This document shows, piece after piece, positions 1-64,000 of a DNA stretch of 64,000 bases. How positions within the stretch are numbered: position 1 is the first letter of the stretch; the number at the start of each line of letters is the position of its first letter. Location: contig NZ_CP051261.1 in the NCBI RefSeq assembly GCF_014236855.1, positions 1,736,001-1,800,000 of the forward strand, in the 5' to 3' direction. This DNA comes from Xanthomonas sp. SI (lineage in GTDB: Bacteria; Pseudomonadota; Gammaproteobacteria; Xanthomonadales; Xanthomonadaceae). A program made the position numbers and the translations under genes. A model generated the notes under the pieces. It was given only the letters and a program-made list of their open reading frames with translations. It did not search any database and was not told where the DNA came from.

Positions 1-3000
1 CGGTTGCAGGGCCTGCCGGCGGTGCACGGGCTGCCGCTGGACCGGCCGCGCCCGGCGCGGCAGGACTTTGCCGGCGGGCGGATCGAGCAGGGGATCGCAG
101 CGGCGACGCTGGCGGGCCTGCAGGCGCTGGCGCAGCGGCACGATGCGAGCCTGTTCATGGTGCTGGAGGCGGCGCTGGCATGGTTGCTGGCCCGCTGGAG
201 CGGGGAACGGGACATCGTCATCGGCACGCCGATCGCCGGGCGGGTGCACCCGGACGTGGAGCCGCTGATCGGGTTCTTCGTGAACACGCTGGTGCTGCGC
301 ACGCAGCTGAGCGGGGAGGAGACGTTCGAGGGGCTGCTGGAGACGACGCGGGAGCGGGTGCTGGAGGCGTACACGCACCAGGAGATCCCGTTCGAGATGC
401 TGGTGGACGAGCTCAAGCCGGTGCGCAGCCTGAGCCATGCGCCGTTGTTCCAGGTGTTGCTGTCGATGCGCAACACCGAGCAGGTGGCCTTGACGCTGCC
501 GGGGCTGGAAGTGTCCTCGCTGGGCGAGGGGTATGAGCAGGCGAAGTTCGACCTGCAGCTGGCGGTGCAGGAGACGGGGGAGGGACTGCGGTTGGTCTGG
601 GGCTATGCGACGCGCCTGTTCGAGGCGGCGAGCATCGACCGGCTGGCGCAGGCGTATGCGCAATTGCTGGCGCAGATCGTCGTGCAGCCGGACGCGCCGT
701 TGGCCGCCCTTTGCTGGCAGGACGCAGCGGCGCAGGCGCAGTTGCTGGCGCAGGGCCGTGGCCCGCACAGCGAGCGCGGCCGCGAACAGCCGTTGATCCG
801 GCAACTGCAGGCGCAGGCACAGGCGACACCGGAGGCGGTGGCGGTACGCTGCGGGGCGGCGCAGTTGACCTATCGCGAGCTGGACCGGGCGTCCAACCGG
901 CTGGCGCAGGCGCTGGCCGAGCAGGGCGTGGGGCTGGGCGCGCGGGTGGGGGTGGCGCTGGAACGGTCGTTGCCGCTGCTGGTGGCGCTGCTGGGCGTGA
1001 TGAAGAGCGGTGCGGCGTATGTGCCGGTGGATGCGCAGCAGGCGCCGGCGCGGGTGCAGGCGATCCTGGAGGATGCCGAGGTGGCGCTGGTGCTGGGAAC
1101 GGGGGCGGCGTTGGCCGGCACGTCGGTCCAGGTCCTGGCCATGGACGGGGCCGCGGAGGCCTCGTGGCTGTCGGCGTACCCGGACGCGGCACCGGCGGTG
1201 GCGCTGGAGGCCACGCACAGCGCGTACGTGCTGTACACCTCCGGTTCGACCGGGGTGCCCAAGGGCGTGGAGGTGCTGCAGCGCGGGCTGACCGACTACT
1301 GCGCCTTCGCGCGAGGGAACTACTACGCCGAGCATCTGGCCGGTGCGCTGGTGGCGACCTCGCCGGCGTTCGACCTGACGGTGCCGAGCTTGTACGTGCC
1401 GTTGCTGGCGGGCGGGTGCGTGACGCTGCTGGCGGAGGCGGACGCCATGGCGGGCCTGGCGGCGGCGTTGGAAGCGGCGTCGGCGCCGGGGTGGTTGCTG
1501 CGCCTGACGCCCTCGCACGTGCAGGGGCTGCTGGCGTTGTCGGATGCGCAGCCGCGGCCGGGGGCGCATGTGTTCGTGGTGGGCGGGGAGGCGTTCGCGG
1601 CGGAGTTGGCGCAGGCGCTGCGGGCGAAGTACCCGCAGGCGCAGGTGTACAACCACTACGGTCCGACCGAGGCGGTGGTGGGGAGCAGCTGGTATGCGGT
1701 AGACGGCCAGGCGCCGTGCAGCGGGATGCTGCCGATCGGCCGGGCGATGGAGAACACGACGCTGTACGTGCTGGACGCGCGGATGGGGCTGCAGCCGGCG
1801 GGGGTGGCGGGGGAGCTGTACATCGGTGGGTGGGGGGTGGCGAAGGGCTATGTGAAGCGGGAGGCGTTGACGGCCGAGCGGTTCGTGGCCAGTCCGTTCG
1901 TGGCGGGGGAGCGGTTGTACCGCAGCGGGGACCGGGTGCGCTGGCGCAACGACGGGCAGCTGGAGTTCCTGGGGCGTCTGGACGACCAGGTGAAGCTGCG
2001 CGGGTTCCGGATCGAGCTGGGGGAGATCGAGAGCCGGCTGCATGCCGAGGGTTCGGTACGCGAGGCGGTGGTGGTGGTGCGCGGGGAGGGGGTGCAGGCG
2101 CGGCTGGTGGCGTACGTGACGCCGGCCGCTGGAGAGGCGGCGGAGGCGTGGATCGACGAGCTGCAGGCGGCGCTGGCGTCGTCCCTGCCGGGCTACATGC
2201 AGCCGTCGGCGTACGTGGTGCTGGAGGCGCTGCCGCTGACGGTGAACGGGAAGGTGGACAAGGGCGCGCTGCCGGAGCCGGTGCATGTGCGCGGGGAGGA
2301 GGAGGAAGCGCCGTCGACCGAGACCGAACGGGCGCTGGCGCAGATCTGGGAGCAGGTTCTGCGACTGCCAGGCATCGGCGTGCACGACAATTTCTTCGAG
2401 ATCGGCGGCGACTCAATCCTGTCGATTCAGATCGTCGCGCGCGCCAATCAGGCCGGGATCGGCATCACCACCCGGCAACTGTTCGAAGCCCAGACCATCG
2501 CGCAACTTGCGCGCTGCGCCGAACAGGCGGTGGAGCGCGCCTCGCAGGCCCCGCAGGGTCCCGTCCAGGGCGAACTGGCGCTGCTGCCGATCCAGAAACA
2601 ATTCCTGGCCGAGGGCGGTCCCGGACTGCATCACTACAACCAGGCCCTGCTGCTGCGCGTGCCGCACGCGATGCAAACCGCCGATCTGCGTCGCATGATC
2701 GAGGCGCTGTACTGGCGCCACGATGCGCTGCGCCTGCGCTTCAGCCAGATCAACGGCGACTGGCATGCCGACCATGCTCCGCTCGACGCAGACACCCTCT
2801 TGCGCGCCTGCGTGACGGAAGGACTGCCAGAGCGTTCCGAAGAGGTGGCCGCATGCGTCGAAGAGCGCTGCGCCTACTGGCAATCGGCTTTCGACCTGGG
2901 CGAAGGCCCGCTGTTGCGTGCGGTCCATTTCCGCGGCGGCGGCACCGCACGTCTGTTGCTGGTGGCCCACCATGTCGTCATCGACGGCGTCTCGTGGCGC

Positions 3001-3915
3001 ATCCTGCTGGCGGACCTGGAACGGGCCTACCGCCAGGTGGAGCGCGGCGAGCAGATCGCGCTCGCGCCCAAGACGACGTCGCTGCAGCAATGGGGACAGG
3101 CGCTGGCCGCTTACGCGCACAGCGACGCATTGCTCGCCGAACGCGAATACTGGCTTTCCCAATGCCAGCAGTCCATCGCCTCACTGCCGAGCGACCGCGC
3201 CGGGAGCGGCAATGGCTCCGTGGCCACGGCCGCCTATGCGCGGCTGGCGCTTTCCGCCGAGGACACCCAGGCGCTTCTCGCTCGATCCAATGCCGCATAT
3301 CGCACCCAGATCAATGAACTCCTGCTCGCCGCGGTCGCGCTGGGGGTGCGTCGCTGGAGCGGCGCAGCAGGCGTGCGCGTCGCGCTGGAAAGCCATGGAC
3401 GCAGCGGTCCGTTCGAACGTCTCGATACCACCCAGACCGTCGGCTGGTTCACCACCCACTATCCCTTGACGCTGTGCTGCGAGCATGCCGAGGTCGGTGC
3501 GACGATCAAGGCGGTCAAGGAGCATTATCGCGCTGTGCCGTACCACGGCATCGGCTACGGTGTGCTGCGCCATCTCGCCGAAGACGCCGAACTGATCGCC
3601 GCCGAGGTGGGCAAGCGTCCCGAACTGACGTTCAACTACCTGGGACAGACGGACCGGGCTACCGACGCGGAGACGTTCCTCGAGATCGCCGAAGAGTCGA
3701 TGGGACGCACCGTCAGCACATTGCGCGAGCGGCGCCATCCATTGACGTTGCGCGGCATGGTCGCGGGCGGACAACTGAGCTTCACCCTGGAATACAGCAA
3801 CGAACGCTACGAAGCGGCGACCATCGCCGCATTCGCCGGGCACATCGAGCAGGCGCTGCGTGAGATCGTGGCGCATTGCGCGGGCAGGGAAAACGTCGAG
3901 TGCACGCCTTCCGAC
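1..3915 (+). other. NRPS module 1: partial C-A-T-E, Asp-like code
   Basis: Partial condensation domain to about 720, adenylation about 780-2270, carrier about 2310-2520, epimerase about 2570-3900. Aligned by hand to the gramicidin PheA domain, the ten pocket residues read DLPRVGHVGK. Known Asp pockets read close to DLTKVGHIGK; His at position 322 and a basic residue at 278 fit an acidic side chain. The E domain predicts a D-residue. The substrate is an inference. Confidence 0.6.
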
Positions 3916-6900
3916 TTCCCGCTGGCGCAGGTCGCGCAGGCGCAACTCGACACGCTGCAGGCGGCGTATCCGCAGATGCTGCGGCTGTATCCGGCTACCC
4001 CGATGCAGCAGGGCCTGCATTTCCATACCAAGCTCGATCCCTCGGCCTATGTCGGCCAGACCTTCCCTGTGCTCAAGGGCGCTTTGGACGCGGTCCGGTT
4101 CCGCGCGGCGTGGCAGGCGCTTGTCGATCGGCACGACGTGTTCCGCACCGCCTTCGTCGACGAGGACGAGCGGCTGCTGCAACTGGTGTCCGCCCAGGCC
4201 ACGTTGCCCTGGCACGAAGAGGACTGGCGCGACCTGCCCGCCGAGGAGCAGGATGCGCGGTTCGAGGCCTATCGCGAGTTGGACCGGGCACGCAGCTTCG
4301 ACTTCCGGCAGGCGCCGCTGATGCGATGCGCGCTGTTCCGGCTGGGCGCGGACAGGCATCGCCTGCTGTGGACGCACCACCACATGCTCTCGGACGGCTG
4401 GTCGCTGCCCATCCTCTACAAGGAGGTGATGAGCCTCTACCAAGGGCTTGTGGACGGTAGCGACGCGCAACTCGCGCCGGCGCCGGCCTACGAACGCTAC
4501 GTCGAGTGGCTGTCGCGGCAGGACCACGACGCGGCGGTCGGTTTCTGGCAGGAACAGTTGCGGACCGTGGAAGCGCCGACGCCGCTGGCCATCGACCGCT
4601 TGCCGGCCGAACACGACAGCGGACAACGCGAGCGCAGCCTGAGCTTGGACGAGGCGGCCAGCGAGCGCCTGTTCGCGCTCGCCCGCAAGCAACGAATCAC
4701 CCTCAACACCGTGATACAGCTAGCGTGGGCCTGCGTGTTGCATCGCTACAGCGGCGAGGACGAGGTGGTGTTCGGCGCGACGATCTCCGGCCGACCGGCC
4801 GAGGTCGTCGGTGTGGAAACGATGGTCGGCCTGTTCATCAACAGCATCCCGGTACGCGTACCGTTGGGCGAGCCGCAGCTTGTGCGCGATGCGCTGGCAA
4901 CGCTGCAGGCGCGCTTCGAGGCGGCCACCTCCTACGGCTACCTCTCGCTGGCGGAGATCCAGCGGCAGTCCGGGGTTACCGCTGGCATGCCGCTGTTCGA
5001 CAGCCTCCTGGTGATCGGCAACTATCCGATCGAAGCGGCGATGGATGCGCGATCGGGCGAGGCCGGGCTCAGCATCGAGAGCAAGGGCCGCCGCGAGGAA
5101 ACCGGATACCGGTTGGCTTTCAACATCAATCTGCGCCAGCGCATCCATCTGCAGTGCGCGTATCGGGCCGAACAGTTCGCCGACGCGACCATCGAGCGGA
5201 TGCTGCACCATTTCCGCGAAGTACTGGTCACGATGCCGGATGCGCTCGATGCGGATGTGCGCAGCCTGGATCCGATGACCGATGCGGAACGCGCTGAGCG
5301 CGTCGCCTGGAATCTGCGTCCAGCGGACTATCCCCGCGATCAGTGCATCCATGCGCTGGTCGAAGCGCAAGCGGCGTTGCGTCCGGAAGCGATAGCCGCC
5401 ACCTTCGGTGCAGACAGCGTGTGCTACGGCGAGTTGAACCGCCAGGCCAACCGCGTCGCGCATTACCTGCGCGGGCAGGGCGTGAGCACCGACACCCTGG
5501 TGGGCCTGTGCGTGGAACGCTCGGTGGAAATGCTGATCGGCATGCTCGGCATCCTCAAGGCCGGCGGCGCCTATGTGCCGCTGGATCCGGACTATCCGGA
5601 GGATCGCATCGCTTTCATGCTTGAGGATTCAGGGGTCGAGATCGTATTGGTCACCAGCGACCTGATGCAGGCACTGCCGGTATTCGACGACCATGCCGTG
5701 CTGCCGCTCGACGCAGGCCTGCGCGAGGGGTTGCTGGCGGGCTGTCCAGATACCGACCCCGCACGCGAGGCGGTCGGCGCACACGGCGGATCGCTGGCGT
5801 ACATGATCTATACCTCAGGTTCGACCGGAACGCCGAAAGGCGCGCTGATCGAGCATCGCAGCATCGTGCGCCTGGTGCATCGCCCGGACTACGTGAGCTT
5901 GGACGCGGGCGGCGTGATGGCGCAGGCCTCCAATAGTTCGTTCGACGCCGCCACCTTCGAGATCTGGGGGGCGCTGGCCAACGGCATGCGCCTGCAGTTC
6001 GTCGCGAAAGACGTACTGCTCGACCCGAATGCCCTGGCGCGGAGCCTGGTGCGGACCGGCATCACCACGATGTTCGTCACCACCGCGATCCTCAACCAGA
6101 TGTCGATCGCCAACCCGTCCGGATTCGCGCCGCTGCATTGCCTGCTGTTCGGCGGCGAAGGCGTGGACGTCGAAGCGGTGGGGCGAGTGCTCGATGCCGG
6201 CAAGCCCGGCCGCCTGGTGCATGTCTACGGCCCGACCGAGAACACCACGTTCAGTACCGCCTACGAAATCCGCGAGCGCCGCAGCGATACCTATCCGATC
6301 GGCAGGGCGATTTCCGGCAGCACCCAGCATGTACTGGGCCGCAATCTGCGACCGCTGCCTTGCGGAGTGATCGGCGAGCTCTATCTGGGCGGCGACGGCG
6401 TGGGCCGCGGCTACCACCGCCGTCCCGAGCTGAGCGCCGAGCGCTTTCTCGCCGGCGCCGGGTCCGATGCCGGCCGGTGCTACAAGACAGGCGACCTGGT
6501 ACGCCAGCTGCCGGGGGGCGACATCGTCTTCGTCGGCCGCGTCGACGATCAGGTCAAGGTGCGCGGCTTCCGCATTGAACTGGGCGAGATCCAAACGCAC
6601 CTGTTGGCCCACGACGCCATCCGCGACACGGTCGTGGTGGCGCGACGCGACGGCGAGACGACGCGGCTGGTCGCCTACGTGGTCGCCCATCCAGGCAACG
6701 AGCCGGTCAACGAGCTGCTGCTGGCGAAGGAACTGCGCGCCCATCTCAAGCGCCTGCTGCCTGACTACATGGTGCCGGCTGCATTCGTCGCGATGGATGA
6801 ACTGCCGCTCAATCGCAATGGCAAGGTCGACAGGCAGCGCTTGCCCGAACCCGACTACCAGTACCAGTCGCAACACACCTATCTGCCGCCGCGCACGGAC

Positions 6901-9900
6901 GCCGAGCAGGCGTTGGCCGCGATCTGGCAGCAGGTATTGCGTATCGACCAGATCGGCGTCCAGGACAACTTCTTCGAGATAGGCGGCGATTCGATCCTGC
7001 TCATCCAGGTGGTTTCGCGCGCCAACCATGCCGGATTGCGCATCAGTACCCGGCAGTTGTTCCAGAACCAGACCATCGCCGAACTGGCAGCCGCGATGGA
7101 GACCGAGGACGCGCACACCGTGCTGGTGTCTCAGGCGCCTGTGGAAGGCCCGATGCCGCTGTTGCCTGTGCAGCGAATGTTCCTGGAAGGAGAGGCGCTT
7201 GATCGCCACCATTTCAATCAGGCGATGCTGCTGGAGACGCCTCCGGATTTCGACGCGACCACGCTGGCTGCCGTGCTGGAAGCGCTGTACCTGCGCCACG
7301 ACGCACTGCGCCTGCGCTTCGTGCAGAACACCGATGGCTGGGAGGCGGTCCATGCCCCGTTCGATCCAGCGATGGCGAGGGCCAGCGCGGCGATCGAGCT
7401 GCCGGTGGCGGGCGTTCCCTGGGCCGAACACGTGTCGGCGCGCTGCGCCGAGTGGCAGCGCCGTTTCCATCTTGCGGACGGTCCGTTGTTGCGCGCGATC
7501 TACTTCCCGCCCGAACGCGCCGGTGATGCCGGTCGCTTGCTGCTGGCGGCGCACCACATCGTGGTGGACGGCGTGTCCTGGCGCATTCTGCTGGGCGACC
7601 TGGAACTCGGCTACGCGCAGCATGCGCGCGGCGACGCGGTGGCGCTTGCGCCCAAGACCTCGTCGTTGCAGCAATGGGGACGCGCTCTGGGAGAGTACGC
7701 GCGCAGCGAAACGCTGTTGCGGGAACGCGACTACTGGCTGGCGAACGCGTGCGCTGGCGGCTTGGCCACCGACGCGACGGTCGCGCAGGCGGCGGGTCCA
7801 GGGACCATCGCGACCAACCGCAGCGTGTTGTTGGGCCTGTCCAGCGAAGATACGCGGGCATTGCACCAGCAGTGCAACGCGGCCTACCGCACCCGCATCA
7901 ACGAACTGCTGCTGGCCGCGGTGTACCTGGGTGTGCGCCGCTGGAACGGCCGTCGCGAACTGTGCTTGCGCCTGGAGGGGCACGGCCGCGAAGCCCTGTT
8001 CGACGAACTCGATCTCACCCAGACCGTCGGCTGGTTCACAAGCGTCTTTCCGGTAGTGCTGGACGTGGACGGCGACGGCGTCGCGGATGCGATCAAGTCG
8101 GTGAAGGAGCGCTACCGCGCCATTCCGCGCAATGGCATCGGTTATGGGGTACTGCGTTACGTCGCCGGTGACGTCGCGCTGCGCGAGGCCGCTGGCGATC
8201 AAACCGATGCGCTGCTGTTCAACTACCTGGGCCAATTCGACCAGATACTCAACGATAAGAGCCATTTCGGCCCCGCCCGGGAATCGATCGGCCCGCAGAC
8301 CAGCCTGGCGCGGCAGCGCTCGGCACTGCTTGCGCTCAGCGGAAAGACCTTCGCCGGACAGTTGCAATTCACCCTGTCCTACAGCAGCGAACGCTACGAA
8401 GAAGCCTCCATGCGCGCGCTCGCCGCCGGCATCGAACAGGCGCTGGTGGAAGTGGTGCGCCATTGTCAGCGGCCTGGCGTCGGCGCCTGGACGCCTTCGG
8501 ACTTCCCGCTGGCGCGGATCGACCAGCAGCGCCTGGACGCGCTGCACGCACGCCATCCCGAGCTGTCGCGGCTGTACCCGGCCACGTCGATGCAGGCCGG
8601 CATGTTGTACGAGAGCCTGCTCGACAGTGCGGCCTACGTGGTGCAGAACTTCCCGGTACTGCGCGGCAGCCTGGACCTGGCGGCATTCCGCCACGCCTGG
8701 CAGCAAGTGGTGATGCGCCACGACGCGTTCCGTACCGCCTTCGTGGGCGGGACCGAAGATCTGCAGCAACTGGTGCTGAGCGCCGCGCCGCTGTCCTGGC
8801 ACGAGGAAGACTGGCGCGGCCTGCCTGAGCCGGAACAGCGCCTCCGTTTCGACGCCTACCGCCAGGAGGATCGGTGTCGCGGCTTCGACTTCGAACGTCC
8901 GCCACTGATGCGCATCGCGGTATTCCGCCTCGGCGAGGGCCGGTATCAGCTGTTGTGGTCGTTGCACCACATCCTGCTCGATGGCTGGTGCTTGCCGCTG
9001 GTCTACCGCGACGTGATCGAGTTCTACCGCGCCTATGTGCAAGGCCGTGCCGCCGTGTTGCCCGTTGCGCCGGCATACGAGCGCTACATCGCCTGGTTGC
9101 TGGACTCGGATGTGGAGCGGGCGCGCGACCACTGGCATGGCGTGCTCAAGGAAATCGACGCGCCGACCCCCCTGGTGATCGACCGCCTGCCGGTGGGGGG
9201 CGGCCATGGCCAGCGCGAATACGCGTTCGAACTGGACGAGGCGCAGACGCAGACACTGCAGGCATACGCCAAGGCGCATCGCACCACGGTCAACACCCTG
9301 CTGCAGTGGGCCTGGGCCTATTTGCTGCATCGCTACAGCGCCGAACCGGAGGTCGTGTTCGGCGCAACCATCTCCGGGCGTGCGGGACAGGTGCCAGGAG
9401 TGGAGGAGATGATCGGGTTGTTCATCAATACCATTCCGGTGAAGGTCGGATTCGGGCCTGGACAGACGATCGGCGATGCGCTGGCGGCGCTGCATGCCGA
9501 CTTCCAGTCCGGCAGCGAGTACGGCTATCTGTCGCTGCCGGAAATCCGCCGCCAGTCGCGCGTCAAGCAGGGCGTGCAGCTGTTCGATAGCCTGCTGGTA
9601 TTCGAGAACTATCCGCTCGACGCGGTGACGGGCGATGCCGCCGCGTCCGCGGACGCGCAACTGCAGATCGAGGAGCCGGGCAACAGCGAGGCCACCACGT
9701 TCAAGCTGACGCTCGTCGCCGCGCATACCCGGACCCTGCGGGTGAAGTTCGGCTATCGCGCAGAACGCTTCAACGACGCCGCGATCGCGCGCATGGCGGG
9801 GCATCTGGGCCGGATACTGGTGCAGATGACACGGCCGGGATGCACCCCGGCCGACATCGACCTGCTGGCGCCGGAGGAGCGGGGGCAGCTGGCGTCGTGG

Positions 9901-11784
9901 AACGACACCGACGCGCCTTATCCCGACACCGCCTGCATCCACGAGCTGATCCAGAGCCAGGTCGGGCGTAGCCCGGGCGCGATTGCCGTCGAATTCGGCG
10001 AAGACAGCATCACCTATGCCGAGCTCGACGCGCGCGCCAACCGTCTTGCTCACGCCCTGATCGCCGAGGGCGTCGCGCCCGACGCGATCGTCGGCATCTG
10101 CATGACCCGCTCGGTGGAGCTGGTCGTCGCCATCCTGGGCGTGCTCAAGGCCGGCGGCGCCTACCTGCCGCTGGATCCGAACTACCCGCGGACGCGGCTG
10201 GACTACATGCTGCGCGATTCCGGCGCACGTATCGTCCTCACCTTCGCCGAGCTGGCGCAAACATTGCCCGCCGATGCGGCGAAGATCCTGGCGCTGGACG
10301 CCGAAACGGTGCAATCGGTGCTCCTGGCGCAGTCCGCGGACGCTCCCGGGATGCGCAGCCGTGGTCTCGGCCCCCAGCATCTCGCCTACGCGATCTACAC
10401 CTCGGGCTCGACCGGCGAGCCGAAGGGCGTGCTGAACGAACATGGGGCGTTGGTCAATCGCTTGCATTGGATGCAGGCGGCCTATGCGCTGGACGCGAAC
10501 GACTGCGTGCTGCAGAAGACCCCCTACAGCTTCGACGTGTCGGTCTGGGAGTTCCTGTGGCCGTTGATGGCGGGCGCACGGCTGGTGGTGCTGGCGCCGG
10601 ATGCGCATGCCGACCCGGCAGCATTGCACGCAGCGATCCGCCGGCACGGCATCACCACGCTGCACTTCGTGCCCTCGATGCTGAGCACCTTGCTGGCCAA
10701 TGCCGATTGGGCCTCCTGCGACAGCGTGCGCCAGGTGATCTGCAGCGGCGAAGCGCTCGGCTCGGAGCTGGCCGCCCGCTTCTTCGCCACCGGCACGCGC
10801 GCACGGTTGCACAATCTCTACGGTCCTACCGAAGCGGCGATCGACGTGAGTTTTTGGGAGTGTCGGCCTGAGCACGATGCGACGACCGTGCCGATCGGGC
10901 GGCCCATCCACAACATCCGTCTGCACGTACTGGACGCCCACGGGCGTCCGCAGCCGGTGGGTGTCGCCGGCGAGTTGCACATCGGCGGGGTCGGCCTGGC
11001 GCGCGGCTATTGCAACAAACCCGAACTCACGCGCGAGCGTTTCGTCTTCGGCACCGCTGGCGCCGTGGCGGACACGCGCCTGTACCGTACCGGCGACCTC
11101 GCACGGCGGTTGCCCGATGGCACGCTCGACTTCCTCGGGCGGATCGACCATCAAGTCAAGATCCGCGGTCTGAGGATCGAGCTGGGCGAGATCGAGGCAT
11201 TGCTGTGCCGGCAGGACGACGTCACCGACGCCGTGGTGACGGTGCGCGGCGCGGGCGAGGACGCATCCCTCGTGGCCTACGTGGGTACGCCAGCGGCACG
11301 GGAGGCGCAGGACGGCGTCGCGGTCGCGGAGCGATTGCGGACCGCCCTGCGCGCGGCCGTTCCAGACTATATGGTGCCCTCGGCCTTCGTCGTGCTCGAA
11401 CGCCTGCCGCTGAGCGCGAACGGGAAGATCGATCGCAAGGCGCTGCCGGAGCCTGGCGTGGCGCCGGGCCAGGTATGGACCAGCGCGCAGACGCCGACCG
11501 AGGAGGCGATCGCCGGCATCTGGCGCACGCTGCTGCGACTCGAGGATGTCGATGTGCTGACCGGCTTCTTCGAACTCGGTGGCCATTCGCTGCTGGCGGT
11601 GCGAATGATCGGCGAGGTGCGCGAGCGTTTCGCCATCCACATCGCCATCCGCGACGTGTTCGAGCGCACCACCGTGCGGGCGCTGGCCGATTTCGTGGAC
11701 GAACAGCTGCGTCGCGAAGCGCTCCGGCGCGAACTGACGCTCGATCTCGCCGACAGCGGCGACCAGGAGTTCATCGAACTATGA
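1..11784 (+). CDS. Non-ribosomal peptide synthetase, three visible modules (5' partial)
   Basis: Multimodular enzyme that activates amino acids as adenylates, holds them on phosphopantetheine carriers, epimerises two of them and condenses them in the cytosol. The frame is open at the left edge, so the true start and any earlier modules lie outside; 3,927 residues are visible. Domain order is C (C-terminal half)-A-T-E, C-A-T-E, C-A-T. Carrier serines are coded at 2413, 6991 and 11587; the first two lie in GGDS, the form usual before an E domain, the third in GGHS. The E domains show HHVVIDG and HHIVVDG and both end in FNYLGQ; the two complete C domains start with YPAT and carry HHMLSDG and HHILLDG, as in D-accepting types. 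The protein ends in an acidic tail (GDQEFIEL), and its stop overlaps the next start (ATGA), so the two synthetases are translationally coupled. Codon use changes sharply near 2350. No MbtH-like gene is visible. Confidence 0.96.
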   Translation, partial: RLQGLPAVHGLPLDRPRPARQDFAGGRIEQGIAAATLAGLQALAQRHDASLFMVLEAALAWLLARWSGERDIVIGTPIAGRVHPDVEPLIGFFVNTLVLRTQLSGEETFEGLLETTRERVLEAYTHQEIPFEMLVDELKPVRSLSHAPLFQVLLSMRNTEQVALTLPGLEVSSLGEGYEQAKFDLQLAVQETGEGLRLVWGYATRLFEAASIDRLAQAYAQLLAQIVVQPDAPLAALCWQDAAAQAQLLAQGRGPHSERGREQPLIRQLQAQAQATPEAVAVRCGAAQLTYRELDRASNRLAQALAEQGVGLGARVGVALERSLPLLVALLGVMKSGAAYVPVDAQQAPARVQAILEDAEVALVLGTGAALAGTSVQVLAMDGAAEASWLSAYPDAAPAVALEATHSAYVLYTSGSTGVPKGVEVLQRGLTDYCAFARGNYYAEHLAGALVATSPAFDLTVPSLYVPLLAGGCVTLLAEADAMAGLAAALEAASAPGWLLRLTPSHVQGLLALSDAQPRPGAHVFVVGGEAFAAELAQALRAKYPQAQVYNHYGPTEAVVGSSWYAVDGQAPCSGMLPIGRAMENTTLYVLDARMGLQPAGVAGELYIGGWGVAKGYVKREALTAERFVASPFVAGERLYRSGDRVRWRNDGQLEFLGRLDDQVKLRGFRIELGEIESRLHAEGSVREAVVVVRGEGVQARLVAYVTPAAGEAAEAWIDELQAALASSLPGYMQPSAYVVLEALPLTVNGKVDKGALPEPVHVRGEEEEAPSTETERALAQIWEQVLRLPGIGVHDNFFEIGGDSILSIQIVARANQAGIGITTRQLFEAQTIAQLARCAEQAVERASQAPQGPVQGELALLPIQKQFLAEGGPGLHHYNQALLLRVPHAMQTADLRRMIEALYWRHDALRLRFSQINGDWHADHAPLDADTLLRACVTEGLPERSEEVAACVEERCAYWQSAFDLGEGPLLRAVHFRGGGTARLLLVAHHVVIDGVSWRILLADLERAYRQVERGEQIALAPKTTSLQQWGQALAAYAHSDALLAEREYWLSQCQQSIASLPSDRAGSGNGSVATAAYARLALSAEDTQALLARSNAAYRTQINELLLAAVALGVRRWSGAAGVRVALESHGRSGPFERLDTTQTVGWFTTHYPLTLCCEHAEVGATIKAVKEHYRAVPYHGIGYGVLRHLAEDAELIAAEVGKRPELTFNYLGQTDRATDAETFLEIAEESMGRTVSTLRERRHPLTLRGMVAGGQLSFTLEYSNERYEAATIAAFAGHIEQALREIVAHCAGRENVECTPSDFPLAQVAQAQLDTLQAAYPQMLRLYPATPMQQGLHFHTKLDPSAYVGQTFPVLKGALDAVRFRAAWQALVDRHDVFRTAFVDEDERLLQLVSAQATLPWHEEDWRDLPAEEQDARFEAYRELDRARSFDFRQAPLMRCALFRLGADRHRLLWTHHHMLSDGWSLPILYKEVMSLYQGLVDGSDAQLAPAPAYERYVEWLSRQDHDAAVGFWQEQLRTVEAPTPLAIDRLPAEHDSGQRERSLSLDEAASERLFALARKQRITLNTVIQLAWACVLHRYSGEDEVVFGATISGRPAEVVGVETMVGLFINSIPVRVPLGEPQLVRDALATLQARFEAATSYGYLSLAEIQRQSGVTAGMPLFDSLLVIGNYPIEAAMDARSGEAGLSIESKGRREETGYRLAFNINLRQRIHLQCAYRAEQFADATIERMLHHFREVLVTMPDALDADVRSLDPMTDAERAERVAWNLRPADYPRDQCIHALVEAQAALRPEAIAATFGADSVCYGELNRQANRVAHYLRGQGVSTDTLVGLCVERSVEMLIGMLGILKAGGAYVPLDPDYPEDRIAFMLEDSGVEIVLVTSDLMQALPVFDDHAVLPLDAGLREGLLAGCPDTDPAREAVGAHGGSLAYMIYTSGSTGTPKGALIEHRSIVRLVHRPDYVSLDAGGVMAQASNSSFDAATFEIWGALANGMRLQFVAKDVLLDPNALARSLVRTGITTMFVTTAILNQMSIANPSGFAPLHCLLFGGEGVDVEAVGRVLDAGKPGRLVHVYGPTENTTFSTAYEIRERRSDTYPIGRAISGSTQHVLGRNLRPLPCGVIGELYLGGDGVGRGYHRRPELSAERFLAGAGSDAGRCYKTGDLVRQLPGGDIVFVGRVDDQVKVRGFRIELGEIQTHLLAHDAIRDTVVVARRDGETTRLVAYVVAHPGNEPVNELLLAKELRAHLKRLLPDYMVPAAFVAMDELPLNRNGKVDRQRLPEPDYQYQSQHTYLPPRTDAEQALAAIWQQVLRIDQIGVQDNFFEIGGDSILLIQVVSRANHAGLRISTRQLFQNQTIAELAAAMETEDAHTVLVSQAPVEGPMPLLPVQRMFLEGEALDRHHFNQAMLLETPPDFDATTLAAVLEALYLRHDALRLRFVQNTDGWEAVHAPFDPAMARASAAIELPVAGVPWAEHVSARCAEWQRRFHLADGPLLRAIYFPPERAGDAGRLLLAAHHIVVDGVSWRILLGDLELGYAQHARGDAVALAPKTSSLQQWGRALGEYARSETLLRERDYWLANACAGGLATDATVAQAAGPGTIATNRSVLLGLSSEDTRALHQQCNAAYRTRINELLLAAVYLGVRRWNGRRELCLRLEGHGREALFDELDLTQTVGWFTSVFPVVLDVDGDGVADAIKSVKERYRAIPRNGIGYGVLRYVAGDVALREAAGDQTDALLFNYLGQFDQILNDKSHFGPARESIGPQTSLARQRSALLALSGKTFAGQLQFTLSYSSERYEEASMRALAAGIEQALVEVVRHCQRPGVGAWTPSDFPLARIDQQRLDALHARHPELSRLYPATSMQAGMLYESLLDSAAYVVQNFPVLRGSLDLAAFRHAWQQVVMRHDAFRTAFVGGTEDLQQLVLSAAPLSWHEEDWRGLPEPEQRLRFDAYRQEDRCRGFDFERPPLMRIAVFRLGEGRYQLLWSLHHILLDGWCLPLVYRDVIEFYRAYVQGRAAVLPVAPAYERYIAWLLDSDVERARDHWHGVLKEIDAPTPLVIDRLPVGGGHGQREYAFELDEAQTQTLQAYAKAHRTTVNTLLQWAWAYLLHRYSAEPEVVFGATISGRAGQVPGVEEMIGLFINTIPVKVGFGPGQTIGDALAALHADFQSGSEYGYLSLPEIRRQSRVKQGVQLFDSLLVFENYPLDAVTGDAAASADAQLQIEEPGNSEATTFKLTLVAAHTRTLRVKFGYRAERFNDAAIARMAGHLGRILVQMTRPGCTPADIDLLAPEERGQLASWNDTDAPYPDTACIHELIQSQVGRSPGAIAVEFGEDSITYAELDARANRLAHALIAEGVAPDAIVGICMTRSVELVVAILGVLKAGGAYLPLDPNYPRTRLDYMLRDSGARIVLTFAELAQTLPADAAKILALDAETVQSVLLAQSADAPGMRSRGLGPQHLAYAIYTSGSTGEPKGVLNEHGALVNRLHWMQAAYALDANDCVLQKTPYSFDVSVWEFLWPLMAGARLVVLAPDAHADPAALHAAIRRHGITTLHFVPSMLSTLLANADWASCDSVRQVICSGEALGSELAARFFATGTRARLHNLYGPTEAAIDVSFWECRPEHDATTVPIGRPIHNIRLHVLDAHGRPQPVGVAGELHIGGVGLARGYCNKPELTRERFVFGTAGAVADTRLYRTGDLARRLPDGTLDFLGRIDHQVKIRGLRIELGEIEALLCRQDDVTDAVVTVRGAGEDASLVAYVGTPAAREAQDGVAVAERLRTALRAAVPDYMVPSAFVVLERLPLSANGKIDRKALPEPGVAPGQVWTSAQTPTEEAIAGIWRTLLRLEDVDVLTGFFELGGHSLLAVRMIGEVRERFAIHIAIRDVFERTTVRALADFVDEQLRREALRRELTLDLADSGDQEFIEL
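3940..8490 (+). other. NRPS module 2: C-A-T-E, Ile/Val-like code
   Basis: Condensation about 3960-5270, adenylation about 5330-6870, carrier about 6890-7100, epimerase about 7130-8490. The hand-read pocket is DAFFLGVTFK, which resembles codes for branched aliphatic residues (Ile, Val). The E domain predicts the D-form in the product. Confidence 0.55.
8545..11784 (+). other. NRPS module 3: C-A-T, Ser code
   Basis: Condensation about 8560-9880, adenylation about 9930-11440, carrier about 11490-11700. The hand-read pocket is DVWHISLIDK, one conservative change from the classical Ser code DVWHLSLIDK. No E domain follows, so an L-residue is passed across the protein-protein junction. Confidence 0.75.
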
Positions 11785-11940
11785 GCGTCATCGATGTCTT
11801 GCAGGAATGCCGCGACGCCGGCATTCGCATCGCCGCCAGGGATGGCAAACTCCTAGTGGGCGACGCCCAGAGCCGGCTCAGCCCGGACTTGCGCCGGCGC
11901 CTGGCCGAGCACAAATCCGAGATCCTGGCGTATCTCGATG
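11781..11940 (+). other. TubC-type N-terminal docking domain
   Basis: Residues 1-53 (MSVIDVLQECRDAGI, then a beta hairpin with RDGKLLVGD and helices ending KSEILAYL) match the TubC N-terminal docking fold. Such domains bind a short acidic peptide at the C-terminus of the upstream synthetase, here GDQEFIEL. Confidence 0.85.
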
Positions 11941-14900
11941 CGTCCGAACCGGCGCCGGTGCCGCGCATCGTGCACCATCCGGATGTCGCCGAACATCCGC
12001 TTTCGTACGCGCAAAGGCGGCTCTGGTTCCTTCACCAACTCGATCCCGGCAGTGTGGAATACAATCTTTCGCTCGCGCTGCGCGTGCGCGGCCGCCTGGA
12101 GACGGACGCGCTGAACGCAGCGCTCGATGCGATCGTCGCGCGCCATGCGGTGCTGCGCACCGGGTTCGCCGAGCGCGACGGCGAACCGCTGCAGGTGGTG
12201 TACCCGCATCGCCGCTTGCGCGTGGGCACGCGCGACCTGGCCGCACTCGAACCCGAGGCGCGCCAGCGCGAGGCGTTGCGCATCGCGCGCGAGGAGGCAA
12301 GGGCGCCGTTCGATCTGCTCGGCCAGGCGCCGATGCTGCGTTGCACGCTGTTGCGCCTGGGGGACGAAGAACACGCGATCGTGCTGACGATGCACCACAT
12401 CGCCACCGACGGTTGGTCAATGGGCGTGCTGGTGAAGGAATTCATGGCGCACTACGCCGCGGCCGTCCAAGGCGGCAGCGCGGGGCTGCCCCCGCTGGCG
12501 ATCCAGTACGGCGACTATGCCCGCTGGCAGCACGCGGCACGGGCGAGCGGCATGCTGCGCGAGTCCATGGATTACTGGGCAGCGCGCCTGGCCGGCCTCC
12601 CGGAAGTGCACGACCTGCCGCTGGACCATCCGCGCCCGCCACGGCAGCGATTCACCGCGCAACGCCACCATCAGCTGCTCGGCCGCACCGCGCTGGATGC
12701 CGCAAAACGCCTGGCCAAGGATTCGGGGGCGACCCTGTTCATGGTGCTGCAGTCCGCGTTCGCGCATCTGCTGTCGCGCTGGAGCGGCCAGCGCGAGATC
12801 GTGATCGGTACCCCGACCGCTGGCCGCGACCAGCCGGAAACCGCGCCGCTGATCGGTTTCTTCAACAATACGGTGATTTGCCGTTTCGACATCGAGCCGG
12901 GTGCCGATGCGCGAGGTCTGATCGCGCACGGCAGAACGGTTGCGCTTGACGCCTTCACCCATCAGCAGGTGCCGTTCGACCTGCTGGTGGAAACGTTCCG
13001 TCCGCGCCGCAGCCTCGCCTACAACCCGCTGTGCCAGATCAAGTTCGTGCTGCAGAATCACGATGGCGGCGCGCTGGAACTGCCAGGACTGCGCTTCGAA
13101 CCGCTGGCGCCGGGGGGCGAGCATGTGCACTTCGACCTCGACCTCACTGCGACCGAACGCGAAGACGGGTTGCACCTGGGGTGGACCTTCAAGGACGAAT
13201 TGTTCGAACCCGCAAGCGTCGAGCGCATGGCAGGCGCCTATGCGCGCCTGCTGCACGCGATGTGCGACGCACCCGGGCTCGCGCTGGACCGGATCGGCCT
13301 GGCCGATCCGGTCGGCACCAGGGAGCTGCTGGCGCTGGGTCGCGGACCGACTGCCGAACAAGGGCGCCACGCCACGCTCGTGCATGCCTTCGAATGTACC
13401 GCCCGGGACGTCCCCGAATGCATCGCCGTCCGCTGCGGCGAACGGAGTCTGACCTACCGCGAACTCGACCTGCGCGCAAACCGCTTGGCGCACGCCCTGA
13501 TCGAGCAGGGGATGGGTAGCGGCGACCGCGTCGGTGTGCGCCTTGGGCGCTCGATCGAACTGCTGATCGGACTGCTGGCGACGCACAAGGCCGGCGCTGC
13601 CTATGTGCCGCTCGATGGCCGGCAGAGCGCGACGCAGCTGCACAGCCTCGTCGAGAATGCGCAGTTGCGCGTCGTCCTGCACCACAGCGCCGATCCAGTG
13701 CATGCCGCAGGCGTCGATACCGTGTTCATGGATGGCGCCGACAGCGATCCGCGCTGGCTGGAGGGCTACCCCTGCGTTCGTCCCGGCGTGCAGGTGACGC
13801 TGGACGACAGCGCCTATGTCCTCTATACGTCCGGCTCGACCGGCATGCCCAAGGGCGTGGAGGTGACACATCGCGGGATGGTCGACTACTGCGCGTTCGC
13901 ACGCGCGGGCTACTACGCCGCGGGGTTGTCGGGCTCGTTCGTCGCCACCTCGCCGGCGTTCGACCTGACCTTGCCGACGCTGTTCGTGCCGCTGCTGGCG
14001 GGCGACAGCGTCGAAATGCTGGCCGAGGACGACGCTCTGTCCGCGCTCGCCGCGCGGCTTGCCGCTGCCGACTGCGACAACCGCCTGCTGCGGCTGACCC
14101 CATCGCATGTGCAGGGCCTGCTATATCTGCTGGACGAAGTGCCGCTGCCGCAAGCGCACTCCTTCGTGATCGGCGGCGAGCGCTTCGCGGTGGAAACCGC
14201 GCGAGCGCTGCAGGCGCGCTTCCCGGCAGCGCGGATATACAACCACTATGGCCCCACCGAAACCGTGGTCGGCTGTTGCTGGTACGACGTCAGCGCCAAC
14301 CTCGGGGCCCTGGCGAGGACGGTTCCCATCGGCCGCCCGATGGACAACACCGTGCTCTACGTGCTGGATGCCGCGCTGCAACCGGTGCCGCTTGGCGTTC
14401 CAGGAGAGCTGTACATCGGCGGCGCGGGCGTGGCCCGCGGCTATCTCGGGCAGCCGGGCCTGACCGCCGAGCGCTTCCTGGAGGATCCGTTCGCCGCCGC
14501 CGAACGGGTCTACCGCAGCGGCGATCGTGTGCGTTGGCGCGCAGACGGGCAGTTGGAATTTCTCGGCCGTGCCGACGACCAGGTCAAGCTGCGCGGCTTC
14601 CGTATCGAACTCGGCGAGATCGAGCATCATCTGGCCGGCGCGCCGGGCGTGCGCCGCGCGGCTGTACGGCTGATCGGCGAGGGCGAGACCGCTCGCATCG
14701 TCGGCTACGTCGAGCCGACGTTCGCCGCCGAAGGCATCGCCGGGCTGCGTGCGGCGCTTGCGCACGCGCTGCCGGCCTACATGCTGCCGACAGCGATCGT
14801 GGCGCTGGACGCACTGCCGTTGACGGTCAACGGGAAAGTCGACCGCAGGGCATTGCCGGTGCCGGCGGAGGACGATGGCACGGCCGTGAGCGAAGCGCCG

Positions 14901-17900
14901 ACCACCGACACCGAGCGACGCATGGCCGCGCTGTGGCAGCGCATCCTGAAGCGCGAACGCATTGACCGCGGAGCCAACTTCTTCGCGATGGGCGGCCACT
15001 CGCTGCTGGCCACGCGCCTGGTCGGCGAGATTGCGCGCGAGTTCGGCAAGCCCCTGCCGGTGCGCGCCGTCTTCGAGCACAGCACGTTGCAGGAGCTGGC
15101 TGCGCACCTGGACGCGCAAGCGCACACGCCCGGGCAGAGTATTTCAGTGGTCAAGCGCGGCGTGCCGCTGCCGCTGTCGTTCGCACAGCAACGCCTGTGG
15201 TTCGTCGATCGCCTGGAGGGCGGCAGCGCACAGTTCAACATGCCGAGCGCGCTGCGCCTGAGCGGCGCCTTCGAGCCGGCGCTGTTCCAGCGCGCCCTCG
15301 ATGCGTTGGTCGAGCGCCACGAGATCCTGCGGACCGTCTACATTGAGCACGAAGACGGACCCGTCCAGCAGATCCTTGCCGCGTCGGCCTCGCCACTGAC
15401 GGTGCATGATCTGCGCGAGTTGGAGGATGTCGCACGCGAGGCCCGCGTGCAGGCGTTGAGGCGCGAGGAGGCCGTGCGGCCGTTCGATCTGGCGACCGAC
15501 CCCGTGCTGCGCTGCGCGCTGCTGCGTCTGCGCGAGAACGAAACGGTGGTGCTGCTCACCGTGCACCACATCGCGTCCGATGGCTGGTCCAACGGCGTGC
15601 TCGCTCGCGAACTGGTGGAACTCTATGGCGCGTTCCGCGACGGACGCGCCCCGGCGCTGGCGCCGCTGCCCGTGCAATATGCGGATTACGCGCTCTGGCA
15701 GCGCCACCGGCTGCAGGGCGGGGGCATGCGCGCAGATCTGGACTATTGGCGGCAGCGCCTGGCCGGAATTCCCTGGCTGCACAGCCTGCCGCTGGACCGG
15801 CCGCGCCCTGCGCAGCAGGACTTCTCCGGCAAGGTGCATCTGCAGTTCCTCGATGCCGGCGATACCGCAGCGCTGCGCGCCTTCTGCGCGCAGCGCGGCA
15901 TCACCCTGTTCGTGTTGATGCGCGCCATCTTCTCCATGCTGATCGGGCGCGCCAGCCGCGAACAGGACATCGTGCTCGGCACCCCGGTGGCGGGCCGCGT
16001 GCACCGGGACCTGGAAGGATTGATCGGCCTTTTCGTGAACACGCTGGTGCTGCGGACCGAGCTCGATGGCAATCCGCCGTTCGATGCATTGCTCGAACAC
16101 TGCCGCCGCGATTCGCTGGAGGCCTATGCGCACCAGGAGATCCCGTTCGAGACCCTGGTCGACGAGCTCAAGCCGGCGCGCAGCCTGAGCTACAACCCGT
16201 TGGTCCAGATCCTGCTCAACGTGTTCGAGTCGGTGCAGGACGATCCATCGGCCGTGGAGGGAATGGCGGCGAGCGCGGTCGGCTCGGAGGCGCCTGAATC
16301 GCTGTCCAAGGCGGACATGACCCTGTACGTGCGCCACTGCGATGACCGCCTGTTGCTGAAGTGGTCGTATCGCTCCTCGCTGTTCGAGGCCGCCACCGTG
16401 CAACGCCTCGACGCCGGCTTCTGCGAACTGCTGCGCCAGGCGATCGCCGCGCCGCAATCGCGCATCCTCGACTACGCACTGCTCTCGGAAGCCGGCCGGC
16501 GCGCCACCGTCGCACAGGCCGCGCCGACGCCGCGCGACTATGACGCGGCGCTGCTGCACGAGCGCGTTCACGCGCATGCCCAGGCCATGCCGGACGCGAC
16601 GGCATTGATGCACGGACATGACCGGATCGACTACGCCACGCTCGATGCCCGAGCGCGATCCTTGGCGTCGGAACTGCAGGGGCTGGGTATTGCCGCGGGC
16701 GCAACGGTCGGCATCCTTGCCGACCGCGGTATCGACTATGCGGTGGCGGTACTGTCCTGCCTCAATGCCGGCATGGTCTACCTGCCGCTGGCGGCGGATC
16801 TGCCCCAGGCACGAATCGACTACATGCTGCGCGACGCCGAGGCCCGCGCGGTGCTGGTCCAGCCGCGCTTGCGCGAACGTGCCGACGGCATCGTCCCGGT
16901 GATCGCGCTCGGGGCGCGCAGCAGCCCGGCGTCCGAGTCTGCGACAGAACTTCCGCGCCTGCAGGCCGGCGATGGCGCGCACCTGTTGTTCACCTCCGGT
17001 TCCACCGGCCAGCCCAAGAGCGTGCTCGGTACCCATGGGGCGTTGCGCAACCGCGTGGCGTGGATGCTCGAAGCGTTCCCGTTCGCAGAAGACGAAGTCT
17101 GCTGCCTGATCACCAGCACGGCCTTCGTGCGCGCGGTGTGGGAGCTCGCGGTCCCGCTGGCCGCCGGGCGCCCGCTGCTGATCGTCGACGCGCAGACAGT
17201 GTCCGACCTGGCCGCGTTCGCGCACCTGCTCGCGGAGCACAGGGTGACGCGGATCGTCACCGCGCCGTCGTTGGCGCGTGCGCTGACCGAGCTGCCTGAG
17301 GCGGCGACGCTGCTGTCGGGACTGCGCTACTGGTTCGTCAGCGGCGAGCCGCTTCGCCCGGGCATCGCCAGGCGCATACGGTCGATGCTGCCGGGGGTCG
17401 TGCTGTGCAACCTGTACGGATCGACGGAGACGATGTCGGACGTCAGCTTCCACGTCGTGGGCGACGACGAACCGCGCGGCAGCATTCCCATCGGCAAGCC
17501 GATCGCCAACAGCGCGTTGTTGGTCCTGGACGAGCACTTGCGCCCGGTGCCGCCGGGCATGCCCGGCGAGATCTGCGTGGCTGGCGCCAACCTCGCGGTG
17601 GGCTATCCCGGGCGCGCGACACTCACCGCCGACAAGTTCGTTCGCCACGACTTCGGTATGGCGTTCGGCGAGCGCCTCTACCGCACCGGCGACCTCGGAC
17701 GCGTGGTCGCCGACGGCGCCATCGAATGCCTGGGCCGTCTGGACCATCAGGTCAAGGTGCGTGGCTACCGCATCGAGTTGGGCGAAATCGAGGCCAGCCT
17801 GTTGCGCAGTACGCGGGTCAAGGACGCGGTGGTGACGGTGCATGGCGGCGGCGAGGAGGGAAGGCTGGTCGCCTATCTGGTGGCGCAGACGGCCGGCGAA

Positions 17901-20900
17901 GACGTGGCGGCCGCGGTCCGAGCCGAATTGCGCGCATGGCTGCCCGAGTACATGCAGCCGAGCGCCTACGTGGTGATGGAGCGCCTGCCGTTGACGGCCA
18001 ACGGCAAGGTCGACCGCCGCTCGCTGCCGGCGCCGGAGCCGGCAGCGGGCGCTTATGCGCCCGCCCGCACGCCGACCGAGTCCACCGTCGCGCAGGTGTG
18101 GTGCGAGTTGCTCAAGCTCGCGCGGGTCGGGAGCGGGGACAACTTCTTCGAGATCGGCGGGCATTCGCTGTTGGCGACGCGCATGGCCAGCGCCTTGTCC
18201 GCGCGGACCGGCAAAGCCGTGTCGGTACGGATGGTGTTCGAGGCGCCGGTGCTCGCCGACATCGCGCAGCGCATCGACGCACAGACCGAGGCGGCGCCGG
18301 CACCGATCCCGCGCGCATCGCGCTCAGGCGGGATTCCGTTGTCGCTGGCGCAACAACGGCTATGGTTCGTCAGTCGCTTCGAAGGCGGCACCCAATACAA
18401 CCTGCCGACATCGCTGCGGATCGTCGGCGAGCTGGATACCGCGGCGCTGCAGAGTGCGCTCGACGCGCTGGTCGCGCGCCACGAGGTGCTGCGGACGACC
18501 TATGCCGAACGCGACGGTGACGCGGTCCAGATCGTGCATCCGCCTGCGCCGGTCTCGATCACGGCCATCGATCTGTCGCGGCTCGACGATGCGCATCGCG
18601 CCGAGGAACTGCAGCGTTTGAGCCGCGACGACGCGCGCATGCCCTTCGACCTTGGCAGTGGACCGGTGCTGCGCTGCACCTTGATCGCGCTCGCGCCGCA
18701 GGAACATGCGCTGCTGTTCACCGTGCACCATATCGCCTCCGATGGCTGGTCGAAGGGCTTGCTGGTCCGCGAATTCGTCGCGGTCTATGCCGCCCAGGCC
18801 CGCGGCGAGGCGGCGAGCTTGACGCCGCTGGATGTGCAATACGCGGACTATGCCGCGTGGCAGCGTTCGCCGGAACAGGCGCGGGCCATCGCCGGGGACC
18901 TGGACTATTGGAAGGGGCAACTGGCGCAGCTGCCGCAGGTGCATGCCTTGCCGCTCGATAGGACACGCCCGGCGCGCCAGGACTATCGCGCCGGAAAGGT
19001 GGTGCGCCGGATGCAGCGCCCGGAGCTTGAACGACTGCGCCGCCTCGCCCTTGACCATGACGCCACCTTGTTCATGGCGCTGCAGGCGGGATTGGCCCTG
19101 CTGCTCGGCCGCTGGAGCGGCGAGACGGACGTGGTGATCGGCTCGCCGGTGGCCGGCCGCACGCGGCGGGAGCTTGAACCGTTGATCGGATTCTTCATCA
19201 ACAGCCTGGCGTTGCGGTTCGATCTATCGGGCAACCCCGACGTGCATACGCTGCTCGCGCGCGCGCGCCGGACCGTGCTCGATGCGTTCGCGCACCAGAG
19301 CGCCTCGTTCGAGATGCTGGTGGAAACCCTGCGGCCGGAACGCCACCTCAGCCATGCGCCGCTGTTCCAGGTGGTACTGGCGCTGCAGAACCACGAGCGC
19401 GGCACGCTCAGCCTGCCCGGGCTGGCGATCACCGCGTTGTCCAACGACACTCACAGCATCGATCTCGATCTGCACGTGGCCGTGACCGAGGACGAATACG
19501 GCTTGCAGTTCCGCTGGCTATACGCAACCAGCCTGTTCCACGCCGCCACCATCGAGCGCATGGCCGAAAGCTATCTCGCCGTGCTCGCTGCGATGGCCGA
19601 GGCGCCGGACCAGCCGGCGATGGCGCTGCCGCTGCTGCCGGAAAGCGACCGCCTGGCGATCGCGCAGTGGGCGGTTCCGCAGTTGCAGGAATTGCCCGAC
19701 GTCTGCGCGCATGTCCTGTTCGAACAACAGGTGGCGGCCGATCCGCAGGCGATCGCCGCGACCTTCGAAGGCGAGTGCATCAGCTACAGCGCACTCAACG
19801 CCCAAGCCAACCGTGTCGCGCACTGGCTGCGCGGCGAGGGCGTGGGGCCGGGGCAGCGAGTCGGCCTGTGCGTCGAGCGCTCGCTCGACATGCTCGTGGG
19901 CGTGCTCGGCATCCTCAAGTCGGGCGCGGCTTATCTGCCTGTGGACCCGGCCTACCCGCAGGAGCGGGTGGAAGCGATGCTCGTGGACGGCGAGGTGGAG
20001 CATGTCCTGGCCCATGCCAGCGTGCTGGAGGCGTTGGCGCTCCTGGCCGAACGCACCTTGCTGTTGCTGGATGCCGAGTTGCGCACGCCGCTGCTGGCGG
20101 GGTATCCGCAGACCGATCCGACCGATACCGGAGTCGATTCCGCGCAGGCGGCCTACGCGGTCTTCACCTCCGGCTCGACCGGCGTGCCGAAGGGCGTGCT
20201 CAACACCCATCGCGGACTGGTCAATCTTGCGCTGTACCAGCGCCAGGCACTGGCGGTCGGGCCCGCCAGCCGGGTGCTGGCATTCGGCTCGATCAGCTTC
20301 GATGGCGGCGTATTCGAATGGTTGCTGGCATTGGCCCATGGCGGCAGCCTGCACATCTGCAGCGAGGACGACCGCCATTCGGTGCAGCGCCTGTCGGCCT
20401 TGCTGGTACGAGAGCGCATCACCCACGCGGCCATTCCGCCGGCGTTGCTGGCGCAGATGCCGCTCGAGCGCGACTACGCGTTGCAGCTGTTGATCGTCGC
20501 CGGCGAAGCCTGCGACGAAGGTCTCGCCTGGCGCTGGGCCGAGCGCTGCCGCGTGGTCAATTCCTATGGTCCATCGGAAGCGGCGGTGGCCGCCACGCAT
20601 GCGGAGATCGTACCCCAGTCCCCGGTTACCCTCGGCCGTGCGCTGCCCAACGTCGAGGCGCACGTGTTCAATGCATGCGGCCAGCCGCAGCCGCTGGGGG
20701 TGCCCGGCGAGCTCCACTTGGGCGGCGCCGGCCTGGCGCTGGGCTATCTCGGACGCCCTGCCTTGACGGCCGAACGTTTCATGCCACATCCGGAAGGCAG
20801 CGGCCGCTTATACCGCACAGGCGATCTCGTGCGCTGGCTGCCGGGCGGCGAGTTGCAGTTCCTCGGCCGTGCCGACGACCAGGTCAAGATCCGCGGCTTC

Positions 20901-23900
20901 CGCGTCGAGCTGGGCGAAGTCGCACAGCATCTGCTCGCGCACCCACGGGTGCGCGAGGCGGTCGCGATCGTGCGCGACGAAACCGGCGATGCGCGCCTGG
21001 TCGCCTACGTCGTGCCGGCGGGCGACGCCTGGGCGCATGCCGGGCGCGAATTGCGCGAGCACATGCGCGCTCGGGTTCCGGACTACCTGGTGCCGGTGGC
21101 TGTCATGGTCATGGAGGCGCTGCCGCTGAACCGCAACGGCAAGGTGGACAAGGCGGCCCTGCCGCAGCCCGATTACGCCGCAAAGCAAGAGTTCATCGCA
21201 CCCGACGGCGACACCGCGCAACGCGTGGCGTCGATCTGGCAACGGGTCCTCAAGCAGGAGCGGATCAGTGCGGAAAGCAATTTCTTCGAGATAGGCGGCC
21301 ATTCGCTGCTGGCGACCCAAGTGATCAGCCACGTCGCCGAGGAATTCGGCCGCGATATCCCGATCCGCGCCGTGTTCGAACACCCCACCATCGCCGGCTT
21401 CGCCCGCCACGTCGATGCCGTCGCGAACCGCGATGCACCGCCAACCATCGTCGCAACGGTGCGCGACCGTCCATTGCCGCTGTCGTTCTCGCAGCAACGG
21501 CTTTGGTTCATCGACCGGCTGGGCGGTGGCAGCGCGCAGTACAACATGCGTTTCGGCGTGCGCCTGACCGGAACGCTCGACGACCACGCCGTGCAACAGG
21601 CCATCGACGCGATCATCGCGCGCCATGAGGTCCTGCGCACCACCTTCGCCATCCAGGATGGCGAATCGGTGCAGATCGTGCATCCGCCTTCGCCGCAGGC
21701 CATCGGCCACCACGACCTTTCCCCTCTGGCGGATGAGGCGCGCGAGGCGGCGTTGGACCGGATCGTGCGCGCGGAGGCCGCGCGTGGGTTCGACCTGACC
21801 GCAGACCCGATGCTGCGCTGCACCTTGGTCCGCCTCGACGATGCCGGCCATGCGCTGCTGCTGTCCACGCACCACATCGCCTCCGACGGCTGGTCGATGA
21901 ACGTTCTTGGCAGGGAATTCGCCGCGTTGTACGCGGGATTCCGTTGCGGCGAGCCGGTCGCCTTGGCGCCGCTGAGGGTCCAGTACGGCGACTACGCCAG
22001 TTGGCAGCGCGGTGTGCTGGAGCACAGCGGCGCACTGCGGACGCAACTCGACTATTGGCACGCCGCGTTGGCCGGCCTGCCGCCGGTGCACGCGCTACCG
22101 CTGGACAAGCCGCGGCCCCCGCTGCAGCAGTTCGACGGCGACCATGTCGCCCGGCGCCTGGATGCATCGTCGCTGAAACGCTTGAAGCAACTCGCACTCG
22201 ACAACCAGGCGAGCCTGTTCATGGTGCTGCAGTCGGCGCTGGCGGTATTGATCGGGCGCTGGAGCGGGGAGACCGACATCGTGATCGGCACCCCGGTCGC
22301 CGGACGCACGCAGAGGGCGCTGGAACCGCTGATCGGCTTCTTCATCAATAGCCTGGTATTGCGCACCGACCTCTCCGCCGATCCCGGCTTCCTCGACGTG
22401 GTGCGACGCGCCCGGACGACGATTCTGGACGCATACGCGCACCAGGATGTGCCGTTCGAGATGCTGGTGGAGACCCTGCGTCCGGAGCGCTCTCTCAGCC
22501 ATTCGCCGCTGTATCAGATCAGCTTCACCTTGCACAACCACGAGGAAAGCCAGTTCGTTCTGCCCGGCCTGGACCTGAGCCCGCTACGCAGCGATGCGCA
22601 GCAATGTCGCTACGACCTCGAGTTGCACATGACCGAGACGGACGCTGGCATCCACATCCGCTGGGTGTACGCGACCGGTCTGTTCGAGCGGGACACGATC
22701 GAGCGCATGGCCGACGCGTTCCAGGTACTGGTGGCACATTTGCTCGACGCGCCGGGAACCTCGGTGAATGCGCTGCCGCTGCTCGACGACGAGGCGCGCG
22801 CGGCGCTGCTGCCCAGGCTTGGCGACATCCCGCACGGCTGTCCGGCAGACCTGCCGTTGCACCGCCTGTTCGAGGCACGCGCCGCCGAGCAGCCGGATGC
22901 CGTGGCAGTGACGTTTGGCGATTCCCGGTGGAGCTACGGCGAACTCAACCGGCGCGCGAATCGTGTCGCGCATGGCTTGATCGCCATGGGCATCAAGCCG
23001 GACGACCGCGTCGCGCTGTGCGCGCCGCGCGGTCCGCACCTGCTGGCCGGCCTGCTCGGCATTCTGAAGGCGGGCGGGGCATACGTGCCGCTGGATCCGG
23101 CGTATCCGCAGGAGCGACTGCACTGGCTGATCCTGGACAGCATGCCGGTGGCGCTGGTCGCCGCCCAGGGGCCCGGCCATTCGTTACCGCCAACCATGGT
23201 GGCCAGGCTGGATCTGCACGACGAAGCCGGACTCGCGCGCCATGCCGAGGACAACCCGAACGTGCCCGGGCTCGATGCAGGGCACCTGGCGTACGTGATC
23301 TATACCTCCGGTTCCACCGGCACCCCCAAGGGCGTCCAGGTGGAGCACCGCCAGGTCTCGCGCCTGCTCGCTGCGACCGAGGACCATTTCCGGTTCGGTG
23401 CAGACGAGACCTGGAGCCTGTTCCATTCCTTCGCGTTCGATTTCTCGGTCTGGGAAATCTGGGGGGCGCTGGCCTATGGCGGGCGCCTGGTCGTGGTGTC
23501 GGACGAGTGCGCCAAGTCCCCGGACGATTTCTACGCCTTGCTGTGCCGCGAACGCGTCACGATGTTGAACCAGACGCCGAGCGCATTCCGCCAACTGAGC
23601 GTGGCCCAGGCCTGCAGCGGGCAAACGCATTTCCTGCGTACGGTGATCTTTGGCGGCGAAGCGCTGGATCCGAAGACGCTCGGTCCCTGGGCCGAACGCA
23701 ACGACATCGGCCGAACCAGGCTGGTCAACATGTATGGGATCACCGAAACCACGGTGCACGTCACGCTTCGCGACCTGCGCCTGGAGGACATCTTCGGCCG
23801 GGGGGGCAGCGTGATAGGGCGGCCGATTCCGGGCATGCATGTCTACATCCTCGATCCACGGATGCAGCCGACCCCGATCGGCGTCGCCGGTGAAATATAC

Positions 23901-25466
23901 GTGGGCGGCAGCGGTGTCGCGCGCGGCTACCTGAATCGCGAGGAGTTGAACGCGCAGCGGTTCGTCCGCAACCCATTCGATGCGTCCGGAACGCACGGGC
24001 GGCTATACCGCAGCGGCGACCTCGCCAGATGGACCGCGGCAGGGGAGATCGACTACCTGGGCCGCAACGATTTCCAGGTAAAGATCCGCGGATTCCGCAT
24101 CGAACTGGGAGAGATCGAAGCACGCCTGGCGCGTATGCCGGAAGTCCGCGAGGTGACGGTGTTGGCGCGCGAGGATGGGCCCGGAGAAAAACGCTTGGTC
24201 GCCTACGTCGTGGCCGAAGCCGGCGCTGCGGTCGACATATCGCTGCTGCGCCAGACGTTGATCGAAGAGCTGCCAGACTATATGGTACCGAAGGCATTCG
24301 TGGCGCTCGCCGCGTTGCCGCTGACGGGAAATGGAAAGCTCGATCGGCGCGCCTTGCCGGTACCGGATCGTGCCGACGTCACACTGCGTGACTACGCGGA
24401 ACCGGTCACCGACACCGAGCGTGCGATCTCGAAACTATGGACGGACTTGATGAACCTGCCGTGCGTCAGCCGCTTTGACGATTTCTTCGAACTGGGAGGG
24501 CATTCGGTCCTCGCGATCAGACTGATGGCGATGCTGTCGGAACAGTTCCAGGTCAGGCTGCACATCCGCGACCTGTTCCGCCATCCGCTTCTTGTCGATC
24601 TGGCCCGGCATGTGGACGATGTCTTGGTTCGCGGTGACAGCGACTGGGACCCGTTGGTGCAGCTGGATGCCACGCCTGGCGTCCCCTTGCTTTACTGCGT
24701 CCCCGCCGCCGGCCTCACCGCGGTTGCGTACCGACCGTTGGCCAAGGCATTGCAGGGACGGCTCGCGCTGCGGGTCTTCGAACCTTGCGGCACGGACGGG
24801 GCGATGCCGCCAAGTCGTTCCATGGAGGAGACGGTCGCGCTGAACCTGCGGGCCTTGCTTGCCTGCCAGCCGCAGGGACCGTACCTGCTGGCTGGCCATT
24901 CCTATGGAGGCGCCGTCGCCTTCGAGATGGCGCGCCTGCTCGAGATGCGCGGTCACCAGGTGCAACTGACGCTGATCGATAGCGGTGTCTACCTGCGCGA
25001 GGCCCAATGCGCCGAACATTCGCTGGGCGGCTACCTGGCACGCATGCTTGGAGCCAATGCGGAGGACGTTCAGCCTATGCAGGGATTCGACGACGAGCAG
25101 CGATTGCATGCCTTCTTCTTGCAACGCTTGCAACAGCAAGGCGTCGCCGTGGCTCCGCAGGCAGCCGTGCCGCGCGGGTTGCTGGACGTGTTCCGGGCGC
25201 AGTTGGCGATCCACCGCCACTACGGCCCGAGCGGGCGTTTCGGCGGACCGGTGGTTTCGATTCTGGCGCGCGAGGGTGCGATCGCGCGCCTGCCGTCTGG
25301 CGAACTGGCCGAGCACTATGGCGCATATGCGGCTGCGCAGGTCGAGATGCACGTTGCCGAGGGCGGGCATCTGTCGTTGTTGTCGGCCGATCACGCGCCA
25401 GGTCTGGCGGACCTGATCGCAGCCCGGCAGGCGGACCGACGCATCCAGCACGAGCTGCCGGTATGA
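11781..25466 (+). CDS. Non-ribosomal peptide synthetase, four modules plus thioesterase
   Basis: Terminal synthetase of the assembly line, 4,561 residues. The start is the ATG of the ATGA overlap with the upstream synthetase; the open frame extends further upstream but only as a shadow of that gene. Order: TubC-type docking domain (residues 1-53), then C-A-T four times, then a thioesterase. All four C domains have the L-accepting start (SYAQRRLWF, SFAQQRLWF, SLAQQRLWF, SFSQQRLWF) and HHIATDG or HHIASDG (first at residues 205-211), matching the absence of E domains in the modules before them. Carrier serines are Ser1074, Ser2129, Ser3175 and Ser4242, all in GGHS. The thioesterase has GHSYGG (Ser4374) and a late GGH (His4530). 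A 42-codon reading frame overlaps its stop, and the export genes follow after 134 bases. Confidence 0.97.
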   Translation: MSVIDVLQECRDAGIRIAARDGKLLVGDAQSRLSPDLRRRLAEHKSEILAYLDASEPAPVPRIVHHPDVAEHPLSYAQRRLWFLHQLDPGSVEYNLSLALRVRGRLETDALNAALDAIVARHAVLRTGFAERDGEPLQVVYPHRRLRVGTRDLAALEPEARQREALRIAREEARAPFDLLGQAPMLRCTLLRLGDEEHAIVLTMHHIATDGWSMGVLVKEFMAHYAAAVQGGSAGLPPLAIQYGDYARWQHAARASGMLRESMDYWAARLAGLPEVHDLPLDHPRPPRQRFTAQRHHQLLGRTALDAAKRLAKDSGATLFMVLQSAFAHLLSRWSGQREIVIGTPTAGRDQPETAPLIGFFNNTVICRFDIEPGADARGLIAHGRTVALDAFTHQQVPFDLLVETFRPRRSLAYNPLCQIKFVLQNHDGGALELPGLRFEPLAPGGEHVHFDLDLTATEREDGLHLGWTFKDELFEPASVERMAGAYARLLHAMCDAPGLALDRIGLADPVGTRELLALGRGPTAEQGRHATLVHAFECTARDVPECIAVRCGERSLTYRELDLRANRLAHALIEQGMGSGDRVGVRLGRSIELLIGLLATHKAGAAYVPLDGRQSATQLHSLVENAQLRVVLHHSADPVHAAGVDTVFMDGADSDPRWLEGYPCVRPGVQVTLDDSAYVLYTSGSTGMPKGVEVTHRGMVDYCAFARAGYYAAGLSGSFVATSPAFDLTLPTLFVPLLAGDSVEMLAEDDALSALAARLAAADCDNRLLRLTPSHVQGLLYLLDEVPLPQAHSFVIGGERFAVETARALQARFPAARIYNHYGPTETVVGCCWYDVSANLGALARTVPIGRPMDNTVLYVLDAALQPVPLGVPGELYIGGAGVARGYLGQPGLTAERFLEDPFAAAERVYRSGDRVRWRADGQLEFLGRADDQVKLRGFRIELGEIEHHLAGAPGVRRAAVRLIGEGETARIVGYVEPTFAAEGIAGLRAALAHALPAYMLPTAIVALDALPLTVNGKVDRRALPVPAEDDGTAVSEAPTTDTERRMAALWQRILKRERIDRGANFFAMGGHSLLATRLVGEIAREFGKPLPVRAVFEHSTLQELAAHLDAQAHTPGQSISVVKRGVPLPLSFAQQRLWFVDRLEGGSAQFNMPSALRLSGAFEPALFQRALDALVERHEILRTVYIEHEDGPVQQILAASASPLTVHDLRELEDVAREARVQALRREEAVRPFDLATDPVLRCALLRLRENETVVLLTVHHIASDGWSNGVLARELVELYGAFRDGRAPALAPLPVQYADYALWQRHRLQGGGMRADLDYWRQRLAGIPWLHSLPLDRPRPAQQDFSGKVHLQFLDAGDTAALRAFCAQRGITLFVLMRAIFSMLIGRASREQDIVLGTPVAGRVHRDLEGLIGLFVNTLVLRTELDGNPPFDALLEHCRRDSLEAYAHQEIPFETLVDELKPARSLSYNPLVQILLNVFESVQDDPSAVEGMAASAVGSEAPESLSKADMTLYVRHCDDRLLLKWSYRSSLFEAATVQRLDAGFCELLRQAIAAPQSRILDYALLSEAGRRATVAQAAPTPRDYDAALLHERVHAHAQAMPDATALMHGHDRIDYATLDARARSLASELQGLGIAAGATVGILADRGIDYAVAVLSCLNAGMVYLPLAADLPQARIDYMLRDAEARAVLVQPRLRERADGIVPVIALGARSSPASESATELPRLQAGDGAHLLFTSGSTGQPKSVLGTHGALRNRVAWMLEAFPFAEDEVCCLITSTAFVRAVWELAVPLAAGRPLLIVDAQTVSDLAAFAHLLAEHRVTRIVTAPSLARALTELPEAATLLSGLRYWFVSGEPLRPGIARRIRSMLPGVVLCNLYGSTETMSDVSFHVVGDDEPRGSIPIGKPIANSALLVLDEHLRPVPPGMPGEICVAGANLAVGYPGRATLTADKFVRHDFGMAFGERLYRTGDLGRVVADGAIECLGRLDHQVKVRGYRIELGEIEASLLRSTRVKDAVVTVHGGGEEGRLVAYLVAQTAGEDVAAAVRAELRAWLPEYMQPSAYVVMERLPLTANGKVDRRSLPAPEPAAGAYAPARTPTESTVAQVWCELLKLARVGSGDNFFEIGGHSLLATRMASALSARTGKAVSVRMVFEAPVLADIAQRIDAQTEAAPAPIPRASRSGGIPLSLAQQRLWFVSRFEGGTQYNLPTSLRIVGELDTAALQSALDALVARHEVLRTTYAERDGDAVQIVHPPAPVSITAIDLSRLDDAHRAEELQRLSRDDARMPFDLGSGPVLRCTLIALAPQEHALLFTVHHIASDGWSKGLLVREFVAVYAAQARGEAASLTPLDVQYADYAAWQRSPEQARAIAGDLDYWKGQLAQLPQVHALPLDRTRPARQDYRAGKVVRRMQRPELERLRRLALDHDATLFMALQAGLALLLGRWSGETDVVIGSPVAGRTRRELEPLIGFFINSLALRFDLSGNPDVHTLLARARRTVLDAFAHQSASFEMLVETLRPERHLSHAPLFQVVLALQNHERGTLSLPGLAITALSNDTHSIDLDLHVAVTEDEYGLQFRWLYATSLFHAATIERMAESYLAVLAAMAEAPDQPAMALPLLPESDRLAIAQWAVPQLQELPDVCAHVLFEQQVAADPQAIAATFEGECISYSALNAQANRVAHWLRGEGVGPGQRVGLCVERSLDMLVGVLGILKSGAAYLPVDPAYPQERVEAMLVDGEVEHVLAHASVLEALALLAERTLLLLDAELRTPLLAGYPQTDPTDTGVDSAQAAYAVFTSGSTGVPKGVLNTHRGLVNLALYQRQALAVGPASRVLAFGSISFDGGVFEWLLALAHGGSLHICSEDDRHSVQRLSALLVRERITHAAIPPALLAQMPLERDYALQLLIVAGEACDEGLAWRWAERCRVVNSYGPSEAAVAATHAEIVPQSPVTLGRALPNVEAHVFNACGQPQPLGVPGELHLGGAGLALGYLGRPALTAERFMPHPEGSGRLYRTGDLVRWLPGGELQFLGRADDQVKIRGFRVELGEVAQHLLAHPRVREAVAIVRDETGDARLVAYVVPAGDAWAHAGRELREHMRARVPDYLVPVAVMVMEALPLNRNGKVDKAALPQPDYAAKQEFIAPDGDTAQRVASIWQRVLKQERISAESNFFEIGGHSLLATQVISHVAEEFGRDIPIRAVFEHPTIAGFARHVDAVANRDAPPTIVATVRDRPLPLSFSQQRLWFIDRLGGGSAQYNMRFGVRLTGTLDDHAVQQAIDAIIARHEVLRTTFAIQDGESVQIVHPPSPQAIGHHDLSPLADEAREAALDRIVRAEAARGFDLTADPMLRCTLVRLDDAGHALLLSTHHIASDGWSMNVLGREFAALYAGFRCGEPVALAPLRVQYGDYASWQRGVLEHSGALRTQLDYWHAALAGLPPVHALPLDKPRPPLQQFDGDHVARRLDASSLKRLKQLALDNQASLFMVLQSALAVLIGRWSGETDIVIGTPVAGRTQRALEPLIGFFINSLVLRTDLSADPGFLDVVRRARTTILDAYAHQDVPFEMLVETLRPERSLSHSPLYQISFTLHNHEESQFVLPGLDLSPLRSDAQQCRYDLELHMTETDAGIHIRWVYATGLFERDTIERMADAFQVLVAHLLDAPGTSVNALPLLDDEARAALLPRLGDIPHGCPADLPLHRLFEARAAEQPDAVAVTFGDSRWSYGELNRRANRVAHGLIAMGIKPDDRVALCAPRGPHLLAGLLGILKAGGAYVPLDPAYPQERLHWLILDSMPVALVAAQGPGHSLPPTMVARLDLHDEAGLARHAEDNPNVPGLDAGHLAYVIYTSGSTGTPKGVQVEHRQVSRLLAATEDHFRFGADETWSLFHSFAFDFSVWEIWGALAYGGRLVVVSDECAKSPDDFYALLCRERVTMLNQTPSAFRQLSVAQACSGQTHFLRTVIFGGEALDPKTLGPWAERNDIGRTRLVNMYGITETTVHVTLRDLRLEDIFGRGGSVIGRPIPGMHVYILDPRMQPTPIGVAGEIYVGGSGVARGYLNREELNAQRFVRNPFDASGTHGRLYRSGDLARWTAAGEIDYLGRNDFQVKIRGFRIELGEIEARLARMPEVREVTVLAREDGPGEKRLVAYVVAEAGAAVDISLLRQTLIEELPDYMVPKAFVALAALPLTGNGKLDRRALPVPDRADVTLRDYAEPVTDTERAISKLWTDLMNLPCVSRFDDFFELGGHSVLAIRLMAMLSEQFQVRLHIRDLFRHPLLVDLARHVDDVLVRGDSDWDPLVQLDATPGVPLLYCVPAAGLTAVAYRPLAKALQGRLALRVFEPCGTDGAMPPSRSMEETVALNLRALLACQPQGPYLLAGHSYGGAVAFEMARLLEMRGHQVQLTLIDSGVYLREAQCAEHSLGGYLARMLGANAEDVQPMQGFDDEQRLHAFFLQRLQQQGVAVAPQAAVPRGLLDVFRAQLAIHRHYGPSGRFGGPVVSILAREGAIARLPSGELAEHYGAYAAAQVEMHVAEGGHLSLLSADHAPGLADLIAARQADRRIQHELPV
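11985..15115 (+). other. NRPS module 4: C-A-T, Asp-like code
   Basis: Condensation about 11995-13310, adenylation about 13370-14860, carrier about 14890-15110. The pocket reads DLPRVGHVGK, identical to module 1, and the domain is closely similar in protein sequence to that of module 1, so both probably load the same Asp-like acid. Confidence 0.6.
15145..18295 (+). other. NRPS module 5: C-A-T, atypical beta-amino-acid-like code
   Basis: Condensation about 15150-16500, adenylation about 16540-18030, carrier about 18060-18290. The pocket reads VRWVFSLSDK. The Asp235 that normally binds the alpha-amino group is Val, as in beta-alanine pockets (VDWVISLADK), and core motif A5 is YGSTE, also common in that group. 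The Asp236 expected there is Arg. Confidence 0.6.
18310..21420 (+). other. NRPS module 6: C-A-T, unresolved substrate
   Basis: Condensation about 18316-19660, adenylation about 19690-21170, carrier about 21205-21420. The hand-read pocket is DGFAIASVAK, with Asp235 and Lys517 intact but otherwise not matching a code I know. Core motif A5 is YGPSE. I make no substrate call. Confidence 0.55.
21450..24630 (+). other. NRPS module 7: C-A-T, Thr code
   Basis: Condensation about 21450-22800, adenylation about 22840-24370, carrier about 24395-24620. The hand-read pocket is DFWNIGMVHK, the classical Thr code. This would be the C-terminal residue of the released peptide. Confidence 0.8.
24650..25460 (+). 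other. Type I thioesterase domain
   Basis: Alpha/beta-hydrolase domain at the C-terminus of the second synthetase, with the nucleophile motif GHSYGG (serine codon at 24900) and a downstream GGH (histidine codon at 25368). It releases the finished chain by hydrolysis or cyclisation; which one cannot be read from sequence. Confidence 0.92.
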
Positions 25467-25591
25467 GCTCGAACAAGCGCCTTTTCCGTTTCGCCTTGCG
25501 CGTCGTGCAAGCGCCGCCGGTCGGGGACACCGGCGGGGACATCCCTCACTTCCACACGCGTCGCCGATCCAGGCAGCCAATCACCAGGTGA
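25463..25591 (+). CDS. Candidate 42-residue basic peptide overlapping the NRPS stop
   Basis: A 42-codon frame begins at an ATG that overlaps the synthetase stop (ATGA), the same junction seen between the two synthetases and between the dioxygenase and thioesterase genes. The product is basic (many Arg, Lys and His) and begins MSSNKRLFRFALRVVQ. No domain is recognised. It ends ten bases before the adaptor gene, so it may instead be a translated spacer that couples the adaptor gene to the synthetase. Confidence 0.25.
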   Translation: MSSNKRLFRFALRVVQAPPVGDTGGDIPHFHTRRRSRQPITR

Positions 25592-25600
25592 ACCACAAGC

Positions 25601-26848
25601 ATGGATATTGCAAGAAAGTCTAGCGGCACCAAGCAATGGTTCCGCAAGCGGTGGGTGTGGGGCGTCGCCGCCGCGCTGGTGGTGGTGGTCGTTCTCACCC
25701 GAACCGGGTTCGGCAGCGCTGCGTACTCGGTGGACAAGGATGACGTCGTGATCGGCACGGTGCAGCGCGGCGACTTCTCGGTCCAGGTCCGCGGCATCGG
25801 CGTGCTGGTGCCCAAGGACATCCACCTGTTGGCCGTGAATGTGGACGGCCTGGTCGAACGCATCAACGTCGAGGCCGGCGCGGCGGTCAAGAAAGGCGAT
25901 GTCGTTGCCATCCTGAGCAATCCGCGCCTGAACGAGCAGCTGCTGCAGGCGCAATGGGAAATCGATGCCCAGATAAAGCAGAACCGCGCGGCCGAATCGA
26001 TGTTGCGCTCGCAGCTGGCCGACCTGCGCTCGGAGGCGAAGAACGCGGAACTCGACTATCTCAGCGTCAAGGTCAAGTACGACGCCGAGAAGAAGCTGGT
26101 CGAACAGAAGATCGTGTCCCGCATCACCGCCGAGCAATCCAGGATCGTGATGGAGCAGAACTTCCACAAGATCGAAGCGCAGACCGAACGGGTGAAGCGC
26201 ATGCAGGAAAGCCTGGCGGCGACGACCGAGGCCAATGTCTCGGTCGTTTCGAAGCTGGAGAAATCCAAGGACCTCATTCAGCAGCAAATCGACGACCTGA
26301 CCATCCGTGCCGGCATCGACGGCGTGGTGCAGCAGATGTCGCTGCAGCTCGGGCAGCGGGTGACCGCAGGCACCCAGGCCGGCCAGATCGCCCGCCAGGA
26401 TGACCTGGTCGCCCTGCTCGACGTGCAGGACTTCCAGATCAACGACGTCGCGCTCCAGCAAGCGGTGGTGGTCGATACCCGCACCAGCAAGATTCCCGGC
26501 CGGGTGGCGCGCATCGCGCCGTCGGCGACCAACGGCGTGGTCAAGGTCGAAGTCGTGCTGACCGGCAAGATGCCGCCGGAGGCCCGTCCCGACCTGAGCG
26601 TGGAAGGCATCATCGACATCGAGAAGAAGCGCAACGCGCTATTCGTCGAACGCCCGCCTTTCGCCAAGAGCCAGGGGAAGGTCGAGCTATACCGACTCGA
26701 TGGCAGCGAGGCCTCGCGCCGCTCGGTGCAGTTCGGACGCGCATCGACGCGCTATATCGAAGTGCTGGGCGGGCTGCAGCCGGGCGATCAGGTCATCGTG
26801 TCCGACTCGTCGGCTTGGAGCAGCCACGACAAGATCTCGGTCAAGTAG
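25601..26848 (+). CDS. Periplasmic adaptor (HlyD/MacA family)
   Basis: Membrane-fusion protein that links an inner-membrane ABC transporter to an outer-membrane channel, 415 residues. An N-terminal anchor lies at residues about 17-35 (VWGVAAALVVVVVL). It is followed by a lipoyl/barrel-sandwich half (VDGLVERINVEAGAAVKKGD), a long charged coiled-coil hairpin at about 105-230, the second lipoyl half (IRAGIDGVVQQMSLQLGQRV) and beta-barrel segments to the end. It sits 12 bases before the ABC ATPase gene, and with the permease it forms a complete MacA/MacB-like pump. Export of the peptide made by the upstream synthetases is the likely role, from context. No outer-membrane channel gene is nearby. 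Confidence 0.9.
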   Translation: MDIARKSSGTKQWFRKRWVWGVAAALVVVVVLTRTGFGSAAYSVDKDDVVIGTVQRGDFSVQVRGIGVLVPKDIHLLAVNVDGLVERINVEAGAAVKKGDVVAILSNPRLNEQLLQAQWEIDAQIKQNRAAESMLRSQLADLRSEAKNAELDYLSVKVKYDAEKKLVEQKIVSRITAEQSRIVMEQNFHKIEAQTERVKRMQESLAATTEANVSVVSKLEKSKDLIQQQIDDLTIRAGIDGVVQQMSLQLGQRVTAGTQAGQIARQDDLVALLDVQDFQINDVALQQAVVVDTRTSKIPGRVARIAPSATNGVVKVEVVLTGKMPPEARPDLSVEGIIDIEKKRNALFVERPPFAKSQGKVELYRLDGSEASRRSVQFGRASTRYIEVLGGLQPGDQVIVSDSSAWSSHDKISVK

Positions 26849-26860
26849 GCGGAATCAGCC

Positions 26861-27568
26861 ATGTCTGACAGCGAACCGCTCATCCAGCTGCAGGGCTTGC
26901 GCAAATCCTTCTTCACCGACGAGGTGGAGACGCGCGCCCTGGACCACATCGACCTTACCGTCAGGCGCGGGGAATATGTGGCGTTCTCCGGGCCGTCCGG
27001 TTGCGGCAAGTCCACGCTGCTGTCGCTGCTGGGGCTGCTCGACGCGCCGACCGCCGGACGCTACCTGCTCGGTGAGCATGACGTATCCACCATCGGTCGC
27101 GACGAACGCGCGCGCATCCGCAACCGCGAAATCGGATTCGTGTTCCAGTCGTTCAATCTGATCAGCGACATGACCGTCTCGGAAAATGTCGCATTGCCGC
27201 TGTCCTATCGCGGCGACCTCGGCGCCCATGAGGTCGCGACGATGGTGGAACGCGCGTTGCACCGGGTCGACATGTCGCATCGGGCGAAACACTTCCCCTC
27301 GCAGCTTTCCGGGGGTCAGCAGCAACGCGTGGCCGTCGCGCGGGCGGTGGTGGCCAGCCCGCTGCTGATCCTGGCCGACGAGCCGACAGGCAACCTCGAC
27401 TCGAAGAACGCCGAAACGGTGACAGGACTTCTGGAAGGCCTGCACGCGGAAGGATCCACGATCTGCCTGGTCACCCACAATCCGGAATACGCTGCGCGGG
27501 CGAGCCGCCAGGTCGATCTTCTGGATGGACGGATCCTCTCCGATTCGGCGGCGCGGGCCGCAGGCTGA
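26861..27568 (+). CDS. ABC transporter ATP-binding protein (MacB/LolD type)
   Basis: Cytosolic ATPase of 235 residues that powers the adjacent permease. Walker A is GPSGCGKST (44-52), the Q-loop glutamine is Gln96, the signature is LSGGQ (149-153) and Walker B ends LADE (170-173). The family includes MacB and LolD, which act on substrates in the outer leaflet or periplasm rather than pumping across the membrane. The permease gene starts eight bases after its stop. Its partners and position right after the synthetases suggest export of the peptide product or of a periplasmic precursor. Confidence 0.95.
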   Translation: MSDSEPLIQLQGLRKSFFTDEVETRALDHIDLTVRRGEYVAFSGPSGCGKSTLLSLLGLLDAPTAGRYLLGEHDVSTIGRDERARIRNREIGFVFQSFNLISDMTVSENVALPLSYRGDLGAHEVATMVERALHRVDMSHRAKHFPSQLSGGQQQRVAVARAVVASPLLILADEPTGNLDSKNAETVTGLLEGLHAEGSTICLVTHNPEYAARASRQVDLLDGRILSDSAARAAG

Positions 27569-27576
27569 GGACCCGA

Positions 27577-29991
27577 ATGTCCTTCCTCTCCGACCTGCGC
27601 TATGCCTTGCGTCTTTTGCTGAAGACGCCGCAGTTCACGCTGTTGACCGTGCTCGTGCTGGCCGGCGGCCTGGCGATCAGCATCTATACCTATTCGGTGC
27701 TGAACACCATGATGTACAAGGCGCTGCCGATCCCGGCCAGCGAGACCATGGTCAGGGTGCTCGGCAAGAAGGACGGCCGGACCGCCTTGATCGACGCATT
27801 CGAGCTCGCGCAATTGCGCCACACGCGCTCGCTCGACGGGGTCGCGGCATACCAGACCGGCCGCTCGGTGATCAGCGAACTCGATGCCAGCCGCAGCGTG
27901 AAGGCGACCTTCGCCGAGTGGAGCATCTTCCAGTTCGCGCGCACGCAGCCCGCGCTAGGGAGGGGCTTTCTGCCGGAAGACGCTGTGTCCGGAGCCGAGC
28001 CGGTGGCGGTGATCGGGCACAAGATATGGCGCTCGGTGTACGGCGCCGATCCGGACATCGTGGACAAGGTGGTGGAGATCAACGGACGCGCCACGCGGAT
28101 CGTGGGGGTGATGCCGAAGGGTTTCATGTTCCCCATCAGTTCCGAGATCTGGCTGCCGCTCACGCAGCGCGAGCTCAATCCGACGACCTATGGCGTGTCC
28201 TCGTTCAACGCCTACGCGCGCCTGCGCCCGGATGTCTCGCGCAACGAAGCCGAGGCCGACCTGACCACGCTGCTGCGCGCCACCTACGAGAACTATCCGC
28301 GCCGGGAAGGCGACGATGCGCTGCTGGACGACATCCGCGTGGACACCTTCCAGTCCGCGCAGACCGGTCCGGAAGGCGCCTTCGTCTTCGCAGTGCTCAA
28401 CGTGGTGTCGATCTTCATTCTGCTGCTGGCCTGCGTCAACGTCGGCAACATGCTGCTGGCGCGTACCAACGAGCGCATCCGCGAAATCGCCGTGCGCGTC
28501 GCATTGGGCGCGCCACGCACGCGCCTGGTTCTGCAGATGATGATGGAAAGTGCGCTGATCTGCGTGATCGGCGGCGTCCTGGCGCTGGCGCTTGCGGGTT
28601 GGGCATTGAGCGCGAGCAACCAGTTCCTCGCCTCAACCTTCCAGGGTGACCTGCCGTTCTGGTGGGACTGGGGCCTGGACACCGGCGCGGTGCTGTCGGC
28701 ACTGGGCTTCGTGTGCCTGGCCATCTTCCTGGTTTCGGTGATCCCGACCTGGAGCGCGACCAACATCAGTTCCAGCGCGCTGTTGCGCGACGGCACCCGC
28801 GGCTCGCAAGGACGGCGCAGCGGACGCGTATCGCGGATCCTGGTGATCGTCGAGATCGTGCTGATTTCCGTGGTGATGGTGATCGGCAGCGTCATGGCGA
28901 TCGTCGCCTATCATGCGGCGCGTATCGATTTCGGCATCGACACCACCAACCTGTTGAACATGCCGGTGGAGCTGACGGGCGAGTCCTACAACACTCCGCA
29001 GAAGCAGCTTCAGTTCTACGAGCGGCTGATCGCCGATCTGCGCCACAATCCCGAGATCGAGACCGCAGGCGTGCTGCAGGAAGTCGGGCAGGTGCGCTTC
29101 GGCGTGGATGGAACCGAGTATCCGCGCGAAAGCGACTATCCCAAAGCCACGCTGGTCGTCGCGTCGGAGGCCCGGCAGCCGATCGGGGTACGCCTGATCG
29201 AAGGGCGTTACTTCGACACTCGCGACAACGCGACCGGCTTGAAGACCGTTGTGGTGAGCGCCAGCATGGCCAAGGCGCAGTGGCCGGTATCGGGGGCGCT
29301 GGGCCAACGCGTGCGCATCATGCAGCAGGGTGTGGAGCCGGTCGACCGCATCGTGATCGGGGTGGTGAGCGATGCCCGTCGGGGCGACCTGCTCAAGACC
29401 ACATCGAGCAGCTTCGCCTCGCTGTATGTGCCGCTGCCGCAGGTGCCGCTGCAGGAAGCCGCCGTACTGATCCGGCACTACGGCAACGTCGATGCGGCGC
29501 GCAGTGCCATCTATCGGACTGTCGCCGGCATAGATCCCTACATGGCGCCGGCCAGAATCACCAGCTACGAAGAAGTGCTGCGCCAGCTGACCCTGATGGC
29601 AACCACGATGACGGACTTGTTCGTGCGCTGCGGCATCTTCGCCATGCTGCTGGCGATGACCGGTATCTATGGATTGAGCAGCAACGCCGTAGTGCAGCGT
29701 ACCAACGAGATCGGCCTGCGCCGCGCCATCGGCGCGCGCGACCGCGACATCATCGCGCTGTTCCTGAAGCAGGGCGCTAGACAACTGGGAGTGGGTCTGG
29801 CGATCAGCCTGTTGCTCTCCGCGGCGATCCTGCTCGCGGTGTCGAGGTTCGTCACGGTGGGACCATGGGTGCTCGTATCGATCGGGCTGGGCGTGGCCGC
29901 CTGCGTCTCGGCGCTGGTGCTGGTGGCGATCTTTATCGCCACGCGCCGTGCCGTGTTGTACGAGCCGGGGGCGGCGCTGCGCTACGAATGA
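27577..29991 (+). CDS. ABC transporter permease, duplicated FtsX/MacB type
   Basis: Inner-membrane permease of 804 residues with two repeats of a periplasmic MacB-like core plus an FtsX domain. The N-terminus (DLRYALRLLLKTPQFTLLTV) leads into a first membrane segment at about 20-42. Further hydrophobic segments lie at about 270-400, about 425-450 and in the last 130 residues, where the second FtsX repeat includes NEIGLRRAIGARDRDI. Usual MacB has one such half fused to the ATPase; here the permease is double-length and the ATPase separate, as in ADOP-type permeases. It is the third gene of the export set. The dioxygenase gene follows after 108 bases. Confidence 0.92.
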   Translation: MSFLSDLRYALRLLLKTPQFTLLTVLVLAGGLAISIYTYSVLNTMMYKALPIPASETMVRVLGKKDGRTALIDAFELAQLRHTRSLDGVAAYQTGRSVISELDASRSVKATFAEWSIFQFARTQPALGRGFLPEDAVSGAEPVAVIGHKIWRSVYGADPDIVDKVVEINGRATRIVGVMPKGFMFPISSEIWLPLTQRELNPTTYGVSSFNAYARLRPDVSRNEAEADLTTLLRATYENYPRREGDDALLDDIRVDTFQSAQTGPEGAFVFAVLNVVSIFILLLACVNVGNMLLARTNERIREIAVRVALGAPRTRLVLQMMMESALICVIGGVLALALAGWALSASNQFLASTFQGDLPFWWDWGLDTGAVLSALGFVCLAIFLVSVIPTWSATNISSSALLRDGTRGSQGRRSGRVSRILVIVEIVLISVVMVIGSVMAIVAYHAARIDFGIDTTNLLNMPVELTGESYNTPQKQLQFYERLIADLRHNPEIETAGVLQEVGQVRFGVDGTEYPRESDYPKATLVVASEARQPIGVRLIEGRYFDTRDNATGLKTVVVSASMAKAQWPVSGALGQRVRIMQQGVEPVDRIVIGVVSDARRGDLLKTTSSSFASLYVPLPQVPLQEAAVLIRHYGNVDAARSAIYRTVAGIDPYMAPARITSYEEVLRQLTLMATTMTDLFVRCGIFAMLLAMTGIYGLSSNAVVQRTNEIGLRRAIGARDRDIIALFLKQGARQLGVGLAISLLLSAAILLAVSRFVTVGPWVLVSIGLGVAACVSALVLVAIFIATRRAVLYEPGAALRYE

Positions 29992-30099
29992 CGGCGCCTC
30001 GGGCGTCGTGACGGTGTGCTGTTGCAGAGCCGCGATCCGCGGCAGACGAGCGAAATGGACGCCGCCGGCCGGGACCGGCGCCATAGGGAGAGAGGGGCA

Positions 30100-31098
30100 A
30101 TGACAAGATTGGCAGACATCGGCATCGAAGATCTGCAGGATGTGCAGGGCACGCCCCTGCTTTTGAACGTGGCAGGCGAGGGCGTGCGCGCGACCGAGTG
30201 GGCCGCGGAGAATCGCGGGCATGTCGAACGATTGCTGATGGAGAACGGCGCGTTGCTGATACGCGGATTGACCTTCGTGGGCAGCCAGCAATTCGGCACC
30301 GCCTTGTCGACGCTGTTCGGCGAAGACCTGATCCAGTACGTCTACAGGTCCACGCCGAGGACCGAGCTGCGCGGCAATGTGTATACCGCGACCGAGTACC
30401 ATCCGGACCAGGTCATTCCGCAGCACAACGAGAATTCGTACTCGAACAGGTGGGCGATGCGCCTGGGCTTCCTGTGCACCATCCCCTCGCAGACCGGAGG
30501 CGCCACGCCGATCTGCGACAGCCGCAAGGTCTATGCGCAGATGCCCGATGCGCTACGCGACCGTTTCGAGCGCAACGGGGTGATGTACGTACGCAACTAT
30601 TCCGAAATCGACGTGCCTTGGACGGAGGTGTTCCAGACCAGCGACCGGGCGGACGTGGAGGCGTTCTGCCAAGCCAATCAACTGGCGTTCGAGTGGCTGG
30701 AGGACGGGCTGCGCACCTGCCAGATCAACCAGGCGTCCGCCGTCCATCCGGACAGCGGCGACAAGGTCTGGTTCAACCAGGCACACCTGTTTCACGTCAC
30801 CAATCTGGACCCCGAGATCCGCGAAGCGCTGCTGACCACCATGGGCGAGCGGCGCCTACCGCGCAACACCTACTATGGCGACGGTTCTCCCATCGACATT
30901 GGCGCCCTGGACACGGTGCGTGCGCTCTACGAGCGCAATGCGATCCGTTTCGATTGGCAGCGCAACGATCTCTTGTTACTCGACAACATGCTGTATTCGC
31001 ATGGTCGCGAGACCTATTCGGGCAACCGCCAGGTACTGGTCGGAATGGCGCGCGTGCACGGCACCGAAGGCGGCCGGTCCGAAGGGGCCGTGCTATGA
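30100..31098 (+). CDS. Fe(II)/2-oxoglutarate dioxygenase, SyrP/TauD-like
   Basis: Probable beta-hydroxylase of a carrier-bound amino acid, 332 residues. The start is the ATG at 30100, preceded by a good ribosome site (GGGAGAGAGGGG); longer in-frame starts have none. The metal-binding triad is visible as His109-x-Glu111 in PQHNENSYSN and His301 in LYSHGRETYSGNRQ, with Arg310 placed to bind 2-oxoglutarate. The same triad layout occurs in SyrP, which hydroxylates Asp on a carrier protein in syringomycin synthesis. Modules 1 and 4 have Asp-like pockets, so beta-hydroxy-Asp is the natural prediction, but the substrate is inferred. Its stop overlaps the thioesterase start (ATGA). Confidence 0.88.
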   Translation: MTRLADIGIEDLQDVQGTPLLLNVAGEGVRATEWAAENRGHVERLLMENGALLIRGLTFVGSQQFGTALSTLFGEDLIQYVYRSTPRTELRGNVYTATEYHPDQVIPQHNENSYSNRWAMRLGFLCTIPSQTGGATPICDSRKVYAQMPDALRDRFERNGVMYVRNYSEIDVPWTEVFQTSDRADVEAFCQANQLAFEWLEDGLRTCQINQASAVHPDSGDKVWFNQAHLFHVTNLDPEIREALLTTMGERRLPRNTYYGDGSPIDIGALDTVRALYERNAIRFDWQRNDLLLLDNMLYSHGRETYSGNRQVLVGMARVHGTEGGRSEGAVL

Positions 31099-31862
31099 AG
31101 AGTCCCTGGTTCATCCGTTTTCCGGCAGGGCCGCGCGTGAGTATGCGTTTGTTCTGCTTTCCCTATGCCGGTGGTCATGGGCACCTTTTCCGCGGCTGGC
31201 CTGCGCGAATGCCGCATTCGGTACAGGTGATCGGGATCCAGGCGCCGGGCAAGGGCGCGCGCGTGCTGGAAACGCCTCATGCCTCACTCGATGGCCTGGT
31301 GGACGACCTGCTCGACGCGATCCTGCCATTGCTGGCCGAAGGCCCATTCTGCTTCTTCGGCCACAGCAACGGCGCCATGGTCGCGTTCCAGCTGGCGAGC
31401 CGCCTGCAATCGCTTGGCTTGCCGGTTCCCGAGCGCCTGCTGCTCTCGGCCAGTCCCGCACCATGGACGCGGATCTTCGCCCGACCTTATTCGGCGATGG
31501 ACAATGCCGAGTTCAAGCAGGTGCTGCGCGAGCTGGAGGGCACCCCGGCTGCGCTCTTCGACGACAGCGAGTTGTTCGAGCTGATGCTGCCGGGGCTGCG
31601 CGCGGACTTCGCGCTGGCCGAAAGCTATCGCCACGCCCCGGAGTTGATGCTGCGGATGCCCGTCACGGTGTTCTACGGAGCGACCGACGGGATCGAGTGG
31701 GAGAGGATCCAGGCCTGGCAGGAGCGTTTCTGCGACCCTGTCGAATTCCGGGAGATCGCGGGCGGGCATTTCTTCATCCACACGCACGAGGAATTGCTCG
31801 TGCATGAAGTGATGGGCCGCTTCGGGCAGCATCCGAGCGCCTGGGGCAGGGCGATCGCCTAG
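31095..31862 (+). CDS. Type II thioesterase
   Basis: Stand-alone alpha/beta hydrolase of 255 residues that clears wrongly primed or stalled carriers of the assembly line. The start is set by the ATGA overlap with the dioxygenase gene. It has the family opening (LFCFPYAGGHGHLFRGW), the nucleophile motif GHSNG (Ser91), a late GGHFF with the catalytic histidine (His225), and the usual length for this family (about 230-260). It belongs to the NRPS operon; the hydroxylase gene follows after 74 bases. Confidence 0.93.
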   Translation: MKSPWFIRFPAGPRVSMRLFCFPYAGGHGHLFRGWPARMPHSVQVIGIQAPGKGARVLETPHASLDGLVDDLLDAILPLLAEGPFCFFGHSNGAMVAFQLASRLQSLGLPVPERLLLSASPAPWTRIFARPYSAMDNAEFKQVLRELEGTPAALFDDSELFELMLPGLRADFALAESYRHAPELMLRMPVTVFYGATDGIEWERIQAWQERFCDPVEFREIAGGHFFIHTHEELLVHEVMGRFGQHPSAWGRAIA

Positions 31863-31936
31863 TTCGGCGATTTGGATCGACGACATGCATCCGGTCGGCG
31901 CCGCCGGCCTCCAGTAGCGAAGGAAAAGCGAGAGAA

Positions 31937-33544
31937 ATGGACACCGAAACCCGATTGTACCTGCGCGAAGACGTGTATTTCGAACCCTTGGTCAACCAAT
32001 GGTATGCCTGGCCTTATCTGCTGCCGCCGGTCACTGGCGCTCGCCACATGGTCAACACGCATCGCCGGATCATGAGTTCGTTCGTGAAGAACTACAAACT
32101 GCACATCATGGCGGTGAATCAGCCCGGCATGGCCGGTGCCGAGTTCCTGGACTGCAACGAAGACCAGGTCGACGACATCAAAGCCTTGGTCGCCCGCATC
32201 GACGAACAGCACGCGGATCTGGTAGAACTGTCCGACGCGGTTCGCCAGCTCGACGAATTGCTTCGCACGCATACCTCCGGCGAATCGATCGAGTACCTGT
32301 ATGCGCAGGTGCCGCCGCCGTTGAAGGGCTATGTCGAGATCTTCATGGACCTTGAGCATCACCCTTCATACCGCCTGCTGGAAAGCCTTCTGTACAAGAG
32401 CCCGTACTACAAGCCGTCGTTGCAGAGCATTGCCTTCGGCATCCTCGGCGAACGCGGAGACCGCCCGTTCGTGCTGAGCACGCCGCGCCTGCCCACCGCC
32501 GACAGCCTGCACGTGGAAGTGGACTACAACGACCCGCTACTGGACGCGGTGTTTGCAGCACGGACGCAGCCGCTAACGGAATCCGCGCTGGATGCTTTGT
32601 TCGCCGGCAAGACTGTCTCCGGCGGACTGCACTATCGCAAGCTGTTCACCGAGACGCCCCCCGGGCACCGCAACCAGCCAGTGGAATCCGGCGTTCGCCT
32701 GCAGTATCTCGGGCATGCCGGATTCCTGCTGCAGACCTCGCAGGTGTCGATCGTCGTGGATCCCGTCATCGCGTCGCGCGGTGCGGACTTCTCCGACGAA
32801 GTCATCAGTTTCAGCCAATTGCCCGACCGCATCGACTACGTCTGCATCACCCACAACCATCAGGACCACGCCAATCTCGAATCGCTGCTGCAGCTTCGGC
32901 ACAAGATCGGCAAGATCCTGGTGCCCAAGAACAACGGCGGCACCCTGTCGGACCCATCGCTGCGCCTGTTGCTCAAGCAGTTCGGCTTCGATGTCATGGA
33001 GATGGACGACATGGACGAGTTGCCGGTGCCTGGCGGGCGCATCGTCAGCGTGCCCTTCCTCGGCGAACACGGCGATCTCAACGTGCGCTCCAAGACGGCC
33101 TGGTTCTACGAATTGCTCGGCAAGAAGATCTTCATGGGAGCCGATTCGTCCAATCTGGACCCGAGCATGTACCGCCATATCGGCCGCTGGCTTGGCGAGA
33201 TGGACGTGATGGCGATCGGCATGGAATGCGTCGGCGCCCCCTACACCTGGCTGTACGGCGCGCTGCACACCAAGCTGGTGAGCAAGAAGATCAAGGAATC
33301 GCGGCGCCTGAACGGATCCGACTTCGCACAGGCCTACGAGATCGCGGAGATCTTCAAGCCTTCGCAGATCTACCTGTATGCATTGGGCATGGAGCCTTGG
33401 TACAAGTACTTCATGGGCCTGGACTACGACGAATCGTCCGAGCAGATCGTGCAGACCGGCAAGATGCTGGACGCCTGCCGTGACAAGCAGATTCCTGCCG
33501 AGCGCCTGTACGGGAAAATGACTCTGGAACTCGCCGGCACCTGA
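31937..33544 (+). CDS. CmlA-like diiron beta-hydroxylase
   Basis: Probable non-haem diiron oxygenase that beta-hydroxylates an amino acid held on a carrier domain, 535 residues. The first 240 or so residues match the CmlA-specific N-terminal domain (VNQWYAWPYLLPP). The rest is a metallo-beta-lactamase fold with THNHQDH (His306, His308, Asp310, His311), Glu377 in LGEHGD, Asp403 in GADSSN and a nearby late His444, the ligand pattern of CmlA from chloramphenicol synthesis rather than of a hydrolase. Length also matches CmlA (about 530). A search tool could call this gene a generic MBL-fold hydrolase. As last gene of the NRPS operon it probably acts on one of the seven visible modules or on one further upstream; which is unknown. 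Confidence 0.88.
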   Translation: MDTETRLYLREDVYFEPLVNQWYAWPYLLPPVTGARHMVNTHRRIMSSFVKNYKLHIMAVNQPGMAGAEFLDCNEDQVDDIKALVARIDEQHADLVELSDAVRQLDELLRTHTSGESIEYLYAQVPPPLKGYVEIFMDLEHHPSYRLLESLLYKSPYYKPSLQSIAFGILGERGDRPFVLSTPRLPTADSLHVEVDYNDPLLDAVFAARTQPLTESALDALFAGKTVSGGLHYRKLFTETPPGHRNQPVESGVRLQYLGHAGFLLQTSQVSIVVDPVIASRGADFSDEVISFSQLPDRIDYVCITHNHQDHANLESLLQLRHKIGKILVPKNNGGTLSDPSLRLLLKQFGFDVMEMDDMDELPVPGGRIVSVPFLGEHGDLNVRSKTAWFYELLGKKIFMGADSSNLDPSMYRHIGRWLGEMDVMAIGMECVGAPYTWLYGALHTKLVSKKIKESRRLNGSDFAQAYEIAEIFKPSQIYLYALGMEPWYKYFMGLDYDESSEQIVQTGKMLDACRDKQIPAERLYGKMTLELAGT

Positions 33545-34609
33545 AGTTCGCGTGCCCGTGCGCCTTGGGGAGGAACCGGGTCATCAGATTGGATACCAGG
33601 AAAATGCCGGGACGCAGAGAGCCGGCATTCGACGATTTTCGGTGCAGGTATGGCAGGTCACCTGTTATTTTCCGAAAACGATGTTCAGTTTGGCTCCGTC
33701 ATGCTCGAATGGACATCACCTCTGGAAAGGGAAGGCCTTTCACAAAAAGATGTCCGTTCTCGATTTGTTAGAACTGTATCAAGGTTGCTGTACTTTGAGC
33801 GTTTTTCAATTGGTTGAAGCTATCCACTGGAACAGTAGGACGGGCATGTCAAACCCGGAGCAGCGCTATAACTGACATCCATTTGGATCTCATCCCGGAT
33901 GAAAAGTAATGGCTCCGGTGTAGCCGCCCTCACGATTAGGCAAATTTGACGTTCGCGGCAAGCCGCGACTCTACGTTAGCGGGTGGATTATGGCAGCGTT
34001 CGTGCATTGCGCTCGCAGGCAGTTTAGGGTCCACGCCAGGATTCGCTCTCAGACTCCCTGCCGAGGGACTACTCGACTTCCCGGCGACAGGCCTGGTGTT
34101 GTATGGGGAGGTTTCTGGATTCGAAGGCTTCACCGCCACCGGCGGCGCGCCGAAGGAACCTGATCAGCCTGATCGGGTGTCGACAGAATTCGACGGAGGC
34201 GGTTTAGGCGTCGTTCGGGTGGATTCGATCGGCCCGGAGGGAGATCAGGCTGGCTAGCGCGCGCGACGTCCTTCGGGAGCTGTGGGTTCATTCCTTGTGT
34301 TTGTACACGCCCGCGTCGGACGCGCTGGACTAGGCGCGGGCCGCGGGCGAGCTTCTGGTCGCCTGAAATGGCGAGCGCTTCTTGTACCAGCGCTTTCAGT
34401 GGAACGCAGAGGGGCAGCCCCTGGACAAGCCAGGATCTGATTGCGGCGCTGCCGCGAGAGAGGGGCAATTCGTTGGGTGCGGACGCCGTATGTGGATGTT
34501 TGCCCCGGATATCCTGGGCGAAAGCTGGCACCTTTTGCCAGTTAACGTGCCAGATACTCCAGAATATCGCAGCGCAAGATCGCTGATCCGAATGATCTCA
34601 GCGTCTATT
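33545..34609 (+). other. Gene-poor stretch with no recognisable gene
   Basis: No convincing gene was found here apart from the weak candidate at 33650. Base composition is patchy: 33640-33850 is clearly lower in GC than either neighbour, with runs such as TTGTTAGAACTG, and stop codons are frequent. A 67-codon minus-strand frame at 33936-34139 and a 133-codon one at 34130-34531 overlap and match nothing I know. The stretch lies between the NRPS operon and a recombinase remnant and reads as decayed mobile DNA. Confidence 0.5.
33650..33817 (+). CDS. Hypothetical 55-residue protein or gene fragment
   Basis: A short ATG-started frame in a low-GC patch encodes MAGHLLFSENDVQFGSVMLE and continues with a mixed charged and hydrophobic, protein-like composition to a stop at 33817. 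The composition is more credible than the overlapping frames, but there is no strong ribosome site and no recognised family. It may be the N-terminal piece of a decayed gene. Function unknown. Confidence 0.25.
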   Translation: MAGHLLFSENDVQFGSVMLEWTSPLEREGLSQKDVRSRFVRTVSRLLYFERFSIG

Positions 34610-34909
34610 TCAGTAGGCGTGCCGCGGATTGTCCTGCGCAGCACCCGTCTGGAAGTGCTCAATAACGCTAGCCACCGAGCGGTGCTCGGTCATAGCCATC
34701 AATGCAGGCAGCGGCACCCCTTGCTTACCGGCCTCGGTGACAAATGCCGATCGTAGGCTATGCGCCCCGAAGTCTCCCTCCAGCCCTGCCAGCTTTGCCC
34801 GGCGCTTCACAATCGCCGCCACCGAGCCTGGGAGCAGAGCAGGGCCGACACACCCACCGAGGTGTCTGACCTGATTTCGCAAGGCGCGCCCTCTCATATG
34901 TGTAAACAA
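34610..34909 (-). pseudogene. C-terminal remnant of a tyrosine site-specific recombinase
   Basis: The minus strand encodes about 99 residues that include AHSLRSAFVTEAGKQG and TEHRSVASVIEHFQTGAA. These match the catalytic HxLR box and the later (G/E)H box of phage-type integrases that carry SLR-SGFVTEA motifs. The N-terminal catalytic arginine region is absent, the N-terminal 30 residues look out of register, and the tyrosine region is degenerate. It is therefore a broken integrase, consistent with an old mobile element next to the NRPS operon. Confidence 0.75.
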
Positions 34910-35062
34910 CTTTCAGCCGTTGGCGGTAGTTATTTACATCTGGAGCCGGAGTGTGAGGCGGATACTTTTGTCTAGCAAGGACCTCGTAAGCTTCTTTATA
35001 TCTTTGGTAAACACAACCCTTCTGAGCGACACCTGTTGCACGTGTTGATAAAGATCTTGAAG

Positions 35063-35092
35063 AGAGCCCCGTCTTTACGGGGCTTTTCTTTT
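35063..35092 (+). terminator. Rho-independent terminator
   Basis: GAGCCCCG, a six-base loop and CGGGGCTT form a hairpin followed by TTTTCTTTT on the plus strand. No convincing plus-strand gene lies close upstream, so it may belong to a lost gene or insulate the sugar operon that starts downstream. Confidence 0.75.
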
Positions 35093-35343
35093 GCGCAATG
35101 AGTTTTCATGGCAAACAGCGAATCGACGCGCCATCGCTTGGATGGACGCGCAGGTCGCCATCGCGACGTGTCAAAGGCGCACTCATCCCGCGCGCATTCG
35201 TAGTTCGCGGGCTGCCATCCCCGCCTTTCCGCTGCACACGCGGTAGTCCATCTCCTTGCGCCGCCCGAACTCCATCTCCCGCCCTGCAGCGGCTGCCGCG
35301 ACGCGCGTTGTGCCCTGCAGCATGGGTTTTCGTGCACTGCGTC

Positions 35344-35373
35344 TTGCAAAAAAACGATTGCCTCCTTTATGGT
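35344..35373 (+). promoter_or_regulatory. Predicted promoter of the glycoside-oxidation operon
   Basis: TTGCAA (35344-35349) and TATGGT (35368-35373) are spaced by 18 bases, a fair sigma-70 match. The -10 end abuts the LacI-type operator, so bound repressor would block polymerase. Confidence 0.45.
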
Positions 35374-35386
35374 GCAATCGATTGCA
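35373..35386. promoter_or_regulatory. LacI-type operator TGCAATCGATTGCA, copy 1
   Basis: Perfect 14-base palindrome with the central CG typical of LacI-family operators, 49 bases before the start of the first gene of the plus-strand sugar operon. The same 14 bases recur at 44077-44090 beside the lacI-type gene. Confidence 0.82.
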
Positions 35387-35435
35387 TCGCGGTAAATCCT
35401 CAGCGTTTGAGACCGGTTGGGAGGCCGGAAAACGA

Positions 35436-36332
35436 ATGTCTATCCATTCGATCGGACCGGCCCCGGCCACGGGGTTCACGCGGCGCGATGCGCTGCGCGT
35501 TGCTGTCGCCGGGAGCCTTGGCCTGGGTGCTGCGAGCATGTTGCCTTCGTTTGCCGCTGCCGCGCCGCGTAAGGGCAACCTGAAGCATTCCGTCGCGCGC
35601 TGGACGTTTCCGCAGCAGTCGATGGCCCAGCTTTGCCAGACGGTGAAGGGCATTGGGTTCGCCGCCATCGATCTGGTTGGCCCGGCGGATTGGCCGACGC
35701 TGAAGGCCAATGGCGTGTACAGCGCGATGTGCAACGGCGCGGAGATCGGCCTGGACAAAGGCTTCGCCGGCAGCCAGTTCCACGACCAGCTGGTCGAGCG
35801 CTACACGCGGCACATCGACCTGGTGGCCGATGCCGGTTATCGCAACCTGATCTGTTTTTCCGGCAACCGCAACGGCATGGATCCCCAGGAAGGAATGGCC
35901 AATGCCGAAGCGGGACTCAAGCGCATCCTCGGGCATGCCGAGAAGCGCGGCGTCGTGCTGGTGATGGAGCTGCTGAATTCCAAGGTCGATCATCCCGACT
36001 ACCTGTGCGACCACTCCGTATGGGGCGTGGAGCTGTGCCGGCGGATCGGCTCGGAGCATTTCGGCCTGCTGTACGACATCTACCACATGCAGATCATGGA
36101 GGGCGACGTCATCGCCACCATCGGCAAACATCACGCTTGCTTCAAGCATTACCACACCGCGGGCGTGCCTGGCCGGCACGAGATCGGAGACGATCAGGAA
36201 CTCCACTATCCCGCCATCTGTCGCGCGATCCGCGCGACCGGTTTCGATGGCTATCTGGCGCAGGAATTCATTCCGACGGCGCCGGATCCCGTTGGCTCGC
36301 TGCGCGAGGCGATCCGCCTGTGCGACGTCTGA
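35436..36332 (+). CDS. Periplasmic TIM-barrel isomerase-like protein (hydroxypyruvate isomerase family)
   Basis: Xylose-isomerase-like TIM-barrel protein of 298 residues, first gene of the operon. The start at 35436 gives a twin-arginine signal (TRRDALRVAVAGSLGLGAAS, cleavage near FAAAAP) and has GGGAGG upstream; the longer frame adds an implausible N-terminus. Family residues are visible in VVLVMELLNSK, LLYDIYHMQIMEGD and FKHYHTAGVPGRHE, which supply the metal-binding Glu/Asp/His set. Annotation by homology would be hydroxypyruvate isomerase, but an exported copy in an operon with a GMC dehydrogenase and a DUF1080 protein more likely acts on a 3-keto sugar or 3-keto glycoside. The exact reaction is unknown. 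Confidence 0.85.
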   Translation: MSIHSIGPAPATGFTRRDALRVAVAGSLGLGAASMLPSFAAAAPRKGNLKHSVARWTFPQQSMAQLCQTVKGIGFAAIDLVGPADWPTLKANGVYSAMCNGAEIGLDKGFAGSQFHDQLVERYTRHIDLVADAGYRNLICFSGNRNGMDPQEGMANAEAGLKRILGHAEKRGVVLVMELLNSKVDHPDYLCDHSVWGVELCRRIGSEHFGLLYDIYHMQIMEGDVIATIGKHHACFKHYHTAGVPGRHEIGDDQELHYPAICRAIRATGFDGYLAQEFIPTAPDPVGSLREAIRLCDV

Positions 36333-36362
36333 AACGCTATCCACCCAGGTGAAGTAGAACCC

Positions 36363-38048
36363 ATGGCAGACAATCATTACGACGCCATCGTCGTTGGCTC
36401 GGGAATCAGTGGCGGTTGGGCGGCGAAGGAGCTGACCGAAAAGGGCCTCAAGGTCCTGATGCTGGAACGCGGACGCAACATCGAGCACGTCAAGGACTAC
36501 GTCAACGCGATGAAGGAGGTGTGGGATTTCCCGCACCACAACCGGCCGACCCAGGCGATGCAGGCCGACTATCCGGTGTTGCGGCGCGACTACGGCCTGG
36601 TCGAGAACCTGCAGGGCATGTGGGCCAACGAAAAGGAATCGCCCTACACCGAGACCAAGCGCTTCGACTGGTACCGCGGCTATCACGTGGGCGGTCGCTC
36701 GCTGATGTGGGGACGGCAGAGCTATCGCCTGTCGGACCTGGATTTTCAGGCGAACCTCAAGGACGGCATCGCCACCGACTGGCCGATCCGCTACGCCGAC
36801 ATCGCGCCCTGGTACGACTACGTGGAGAAGTTCGCCGGCATCGCCGGCACGCGCGAGGGCCTGGACGTGTTGCCCGACGGCGAGTTCCTGCCGCCGATCC
36901 CGTTGAACATCGTCGAGAAGGACGTGGCCGCGCGGATCAAGAAGGCCTTTGGCGGGACCAGGCACCTGATCCACTCGCGCACCGCGAACATCACCGAGCC
37001 CAAGGTCGAGCAGGGCCGCGTCAACTGCCAGTATCGCAACAAGTGCATCCTGGGCTGCCCCTACGGCGCCTACTTCTCGACCCAGTCGGCGACGCTGCCG
37101 GCGGCGATGAAGACCGGCAACCTGACCTTGCGGCCGTTCTCGATCGTCAAGGAAGTGCTCTACGACAAGGACCGCAAGCGTGCGCGCGGCGTGGAGATCA
37201 TCGATGCCGAGAGCGGACAGACCTACCAGTACACGGCCAACGTCATCTTCCTCAACGCGTCCTCCTTCAACTCAAGCTGGCTGCTGATGAACTCGGCCAC
37301 CGATGTCTGGGAAGGCGGGCTGGGTTCTTCGTCCGGCGAGCTTGGGCACAACGTGATGGACCATCATTTCGGCGCCGGCGCCTCCGGCCGGGTCGAGGGC
37401 TATGAAGACAAGTACTACTTCGGCCGTCGTCCCTGCGGCTTCTACATTCCCCGTTTCCGCAATGTCGCCGCGGACAGGCGCGGCTACCTGCGCGGGTTCG
37501 GCTACCAGGGCGGCGCCAGCCGCACCGGCTGGTCGCGCGAGATCGCCGAGCTGAACATCGGCGCCGACCTGAAGGACGCGCTGACCCTGCCGGGCGACTG
37601 GCGCATCGGCATGACCGGATTCGGCGAAATGCTGCCTCACCACGACAATACGATTCGCCTGGATCCGCAGCGCAAGGACAAATGGGGGCTGCCGGTGCTG
37701 GCGATGGACGTGTCCATGCGCGCAAACGAAAAGGCCATGCGCAAGGACATGGCCGCCGATGCCGCGGAGATGCTGGAGGCCGCCGGGGTCAAGGACGTGA
37801 AGATGCACGACGACGACTACGCACCGGGCAAGGGCATCCACGAGATGGGCACCGCGCGCATGGGCCGTGACCGCAAGAATTCCGTGCTGAACCAGCACAA
37901 CCAAGTCTGGGACGCGCCCAACGTCTACGTGACCGATGGCGCCTGCATGACCTCCAGCGCCTGCGTGAATCCCTCGCTGACCTACATGGCGCTGACCGCA
38001 CGGGCAGCGGACCATGCGGTGCGCGAGCTGAAAGCGGGGAATCTGTGA
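36363..38048 (+). CDS. GMC-family FAD dehydrogenase, probable glycoside 3-dehydrogenase large subunit
   Basis: FAD-dependent sugar dehydrogenase of 561 residues. The N-terminal dinucleotide fold is VVGSGISGGWAAKEL (residues 10-24), and the C-terminal GMC region runs from GKGIHEMGTARMG to ASACVNPSLTYMALTARAADH. Cys222, Cys228 and Cys232 (NCQYRNKCILGC) resemble the iron-sulfur cysteines of FAD-dependent glucose dehydrogenases. It has no signal peptide; the next gene encodes a Tat-borne small subunit that could carry it across folded, and a cytochrome c gene lies at the end of the opposing operon. This three-part make-up is that of glucose dehydrogenase and glycoside 3-dehydrogenase complexes. 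Its stop overlaps the next start (TGATG). Confidence 0.9.
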   Translation: MADNHYDAIVVGSGISGGWAAKELTEKGLKVLMLERGRNIEHVKDYVNAMKEVWDFPHHNRPTQAMQADYPVLRRDYGLVENLQGMWANEKESPYTETKRFDWYRGYHVGGRSLMWGRQSYRLSDLDFQANLKDGIATDWPIRYADIAPWYDYVEKFAGIAGTREGLDVLPDGEFLPPIPLNIVEKDVAARIKKAFGGTRHLIHSRTANITEPKVEQGRVNCQYRNKCILGCPYGAYFSTQSATLPAAMKTGNLTLRPFSIVKEVLYDKDRKRARGVEIIDAESGQTYQYTANVIFLNASSFNSSWLLMNSATDVWEGGLGSSSGELGHNVMDHHFGAGASGRVEGYEDKYYFGRRPCGFYIPRFRNVAADRRGYLRGFGYQGGASRTGWSREIAELNIGADLKDALTLPGDWRIGMTGFGEMLPHHDNTIRLDPQRKDKWGLPVLAMDVSMRANEKAMRKDMAADAAEMLEAAGVKDVKMHDDDYAPGKGIHEMGTARMGRDRKNSVLNQHNQVWDAPNVYVTDGACMTSSACVNPSLTYMALTARAADHAVRELKAGNL

Positions 38049-38623
38049 TGGAACGCCGCGAACTGCTGAAGATGATCGTCGCCGCCACGGGCGCGGCCAT
38101 GATCGGCCTGCCCGCGCTGGGCCATGCGCAGGCGCCGGCCGAGGGGGCGAACAATGCCTTCTCCGCCGCCGAGATCGGCATGCTGGACGAGATCGCCGAG
38201 ACCATCCTGCCGCGGACCGCAACGCCGGGGGCGAAGGACGCCGGCGTGGGCCTGTTCATGGCGCAATTCGTCACCGATTGCTACACCGCCCAGCAGCAGG
38301 CGACGTTCCGTGCCGGCCTGGCCGAGATCGACAAACGCGCCGGCGGCCGCTTCGTGTCGCTCGCGCCGCAGGCGCGCACCGAGCTGCTGCGCGCCCTGGA
38401 TGCGGAAGCCAGGAAACACGTCGTTGCAATGACCGATACCGGCACCGCCAAAGTGGCGGACGCGATACCGCATCACTTCACGATGATCAAGCAGCTGGCC
38501 ATCTTCAGCTTCTTCACCTCGAAGGTTGCCGCGACCGACGTGCTGCGCTACGTCGCCGTGCCGGGTCGCTACGACGGCGACCTGGCCTATGCCCCCGGTA
38601 CGCCCGCCTGGGCGATCAACTGA
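38048..38623 (+). CDS. Gluconate 2-dehydrogenase subunit 3 family protein, Tat-exported small subunit
   Basis: Small subunit of 191 residues for the GMC dehydrogenase encoded just before it (TGATG overlap). The N-terminus MERRELLKMIVAATGAAMIG, with cleavage near GHAQA, is a twin-arginine signal; in this family the small subunit acts as chaperone and export escort for the catalytic subunit. The body carries the family pattern EIAETILPRTATPGAKDAGVG and IKQLAIFSFFTSK. A GTG three bases upstream is an alternative start. The next gene again overlaps by TGATG or starts shortly after. Confidence 0.92.
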   Translation: MERRELLKMIVAATGAAMIGLPALGHAQAPAEGANNAFSAAEIGMLDEIAETILPRTATPGAKDAGVGLFMAQFVTDCYTAQQQATFRAGLAEIDKRAGGRFVSLAPQARTELLRALDAEARKHVVAMTDTGTAKVADAIPHHFTMIKQLAIFSFFTSKVAATDVLRYVAVPGRYDGDLAYAPGTPAWAIN

Positions 38624-38667
38624 TGGACCGCAACGATTCGCCCATGCGCCACTTCCCCGGGAACACG

Positions 38668-39411
38668 ATGACCAGACCCTTCCTGATGGCGGCCTGCCTG
38701 CTGGCCGCGGCGCCTGCGTTCGCGCAGGCCAGCGGCGACCCGTCGCGCGATCCGGCGAAGACCGAGGTGTGGAAGCCCGTGCCCGCGATCGTGGCCACGC
38801 CCGCGGGCCGCGCGCCCTCCGACGCGATCGTGCTGTTCGGTGGCAAGGATCTCTCGGCCTGGGAGTCGGAGCAGGGCGGACGCGTGCCCTGGAGCGTCGC
38901 CGACGGTGCGCTGACCGTGGTTCCGGGAAGCAAGGGCATCCGGACCAAGCAGCGCTTCTGCGACATCCAGCTGCATGTCGAGTGGCGTACGCCCACCGCG
39001 ACCGGCGGTTTCGACGGCCAGCAGCGGGGCAACAGCGGCATCTTCCTGCAGGAGCTGTATGAGCTGCAGGTGCTCGACAGCTACAACAACCCGACCTATG
39101 CCAATGGCCAGGCCGGCTCGATCTACAAGCAGGCCATTCCGCTGGTGAACGCCTCGCGGGCGCCGGGCCAGTGGCAGGCCTACGACATCATCTGGAAGGC
39201 GCCCCGTTTCTCGCAGGGAGGCGGGCTCACTGCACCCGCACGCATCACCGTCTTGCACAACGGCGTGCTGGTGCAGGACGACACCGTCCTGTCGGGCAAG
39301 ACCGAGTACATCGGCGCCCCTTCGTACGCGCCGCATGCGTGCGCGCCGATCTCCCTGCAGGAGCACGATTCCAAGGTCAGCTACCGCAACATCTGGGTGC
39401 GCGAGCTGTAG
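38668..39411 (+). CDS. Secreted DUF1080 protein, probable 3-keto-glycoside hydrolase
   Basis: Periplasmic protein of 247 residues with a Sec signal (MTRPFLMAACLLAAAPAFAQ). The start at 38668 gives a normal signal length and has GGGAA upstream; an ATG at 38623, coupled to the previous stop, would add 15 residues. The DUF1080 concanavalin-like fold shows as FGGKDLSAWE, NSGIFLQELYELQVLDSYNN and ISLQEHDSKVSYRNIWVREL. Members of this family have been described as 3-keto-disaccharide hydrolases that split glycosides after C3 oxidation, which fits the upstream dehydrogenase. It ends 27 bases from the cytochrome gene of the convergent operon. Confidence 0.88.
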   Translation: MTRPFLMAACLLAAAPAFAQASGDPSRDPAKTEVWKPVPAIVATPAGRAPSDAIVLFGGKDLSAWESEQGGRVPWSVADGALTVVPGSKGIRTKQRFCDIQLHVEWRTPTATGGFDGQQRGNSGIFLQELYELQVLDSYNNPTYANGQAGSIYKQAIPLVNASRAPGQWQAYDIIWKAPRFSQGGGLTAPARITVLHNGVLVQDDTVLSGKTEYIGAPSYAPHACAPISLQEHDSKVSYRNIWVREL

Positions 39412-39438
39412 TGCCGGCGCGCAGCCGGCGCCTGCGCC

Positions 39439-39735
39439 CTATTGCGCCAGGAAGCTGGCGATGTTGTCGAGATCCTGTTGCGACAGCTGCGGAAAGGGCG
39501 GCATCAATCCGCCGCCCTTGCTGATCTTGTCCTTGATCTGCGCGGAGTCCAGTCGCTTGCCCACGTCGGTGAGCGCGGGGAATGCGCCTGGGATGCCCGC
39601 GCGATTCGCGCCGTGGCAGGCCGTGCAGTTCGTGGCGTAGAGCTGCGCACCGGCCGCAGGGTCGTCCTTGGACCACGCCGTGGTCGCAAGCGTCGCCCCC
39701 AGCAGAGCCACGGCCACTGTCAAAATCGTTTTCAA
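39439..39735 (-). CDS. Small c-type cytochrome
   Basis: Exported monohaem cytochrome of 98 residues with a Sec signal ending near TTAWS, the haem motif CTACH and a distal methionine in LMPPFPQL. The start is TTG at 39735, supported by AAAGGAG seven bases upstream and the absence of a nearby ATG. As last gene of the minus-strand operon it probably takes electrons from the GMC dehydrogenase encoded by the facing operon and passes them to the respiratory chain. Confidence 0.92.
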   Translation of the reverse strand: MKTILTVAVALLGATLATTAWSKDDPAAGAQLYATNCTACHGANRAGIPGAFPALTDVGKRLDSAQIKDKISKGGGLMPPFPQLSQQDLDNIASFLAQ

Positions 39736-39753
39736 GCGGGGCTCCTTTGCGTG

Positions 39754-40608
39754 CTAGCGCTGTGTGCTGGCGGGCAGATGTGCACGCAGGTAGTCGGCAC
39801 CGGTCTGGACGACCGCGGCCGGATCGCGCGGACGGTCGTGCTCGATGATGTACCAGCGCACGCCGGCACCCGCCGCGGCAGGCAGGATTGCGTTCCAGTC
39901 GAGCACGCCCTGGCCCACGGCGGCGAAACCACCCTCGTCCTCGGCCTGGCCTTTCGGTGCGTTGTCCTTGGCGTGTACCGCGAACATGCGGCCCTTGAAC
40001 TTGCCCAGCATCACCGCCGGGTCGTAGCCCGCGCGCGCGACCCAGGCCAGGTCCAGCTCGGTCTGCAGATCGGGGCCGGCCGCTGCGAACAGCAGTTCCA
40101 GGCCGGTCTTGCCATCGAAGTCGACCAGTTCGAAGTCGTGGTTGTGGTAGGCCAGGCGCATGCCCTTGGCCCGCACCCGCTTCGAGAGTTGGCCCAGTTC
40201 CTTGCCCAATGCGGTCCAGCCCGCGGCATCGGTCGGCCGATCCTTCTGGTCCAGGTAAGGCACTACCAGCGTGGTGTTGCCGATCGATCGGTTGAAGGCG
40301 ACTGCGGCGTCCAGGTCCTTGCGCAGATCGGCCAGTTGCACGTGCGACGAGATCGCCTTGATCGAATACTTGTCCAGCAGTTGCTTGAGTTCCACCGCGC
40401 TGACGTTCTGCGTGCCGACCGTTTCCACCGCGCCCACGCCCGCGTCGTGGACGATCTTCAGCTGTTGCTCGAGCGAACCGGCGTTGCGCAGCGAGTACAT
40501 CTGCACCGCGATGGGCGATTGCGGGCCAGCGGCGTCGCGTGCGAAGGCGGGCAGGGCGACGAGCAGCAGCAGTGCGAGGGTCGCGGTCCTGCGTGTAGGT
40601 GTGTTCAT
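39754..40608 (-). CDS. Secreted sugar-isomerase/epimerase-like TIM-barrel protein
   Basis: Xylose-isomerase-like TIM barrel of 284 residues with a Sec signal (TRRTATLALLLLVALPAFARD). The start is the ATG at 40608, with GGGAGG upstream; the TTG before it is not needed. Barrel residues include QMYSLRNAGSLEQQL, ISSHVQLADL, LAYHNHDFEL and the metal-ligand region FAVHAKDNAP. It lies 18 bases after the oxidoreductase gene in the same operon. A secreted member in this setting is a candidate lyase or isomerase for 3-keto glycosides released in the periplasm; the substrate is not known. Confidence 0.87.
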   Translation of the reverse strand: MNTPTRRTATLALLLLVALPAFARDAAGPQSPIAVQMYSLRNAGSLEQQLKIVHDAGVGAVETVGTQNVSAVELKQLLDKYSIKAISSHVQLADLRKDLDAAVAFNRSIGNTTLVVPYLDQKDRPTDAAGWTALGKELGQLSKRVRAKGMRLAYHNHDFELVDFDGKTGLELLFAAAGPDLQTELDLAWVARAGYDPAVMLGKFKGRMFAVHAKDNAPKGQAEDEGGFAAVGQGVLDWNAILPAAAGAGVRWYIIEHDRPRDPAAVVQTGADYLRAHLPASTQR

Positions 40609-40627
40609 CAAGAAATCCTCCCGGGAT

Positions 40628-41752
40628 TCAATCGATGGATGTCCAGGCGCGCGTCCTGGCCGATGTGATAACGCGATCGACGATCAGCGCCGAGCGCACC
40701 CCGTCTTCGAAGGTGGGCAGGCCTTGCGGCCGCTCGCCTTCGATGGCGCGATAGGTGTCGGCGACAAACGCCTCGAAGCAATCGCCGTAGCCCTGCGCGT
40801 GCCCGGCCGGTAACACCGCCAGCCGTCGTTGTTCGGCACTGCCGGCCCCCGGTCCGCGCACGAAGATTTCTTCGCGCTGGTCGGGCAGGCCGATCCACAG
40901 CCGTTCGGCGTCCTCCTGGTCGAACGCCACGCTGGCCCTGGCGCCATCGATCTCGAACCAGAGGCGATTGCGGCGTCCGGCCGAGACCTGGCTGACCGTC
41001 AACGACGCCAGCGTGCCGGCGCCGGTTCTGAACATCGCTGCGGCCACGTCCTCGCTCGAGACCACCTGCATCGCGCCGCCCGCCGCCGGCGTGGTGAAGC
41101 TCTGCCCGGTGAGGGTGCCGCGCTCGGCGATCACGGTCGCGAACGCTGCGCTGACCTCGACGAAACGTTCGCCGCCGACCCATTCCACCAGGTCGCACCA
41201 GTGCGAGCCGATGTCGGCGAATACGCGCGAGGCGCCGCCCAGTGCCGGGTCCACGCGCCAGTTGTTGCTGGCGGGGTCCAGCAGCCAGTCCTGCAGATAG
41301 CTGCCGTGGATCAGGCGCAGCGGCCCCAGGTCGCCCTGCGCGATGCGTGCGCGCGCCTCGCGCACCACCGGGTGGTAGCGGTAGACGAAGGGTACCGTGG
41401 CGATCAGCCCGGTCGAGGCGGCCAATGCCGCCAAGGCCTGGGCGTCCTGCAAGGTCGTGGCCAGCGGCTTCTCGCAGATCACGTGCTTGCCGGCTTGCAG
41501 CGCCGCCTGCGCCATGGCGCGGTGCAGATGATTGGGCGTGCACACGTGCACGACCTGCACCTGCGGATCGGCGATCACGTCCTCGATGTCGCGATAGGCG
41601 CGCGGCACATTCCAGGACTGCGCCACCTCGCGTGCGCGTTGCGGGGAAGAGGCGGCGACGCCGCGGACCTGCGCACCGGCCAGCAGCGCCGCGCGACGAT
41701 GCACGGCGCCGATCATGCCGGTGCCGACGATGGCGATTCCGAGCTTACTCAT
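40628..41752 (-). CDS. Gfo/Idh/MocA-family oxidoreductase
   Basis: Cytosolic NAD(P)-dependent dehydrogenase of 374 residues. Rossmann motif GIAIVGTGMIGAVH near the N-terminus, the family's conserved EKPLATT at about residue 98, and the substrate-binding region with GSHWCDLVEW. The start is the ATG at 41752, 11 bases downstream of the transporter stop; the open frame runs far upstream only because stop codons are rare. In glycoside-oxidation pathways such enzymes reduce a 3-keto sugar to the sugar or run the reverse step; that role here is inferred from the operon. Confidence 0.93.
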   Translation of the reverse strand: MSKLGIAIVGTGMIGAVHRRAALLAGAQVRGVAASSPQRAREVAQSWNVPRAYRDIEDVIADPQVQVVHVCTPNHLHRAMAQAALQAGKHVICEKPLATTLQDAQALAALAASTGLIATVPFVYRYHPVVREARARIAQGDLGPLRLIHGSYLQDWLLDPASNNWRVDPALGGASRVFADIGSHWCDLVEWVGGERFVEVSAAFATVIAERGTLTGQSFTTPAAGGAMQVVSSEDVAAAMFRTGAGTLASLTVSQVSAGRRNRLWFEIDGARASVAFDQEDAERLWIGLPDQREEIFVRGPGAGSAEQRRLAVLPAGHAQGYGDCFEAFVADTYRAIEGERPQGLPTFEDGVRSALIVDRVITSARTRAWTSID

Positions 41753-41763
41753 CGGGTGGGCTC

Positions 41764-42981
41764 TCAATGCGTGGAGGGCGCGGCCGCGACGACCGGCCGG
41801 TCGCGGAACAGCAACAGGAAGGCGATCAGCACAACCAGCGCCACGCCGGCCGGGAACAGCCAGATCTGCTGCCAGTCCGGGCCCGCCGCCGTGGTGTAGT
41901 GCTCCACGACCGCGCCGGACAGGAACGTGCCGATCAACATGCCCACACCGTACGTGGCCAGGGTGATGAAGCCCTGCGCGCTGCTGCGCGCGGCGGGCCC
42001 GGCATGCGCGTCGGTGTAGATCTGGCCGGTGACGAAGAAGAAGTCGTAGCAGATGCCGTGCAACACGATGCCGATCACCAGCAGGGAGAAGCCGCCGCCC
42101 GCATCGCCGAAGGCGAACATCGCGTAGCGCAGCACCCACGCGGCCATGCCCACCGCCAGCATGGTCTTGACCCCCAGCCGCACGAACAGGAACGGCATGG
42201 CCAGCATCAGCAGCACTTCGGACACCTGGCCCAGCGACTGCAGGCCGGCCGCGCCGCGCACGCCCAGATCGTTGAGATACGGGTTGGTGAAGTTGTAGTA
42301 GAACGCCAACGGGATGCAGATGGCGATCGATGCCAGGAAGAACACCAGGTAGGAGCGCGACTTCAGCAGCCTCAGCGAGTCCAGTCCCAGGACCTGCCCC
42401 AGCCCGGCGTCGCGCTGTTGCGCCAGCGGCGGCGTGTGCGGCAGGGTGAAGGCATACAGGCCCAGGGCCAGCGACGCCATCGCCGCCATCCGGAACGTCA
42501 GCTCGAGTCGGTGCGCCTGTTCCCAGCCCAGCCAGCCGATCAGTACGCCGGCCACGATCCAGCCGACGCTGCCGGCCACCCGCACCGGCGGGAACTGCTT
42601 TTCCGGCGATTGCATGTGCCGCATCGCCACGCTGTTGGCCAGCGCCAGCGTCGGCATGAACAGCAGCATGTACCCCATGACGCAGGCGGAGAACATGCCG
42701 AAGCTCGTCGCCGTGGACGCCAGCCACATGAGCACCGCGCCGGCGAGGTGCAGCACCGCGAGGATGCGCTGCGCCGCGAAGTAGCGATCGGCGATCAGGC
42801 CGACCAGGAACGGCGCCACGATGGCGCCGATGGACTGGCTGAGGAAGGCCGTCGCCACCTGGCTCGCGCTGGCGTGCAGGGGGCCCTGCACCAGGTACGT
42901 GCCCAGGGTCACGAACCATGCCCCCCAGATGAAGAACTGCAGAAACATCATCGCGCCCAAGCGCGGCATGGTGTGCGTCAT
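41764..42981 (-). CDS. MFS transporter of the nucleoside:H+ symporter (NHS) type
   Basis: Inner-membrane carrier of 405 residues with about 12 hydrophobic segments and a central loop (LPHTPPLAQQRDAGLGQ). The opening MFLQFFIWGAWFVTLGTYL and the SIGAIVAPFLVGLIADRYF loop are typical of the NupG/XapB group. Relatives are annotated for nucleosides, but homologues in sugar operons probably take up monosaccharides or keto sugars. It lies between a TIM-barrel gene and an oxidoreductase gene, so import of the product of periplasmic glycoside oxidation is the likely job. Confidence 0.9.
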   Translation of the reverse strand: MTHTMPRLGAMMFLQFFIWGAWFVTLGTYLVQGPLHASASQVATAFLSQSIGAIVAPFLVGLIADRYFAAQRILAVLHLAGAVLMWLASTATSFGMFSACVMGYMLLFMPTLALANSVAMRHMQSPEKQFPPVRVAGSVGWIVAGVLIGWLGWEQAHRLELTFRMAAMASLALGLYAFTLPHTPPLAQQRDAGLGQVLGLDSLRLLKSRSYLVFFLASIAICIPLAFYYNFTNPYLNDLGVRGAAGLQSLGQVSEVLLMLAMPFLFVRLGVKTMLAVGMAAWVLRYAMFAFGDAGGGFSLLVIGIVLHGICYDFFFVTGQIYTDAHAGPAARSSAQGFITLATYGVGMLIGTFLSGAVVEHYTTAAGPDWQQIWLFPAGVALVVLIAFLLLFRDRPVVAAAPSTH

Positions 42982-43008
42982 GGCTTCCCCTCCCAGGGCG
43001 GTATCGGC

Positions 43009-44061
43009 TCAGGTCCCCAGCATGCGGCGCAGCGATTCCGGATCGGCGCCGCTGTCGGCAAAGTCGTCGAAGGCGCGTTCGGTCACCCGGATGATGTGCT
43101 CGCGGATGAACGCGGCACCCTCGCGTGCGCCGTCTTCCGGATGCTTCAGGCAGCACTCCCACTCCAGCACCGCCCAGCCCGGGAAATCGTATTGCGCGAA
43201 CTTCGAGAAGATCGCCTTGAAGTCGATCTGGCCATCGCCGAGCGAACGGAACCGTCCCGGACGATCGATCCAGTCCTGGTAGCCGGCATAGACGCCGCTG
43301 CGCGCGCTGGCGCGATACTCCGCGTCCTTGACGTGGAAGATGCCGATGCGCGCGTGATACCGGTCGATGAAGCCCAGGTAGTCCATCTGCTGCAGCAGCA
43401 GGTGGCTGGGGTCGTACAGGATCTTGGCGCGCGGATGATGGTCGACCACCTCGAGGAAACGCTCGAAGGTCGCGCCATCGTGCAGGTCCTCGCCCGGGTG
43501 AATCTCGAAGCACAGGTCCACGCCGCAGGCGTTGAAGGCATCCAGGATGGGGCGCCAGCGGCGGCCGAGTTCGGCGAAGGCTTCCTCCACCAGCCCGGGC
43601 GGGCGTTGCGGCCAAGGGTAGAAATAAGGCCAGGCCAGCGCGCCGGAGAACGTGGCATGCGCCGTCAGCCCCAGGCGCTGGCTGGCCTTGGCGGCCAACA
43701 GCAATTGCTCCACCGCCCACGCCTGGCGTGCGGCGGGATCGCCGCGCTTGTCCGGCGGCGCGAAGCCGTCGAACAGGTCGTCGTAGGCGGGATGGACAGC
43801 GACCAGTTGCCCCTGCAGGTGTGTGGACAGCTCGGTGATCTGCAGGCCGTGCCCAGTCAGCATGCCGGCGACGTCGTCGCAGTACGCCTGGCTCTGCGCG
43901 GCCTGGGCCAGATCGAACAGGTGGGGCGCGCTGGTCGGTACTTGTAGGCCAGAATAGCCCAGGCCCGCGGCCCACTCGGCCAGCGTGTCCAAGCGATCGA
44001 AGGGAGGTGTGTCGCCGATGAACTGCGCCAGGAACAGCGCCGGACCCTTGAGCGTCTTCAA
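43009..44061 (-). CDS. Cytosolic sugar-isomerase/epimerase-like TIM-barrel protein
   Basis: Xylose-isomerase-like TIM barrel of 350 residues, first gene of the minus-strand sugar operon. I place the start at the TTG at 44061 (M)KTLKGPALFLAQFIGD; the open frame continues upstream but would then run through the LacI operator. Metal-site segments are LCFEIHPGEDLHDG, ILYDPSHLLLQQMDY, IGIFHVKDAEY and WAVLEWECCLKHPEDGAREG. There is no signal peptide, so it acts in the cytosol on the imported or reduced sugar. It is 27 bases from the transporter gene. Confidence 0.88.
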   Translation of the reverse strand: MKTLKGPALFLAQFIGDTPPFDRLDTLAEWAAGLGYSGLQVPTSAPHLFDLAQAAQSQAYCDDVAGMLTGHGLQITELSTHLQGQLVAVHPAYDDLFDGFAPPDKRGDPAARQAWAVEQLLLAAKASQRLGLTAHATFSGALAWPYFYPWPQRPPGLVEEAFAELGRRWRPILDAFNACGVDLCFEIHPGEDLHDGATFERFLEVVDHHPRAKILYDPSHLLLQQMDYLGFIDRYHARIGIFHVKDAEYRASARSGVYAGYQDWIDRPGRFRSLGDGQIDFKAIFSKFAQYDFPGWAVLEWECCLKHPEDGAREGAAFIREHIIRVTERAFDDFADSGADPESLRRMLGT

Positions 44062-44076
44062 CGTGATTCGCCCTGA

Positions 44077-44090
44077 TGCAATCGATTGCA
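44077..44090. promoter_or_regulatory. LacI-type operator TGCAATCGATTGCA, copy 2
   Basis: Same perfect 14-base palindrome as at 35373-35386, 15 bases before the TTG start of the minus-strand operon and 65 bases before the divergent regulator gene. It could control both directions, including autoregulation. Confidence 0.82.
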
Positions 44091-44155
44091 TTATCGTAGC
44101 ATCGCCTCCCGCAAGACCCGTTGTGCACTGCACAGCAGAAAGAAGAACTGACGTC

Positions 44156-45160
44156 ATGGCCACCATTTACGACATCGCAAAGCACGTCGGCGTCTCCGCC
44201 GGCACGGTGTCGCGCGCGCTGTCCCGGCCGGAGAAAGTCCTGCCGGCCACGCGCACGCGCATTGAGCAGGCCGCCGCCGCGCTGGGCTATGTTCCCAACA
44301 CGGTCGCCAGGACGCTCAAGACCCAGCGCAGCGGCAAGATCCTGGTCACAGTGCCGGACATCGCCAATCCATTCTTCGCGCAGATCCTGCAGGGCGCGGA
44401 GGAAGCGGCGCAGGCCGTCGGCTACGCGGTCCTGCTGGGCGATACCCAGCATCAGCCCGACCGCGAGGAGCGCTACGCGCAGATGCTCCGGCGCAACGAA
44501 GCGGACGGGCTGATCGTGCTGGGGCACCGCCTCCCGCCGACGGCGCGCGAGATCGTCAAGCAATTGGGCACCGCCGCGCCGGTGGTCAACGGCTGCGAGT
44601 TCGACCCGGCGCTGGGCATCCCCAGCGTCCACATCGACAACGCGGCCGCCGCGCGCGCGGTGATGGAACACCTGTACGGACTGGGGCACGAGCGGATCGC
44701 CGTGGTGGGCGGCCCGTCCGACAATCCCCTGCACCAGCAGCGACTGGAAGGGGCCCGCGCCGCCGGCAAGGCGCGCGGCCGCCTGCGCAACCTGAGCGTG
44801 GTGCCGGGCGATTTCTCCGTGGAATCCGGGCATGCGGCAGCGATGGCGCTCTTGGCCCGCGCGCCGGTGCCGACCGCGATCTTCTGCTTCAGCGACCAGA
44901 TGGCGCTGGGCGCCCTGGCGGCCTGCCGGGACCTGGGCTTGCGCGTGCCGGACGACCTGTCCATCGTCGGCTTCGACGACCTGGCGTCATCCAGCTACCT
45001 CACGCCGCCATTGACGACCATCCGCCAACCCATGCGCGAGATCGGTATCCGCGCAGTCAACCTGCTGCTCGCCATCATCGAAAATGTGGACGTGCCGCTT
45101 CAGCAGACGCTGGATTTCCGGTTGATGTTGCGCGGATCGACCGGTGCGCCGAGGGAGTAG
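44156..45160 (+). CDS. LacI-family transcriptional regulator
   Basis: DNA-binding repressor of 334 residues. The helix-turn-helix TIYDIAKHVGVSAGTVSRAL (residues 3-22) is followed by the hinge helix near PNTVARTLKTQRSGK and a periplasmic-binding-like ligand domain (ILVTVPDIANPFFAQILQG, FCFSDQMALGA, VGFDDLASSSYLTPPLTT). The start is the ATG at 44156; the frame is open further upstream with no support. It is divergent from the sugar operon, and the palindrome between them, repeated before the facing operon, is its likely binding site. The inducer is probably a sugar or glycoside from the pathway. Confidence 0.95.
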   Translation: MATIYDIAKHVGVSAGTVSRALSRPEKVLPATRTRIEQAAAALGYVPNTVARTLKTQRSGKILVTVPDIANPFFAQILQGAEEAAQAVGYAVLLGDTQHQPDREERYAQMLRRNEADGLIVLGHRLPPTAREIVKQLGTAAPVVNGCEFDPALGIPSVHIDNAAAARAVMEHLYGLGHERIAVVGGPSDNPLHQQRLEGARAAGKARGRLRNLSVVPGDFSVESGHAAAMALLARAPVPTAIFCFSDQMALGALAACRDLGLRVPDDLSIVGFDDLASSSYLTPPLTTIRQPMREIGIRAVNLLLAIIENVDVPLQQTLDFRLMLRGSTGAPRE

Positions 45161-45268
45161 ATGACGGCAGGGCGCAACGGCGGCTGTTGGCGCAGTCCCC
45201 GATAGTACAGTGGCGTGGCATCGCGAAACGCACTCGGTGCGAAGCATCGCGATGGCGCAACACCTCTC

Positions 45269-45949
45269 TCAGGCGCGCACGCGCTTGCGCGCCGCAGGTT
45301 TGCCGGCCGGGCGTGCCGCGGCACTGGTCTTCTGCCGTGGCGCGGCGCCAAGCAGGAACTGCTCGACCGCGCGTTGCGCCATCTTGCGCACCAGCGCTGG
45401 CGCCAGCGGCGGCGGATCGCGCTGGTAGATGCGCACGTCCACTTCCGCGGTGAGCAGTGCCAGGAAGTGCAGGGCGGCGATGGTCGGGTCGGTCTGGCGC
45501 AGTTCGCCGCGCGCCATCGCCGCTTCCAGCACCGCGGCCACCGCCACCACCGATTCGCTGGGACCGGCCTGGTAGAACAGCTGCCCGACCTCGGAGCGGC
45601 CGGCCTCGGCCACCACCATGCGGTAGACCGCGATGGCGACCGCATCGTTGCTCACCACCTGCAGCATGCATTCGCCGAAGCGCAGCAGCATCGCATGCAG
45701 GTCGCTCTTGCCGGCCAGCGGCGCCTGCAAGCGCCGGATCGCGTCGGACAGATGCACGGTCGCCGCGGCGCGGACCACCGCGCCGAACAGTTCCTGCTTG
45801 GACGCGAAATAGCCGTACAGGGTGGCCTTGGAGCCGCCCATCCGTTTCGCCAGTTCGTTCATCGAGGCGCGTTCGTAGCCCAGTTCCTGGAACAGTTGCG
45901 TCGCCGCCTCGACGATGGCCTCGCGTCGGGCCTCGGTCCGAACCTTCAT
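45269..45949 (-). CDS. TetR-family transcriptional regulator
   Basis: Repressor of 226 residues, divergent from an S9 peptidase gene. The start is the ATG at 45949, with GGAGG six bases upstream. The N-terminal helix-turn-helix is ATQLFQELGYERASMNELAKRMGGSKATLYGYFASKQ, cut here as one TetR domain at about residues 10-50; the rest is a helical ligand domain with a basic C-terminal tail (KTSAAARPAGKPAARKRVRA). No efflux operon is adjacent. A perfect 17-base palindrome in the divergent spacer is a candidate operator. Confidence 0.92.
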   Translation of the reverse strand: MKVRTEARREAIVEAATQLFQELGYERASMNELAKRMGGSKATLYGYFASKQELFGAVVRAAATVHLSDAIRRLQAPLAGKSDLHAMLLRFGECMLQVVSNDAVAIAVYRMVVAEAGRSEVGQLFYQAGPSESVVAVAAVLEAAMARGELRQTDPTIAALHFLALLTAEVDVRIYQRDPPPLAPALVRKMAQRAVEQFLLGAAPRQKTSAAARPAGKPAARKRVRA

Positions 45950-46080
45950 TGCGCCTCCTAAAGTGAACCCAACTGTACATTTTTCTTGGCGGTGGGGAAA
46001 TGCGCTTCCAGCCTCGAACCACGCAACGATTCGCCGGAACCGGCGGGCGTGCCTGTGACAGTCGGCGCTGCGACCCGCAG

Positions 46081-46097
46081 CGGTCCACAGTGGACCG
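46081..46097. promoter_or_regulatory. Candidate TetR operator, 17-base palindrome
   Basis: CGGTCCACAGTGGACCG is a perfect palindrome around a central A, lying 132 bases from the TetR start and 193 from the peptidase start. Nothing else in the 340-base spacer 45950-46289 was recognised. Confidence 0.45.
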
Positions 46098-46289
46098 AAC
46101 GACCCCTGTTGCACGCGGTCCTTGCTATGCGCGCGCATGACATCGTGCCTGGGCGGATCCTGGCCGGGCAGGTGTAGCGTTGTGCCCGGCGATTTTCTTG
46201 CGATGGTCGGCGCTGGTCCGCTTTCGCGAAGCACGCGCCGTATTACACTTTCGCCCGCAAGCCAAACCACATGGATACAGGGGATCAGG

Positions 46290-48281
46290 ATGAGCGGGAG
46301 ATTGGGTGCAGTCGCGTTGTGCTGTGTGCTGGGGATGGGCATCGGAATGGGGAGCGCGCAGGCGCAGGTGGACCTGGCGCCGTTCCTGATGAAGGAACAG
46401 GTCGGCGAGCTGAAGCTGTCGCCGACCGGCGAGTATTACGCGGCCACCGTGCCGCTGGCGGACCGCACCGCGCTGGCGGTGATGCGCCGCTCCGACAACA
46501 AGATCGTCGGCAGTTTCTCGATGGAGAAGAACACCCATGTCTCCGATTTCGAGTGGGTCAACGATACGCGCGTGTTGTTCAATATGGACATCAAGATCGG
46601 GGCGATGGACGAGCCGCGTTCCACCGGCGAACTGTTCGCCATCAATGCCGACGGCAGTGCGGCCGAGCTGCTGGTGGGCCAGCGCGTCACCGGCAATGGC
46701 CCGGGCACGCTGATCCAGACCAAGAAGGTGGAGGACGTCATCGCGCACATGGTCGGCCGGTTGCCTGGCGACGACCGCAACGTGGTGATCCAGGTGCGTC
46801 CGTTCAGCGTCAACAAGGATCCGTACAGCCGCAGCGAGGTGCTGGACGTGTACAGCGGCCGGCGGCGGCCGCTGGTCGGCTCTCCGAAGGTGCGCAGGGC
46901 CGATTTCTACAGCGACGAGCAAGGCAAGGTGCGTTTTGCCTCGGGTGCCGATGCAGACAATGCCAGCAAGCTGTTCTACCGCGACGCGCAAGGCGGCGAC
47001 TGGCGGCTGATCAACGACGAGAACCTCAGCCATCATGCCGAAGCGCCGATCGGCTTTTCCGAAGACGGGCGCACCGCGTATCTGCAGGTCGAGCAGGACA
47101 AGGGCAGCGACGCGATCGTGGCCTGGAACGTGGACAGCAACGAGCGCAAGGAGGTGGCACGCGATGCCCTGGCCGACCGGTACCGGGTCATGTATCGCCA
47201 CGGCACCCGCATTCCGGTGGGAATCCAGGTGCTGGCCGACAAGCCGCGTAGCCTGTTCTTCGACCCGACTTCGCCCGAGGCCAAGACCCAACGCTCGCTG
47301 GAGGCCGCGTTCCCGGGGCAGGCGGTCTTTGTGACCTCCAGCACCCGCGATGGCCGGCTCAACCTGGTGCAGGTGCAGTCCGGGCGCAATCCTGGCGAGT
47401 TCTACCTGTTCGACACCGTGGCGAAGAAGGCGGACTTCGCATTCGCCAGCCGTGCCGCGTTGCAGCCGCCGAAGCTGGCCGAGGTGCGGCCGATCGCATT
47501 GCAGGCGCGCGACGGCCTGCAGCTGCACGGCTTCGTGACCCTGCCTGCGGCGGCTGCGTCCGGCAAGGTGCCGATGGTGGTGATGCCGCATGGCGGCCCG
47601 TTCGGCGTGTTCGACGATGGCCTGTTCGATCAGGATGCGCAGATCCTGGCCAGCGCCGGTTATGCGGTACTGCAGGTCAACTATCGCGGTTCGGGCAACT
47701 ACGGACGCGCTTTTCACCAGGCAGGTGGCGGGAAATGGGGCGGCGCGATGCAGGACGACGTGACCGACGCCACGCGTTGGGCGATCGCCCAGGGCATCGC
47801 CGATCCTGCGCGTATTTGCATGTACGGTGCCAGTTACGGCGCCTATGCGTCGCTGATGGGCGTGGCCAAGGAACCATCGCTGTACCGCTGCGCGGCCGGC
47901 TACGTCGGCGTCTACGACTTGCCGATGCTGTACGTCAGAGGCGACACCTACCAACGCGACTCCGATCAGACGTTTCTGCGCGAATGGGTGGGATCGAGCG
48001 CCGAACTGGCCGCGGTGTCGCCGGTCAATCTCGCCGACAAGATCAAGGTGCCGGTGTTCCTGGCGGCCGGCGGCGAAGACGAGCGTGCACCGATCCAGCA
48101 TTCGAAGAAGATGGAAGCGGCGCTGAAGAAGGCCGGCGTGCCGGTGGAGACGCTGTACGTGCCGACCGAGGGCCATGGCTTCTACACCGAAGAACACCGC
48201 CGCGAGTTCTACACCAGGCTGCTGGCGTTCCTGAGCCGCTCGCTGGGCGGCGCGCAGGCTGCGCCGGCGCCGGCGCGCTAG
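46290..48281 (+). CDS. S9-family (prolyl oligopeptidase-like) peptidase, secreted
   Basis: Exported serine peptidase of 663 residues with a signal peptide ending near GSAQAQ. The start is the ATG at 46290, with GGGGAT upstream. The N-terminal half is a beta-propeller-like region; the C-terminal alpha/beta hydrolase has MPHGGPFGV (oxyanion region), the nucleophile in GASYGAY (Ser515), an acid near GGEDERAP and the histidine in EGHGFYTEEH. Such enzymes cleave short peptides or dipeptides from the N-terminus. A 21-codon copy of its C-terminus recurs at 50909. Confidence 0.92.
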   Translation: MSGRLGAVALCCVLGMGIGMGSAQAQVDLAPFLMKEQVGELKLSPTGEYYAATVPLADRTALAVMRRSDNKIVGSFSMEKNTHVSDFEWVNDTRVLFNMDIKIGAMDEPRSTGELFAINADGSAAELLVGQRVTGNGPGTLIQTKKVEDVIAHMVGRLPGDDRNVVIQVRPFSVNKDPYSRSEVLDVYSGRRRPLVGSPKVRRADFYSDEQGKVRFASGADADNASKLFYRDAQGGDWRLINDENLSHHAEAPIGFSEDGRTAYLQVEQDKGSDAIVAWNVDSNERKEVARDALADRYRVMYRHGTRIPVGIQVLADKPRSLFFDPTSPEAKTQRSLEAAFPGQAVFVTSSTRDGRLNLVQVQSGRNPGEFYLFDTVAKKADFAFASRAALQPPKLAEVRPIALQARDGLQLHGFVTLPAAAASGKVPMVVMPHGGPFGVFDDGLFDQDAQILASAGYAVLQVNYRGSGNYGRAFHQAGGGKWGGAMQDDVTDATRWAIAQGIADPARICMYGASYGAYASLMGVAKEPSLYRCAAGYVGVYDLPMLYVRGDTYQRDSDQTFLREWVGSSAELAAVSPVNLADKIKVPVFLAAGGEDERAPIQHSKKMEAALKKAGVPVETLYVPTEGHGFYTEEHRREFYTRLLAFLSRSLGGAQAAPAPAR

Positions 48282-48299
48282 TCGCTGGGGGGTGTCCTC

Positions 48300-48378
48300 G
48301 GTGCTGATGTGCAGCAAGCGCATCAGCACCTGCAAGCCGCGAAAGCCGATCCGCGGCCCGACGCATGGTCGGGCCGCG
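48300..48378. other. Two perfect hairpins in the convergent spacer
   Basis: GGTGCTGATG (48300-48309) pairs with CATCAGCACC (48321-48330), and CGCGGCCCGAC (48352-48362) pairs with GTCGGGCCGCG (48368-48378). They lie between the ends of the S9 gene and the truncated transporter. Neither has a clear T-run, so termination is possible but not shown. Confidence 0.5.
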
Positions 48379-48408
48379 ACTCGCGCGTAACGACTACGGT
48401 GCCGAGGC

Positions 48409-48868
48409 TCAGCGCACCCCGGGGTGCATCATCCGCCGCAGCAGCGGCGCGGCCAGGAAGGCCAGTACCGCGCAACCCACGCCGATCCACTGCATCAGCC
48501 AGAACAGGTGCGCGTACTTGGCGGCGGCGTCGGCGATGTTCAGCGTTTCGCCTTCGGGCACGTCGATCGCGGCGAGCTTGCCGAACAGCGCGGCCAGCGC
48601 TTCGGAGAACGCTGTGGCCAGGAACCAGGTGCCCATCATCAGGCTGACCACGCGCGGCACCGCGAGCTGGGTCACCGCCGACAGCCCGACCGGCGACAGG
48701 TACATCTCGCTGGCTTCCAGCACCAGGTAGGCCAGCACCAGCCACCACACGTTGGCCATCTGCCCGCTGGCGCCGACCTGTTGCGCGGCCAGCGCCAGCG
48801 GCACGAACGACAATCCCTGCCAACAACAGGCCCATGGCCGACTTGGACGGCTCCAAGCCGCTGCATCT
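48409..48868 (-). pseudogene. Truncated and frameshifted POT peptide transporter
   Basis: The minus strand encodes the C-terminal 150 or so residues of a POT-family transporter (FVPLALAAQQVGASGQMAN to MMHPGVR), nearly identical to the intact gene at 51156-52922. Relative to that gene there is one extra base near 48818 that breaks the frame, and homology stops at about 48868, where the island starts. It has no start and cannot make a transporter. Confidence 0.9.
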
Positions 48869-48911
48869 GCGCACGCCAGGAAAGCGGCTTCGACGCCGCT
48901 GGATGGGATCG

Positions 48912-50477
48912 TCAGGCAAGCTGCCGAACGAAGCGCTCCAGCCAAAGGAACGAGATCAACGGCGCCGTCAGCGGACGTGCGCGCGTCGCCACCAACTCGT
49001 CCAGCAGTTGGAGTACAGCGTCTCGGTCGACCAGGCCCAAGTCGGCAAGGGCGCACTCGCGCAGCTGCATGGCGATCGTCTTGGCGTGATGGGCGATCAA
49101 TTCAGGGAGAACATGGGCGAAGGTTTCTTTGCAATAGTTGCGTGGAAATATTTCGCCTACGTTGGCCCGTAAATACCGCCACATCGTTTCCCGGTCTTTG
49201 CGGCTCTCAAGAGGCAGGCGCCGACAAAAAGAAACCAAATGTGGATCGCTTAACGGATTGACCGGCCAAAGACCTCGCCGGAGCAGATGGGGAGCCTGAC
49301 ACATACTCGAAGCCAGCACCGATGCAGATAACGGGCCGACGGGAGCGTCAAATCCATTGACCGACCGTGATGAACTGAGCGCTCGGGGCGTCAACAACAA
49401 TTCCGCGCGACGCTTGGCTTCTGCGGCCACAATGCCACTCTGGCTGCCGGTGGGATGGTCCTCATTCCGGTACGTCGGGAACAGCTGGTCTCCGCCAAGG
49501 CCGGTGAAAAGCCGTTCGCTGCCTTGCGCTTGCGCGCTGTCCCACAAACTTTCGAACGCTTCGAGATAGAACTCGGCAAGTGGATAGTCCGGTCGGCTCG
49601 CGCTTGGCTGTAGATCGAGCGTCGGCGGGAATGAATCGATATTTACGCTCGTATCGCGAAGGCCTAGCTTTTCGACAAGCATGCGGCGGCGTTTGGCCTG
49701 GGTTTGACTGTATCCCTCATCGAGCAAGATCCCCAGGCTTGCGATGTTGTCATGCGATCGGGTCAGGGCGCACGCAACGGTCGCCGAGTCCATGCCCCCA
49801 CTCAACTCGACGGCCATTTGTTTCGACGCGGGTCGAATCGAAACTGCACGATGCAACAGTTGCTCGAATTGCTCTATGCCGTGGTCGATCAATGCTTCTT
49901 CGGAAGGCGATACGGTTTCAGCAGGCGAAGGATAGACGTAACGTACCTTGCCTGGCTCCGCGTAAAGCGTGGCGCGTTCTGTCAGCATGAGAACGCCAGA
50001 ACATAATTGCCTCGCGGAATAATCTGCGCCGAGCGCGAGGCGCCGACTGGCCATCTCCAGATCAATGGTGGTGGGCCGGGAAAAAAAGTCGGCCAGATCA
50101 TAGGAGATTTCTGCTGTGTCATCGGTGAGCCGGCAATAGACTGGCGCCGATCCGAGAAGACCTGCGCGCAACTTCAGTCGGCATCCGGCCTGAGCCACTT
50201 CGATCATCAGATAATCAAGCGGCCATAGAAGGGCCTCTTTGTATAGTTGGTTGAATCGATCGGCATCGACCAATGCACCCGTCGCGTTTTTTTCCCATTC
50301 GACATCCCTGCAACGCTCGCGCACCGTGGCGAACCACTGTCCCTGGGTGCGGACCACGACGGTTTCCACAGCGGAGTGACAGTACGGCGCAATCTGGCTG
50401 TTCCCGAGACACAGGGTGTTGTTCTGCCACGCCGGCGGTTGCGCCAGGTCGGAAAAAGCAATGTTGGCCTTGATCAT
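48912..50477 (-). CDS. Asparagine-synthetase-like enzyme, possible lasso-type RiPP cyclase
   Basis: ATP-dependent amide-forming enzyme of 521 residues. The C-terminal synthetase domain has the PP-loop VELSGGMDSATVACAL at about residue 225 and GLGGDQLF at about 313. The N-terminus is MIKANIAFSD, without the Cys2 nucleophile of true glutamine-dependent asparagine synthetases, as in lasso-peptide cyclases. A 54-residue precursor-like gene lies 113 bases upstream, separated by a strong hairpin. No protease or recognition-domain gene (the lasso B proteins) is present in the window, so a complete lasso pathway is not shown. GC content is visibly lower than the flanks. The C-terminus lies just inside the left repeat junction. 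Confidence 0.85.
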   Translation of the reverse strand: MIKANIAFSDLAQPPAWQNNTLCLGNSQIAPYCHSAVETVVVRTQGQWFATVRERCRDVEWEKNATGALVDADRFNQLYKEALLWPLDYLMIEVAQAGCRLKLRAGLLGSAPVYCRLTDDTAEISYDLADFFSRPTTIDLEMASRRLALGADYSARQLCSGVLMLTERATLYAEPGKVRYVYPSPAETVSPSEEALIDHGIEQFEQLLHRAVSIRPASKQMAVELSGGMDSATVACALTRSHDNIASLGILLDEGYSQTQAKRRRMLVEKLGLRDTSVNIDSFPPTLDLQPSASRPDYPLAEFYLEAFESLWDSAQAQGSERLFTGLGGDQLFPTYRNEDHPTGSQSGIVAAEAKRRAELLLTPRALSSSRSVNGFDAPVGPLSASVLASSMCQAPHLLRRGLWPVNPLSDPHLVSFCRRLPLESRKDRETMWRYLRANVGEIFPRNYCKETFAHVLPELIAHHAKTIAMQLRECALADLGLVDRDAVLQLLDELVATRARPLTAPLISFLWLERFVRQLA

Positions 50478-50528
50478 GGCTACTCGGCTGCCTGCGATCG
50501 GTGTCGTGCGGTCATCGCGTTTTCGAAC

Positions 50529-50560
50529 AAAAGAACGCCGCCTGATGGCGGCGTTCTTTG
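50529..50560 (-). terminator. Hairpin between precursor and cyclase genes
   Basis: AAAGAACGCCGCC and GGCGGCGTTCTTT (50530-50559) form a perfect 13-base stem with a four-base loop, followed on the minus strand by TGTTCG after the stem's T's. It probably ends most transcripts after the precursor gene, giving more precursor than enzyme, a common RiPP arrangement. Confidence 0.7.
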
Positions 50561-50590
50561 TCGCGACGTCTTGATGGAAGCGCCGTCGTT

Positions 50591-50755
50591 TCAGCCGCCT
50601 GGCTGTACCGAGTACCAGCGGGAATCTTCGCCAAGATATGGCTTCATCTCGCAGACGCCCGGCGCCGCGATATTTTGCATGGGCTCGTCGAGCTGAATGG
50701 CGAACGGGTTGGATTGGGAATCTTGTTTCTCAAGTTTGGCATCTTGAATTTTCAT
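50591..50755 (-). CDS. Candidate RiPP precursor peptide, 54 residues
   Basis: Small gene with an excellent ribosome site (GGAAGAGGAG seven bases before the ATG at 50755); a longer frame to 50818 lacks one. The N-terminal part is charged and leader-like (MKIQDAKLEKQDSQSNPFAI), the C-terminal part is rich in Gly, Pro and aromatics and ends SRWYSVQPGG. It has one Cys (35) and acceptor-type acids Glu36, Glu43 and Asp44. The threonine usual two residues before a lasso core is not present, so neither cleavage site nor ring can be assigned. Context (own promoter, hairpin, then an asparagine-synthetase-like gene) is the main support. Confidence 0.7.
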   Translation of the reverse strand: MKIQDAKLEKQDSQSNPFAIQLDEPMQNIAAPGVCEMKPYLGEDSRWYSVQPGG

Positions 50756-50799
50756 CACGAAGCTCCTCTTCCTGAATATCGCCATGCGGCGACGGACAG

Positions 50800-50828
50800 A
50801 ACCTAGCACTGTGTCCATGGCATGACAA
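50800..50828 (-). promoter_or_regulatory. Predicted promoter of the precursor gene
   Basis: On the minus strand TTGTCA (50828-50823) and TAGGTT (50805-50800) are spaced by exactly 17 bases, 45 bases before the precursor start. Confidence 0.5.
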
Positions 50829-50908
50829 GTTTGGACGGCCGGGCCACAGTCTCGTCTAAAAATATGGAATCAAGCGCGTCAATTGCCGATCTGCATCTGA
50901 AGATGCAA

Positions 50909-50971
50909 CGCCGCGAGTTCTACACCCGCCTGCTGGGGTTCCTGGGCACGTCACTGGGCGGTGCGCAGGCA
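50909..50971 (+). pseudogene. Remnant of the S9 peptidase 3' end
   Basis: Encodes RREFYTRLLGFLGTSLGGAQ, which matches the C-terminus of the intact S9 peptidase (RREFYTRLLAFLSRSLGGAQ) at 48199-48261. Nothing of the rest of the gene remains upstream; the low-GC island begins there. Confidence 0.85.
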
Positions 50972-51605
50972 AAGCCTGCGCACCGCCGTAAGCGGCAATC
51001 GACCGAGCGACGGACGGCCGGATTGCCCGTGTGGCGATCCGGCCCGACTTGAATATCGTCGCAACACGCGGGATGACCTTTCCTGCCGATCCTTGCCATC
51101 GAAGGCATCGCGCATGCCGTCGCCGCGCCTGCCGATGGGTGCCGCACGCACCCGCTCAGCGCACCCCGTGCATCATGCGCCGCAACAGGGGAGCGGCGAG
51201 GAACGCCAGGACCGCGCAGCCCACGCCGATCCACAGCATCAGCCAGAACAGGTGCGCGTACTTGGCGGCGGCGTCGGCGATGTTCAGCGTTTCGCCTTCG
51301 GGCACGTCGATCGCGGCGAGCTTGCCGAACAGCGCGGCCAGCGCTTCGGAGAACGCCGTGGCCAGGAACCAGGTGCCCATCATCAGGCTGACCACGCGCG
51401 GCACCGCGAGCTGGGTCACCGCCGACAGACCGACCGGCGACAGGCACATCTCGCCGGCTTCCAGCACCAGGTAGGCCAGCACCAGCCACCACACGCTGGC
51501 CATCTGCCCGCTGACGCCGACCTGCTGCGCGGCCAGCGCCAGCGGCACGAACGACAATCCCGCCAACAACAGGCCCATGGCCGATTTGGACGGCTTGGAT
51601 GGTTC
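50909..51605. repeat. Right copy of the duplicated peptidase-end/transporter-end segment
   Basis: Same order and orientation as 48199-48868: S9 gene end, unrelated spacer, then the POT 3' end, here continuous with the full transporter gene. Confidence 0.8.
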
Positions 51606-52922
51606 CAGGCCGCGCCGTTCCAGCCACGCCCACAGCGCCGCGAACAGCGGCGCCAGAAGCACCAGGAACAACGCGCCCAGGTAGGTCAGCGAACCGGCGG
51701 TCTGCGGCAGTACCAGGCAGTCGCGCACCAGGAGCAGCAGCATCAGCACGCTGACCGCGATGAACAGCAGGCGCGGCGCGGCCGACGCCGGATTGCGGTC
51801 GGACAGCGACGCCGCGGCGACGAAGCCCAATGGCGCCAGCAGCAACGAGGCGATCGACCACGGCAGCGGAGTGCCGCCGCGGATTACCAGCGACGGCACG
51901 ATGTCTTTGGTCATCAGCCGGTCGGTGAAGGTGACCCAGGAACCGTAGGTCTGCTCGTACAGGGTGAAGTACACCAGCGCCATCGCGATCAGCACCATCA
52001 GCGCGATCATCTGCTGGCGCTGCACCGGCGTGCACTGGGTGCCGGTGAACCAGGCGAACCACAGCAGCACGGCGCCGAGCACCACCAGCATCAGCAGCAA
52101 GGCCAGCGAGATCTCGCCGCCCAGGCTGAAGGCGCCGTTGGCCGCGGCCCACATCAGCCAGGCCACCGGCAGCACGCCGAGCACCGCCACCAGATAGATC
52201 GCCCATTCGCGCGGCAGCCCGGCCACGCGCTGGCGCAGCAGCGCCGGTTGTGCCGGCTCGGCATGGCCGTGTAGGTATTTCTGGCCCCACAGGAACATGC
52301 CCAGGCCGAGCAGCATGCCGATCCCGGCGGCGCCGAAACCGTAGCGCCAGCCGTAGGCTTCGCCGAGGAAGCCGCACACCAGCGAGGCGAACAGCGCGCC
52401 GAGGTTGATGCCGGCGTAGAACAGCGAGAAGCCGGAATCGCGGCGCGGATCGTCCTGCGCATACAGCTTGCCGACGATGGTGGAGATGTTCGGCTTGAGG
52501 AAGCCCACGCCCATGATGATCAGCGCCAGCGACAGGTAGGTCACGCCCAGCGACGCGGTGTCGCGCACCACCACGCCGGCGACCCGGGTGGCGGCGTGGC
52601 CCTCGAAGGCCATGCCGACGTGGCCGAGCACCAGCAGGATGCCGCCGAACACCACCGCCTTGCGCATGCCCAGCCAGCGGTCGGCGAGCAGGCCGCCGAT
52701 CACCGGCACGCAATACACCAGGCCGCCGTAGGCGCCGAGCAGGTCGAGCCCGGCCTTGTCGCCGAACAGGTGGTACTTGGTCAGGTACAACAGCAGCAGC
52801 GCCTTCATCCCGTAGAAGGAGAAGCGCTCCCACATCTCGGTGAAGAAACAGACGTAGACGCCCTTGGGATGGCCGAGGAAATCGTCGCGCGCGTCGCGGG
52901 CGGGGAGGGCGGTGGCGGACAC
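51156..52922 (-). CDS. POT/PTR2-family proton-dependent peptide transporter
   Basis: Inner-membrane di/tripeptide:proton symporter of about 588 residues with 12-14 membrane segments. Family signatures are FFTEMWERFSFYGM (the ExxERFxYYG motif), GLLADRWLGMRKAV and FYAGINLGALFAS. The start is uncertain: I choose GTG at 52922 (VSATALPARDARDDF), because an earlier start would lie in repeat-derived, unconserved sequence. With an S9 peptidase as neighbour it fits peptide use. Its 3' end is duplicated at 48409-48868. Confidence 0.93.
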   Translation of the reverse strand: MSATALPARDARDDFLGHPKGVYVCFFTEMWERFSFYGMKALLLLYLTKYHLFGDKAGLDLLGAYGGLVYCVPVIGGLLADRWLGMRKAVVFGGILLVLGHVGMAFEGHAATRVAGVVVRDTASLGVTYLSLALIIMGVGFLKPNISTIVGKLYAQDDPRRDSGFSLFYAGINLGALFASLVCGFLGEAYGWRYGFGAAGIGMLLGLGMFLWGQKYLHGHAEPAQPALLRQRVAGLPREWAIYLVAVLGVLPVAWLMWAAANGAFSLGGEISLALLLMLVVLGAVLLWFAWFTGTQCTPVQRQQMIALMVLIAMALVYFTLYEQTYGSWVTFTDRLMTKDIVPSLVIRGGTPLPWSIASLLLAPLGFVAAASLSDRNPASAAPRLLFIAVSVLMLLLLVRDCLVLPQTAGSLTYLGALFLVLLAPLFAALWAWLERRGLEPSKPSKSAMGLLLAGLSFVPLALAAQQVGVSGQMASVWWLVLAYLVLEAGEMCLSPVGLSAVTQLAVPRVVSLMMGTWFLATAFSEALAALFGKLAAIDVPEGETLNIADAAAKYAHLFWLMLWIGVGCAVLAFLAAPLLRRMMHGVR

Positions 52923-52995
52923 GGCTGGCCTGGGGCGGGAAGGGCAGCGGCGGAGTATAGGCGTGCTGGTGGGGATTGGTTGAGTCTGGGTAGCA

Positions 52996-53446
52996 GTTCC
53001 TTCTCCCATCGGGACCATGGCCCCCTTTTCGGGGGAAGGTGCCCCGCAGGGGCGGATGAGGGTACGGGCGCAGCCTCATGGGATCGACACAGCGCGAGGC
53101 TTCGCCCCGTACCCTCACCCCAACCCCTCTCCCGGCGGGAGAGGGGCTAGCGCGGTTCCTTCTCCCCTCGGGAGAAGGTGCCCCGCAGGGGCGGATGAGG
53201 GTACGGGCGCAGCCTCATGGGATCGACACAGCGCGAGGCTTCGCTCCGTACCCCACCCCAACCCCTCTCCCGGTGGGAGAGGGGCTATCGCGGTTCATTC
53301 TTCCCTCGGGACCATGGCCCCCTTTTTCGGGGGAAGGTGCCCCGAAGGGGCGGATGAGGGTACGCGCGCAGCCTCATGGGATCGACACAGTGCGAGGCTC
53401 CGCCCCGGACCCTCACCCCAACCCCTCTCCCGATGGGAGAGGGGCT
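52996..53446. repeat. Three tandem copies of a 140-160 base intergenic repeat
   Basis: Copies at about 52996-53153, 53154-53292 and 53293-53446 share GGGGCGGATGAGGGTACG, GCAGCCTCATGGGATCGACA and CCCCAACCCCTCTCCCG. Copies 1 and 3 contain an extra GGACCATGGCCCCC stretch that copy 2 lacks. Short frames inside are not genes. The rest of 52923-53637 holds only the heptamer array. Confidence 0.9.
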
Positions 53447-53480
53447 GACACCATCGGCCGCAGGGACGCCGCTGCATTTG

Positions 53481-53538
53481 CGAATCCCGAATCCCCGATC
53501 CCGAATCCCGAATCCCGAATCCCGAATCCCGAATCCCC
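53481..53538. repeat. Heptamer array, unit GAATCCC
   Basis: About eight units of CGAATCC/GAATCCC in tandem with small variations, between the three-copy repeat and the OPT gene. Confidence 0.9.
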
Positions 53539-53637
53539 GCCCCCCAGGCATGTGCCACAAGCTGGGCGGCAGGATGCTGGACTTGCCCAGCCCCAGACGC
53601 TAGCGTGGAAAACGTTTTTGTCGTTTCAGGGGTAACC

Positions 53638-55602
53638 ATGAACAACGCTGCTGCGCCGCGTCAGCTCACTTTCCGCGCGGTCGTGCTGGCGATCGTGCTG
53701 GCCGTCGTGCTGTCGGCCGCCAACGCCTACCTGGGGCTGTTCGCCGGCCTGACCATCGCCACCGCGATTCCGGCGGCGGTGGTGTCGATGGGCGTGCTGC
53801 GCCTGCTCGGCGGCGGCACCATCCTCGAGAACAACATCGTGCAGACCGGCGCCTCGGCCGGTTCGTCGATCGCGGCGGGGGTGATCTTCACCATCCCGGC
53901 GCTGGTGATCATGGGCTACTGGCCGGACTTCAAGTACTGGTGGGTGCTCGGCATCGCCGGCATGGGCGGCCTGCTCGGGGTGCTGTTCTCGGTGCCGCTG
54001 CGGCGCTCGATGATCGTCGAGGATCCGCTGCCGTTCCCTGAGGGCAAGGCCGCGGCCGAAGTGCTCAAGGCCGGCGAGAATCCCGGGCCGGGACTGAAGA
54101 TCCTGGCGCTGTCGGCGACCATCGGCGGGCTGGTCAAGCTGGCCGCGGCCAGCGGCCTGAAAGTGATTCCCGACACCTGGGCGCAGGCCACCTACCTGGG
54201 CAGCAGCAAGCTGGTCGGCTACGTCGGCACCAACCTGTCGCCGGCGCTGCTCGGCGTCGGCTACATCGTCGGGCTCAACGTCGGCATCGTGGTGCTGTCC
54301 GGCTCGATCCTGTCCTGGCACATCGCCATTCCGCTGTACCAGCAGTTCTTCATGAACTCCGATCCGGCGCTGGCGCAGAGCCTGGCCACCGCGCCGGCGG
54401 CCGAGGCCGCGTTCGGCATCTGGGCGGCCAAGGTGCGCTACCTGGGCGTGGGCGCGATGCTGATCGGCGGCGTGTGGACGCTGTTCTCGCTGCGCAAGTC
54501 GCTGCTGTCCGGGGTCAAGAGCGGCTTCGCCGCCGCGCGCAAGAGCACCGCCGGCACCGTCGTGGCCGAGACCGATCGCGACCTGCCGATGAAGTGGATG
54601 CTGGTGGCGCTGCTGCTGTGCACGCTGCCGCTGCTGGGCCTGTATCAGGCGATCGTCGGCCAGTGGCACGTCAGCATCCCGATGACCTTGATCATGATCG
54701 TCGCCGGCTTCCTGTTCGTGTCGGTGTCCGGCTACCTGGCCGGCCTGATCGGTTCGTCGAACAATCCGGTCTCGGGCATCACCATCTCCACCATCCTGTT
54801 CGCCTCGGCGGTGCTGGTGCTGCTGCTCGGGCGCGACTCGCCGATCGGCGCGGTCGCCGCGATCATGATCGGCGCCGTGGTGTGCTGCGCTGCAGCGGTG
54901 GGCGGCGACAATCTGCAGGATCTGAAGGCCGGCTACCTGGTCGGCGCCACGCCGTGGAAGCAGCAGCTGATGCTGGCCATCGGCGCGTTCTCCTGCGCCT
55001 TGATCATGGCCCCGGTGCTGAACCTGCTGGCGCAGGCCTACGGCATCGGCGCGGCGACGCCGGAGCATCCGAACTCGCTGGCCGCGCCGCAGGCGACGCT
55101 GATGGCTTCGGTGGCCAAAGGCCTGTTCGGCGGCGAACTGCCGTGGACGATGATCGCCATCGGCGCTGGCGTCGGCGCAGCGATCATCGCCCTGGACGAG
55201 TGGCTCAAGCGCACCGGCAAGCGCTTCCGCGTGCCGGTGCTGGCCGCGGCGATCGGCATCTACCTGCCGCTGGAACTGATGGTGCCGATCTTCCTCGGCG
55301 GCCTGATCACCTACCTGGTCGAGCGCTTCCACAAGATCCGCGCCGACGACGAGGAAGGCCGCGACCGCGTGCACCGTCCGGGCACGCTGTTCGCCGCCGG
55401 CCTGATCACCGGCGAGGCGCTGATGGGCATCGCCATCGCCGTGCCGATCGTGGTCTCCGGCCACGCCGACGTGCTGGCGCTGCCCGCGGCGTTCCATCTG
55501 AACCAGTGGTACGGCCTGGTCCTGCTCGCCTTCGTCGGCTGGCTGCTGTACCGCACCGGCAAGAAGGGCGAACCCACTGCAACGCTGCCGCCGTCGGCGT
55601 AA
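53638..55602 (+). CDS. OPT-family oligopeptide transporter
   Basis: Inner-membrane transporter of 654 residues with about 14-16 hydrophobic segments. Family patterns include ANAYLGLFAGLTIATAIPAAV, ENNIVQTGASAGSSIAAG, PFPEGKAAAEVLKAG and SSNNPVSGITISTI. The start at 53638 has AGGGG seven bases upstream; a GTG at 53605 would add 11 residues without a ribosome site. It is a single-gene unit ended by a terminator, with another S9 peptidase gene downstream, and probably takes up oligopeptides or peptide-metal complexes. Confidence 0.94.
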   Translation: MNNAAAPRQLTFRAVVLAIVLAVVLSAANAYLGLFAGLTIATAIPAAVVSMGVLRLLGGGTILENNIVQTGASAGSSIAAGVIFTIPALVIMGYWPDFKYWWVLGIAGMGGLLGVLFSVPLRRSMIVEDPLPFPEGKAAAEVLKAGENPGPGLKILALSATIGGLVKLAAASGLKVIPDTWAQATYLGSSKLVGYVGTNLSPALLGVGYIVGLNVGIVVLSGSILSWHIAIPLYQQFFMNSDPALAQSLATAPAAEAAFGIWAAKVRYLGVGAMLIGGVWTLFSLRKSLLSGVKSGFAAARKSTAGTVVAETDRDLPMKWMLVALLLCTLPLLGLYQAIVGQWHVSIPMTLIMIVAGFLFVSVSGYLAGLIGSSNNPVSGITISTILFASAVLVLLLGRDSPIGAVAAIMIGAVVCCAAAVGGDNLQDLKAGYLVGATPWKQQLMLAIGAFSCALIMAPVLNLLAQAYGIGAATPEHPNSLAAPQATLMASVAKGLFGGELPWTMIAIGAGVGAAIIALDEWLKRTGKRFRVPVLAAAIGIYLPLELMVPIFLGGLITYLVERFHKIRADDEEGRDRVHRPGTLFAAGLITGEALMGIAIAVPIVVSGHADVLALPAAFHLNQWYGLVLLAFVGWLLYRTGKKGEPTATLPPSA

Positions 55603-55627
55603 GCGCAGTCACCCGCCAAGCACTACA

Positions 55628-55661
55628 AGAAGCCCGGCCCTGCGCCGGGTTTCTTGTTTTT
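55628..55661 (+). terminator. Rho-independent terminator of the OPT gene
   Basis: AGAAGCCCGGC and GCCGGGTTTCT pair (one G-T wobble) around CCTGC, followed by TGTTTTTGG, 26 bases after the OPT stop. Confidence 0.85.
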
Positions 55662-55700
55662 GGTCGATCGCCCATAAGCGCAATACGCACTTCGCTCTTG

Positions 55701-55731
55701 CGAATCCCCAATCCCGAATCCCCAATCCCGG
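55701..55731. repeat. Heptamer array, units GAATCCC/CAATCCC
   Basis: Four units of GAATCCC and CAATCCC type, preceded by TTGCGAATCC as at 53481. Confidence 0.8.
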
Positions 55732-55812
55732 CCTCTCCATGACTTCATGCCTTTGCGCCACGCCCACCCGCGCGCCTACCATCGACGTTTTGCCGTATTC
55801 CGGAGACGCCCG

Positions 55813-57882
55813 ATGACCTTGCGCTACGCCTTGCTGCCCCTGTGCCTGCTGACCGCGCTGCCTGCGCTGGCGGCGACCCGCGGTTTCGACGTCCGCGACA
55901 TGGTGGCGCTGGACCGGGTGTCCTCGCCGCTGCTGACGCCCGATGGCGGCACGGTGATCTTCGCCAAGCGGCAGGTGGACAAGGCCAGCGACAAGGCCAG
56001 CACCGGGCTATGGCTGCGCAACCTGCGCACCCGCGATGCGGCGCCGCCGAAGCGGCTGACCCCGGACGGCTGGAACGTCAATTCGCCGGAGCTGTCGGCC
56101 GACGGCAAGACCGTGTACTTCCTCAGCGCCAAGTCCGGCCGCCAGCAGCTGTACGCGCTGCCGCTGGCCGGCGGCGCGCCGCGCCAGCTCACCGACTTCG
56201 CGCTGGACGTGGACAGCTACCGCGTCGCGCCGCAGGGCGACCGCGTCGCCTTCAGCGCCGGCGTGTTCCAGGACTGCGGCTCGGACCTGGGCTGCACGCA
56301 GAAGCGGCTGGACGCGAAGAAGAACGCCAAGGCCAGCGGCGTGGTGTTCGACCAGTTGTTCGTGCGCCACTGGGACACCTGGAACGATGGCCGCCGCAAC
56401 AGCCTGTTCGTGGCGCCGCTGCCCGGCGACGCCAAGGCCAAGCCGGTGGTCGGCGCCTCGGCGATCAGCGCGACCCTGGCCGGCGACATTCCGTCCAAGC
56501 CGTTCGGCGGTAGCGAGGACTACACCTGGGCGCCGGACGGGCAGTCGCTGGTCGCCAGCGTGCGCGTGGCCGGGCGCGAGGAGCCGTGGTCGACCAACTT
56601 CGACCTGTACCGGCTGGACGCGGCGGGCAAGGCCGCGCCGGTCAACCTGACCGCGGCCAACCCGGCCTGGGACGCCGGCCCGGTGTTCTCCGCCGACGGC
56701 AAGACCCTGTACTACCGCGCGATGAAGCGCCCGGGCTTCGAAGCCGACCGCTTCGGCCTGATGGCGATGGACGTGGCCAGCGGCAAGACCCGCGAGATCG
56801 CGCCGCAGTGGGACCGCTCGGCCGGCGAGATCGTGCCCTCGGCCGACGGCGCCACCGTGTACACCACCGCCGACGACCTCGGCCAGCATCCGCTGTTCGC
56901 GGTGGATACCGCCAGCGGCAAGGTCCGCAGCGTGGCCGATGGCGGCAGCGTCGGCGCGCCGGTACTGGCCGGCACCACGCTGGCCTTCACCCGCAACAGC
57001 CTCAAGAGCGGCGACCAGGTGTTCGTCGCCGACGCCGACGGCCAGCATCCGCGCGCGATCACCGCCAGCGCCGGCGAACAGTTGCCGGACGTGGCCTTCG
57101 GCGATTACGAGCAGTTCCAGTTCAAGGGCTGGAACGGCGAGACCGTGCACGGCTACGTGGTCAAGCCGTACAACTACCAGCCCGGCAAGACCTACCCGGT
57201 CGCGTTCCTGATCCACGGCGGCCCGCAGGGCAGCTTCGGCAACGGCTGGAGCAACCGCTGGAATCCGCAGACCTATGCCGGCCAGGGCTACGCGGTGGTG
57301 ATGATCGATTTCCACGGCTCCACCGGCTACGGCCAGGCGTTCACCGATGCGATCAGCCAGCACTGGGGCGACCGCCCGCTTGAGGACCTGCAGAAGGGCT
57401 GGGCCGCGGCGCAGCAGCAGTACAAATTCCTCGACGGCGACAAGGCCTGCGCGCTCGGCGCCAGCTACGGCGGCTACATGGTGTACTGGATGGCCGGCAA
57501 CTGGAACCAGCCGTGGAAGTGCCTGGTCGACCACGACGGCGTCTTCGACAACCGCACGATGGGCTACGCCACCGAGGAACTGTGGTTCAGCGAGTGGGAG
57601 AACGGCGGCACGCCGTGGCAGAACCCGGCCGGCTACGAGAAGTTCAACCCGGTGCTGCACGTGGACAAGTGGAAGGTGCCGATGCTGGTGATCCACGGCC
57701 AGCAGGATTTCCGCATTCCGGTGGAGCAGGGCCTGGCCGCGTTCAGTGCGCTGCAGCGCAAGGGCATCGAGTCGAAATTCCTGTACTTCCCGGACGAGAA
57801 CCACTGGGTGCTGAAGCCGCAGAACAGCATCCTGTGGCACGACACGGTCAATGGTTGGTTGAAGCAGCATATCGGGGAATGA
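55813..57882 (+). CDS. S9-family peptidase, dipeptidyl-peptidase-like, secreted
   Basis: Exported serine peptidase of 689 residues. The start at 55813 gives a clean signal (MTLRYALLPLCLLTALPALAA); the frame before it is arginine-rich and unsupported. The beta-propeller half shows repeated DGKTVYF, DGKTLYY and DGQSLVA turns; the hydrolase half has LIHGGPQGSFG, the nucleophile motif GASYGGYM (Ser551), an acid in HGQQDFRIP and a histidine in ENHWVLKPQ. It belongs to the peptide-release enzymes typical of Xanthomonadaceae. A heptamer array starts right after its stop. Confidence 0.94.
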   Translation: MTLRYALLPLCLLTALPALAATRGFDVRDMVALDRVSSPLLTPDGGTVIFAKRQVDKASDKASTGLWLRNLRTRDAAPPKRLTPDGWNVNSPELSADGKTVYFLSAKSGRQQLYALPLAGGAPRQLTDFALDVDSYRVAPQGDRVAFSAGVFQDCGSDLGCTQKRLDAKKNAKASGVVFDQLFVRHWDTWNDGRRNSLFVAPLPGDAKAKPVVGASAISATLAGDIPSKPFGGSEDYTWAPDGQSLVASVRVAGREEPWSTNFDLYRLDAAGKAAPVNLTAANPAWDAGPVFSADGKTLYYRAMKRPGFEADRFGLMAMDVASGKTREIAPQWDRSAGEIVPSADGATVYTTADDLGQHPLFAVDTASGKVRSVADGGSVGAPVLAGTTLAFTRNSLKSGDQVFVADADGQHPRAITASAGEQLPDVAFGDYEQFQFKGWNGETVHGYVVKPYNYQPGKTYPVAFLIHGGPQGSFGNGWSNRWNPQTYAGQGYAVVMIDFHGSTGYGQAFTDAISQHWGDRPLEDLQKGWAAAQQQYKFLDGDKACALGASYGGYMVYWMAGNWNQPWKCLVDHDGVFDNRTMGYATEELWFSEWENGGTPWQNPAGYEKFNPVLHVDKWKVPMLVIHGQQDFRIPVEQGLAAFSALQRKGIESKFLYFPDENHWVLKPQNSILWHDTVNGWLKQHIGE

Positions 57883-57886
57883 AATC

Positions 57887-57940
57887 GGGACTCGGGACTC
57901 GGGACTCGGGACTCGGGACTCGGGACTCGGGACTCGGGAC
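57887..57940. repeat. Heptamer array, unit GGGACTC
   Basis: Seven perfect tandem units of GGGACTC and a partial eighth, beginning five bases after the peptidase stop. Confidence 0.95.
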
Positions 57941-58027
57941 GGGTCTCAAGTATGAGTGAGCCATTCCATCCGCGATGTCGATCGATTGCGCGGCGCTCGA
58001 GTTCGCGCCGTTCGGCTTTGCTTCTAC

Positions 58028-58058
58028 GAGTCCCGAGTCCCCCGTCCCGAGTCCCGGC
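58028..58058. repeat. Heptamer array, complementary units GAGTCCC
   Basis: Three to four units of GAGTCCC, the reverse complement of the array at 57887-57940, just before the DUF819 start. The two arrays could pair in RNA. Confidence 0.8.
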
Positions 58059-58064
58059 TTCCCA

Positions 58065-59294
58065 ATGATCCACAACGACATCGTCATCTTCGGCCTGATC
58101 GCGGCCACGCTCGGCGCGGTGTTCTGGACCGCGGCGCGGCCGCGCGGATTCTGGAAGCGCTTCTACAGCGTGGTGCCGGCGCTGCTGCTGTGCTACCTGA
58201 TTCCCGGCATCTACAACACGGTCGGGCTGATCGACGGGCAGCACAACCGCCTGTACGACCCGGTCGCGCGCGACGTGTTGCTGCCGGCGGCGTTGGTGCT
58301 GCTGACGCTCACCGTCGACCTGAAAGGCATCCTGCGCCTGGGGCCGAAGCTGGTGGCGATATACCTGGGCGCGTCCTTCAGCATCATGCTCGGCGCGGTG
58401 GTCGCGTTCCAGCTGATGAAATGGCTGCATCCGGCCACGGTGGCCGGCGATACCTGGGCCGGCATGGCCGCACTGGCCGGCAGCTGGATCGGCGGCGGCG
58501 CCAACATGCTGGCGATGCGCGAAGTGTTCAACGTCGATGCCACCACCTTCGGCCAGTTCGCGGTGGTCGATGTCGGCGTCGGTTACGTGTGGATGGCCTT
58601 GCTGATCTTCCTGGCCCCGCGCGCGGCGGCGATCGATGCGCGCAGCGGCGCCGACACCCGCGGCATCGACGATCTCAAACAGCGCATCGCGCAGTTCCAG
58701 GCGCAGCACGAACGCGTCGCCAGCCTGACCGACCTGATGCTGATCGTCGGCCTCGCGTTCGGGGCGGTGGGGCTGGCCCACGCGATCGCGATGCCGACCG
58801 CGGCCTGGTTCGCGGCCAACGTCGCCTGGGCCAAGCAGTTCAGCCTCGGCTCGCCGTTCGTGTGGGTGGTGGTGCTGTCGACCACGATCGGCCTGCTGCT
58901 CAGCTTCACCCGCGCACGCACGCTCGAAGGCGCCGGCGCTTCGCGCATCGGCTCGCTGTTGCTGTATTTCCTGATCGCCTGCATCGGCATGCAGATGGAC
59001 CTGCTGGCGCTGTTCGACCGCCCGTGGATCTTCCTGCTCGGGCTGATCTGGCTGTGCGTGCACATCCTGCTGTTGCTGGCGCTGGGCAAATTGCTGCGGG
59101 TGCCGTTCTTCTATTTCGCGATCGGCTCGCAGAGCAACGTCGGCGGCCCGGCCTCGGCACCAGTGGTGGCCGCGGCGTTCCATCCGGCGCTGGCGCCGGT
59201 CGGCGTGCTGCTGGGCACGATGGGCTATGCCACCGGCACCTATCTGGCGTATCTGGTCGGGATCACCTTGCGCGCGATGGCGGGCGCGCCGTAG
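58065..59294 (+). CDS. DUF819-family integral membrane protein
   Basis: Inner-membrane protein of 409 residues with about 10-12 hydrophobic segments. The start is the ATG at 58065 (MIHNDIVIFGLIAATLGAVF); a longer frame runs through the heptamer array and is rejected. The family pattern AGSWIGGGANMLAMREV in the middle and AIGSQSNVGGPASAPVVAAAF near the end resemble membrane re-entrant loops of carriers. The family is poorly characterised and presumed to be transporters. No operon partner is evident. Confidence 0.92.
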   Translation: MIHNDIVIFGLIAATLGAVFWTAARPRGFWKRFYSVVPALLLCYLIPGIYNTVGLIDGQHNRLYDPVARDVLLPAALVLLTLTVDLKGILRLGPKLVAIYLGASFSIMLGAVVAFQLMKWLHPATVAGDTWAGMAALAGSWIGGGANMLAMREVFNVDATTFGQFAVVDVGVGYVWMALLIFLAPRAAAIDARSGADTRGIDDLKQRIAQFQAQHERVASLTDLMLIVGLAFGAVGLAHAIAMPTAAWFAANVAWAKQFSLGSPFVWVVVLSTTIGLLLSFTRARTLEGAGASRIGSLLLYFLIACIGMQMDLLALFDRPWIFLLGLIWLCVHILLLLALGKLLRVPFFYFAIGSQSNVGGPASAPVVAAAFHPALAPVGVLLGTMGYATGTYLAYLVGITLRAMAGAP

Positions 59295-59306
59295 TGCACC
59301 CCATGA

Positions 59307-59380
59307 CCCTGTAGGAGCGGCTTCAGCCGCGACGGGCTTTACCGACAGATCCTGTCGCGGCTGAAGCCGCTCCTACAGGG
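59307..59380. repeat. REP-type inverted repeat, 27-base arms
   Basis: Perfect 27-base arms (59307-59333 and 59354-59380) around a 20-base loop; core GTAGGAGCGGCTTCAGCCGC. It lies between the convergent ends of the DUF819 and effector genes, so it may also work as a bidirectional terminator. A single arm recurs at 62527-62552. Confidence 0.9.
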
Positions 59381-59393
59381 GATTGCGTGCGGC

Positions 59394-60593
59394 CTACTGC
59401 TGCAGCGCGACCCGCCGCTGTTGCTCTTCCTGCTGCGGTACGTTCGCCTGCAGGTTGTTCTGCTGCTGCAGCTGGCCGACATTGGCCTGCGCAGGTTCGC
59501 TGGCCGCGGCCGCGGTCTGTACCTGGCTGCGCAGGTGCGCCGGATCGTCGGCGCGGCCCTGCACCGCGAACAGGCGGTCGCCGTCGCGGCTCGGTACCAA
59601 CTGGTCGATCTGTTTCAGGCCATCGTGGCTTGCGTGCGCGGCGACGCTGGCGGCGGTGTTGAGGAAAGCCGCGTCGTCGCGCAGGCCGAGCCGCTCGCGT
59701 TGTCCATCCAACTGCACCACCGCGTCGTTGAACAAGCGGCTACCGGTCGGCAGTGCGCGTTCCTGGGTCTGCGCGTGGCTCTGCGATTCCAGTTCCTGCG
59801 CCTTGATCACCGAATCGATGCCGTGCAGGTCCAGCCGATGCTTGAGCATCATCCCCGGCACCAGGCGCTGGCCGAACGACAGCGGATCGGGGTCCGGCAG
59901 CTGGATCTGGTGGCCGGCGGCATCGGGCATCGCCCATTTCAGCGGGATGCTGTCTTCCTGCAGGTGGGTCAGCAGTTCGTTCTTGACGTGGTAGCCGCGG
60001 ATCAAGCCGTCGGCGGCATAGGCCTTGGCCGCGGATGCGTCCAGGCCTTCGCGTTCCAGCGTGCGGTCGTTGACCCCTGCGGCGTTGTAGGTGACCGCCG
60101 GCACGTCGTTGACCATCGCCGAGGCCGCGGCCAGGCCGCCGCCGAGCGAATGCCCGGAGATCATCAGGTCCTGGCCGAACGCCTGCTTGGCCTGGCTGCC
60201 GAGCTGGATCGCCGAGGCGTACTGCGCGTCGGCAAAGCCCAGGCCCTGGCCGATGTTGTGCTTCCAGTCCTTGCCTTCGTCGGTGCCGCAGAACGCCAGC
60301 ACCACGTTGCCCTGTTCGTTGCGGTAGAACGCAGCGTCGAAGCCGCTCTTGGCGTCGTGCAGCATGCTCGGATCGATGCCGGCGCGCTGTACCGCGCCGT
60401 CGTCCAGGCGGGTCCAGCCATCGGGCAGCGCCGCGAAGCTTTCAGCGCCGCCGGCGCGGCGCTGGTCGGCCGTGGTGTACAGGTCCTGCAGCAGGGTGGG
60501 AAGTTGCGTGTCCACCGCCTGCGGCTGCTGGCCGCGAACGGCCTCGGCGAAGGGGGCGGACGCGGCGTTGTCGGGGAGATCGTTCTGGCTCAT
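59394..60593 (-). CDS. Predicted type IV secretion lipase effector with XVIPCD-type C-terminus
   Basis: Candidate antibacterial toxin of 399 residues. The N-terminal lipase region has CGTDEGKDW and the nucleophile elbow GHSLGG (Ser149), with no signal peptide. Residues about 284-378 match the XVIPCD that recruits effectors to the VirD4 coupling protein of the Xanthomonadaceae killing system (RLGLRDDAAFLNTAA, QLVPSRDGDRLFAVQG, DPAHLR), followed by the usual glutamine-rich tail. The start has AAGGAG upstream. The ankyrin-repeat gene 33 bases upstream on the same strand, with the same ribosome site, is the expected immunity gene. Substrate lipid is not predictable here, and the secretion apparatus is not in the window. 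Confidence 0.88.
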   Translation of the reverse strand: MSQNDLPDNAASAPFAEAVRGQQPQAVDTQLPTLLQDLYTTADQRRAGGAESFAALPDGWTRLDDGAVQRAGIDPSMLHDAKSGFDAAFYRNEQGNVVLAFCGTDEGKDWKHNIGQGLGFADAQYASAIQLGSQAKQAFGQDLMISGHSLGGGLAAASAMVNDVPAVTYNAAGVNDRTLEREGLDASAAKAYAADGLIRGYHVKNELLTHLQEDSIPLKWAMPDAAGHQIQLPDPDPLSFGQRLVPGMMLKHRLDLHGIDSVIKAQELESQSHAQTQERALPTGSRLFNDAVVQLDGQRERLGLRDDAAFLNTAASVAAHASHDGLKQIDQLVPSRDGDRLFAVQGRADDPAHLRSQVQTAAAASEPAQANVGQLQQQNNLQANVPQQEEQQRRVALQQ

Positions 60594-60626
60594 GCGCGGC
60601 TCCTTGCGTGTGTGCGAACAGCCGCC

Positions 60627-61394
60627 TCAGCGGGCCGCTTCCAGGGGGATGTCGTGGGCGCTCAACCACTCGCGTACCGCTGCGCGGGTCTGCTGCGCGG
60701 TACTGTTGAGCAGGCGCTCGGGCGTAGTGAAGAAGTACGCCTGGAAGGTCTTCTGCTGCGCGTTGCGCAGGCCCGGATCGACCCCGGCCTGCAGCAGTTT
60801 CAGTACCCACGGATTGCCGGCGCTGCTCTGCGCGGCCAGGTGCAGCAGCGAGTTGCCGCTGGCATCGACCCGGTGCGGATCGGCACCGGCCTGCAGCAGC
60901 AGCTGGATCTGCTCGTCGCGCTTGCTCTGCAGCGCGCGGAACAGCGGCGTCCAGTTGCCGCGCGCGCTGACCGGGTCTACCGGCGCGCCATGCTGCAGCA
61001 GGATCTTCAGGTATTGCGGATCCTTGGCCATCGCCGCCATGTGCACCACGGTTTCCTGGTCCATGCCCGGTTCGGCCGGATTGGCGCCGGCGTCCAGCAA
61101 GGCGCCGAGCGCGCGCGGCTGTTCGTTCCAGATCGCATATTCGAGCAGGGTGACGTTCTGATCGCCGTGCGCGGACAGGTCCACGCCGGGCGCGAGCGCG
61201 GCGATGCGGGCGGCATCGCCGCGCGCGACGGCGGCGGCGATGTCGGCGAGATGGGGATCGCGGAATGCGACCGAGTGATCCTGCAGCGTGGCTGACATGG
61301 CAGATTGCTCCTTGGCGCCGGGCGGGGCGGCGCATGAGACCGAGAAGAACATCGAGGTCGCAAGCGCGATCAGGGCGGGGAACTGCTTGCGCAT
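60627..61394 (-). CDS. Exported ankyrin-repeat protein, probable immunity protein
   Basis: Protein of 255 residues with an N-terminal signal (MRKQFPALIALATSMFFSVSC); the Cys could be a weak lipobox. Four to five ankyrin repeats follow, such as LLEYAIWNEQPRALGALLDAG, LLQHGAPVDP and SLLHLAAQSSAGNPWVLKLL. The gene is the first of a two-gene unit with the lipase effector. Periplasmic immunity proteins, some with ankyrin repeats, protect the producer against such lipases; the pairing here is inferred from context. Spacer 61395-61684 shows nothing recognisable. Confidence 0.85.
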   Translation of the reverse strand: MRKQFPALIALATSMFFSVSCAAPPGAKEQSAMSATLQDHSVAFRDPHLADIAAAVARGDAARIAALAPGVDLSAHGDQNVTLLEYAIWNEQPRALGALLDAGANPAEPGMDQETVVHMAAMAKDPQYLKILLQHGAPVDPVSARGNWTPLFRALQSKRDEQIQLLLQAGADPHRVDASGNSLLHLAAQSSAGNPWVLKLLQAGVDPGLRNAQQKTFQAYFFTTPERLLNSTAQQTRAAVREWLSAHDIPLEAAR

Positions 61395-61684
61395 GGAGGG
61401 CTCCTTTTCCTGTTCGCGTTCCTGTTGCCGGTGGCGACATTCCTTGCCACCTTCGCCGATGCTAGCAGCTGTCCGGCGTCGGTTCGGTAAGGTTTTGTTA
61501 CAGGGCTGGCGCGATCCGCGTGGCGTGCCATGCGCAGTGGAACGTCGATTAACGCGAAACGAATGGTTGCGCCGAAAGCGGGGAGTGGCTCGATTGCGGC
61601 GAAGCGCACGCGTCAGCGCTGCCGCACGCAGGCGGCATACATGCGCAACTTGGCATAATGCCGGTTTCCGCCGAGGCCCTTGCG

Positions 61685-62371
61685 ATGACCGCGACCCCTT
61701 TCGACCTGCTGATCAGCGACTGCGACGGCGTGCTTGTCGACAGCGAGGTGCTGGCCGACCGGGTCATGTTCGACGCGCTGGGCGCCTACGTGCCGCGGGC
61801 GGAGCTGGAGGCCTACCTCGCCGGCAGTTTCGGCCAGACCGCGCACGAGATCGTGGAGCGGGTGCAGCGGCATTTCGCGGTGACCCTGCCGCCGGGCCTG
61901 TTCGAGGACATCCGCGAGCGTTCGGAAGCGTTGATCGCCGCCGAGGTACAGCCGATCGATGGCGTCCGCGAAGCGCTGCTGGCGTTGCCGCTGCCGCTGG
62001 CGGTCGCTTCCAACAGCCTGCGCCACAGCGTGGTGGCGTCGGTGGCGCGCGCTGGGCTGAGCGAACGGGTGAACGGCCACATCTTCGGCGCCGACATGGT
62101 GGCGCGGCCGAAGCCGGCGCCGGACGTCTACCTGCTGGCCGCACACACGCTGGGTGCGGCGCCAGCGCGTTGCCTGGTGATCGAGGACAGCGTCACCGGC
62201 GCCAGTGCGGCGCTGGCTGCGGGCATGACCGTGATCGGTTTCACCGGCGCGGCGCATATCCCGCCGGGCCATGCCGACACCCTGCGCCACCTCGGCGTGG
62301 CGGCGGTGATGGAGCATATGCGGCAGTTGCCGCAGGTCTATGCGGAACTGGTGCGCGCGGCGGCGGCGTAG
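61685..62371 (+). CDS. HAD-superfamily hydrolase, phosphatase (subfamily IA)
   Basis: Cytosolic phosphatase of 228 residues acting on a small phosphorylated metabolite. Motif I is DCDGVLVDSE with the nucleophile and acid/base aspartates, motif II is ASNS, motif III lies at KPAPDVY and motif IV at VIEDSVTG; the cap between motifs I and II is of the beta-phosphoglucomutase/phosphoglycolate phosphatase type. The start is the ATG at 61685; an in-frame ATG nine codons upstream is a weaker choice. Substrate unknown. Confidence 0.93.
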   Translation: MTATPFDLLISDCDGVLVDSEVLADRVMFDALGAYVPRAELEAYLAGSFGQTAHEIVERVQRHFAVTLPPGLFEDIRERSEALIAAEVQPIDGVREALLALPLPLAVASNSLRHSVVASVARAGLSERVNGHIFGADMVARPKPAPDVYLLAAHTLGAAPARCLVIEDSVTGASAALAAGMTVIGFTGAAHIPPGHADTLRHLGVAAVMEHMRQLPQVYAELVRAAAA

Positions 62372-62718
62372 TTTCGATCGGGAGGTCGCGCTGCCGGGTG
62401 GCGGCGACGCAAAAGCGCACAGCCGGGGCTGTCCGCTCGCTGGAGCCTTCGCGTAGCGTCGCGGACGGCGAGAGTCGCTCCGGACAGCGTCTCGCCATTC
62501 GTGGTGCGTGTCTTCTTCGTGCTGCCTGTCGCGGCTGAAGCCGCTCCTACATGGGGTGGCGCGTGTTCAAAGCATGTCGGAGTGCGCGCTCACGCACCGG
62601 AGCGTCATGGCGTGCCTTCCGCAGCCGCGATGCCCTCGGGCACCGCGCTGCCGCCTTTGCCAATCCCAAATCCCCAATCCCGGCTTTCCACAGCCGAATG
62701 GCTGGTCATCCCGGCCTT
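62372..62718. other. Intergenic stretch with repeat fragments
   Basis: No gene seen. It contains one arm of the REP-type repeat (62527-62552) and a short heptamer-like CAATCCC run near 62661-62684. It separates the convergent phosphatase and ybdD genes. Confidence 0.7.
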
Positions 62719-62943
62719 TCAACAACAACGAAACCCACTCTTGCCGCCATACCGCGCTTCCTGGCGCTCGCGGAAGAAGGTCTTGTAGTCCATCGGTTGC
62801 CGGTCGGGGTGTTTCTCCAGCACATGGCGCACGTAGTTGTCGTAGTCGGGAATGCCGCAGCACAGCCGCGCGGTCTGCACCAGGCGCCGCCACAGCCGGC
62901 GGTGCGCCTGGTATTGCCCGACCGGAACCAGATCGTTGCTCAT
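62719..62943 (-). CDS. ybdD: YbdD/YjiX-family small protein
   Basis: Small protein of 74 residues with the family pattern [11 protein letters not shown] and [22 protein letters not shown]. Genes of this family sit directly after cstA; here the start overlaps the cstA stop (TGATG), so they are translationally coupled. It is thought to assist the peptide/pyruvate transport function of CstA-type proteins; its exact role is not established. The C-terminus ends in two cysteines. Confidence 0.93.
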
Positions 62944-64000
62944 CACACGTCCGCCATCTGGTGCGGCTGCAGCGCCACGTACGCGGTTTCCTTGTCGCTG
63001 CGCTGCGGGTTGCGGCGCGCGGCGAGGATGGTCTTGACCGAGTAGATCAGGATCGAGAGCACCACGAACAGGAACAGCGCGGTCAGCCCGGTGTTGACGT
63101 AGGCGTTGGTGACGATCTGCTGCATCTGCGGCAGGGTCTTGGCCGGCGCGGTGATGGTGCCGCTGGCGATCGCGTCCTGGAACTTGTGCGCCTGCGCCAG
63201 GAAGCCCTGCGCCGGATTCGGGTCGAAGATCTTGATCAACCCGGCGTAGGTGGTGCAGATCAGCAACCACAGCGCCGGCACGATGGTGACCCAGGCGTAG
63301 CGGTCGCGCTTCATCTTGAACAGCACCACCGTGCCCAGCATCAGCGCGATGCCGGCGAGCATCTGGTTGGAGATGCCGAACAGCGGCCACAGCGTGCGGA
63401 TGCCGCCGTACGGATCCTTGACTCCGGTGTACAGCAGGTAGCCCCACAGCGCCACGCAGCCGCCGGTGGCGACGATGTTGGCGGCCCACGACTCGGTCCG
63501 CTTCAGCGCCGGCACGAAGTTGCCGAGCAGGTCCTGCAGCATGAAGCGCCCGGCGCGGGTGCCGGCATCGACCGCGGTGAGGATGAACAGCGCCTCGAAC
63601 AGGATCGCGAAGTGGTACCAGAACGCCATCATGTCCTCGCCCGGCAGCAACTGGTGCAGGATCTGCGCGATGCCCACCGCCAGGGTGGGGGCGCCGCCGG
63701 CGCGGGCCAGGATGGTGGTCTCGCCGATGTCGCGGGCAGTGGCCTCGAGCACCTCGGGGGTGATCGCGAAGCCCCATTCGCTGACCTTGGCCGCGACCGC
63801 GACCACGTCGCTGCCGACCATCGAGGCCGGCGCGTTCATCGCGAAATACACGCCCGGTTCGATGATCGAGGCGGCGACCAGCGCCATCACCGCGACGAAC
63901 GACTCCATCAGCATGCCGCCGTAGCCGATGTAGCGCATGTGGCCTTCGTTGGCGAGCAGCTTGGGGGTGGTGCCGGAGGAGATCAGCGCATGGAAACCGG
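62943..64000 (-). CDS. cstA: Carbon starvation protein CstA (C-terminal part, cut by window edge)
   Basis: Inner-membrane transporter of the CstA/pyruvate-peptide uptake family; about 352 C-terminal residues are visible and the frame is open through position 64000. Segments seen include [47 protein letters not shown] and several further hydrophobic stretches. The ATG at 63938 is internal, not the start: upstream codons (LLANEGH) match the family. It is followed by ybdD with a one-base overlap. Confidence 0.95.

What the first reader, a model, noticed from the sequence alone, without database searches (positions are those of the whole stretch)
1..33544. Unrecognised NRPS pathway for a probably beta-hydroxylated peptide
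Seven modules are visible with hand-read codes suggesting D-Asp-like, D-Ile/Val-like, Ser, Asp-like, beta-amino-acid-like, unresolved, Thr, then a thioesterase. The set is followed by its own export pump, a type II thioesterase and two hydroxylases of unrelated families. I cannot match this order to a product I know. No siderophore receptor or acyl-ligase is in the window, and upstream modules are missing, so the class (lipopeptide, siderophore or other) is open.
Basis: partly seen in the sequence, partly recalled or inferred. Interest (0 to 1): 0.85.

Follow-up and report, generated by a model that had tools for sequence, protein, structure and literature searches.

The report
Orphan eighteen-module lipopeptide pathway
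A bacterium that seems to be a grass-associated Xanthomonas carries, on a horizontally acquired stretch of DNA, a complete gene set for an unknown 18-building-block, probably hydroxylated and lipid-started peptide that may have its lipid cut off again on the way out of the cell.

Summary
Confirmed and extended. The missing left part was fetched: four synthetases (7+3+4+4 modules) form one 18-module line, with a lipid-type starter condensation domain first and a thioesterase last. Upstream lie a penicillin-acylase-type amidase and a SyrD-type exporter. The hand codes hold; one Asp-like code, DLPRVGHVG, occurs five times. The set lies in a ~93 kb island absent from three of four congeners read. 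Tahibacter aquaticus and Lysobacter spongiae carry the same accessory set with overlapping codes but different modules, so this is a peptide family. A looser 17-module sibling sits in another congener. Best reading: an N-acylated, Asp-rich, beta-hydroxylated ~2 kDa peptide, exported by the SyrD-type pump, delipidated by the acylase (inferred) and released by the MacAB-like pump; siderophore is less likely. Genome length equals that of Xanthomonas sp. SI (PMC7479056), whose paper lists no synthetase cluster for SI. No product match was found, but antiSMASH and MIBiG could not be run. New variant of a known kind; moderate interest.

The parts
1..11784 (+). Third synthetase (N3), 3' part; begins 3992 bases left of the window. 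Four modules in all; three A domains in the window
715..2298 (+). A domain, code DLPRVGHVG (Asp-like), module followed by an epimerization domain
   Evidence: E motif near 2968
5275..6864 (+). A domain, code DAFFLGVTF (Ile/Val-like), module followed by an epimerization domain
   Evidence: E motif near 7552
9868..11469 (+). A domain, code DVWHISLID (Ser)
11781..25466 (+). Fourth synthetase (N4): TubC_N docking domain, four C-A-T modules, thioesterase
13317..14882 (+). A domain, code DLPRVGHVG (Asp-like)
16479..18050 (+). A domain, code VRWVFSLSD (beta-alanine-like)
19632..21188 (+). A domain, code DGFAIASVA (unresolved, aromatic-like)
22788..24380 (+). A domain, code DFWNIGMVH (Thr)
24690..25421 (+). 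Type I thioesterase domain (GHSYGG)
25601..26848 (+). HlyD/MacA-like periplasmic adaptor of the export pump
26861..27568 (+). ABC ATPase of the export pump (MacB/DarD-like)
27577..29991 (+). MacB/FtsX permease (ADOP-like) of the export pump
30016..31098 (+). TauD/clavaminate-synthase-like oxygenase, putative beta-hydroxylase; true start may be about 30100
31095..31862 (+). Type II thioesterase
31937..33544 (+). CmlA-type diiron beta-hydroxylase
34613..34909 (-). C-terminal remnant of a tyrosine integrase near the right edge of the island
35013..35243 (.). Right edge of the island lies here: congener backbone resumes at 35222-35243, with one weaker (80%) piece from 35013 in one congener

Best explanation
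The set encodes one colinear 18-module synthetase line (N1 to N4). SHOWN by sequence: 18 C-A-T modules, a lipid-type starter C domain first, three E domains (after modules 9, 12 and 13), a thioesterase last, an upstream acylase plus SyrD-type exporter, a downstream MacAB-like pump, type II thioesterase, TauD and CmlA oxygenases. INFERRED: the order N1-N2-N3-N4, from gene order and docking domains (Pfam for N4, by eye for N2 and N3). A fatty acid is joined to residue 1. A peptide of roughly Leu/aromatic?-Orn-like-Val-Orn-like-Asp-Glu-Asp-Asn-D-aromatic?-unresolved-Asp-D-Asp-D-Ile/Val-Ser-Asp-betaAla-aromatic?-Thr is built. TauD and CmlA hydroxylate some carrier-bound residues at the beta carbon, Asp and an aromatic residue being the first candidates. 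The thioesterase releases or cyclises it. The SyrD-type pump moves the lipidated form to the periplasm, the acylase removes the lipid, and the MacAB-like pump sends the mature peptide out, as for pyoverdine. The likely role is competition with other microbes.
For: Domain order and open frames. Starter C: best PDB match is the RzmA lipid starter domain at 126.7 bits against 83.2 for the next molecule, while a control internal C domain scores 275.5 with Txo2 and 49.4 with RzmA (RzmA identity from passages of PMC7804268). The acylase has the Gly-Ser at residue 378 where solved beta chains begin. In all 9 relative loci that I read with a close acylase, the SyrD-type exporter lies next to it. In the genus, close acylases (46% or more, a limit set after seeing the list) occur in 5 of 20 genomes, all within the 8 of 20 with a TauD match (one-sided Fisher 0.0036, own genome included, shared descent not corrected for). 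CmlA motifs THNHQDH, GEHGDL and ADS are kept (their role as metal site recalled). PvdE-PvdQ-PvdRT order of events: passages of PMC13366587.
Against: No product, expression or enzyme data. NCBIfam's PvdQ model matches far below its cut-off (92.7 against 950 bits) and the best-scoring solved relative is a D-succinylase, so lipid removal is not shown. Several codes have no firm substrate, and names of substrates other than Val for DALWMGGTF are recalled. Which residues are hydroxylated is unknown. Long perfect repeats between N1 and N3 (up to 3286 bp) could hide an assembly error in module number. If the genome is strain SI, its reported antifungal effect is much like that of strain SS, so no activity can be pinned on this cluster.
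Confidence: 0.6

Rival explanations
1. An ordinary lipopeptide that keeps its lipid when it acts outside; the acylase is for self-protection (it inactivates product that stays in the periplasm) and not a maturation step.
For: GdnD deacylates glidonins and lowers their toxicity to the producer, and Tem25 in the telomycin cluster is compared to it (passages of PMC10587159). Here too lipid start and acylase co-occur.
Against: The acylase-exporter pairing and a separate second pump fit a two-step export-and-maturation path better, but this is only an argument from gene order.
Confidence: 0.3
2. A siderophore in which beta-hydroxy-Asp residues bind iron, matured as pyoverdine is.
For: Five Asp-like modules, two beta-hydroxylases, and PvdE/PvdQ/PvdRT-like transport and acylase genes. 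Marine relatives such as the P. luteoviolacea locus carry similar accessory genes.
Against: No TonB-dependent receptor among the island genes given to Pfam (three small frames left of the acylase were not scanned) or among 7 flanking proteins of relatives. SyrD-type and MacAB-like pumps also serve antibiotics (recalled). The strain's paper reports a xanthoferrin cluster (PMC7479056).
Confidence: 0.15
3. A decayed or mis-assembled locus: silent, or with fewer modules than the sequence shows.
For: Perfect repeats of 3286 and 3104 bp between N1 and N3; an integrase remnant and low-GC gaps flank the genes.
Against: All four synthetases and the accessory genes are open without stops, with 21 HHxxxDG motifs (18 C and 3 E). 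The same accessory set is kept in two other genera at 52-79% identity.
Confidence: 0.1

Closest known systems
Tahibacter aquaticus DSM 21667 cluster (unassigned; contigs broken)
   Same: Acylase 57%, SyrD-type exporter 67%, HlyD 57%, ATPase 75%, MacB 55%, TauD 73%, TEII 52%, CmlA 79%, same order within each contig; shared codes DLPRVGHVG, DMYYQALVV, DGKDVGVVD, DAFFLGVTF
   Different: Last module is Asp-like, not Thr; first-module code DMVGFGCLF; other modules differ
Lysobacter (Marilutibacter) spongiae 119BY6-57 cluster (unassigned; contigs broken)
   Same: Acylase 58%, SyrD 64%, HlyD 56%, ATPase 73%, MacB 56%, TauD 70%, TEII 52%, CmlA 75%; codes VRWVFSLSD and DLPRVGHVG shared, DGWAIASVA close to DGFAIASVA
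   Different: Ends beta-Ala-like, DGWAIASVA, Phe-like code, TE instead of Thr, TE
X. sacchari staM-syrP synthetase locus (Royer et al. 2013, PMC3849588) and the 17-module cluster of unnamed congener G202
   Same: G202 has acylase 52%, SyrD 55%, 17 modules, TEII 39%, TauD 36%, CmlA 38%; its code DAWLLGCTF equals the unknown signature reported for X. sacchari
   Different: Other codes (Dab-like, Pro, Ala, Glu by recalled signatures), no HlyD or MacB match in the 90 kb read, other chromosomal place. A CmlA named X. sacchari in the protein search is 84% identical to ours, so that species may also hold a closer relative
META-B lipopeptide clusters of Xanthomonas (PMC3849588)
   Same: Giant lipopeptide synthetase of similar length (16 modules in X. 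albilineans), StaM (recalled as CmlA family) and in some strains SyrP, an ABC exporter (sections 6 and 8)
   Different: META-B has Dpg genes, MbtH and AraC; none was seen here and MbtH is absent from the genome; the word acylase does not occur in that paper
Pyoverdine system (PvdQ, PvdE, PvdRT-OpmQ)
   Same: Lipid-started peptide, SyrD/PvdE-type exporter, Ntn acylase and MacAB-like pump present together
   Different: No chromophore genes or receptor among the genes identified, different peptide; acylase is below the PvdQ cut-off

Membership tests
Starter-C (lipid-initiated) synthetase | First module begins with a C domain of the lipid-starter kind | tested here: met
   with internal C domain as control
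Starter-C (lipid-initiated) synthetase | Product carries a fatty acyl group | not testable with these tools
   no metabolite data
CmlA diiron beta-hydroxylases | CmlA_N domain, metallo-beta-lactamase fold, metal-site motifs | tested here: met
TauD/SyrP-AsnO-like beta-hydroxylases | TauD fold family with iron-binding His-x-Asp/Glu and distal His | tested here: met
   Pfam TauD 149.7 bits; QHNENSYS and YSHGRETY in the translation; ligand roles recalled
TauD/SyrP-AsnO-like beta-hydroxylases | Acts on Asp or Asn | not testable with these tools
   no assay
PvdQ acylases | NCBIfam PvdQ cut-off reached | tested here: not met
   92.7 against 950 bits; Penicil_amidase family met at 735 bits
Cyclic peptide (SyrD/PvdE) exporters | TIGR01194 cut-off reached | tested here: met
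   393.7 against 286.2 bits
META-B clusters of Xanthomonas | Dpg genes, MbtH, AraC beside the synthetases | tested here: not met
   MbtH absent from the whole genome (control genomes rang). Dpg and AraC genes were not searched by model; none is among the frames given to Pfam
Beta-hydroxy-Asp siderophores | Cognate TonB receptor and iron regulation | tested here: inconclusive
   No receptor found in the genes examined; iron regulation not tested
Known product cluster (MIBiG) | Same module order, codes and accessory genes as a characterised cluster | not tested
   MIBiG and antiSMASH not available; 6 of the 14 distinct codes were searched in paper full texts and gave one paper, where DALWMGGTFK is named a valine signature

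The most novel reading that the evidence does not exclude
A family of 17- to 18-residue hydroxylated peptides in Xanthomonadales uses the pyoverdine way of working (make it lipidated, move it across the inner membrane, cut the lipid off, send it out by a MacAB-like pump) for a product that is not a siderophore. In this genome the product is Asp-rich, with several beta-hydroxy-Asp residues made through an unusual DLPRVGHVG adenylation domain, possibly metal- or calcium-binding. Members diversify by copying and swapping whole modules.
Probability: 0.35. Interest if true: 0.7.

Novelty: new variant of a known kind. Interest (0 to 1): 0.5.

Why it matters
If the reading is right, an un-named family of large hydroxylated lipopeptides with built-in delipidation exists in Xanthomonadales, and this genome holds one member in one piece. 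The strain whose genome length matches is described as non-pathogenic, and it slowed two of six plant-pathogenic fungi in the lab (PMC7479056). Strain SS did much the same, so this cluster is only a candidate cause. The near-perfect copies of Asp-type modules in N1 and N3 also give a recent natural example of module duplication, if the assembly is right.

Tried and rejected
Taking the finding as ending at the window's left edge: rejected, 11 modules lie outside. META-B membership: rejected (no MbtH; no Dpg gene among the frames scanned). WAP-8294A2, lysobactin, plusbacin or tripropeptin as product: considered from memory only; module number and codes do not seem to fit, but no such cluster was fetched to test it (passages on WAP-8294A2 seen in PMC9410377, not used). 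Clusters of L. enzymogenes, G331, Alteromonas and Methylophaga: they share CmlA at 54-61% and, where read, acylase, exporter and TEII, but have other codes (four Asn-type codes each in the parts of L. enzymogenes and G331 that were read), so they are cousins, not the same kind. A PDB search with the DLPRVGHVG domain gave only general A domains among the 60 of 222 shown. The DNA pattern for FDLT-x-P-type A domains hit 4 of 398 genomes of the order: own (4 sites, for 5 such domains), T. aquaticus (6), G018 (1, not in an A domain) and G137 (1, not examined). It missed L. spongiae, whose domains read the same code. Paper searches that found nothing useful: (one listing, not read). Rfam: no hit in the window.

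Substrate names for codes are recalled signatures, except Val for DALWMGGTF, read in a passage of PMC3943440. No predicted structure was made.
Full report
What was checked. The window is bases 1736001-1800000 of a single 5,246,417-base contig. The seven modules, thioesterase, pump, type II thioesterase, TauD and CmlA genes are all present at the stated places.

The missing left part. Stretches to the left were fetched. Four synthetases follow each other: N1 1698624-1720808 (7 modules), N2 about 1720735-1732014 (3), N3 1732008-1747784 (4) and N4 1747781-1761466 (4 plus thioesterase). A search of the whole genome with one A domain lists 25 matches; the best 18 are these modules, the next best, a 500-residue frame at 38%, lies elsewhere. 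Before N1 lie an acylase (1694139-1696973, true start probably near 1694529) and a SyrD-type exporter (1696970-1698673). Pfam finds a TubC docking domain at the start of N4; N2 and N3 start with a similar-looking stretch that was not scanned. N1 starts directly with a C domain.

Codes in order: DAWLIGAVV, DVENMGGVT, DALWMGGTF, DAENVGTVT, DLPRVGHVG, DGKDVGVVD, DLPRVGHVG | DATKVGEVG, DGFWIASVA+E, DMYYQALVV | DLPRVGHVG, DLPRVGHVG+E, DAFFLGVTF+E, DVWHISLID | DLPRVGHVG, VRWVFSLSD, DGFAIASVA, DFWNIGMVH+TE. Likely residues, from recalled signatures: unresolved (Leu/aromatic), Orn-like, Val, Orn-like, Asp, Glu, Asp, Asn, D-aromatic?, unresolved, Asp, D-Asp, D-Ile/Val, Ser, Asp, beta-Ala, aromatic?, Thr. 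Val for DALWMGGTF is supported by a passage of PMC3943440.

Lipid start. The first C domain of N1 matches the RzmA starter domain best (126.7 bits; next molecule 83.2). A control internal C domain of N1 matches Txo2 best (275.5) and RzmA at only 49.4. That 7C1H and the related entries are RzmA starter structures was read in passages of PMC7804268. No acyl ligase was seen in the set.

Hydroxylases. The CmlA-family protein keeps the metal-site motifs of CmlA. The TauD-family protein has His-x-Glu and a distal His (translation; roles recalled). Neither substrate is known.

Relatives. A scan of genome contigs (one genome for each of 84,980 species, by its description) with CmlA gave 14 loci; close relatives only are found that way. 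T. aquaticus and L. spongiae carry the pump, TauD, TEII and CmlA in the same order, and on other contigs the acylase-exporter pair next to a synthetase start. Their contigs hold DLPRVGHVG, DMYYQALVV or VRWVFSLSD and other codes of the window's line, but end differently. More distant clusters (L. enzymogenes, a Rhodanobacteraceae MAG, G331, Alteromonas, P. luteoviolacea) have acylase, exporter and CmlA, in the MAG and Alteromonas on separate contigs or stretches. Of 7 genomes searched with the acylase, 6 have a 40-58% relative; in the seventh the best match is 35%. In all 9 relative loci that I read with a close acylase the exporter is adjacent; those of G412 and G108 were not read at the acylase.

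A sibling in the genus. Congener G202 has acylase, exporter, 17 modules, TEII, TauD and CmlA at 2.62-2.69 Mb. Its code DAWLLGCTF equals the unknown signature reported for X. sacchari by Royer et al. 2013, who also noted clustered daT, staM and syrP there (section 13 read). So part of this wider family was seen before; the word acylase does not occur in that paper. In the genus, close acylases (46% or more) are in 5 of 20 genomes and TauD relatives in 8 of 20, the 5 lying within the 8 (Fisher 0.0036; limit chosen after seeing the list, own genome included, shared descent not corrected for). Weaker acylase matches (31-35%) are in nearly every genome: 19 of 20 have some match.

Island. The right flank is found in own and in 13 of 19 other genus genomes at 92-96% along its length. 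In three of four congeners fetched (G202, G197, G412) the backbone left of own 1678007 is followed within 0-830 bp by the backbone right of own 1771222; for G413 only the right flank matched in the stretch fetched. So about 93 kb is extra in this genome. The left edge is just after a gene whose product ends in DDDIPF, typical of SSB (recalled), and an 83-bp repeat (96%) of that edge recurs at about 1693360, between two RHS-type genes and the acylase. An integrase remnant lies near the right edge. No tRNA gene and no longer repeat joins the two edges. GC is 0.617 in the RHS part, 0.686 in the synthetases and 0.668-0.689 in the backbone.

Which organism. The length 5,246,417 equals that given for Xanthomonas sp. 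SI in PMC7479056 (passages; section 18). That paper describes GW, SS and SI as probably non-pathogenic and states that the synthetase Cluster 1 is in strain GW only (1,997,794-2,067,075) and absent from SI and SS. The present cluster lies at 1.70-1.76 Mb. Either the SI cluster went unmentioned, or strains or tables were exchanged; the match rests on length alone.

How it most likely works, and rivals, are given in the fields above. Pyoverdine order of events was read in passages of PMC13366587, acylase as detoxification in passages of PMC10587159. Lipid removal and hydroxylation sites are inference.

Limits. No antiSMASH, MIBiG or metabolite data. The perfect repeats (3286 and 3104 bp) make the module count depend on the assembly. 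Two CmlA relatives at 92 and 97% exist in unnamed contigs (best 120 of 432 hits listed, 8000 candidates scored) but their surroundings were not read. Of PMC3849588 I read sections 6, 8, 13, 14 and 16; of the other papers named, passages or single sections only.

Noticed in passing
window 34613-34909 and own genome 1678008-1771222: Integrase remnant near the right edge and an 83-bp near-perfect repeat of the left edge: the cluster sits in a ~93 kb island next to an ssb-like gene, absent from three of four congeners read.
   Followed up: partly
own genome 1712671-1720302 against 1733602-1738089 (window -2398 to 2089): Perfect repeats of 3286 and 3104 bp between N1 and N3: very recent module duplication or gene conversion, or an assembly artefact.
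   Followed up: partly
whole genome: Genome length equals that of Xanthomonas sp. SI, whose paper (PMC7479056) reports no synthetase cluster in SI.
   Followed up: partly
L009:420-11585: Two large RHS-repeat proteins with small downstream genes lie in the island left of the acylase, between the two copies of the edge repeat.
   Followed up: no
L017:5982-7817, L025:6019-7830; also L054-L057, L127-L131: Cousin synthetase clusters with CmlA in Alteromonas, Methylophaga, L. enzymogenes and G331; a NodU-type carbamoyltransferase (by eye) is seen in the Alteromonas and Methylophaga loci.
   Followed up: partly
G202:C1:2622112-2685376: 17-module sibling cluster in a congener, apparently like the X. 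sacchari locus noted in 2013.
   Followed up: partly
whole genome: No MbtH protein found although the genome has an 18-module synthetase.
   Followed up: no
window 48912-50474: Asparagine-synthase-like protein outside the island, about 15 kb right of the hydroxylases.
   Followed up: no
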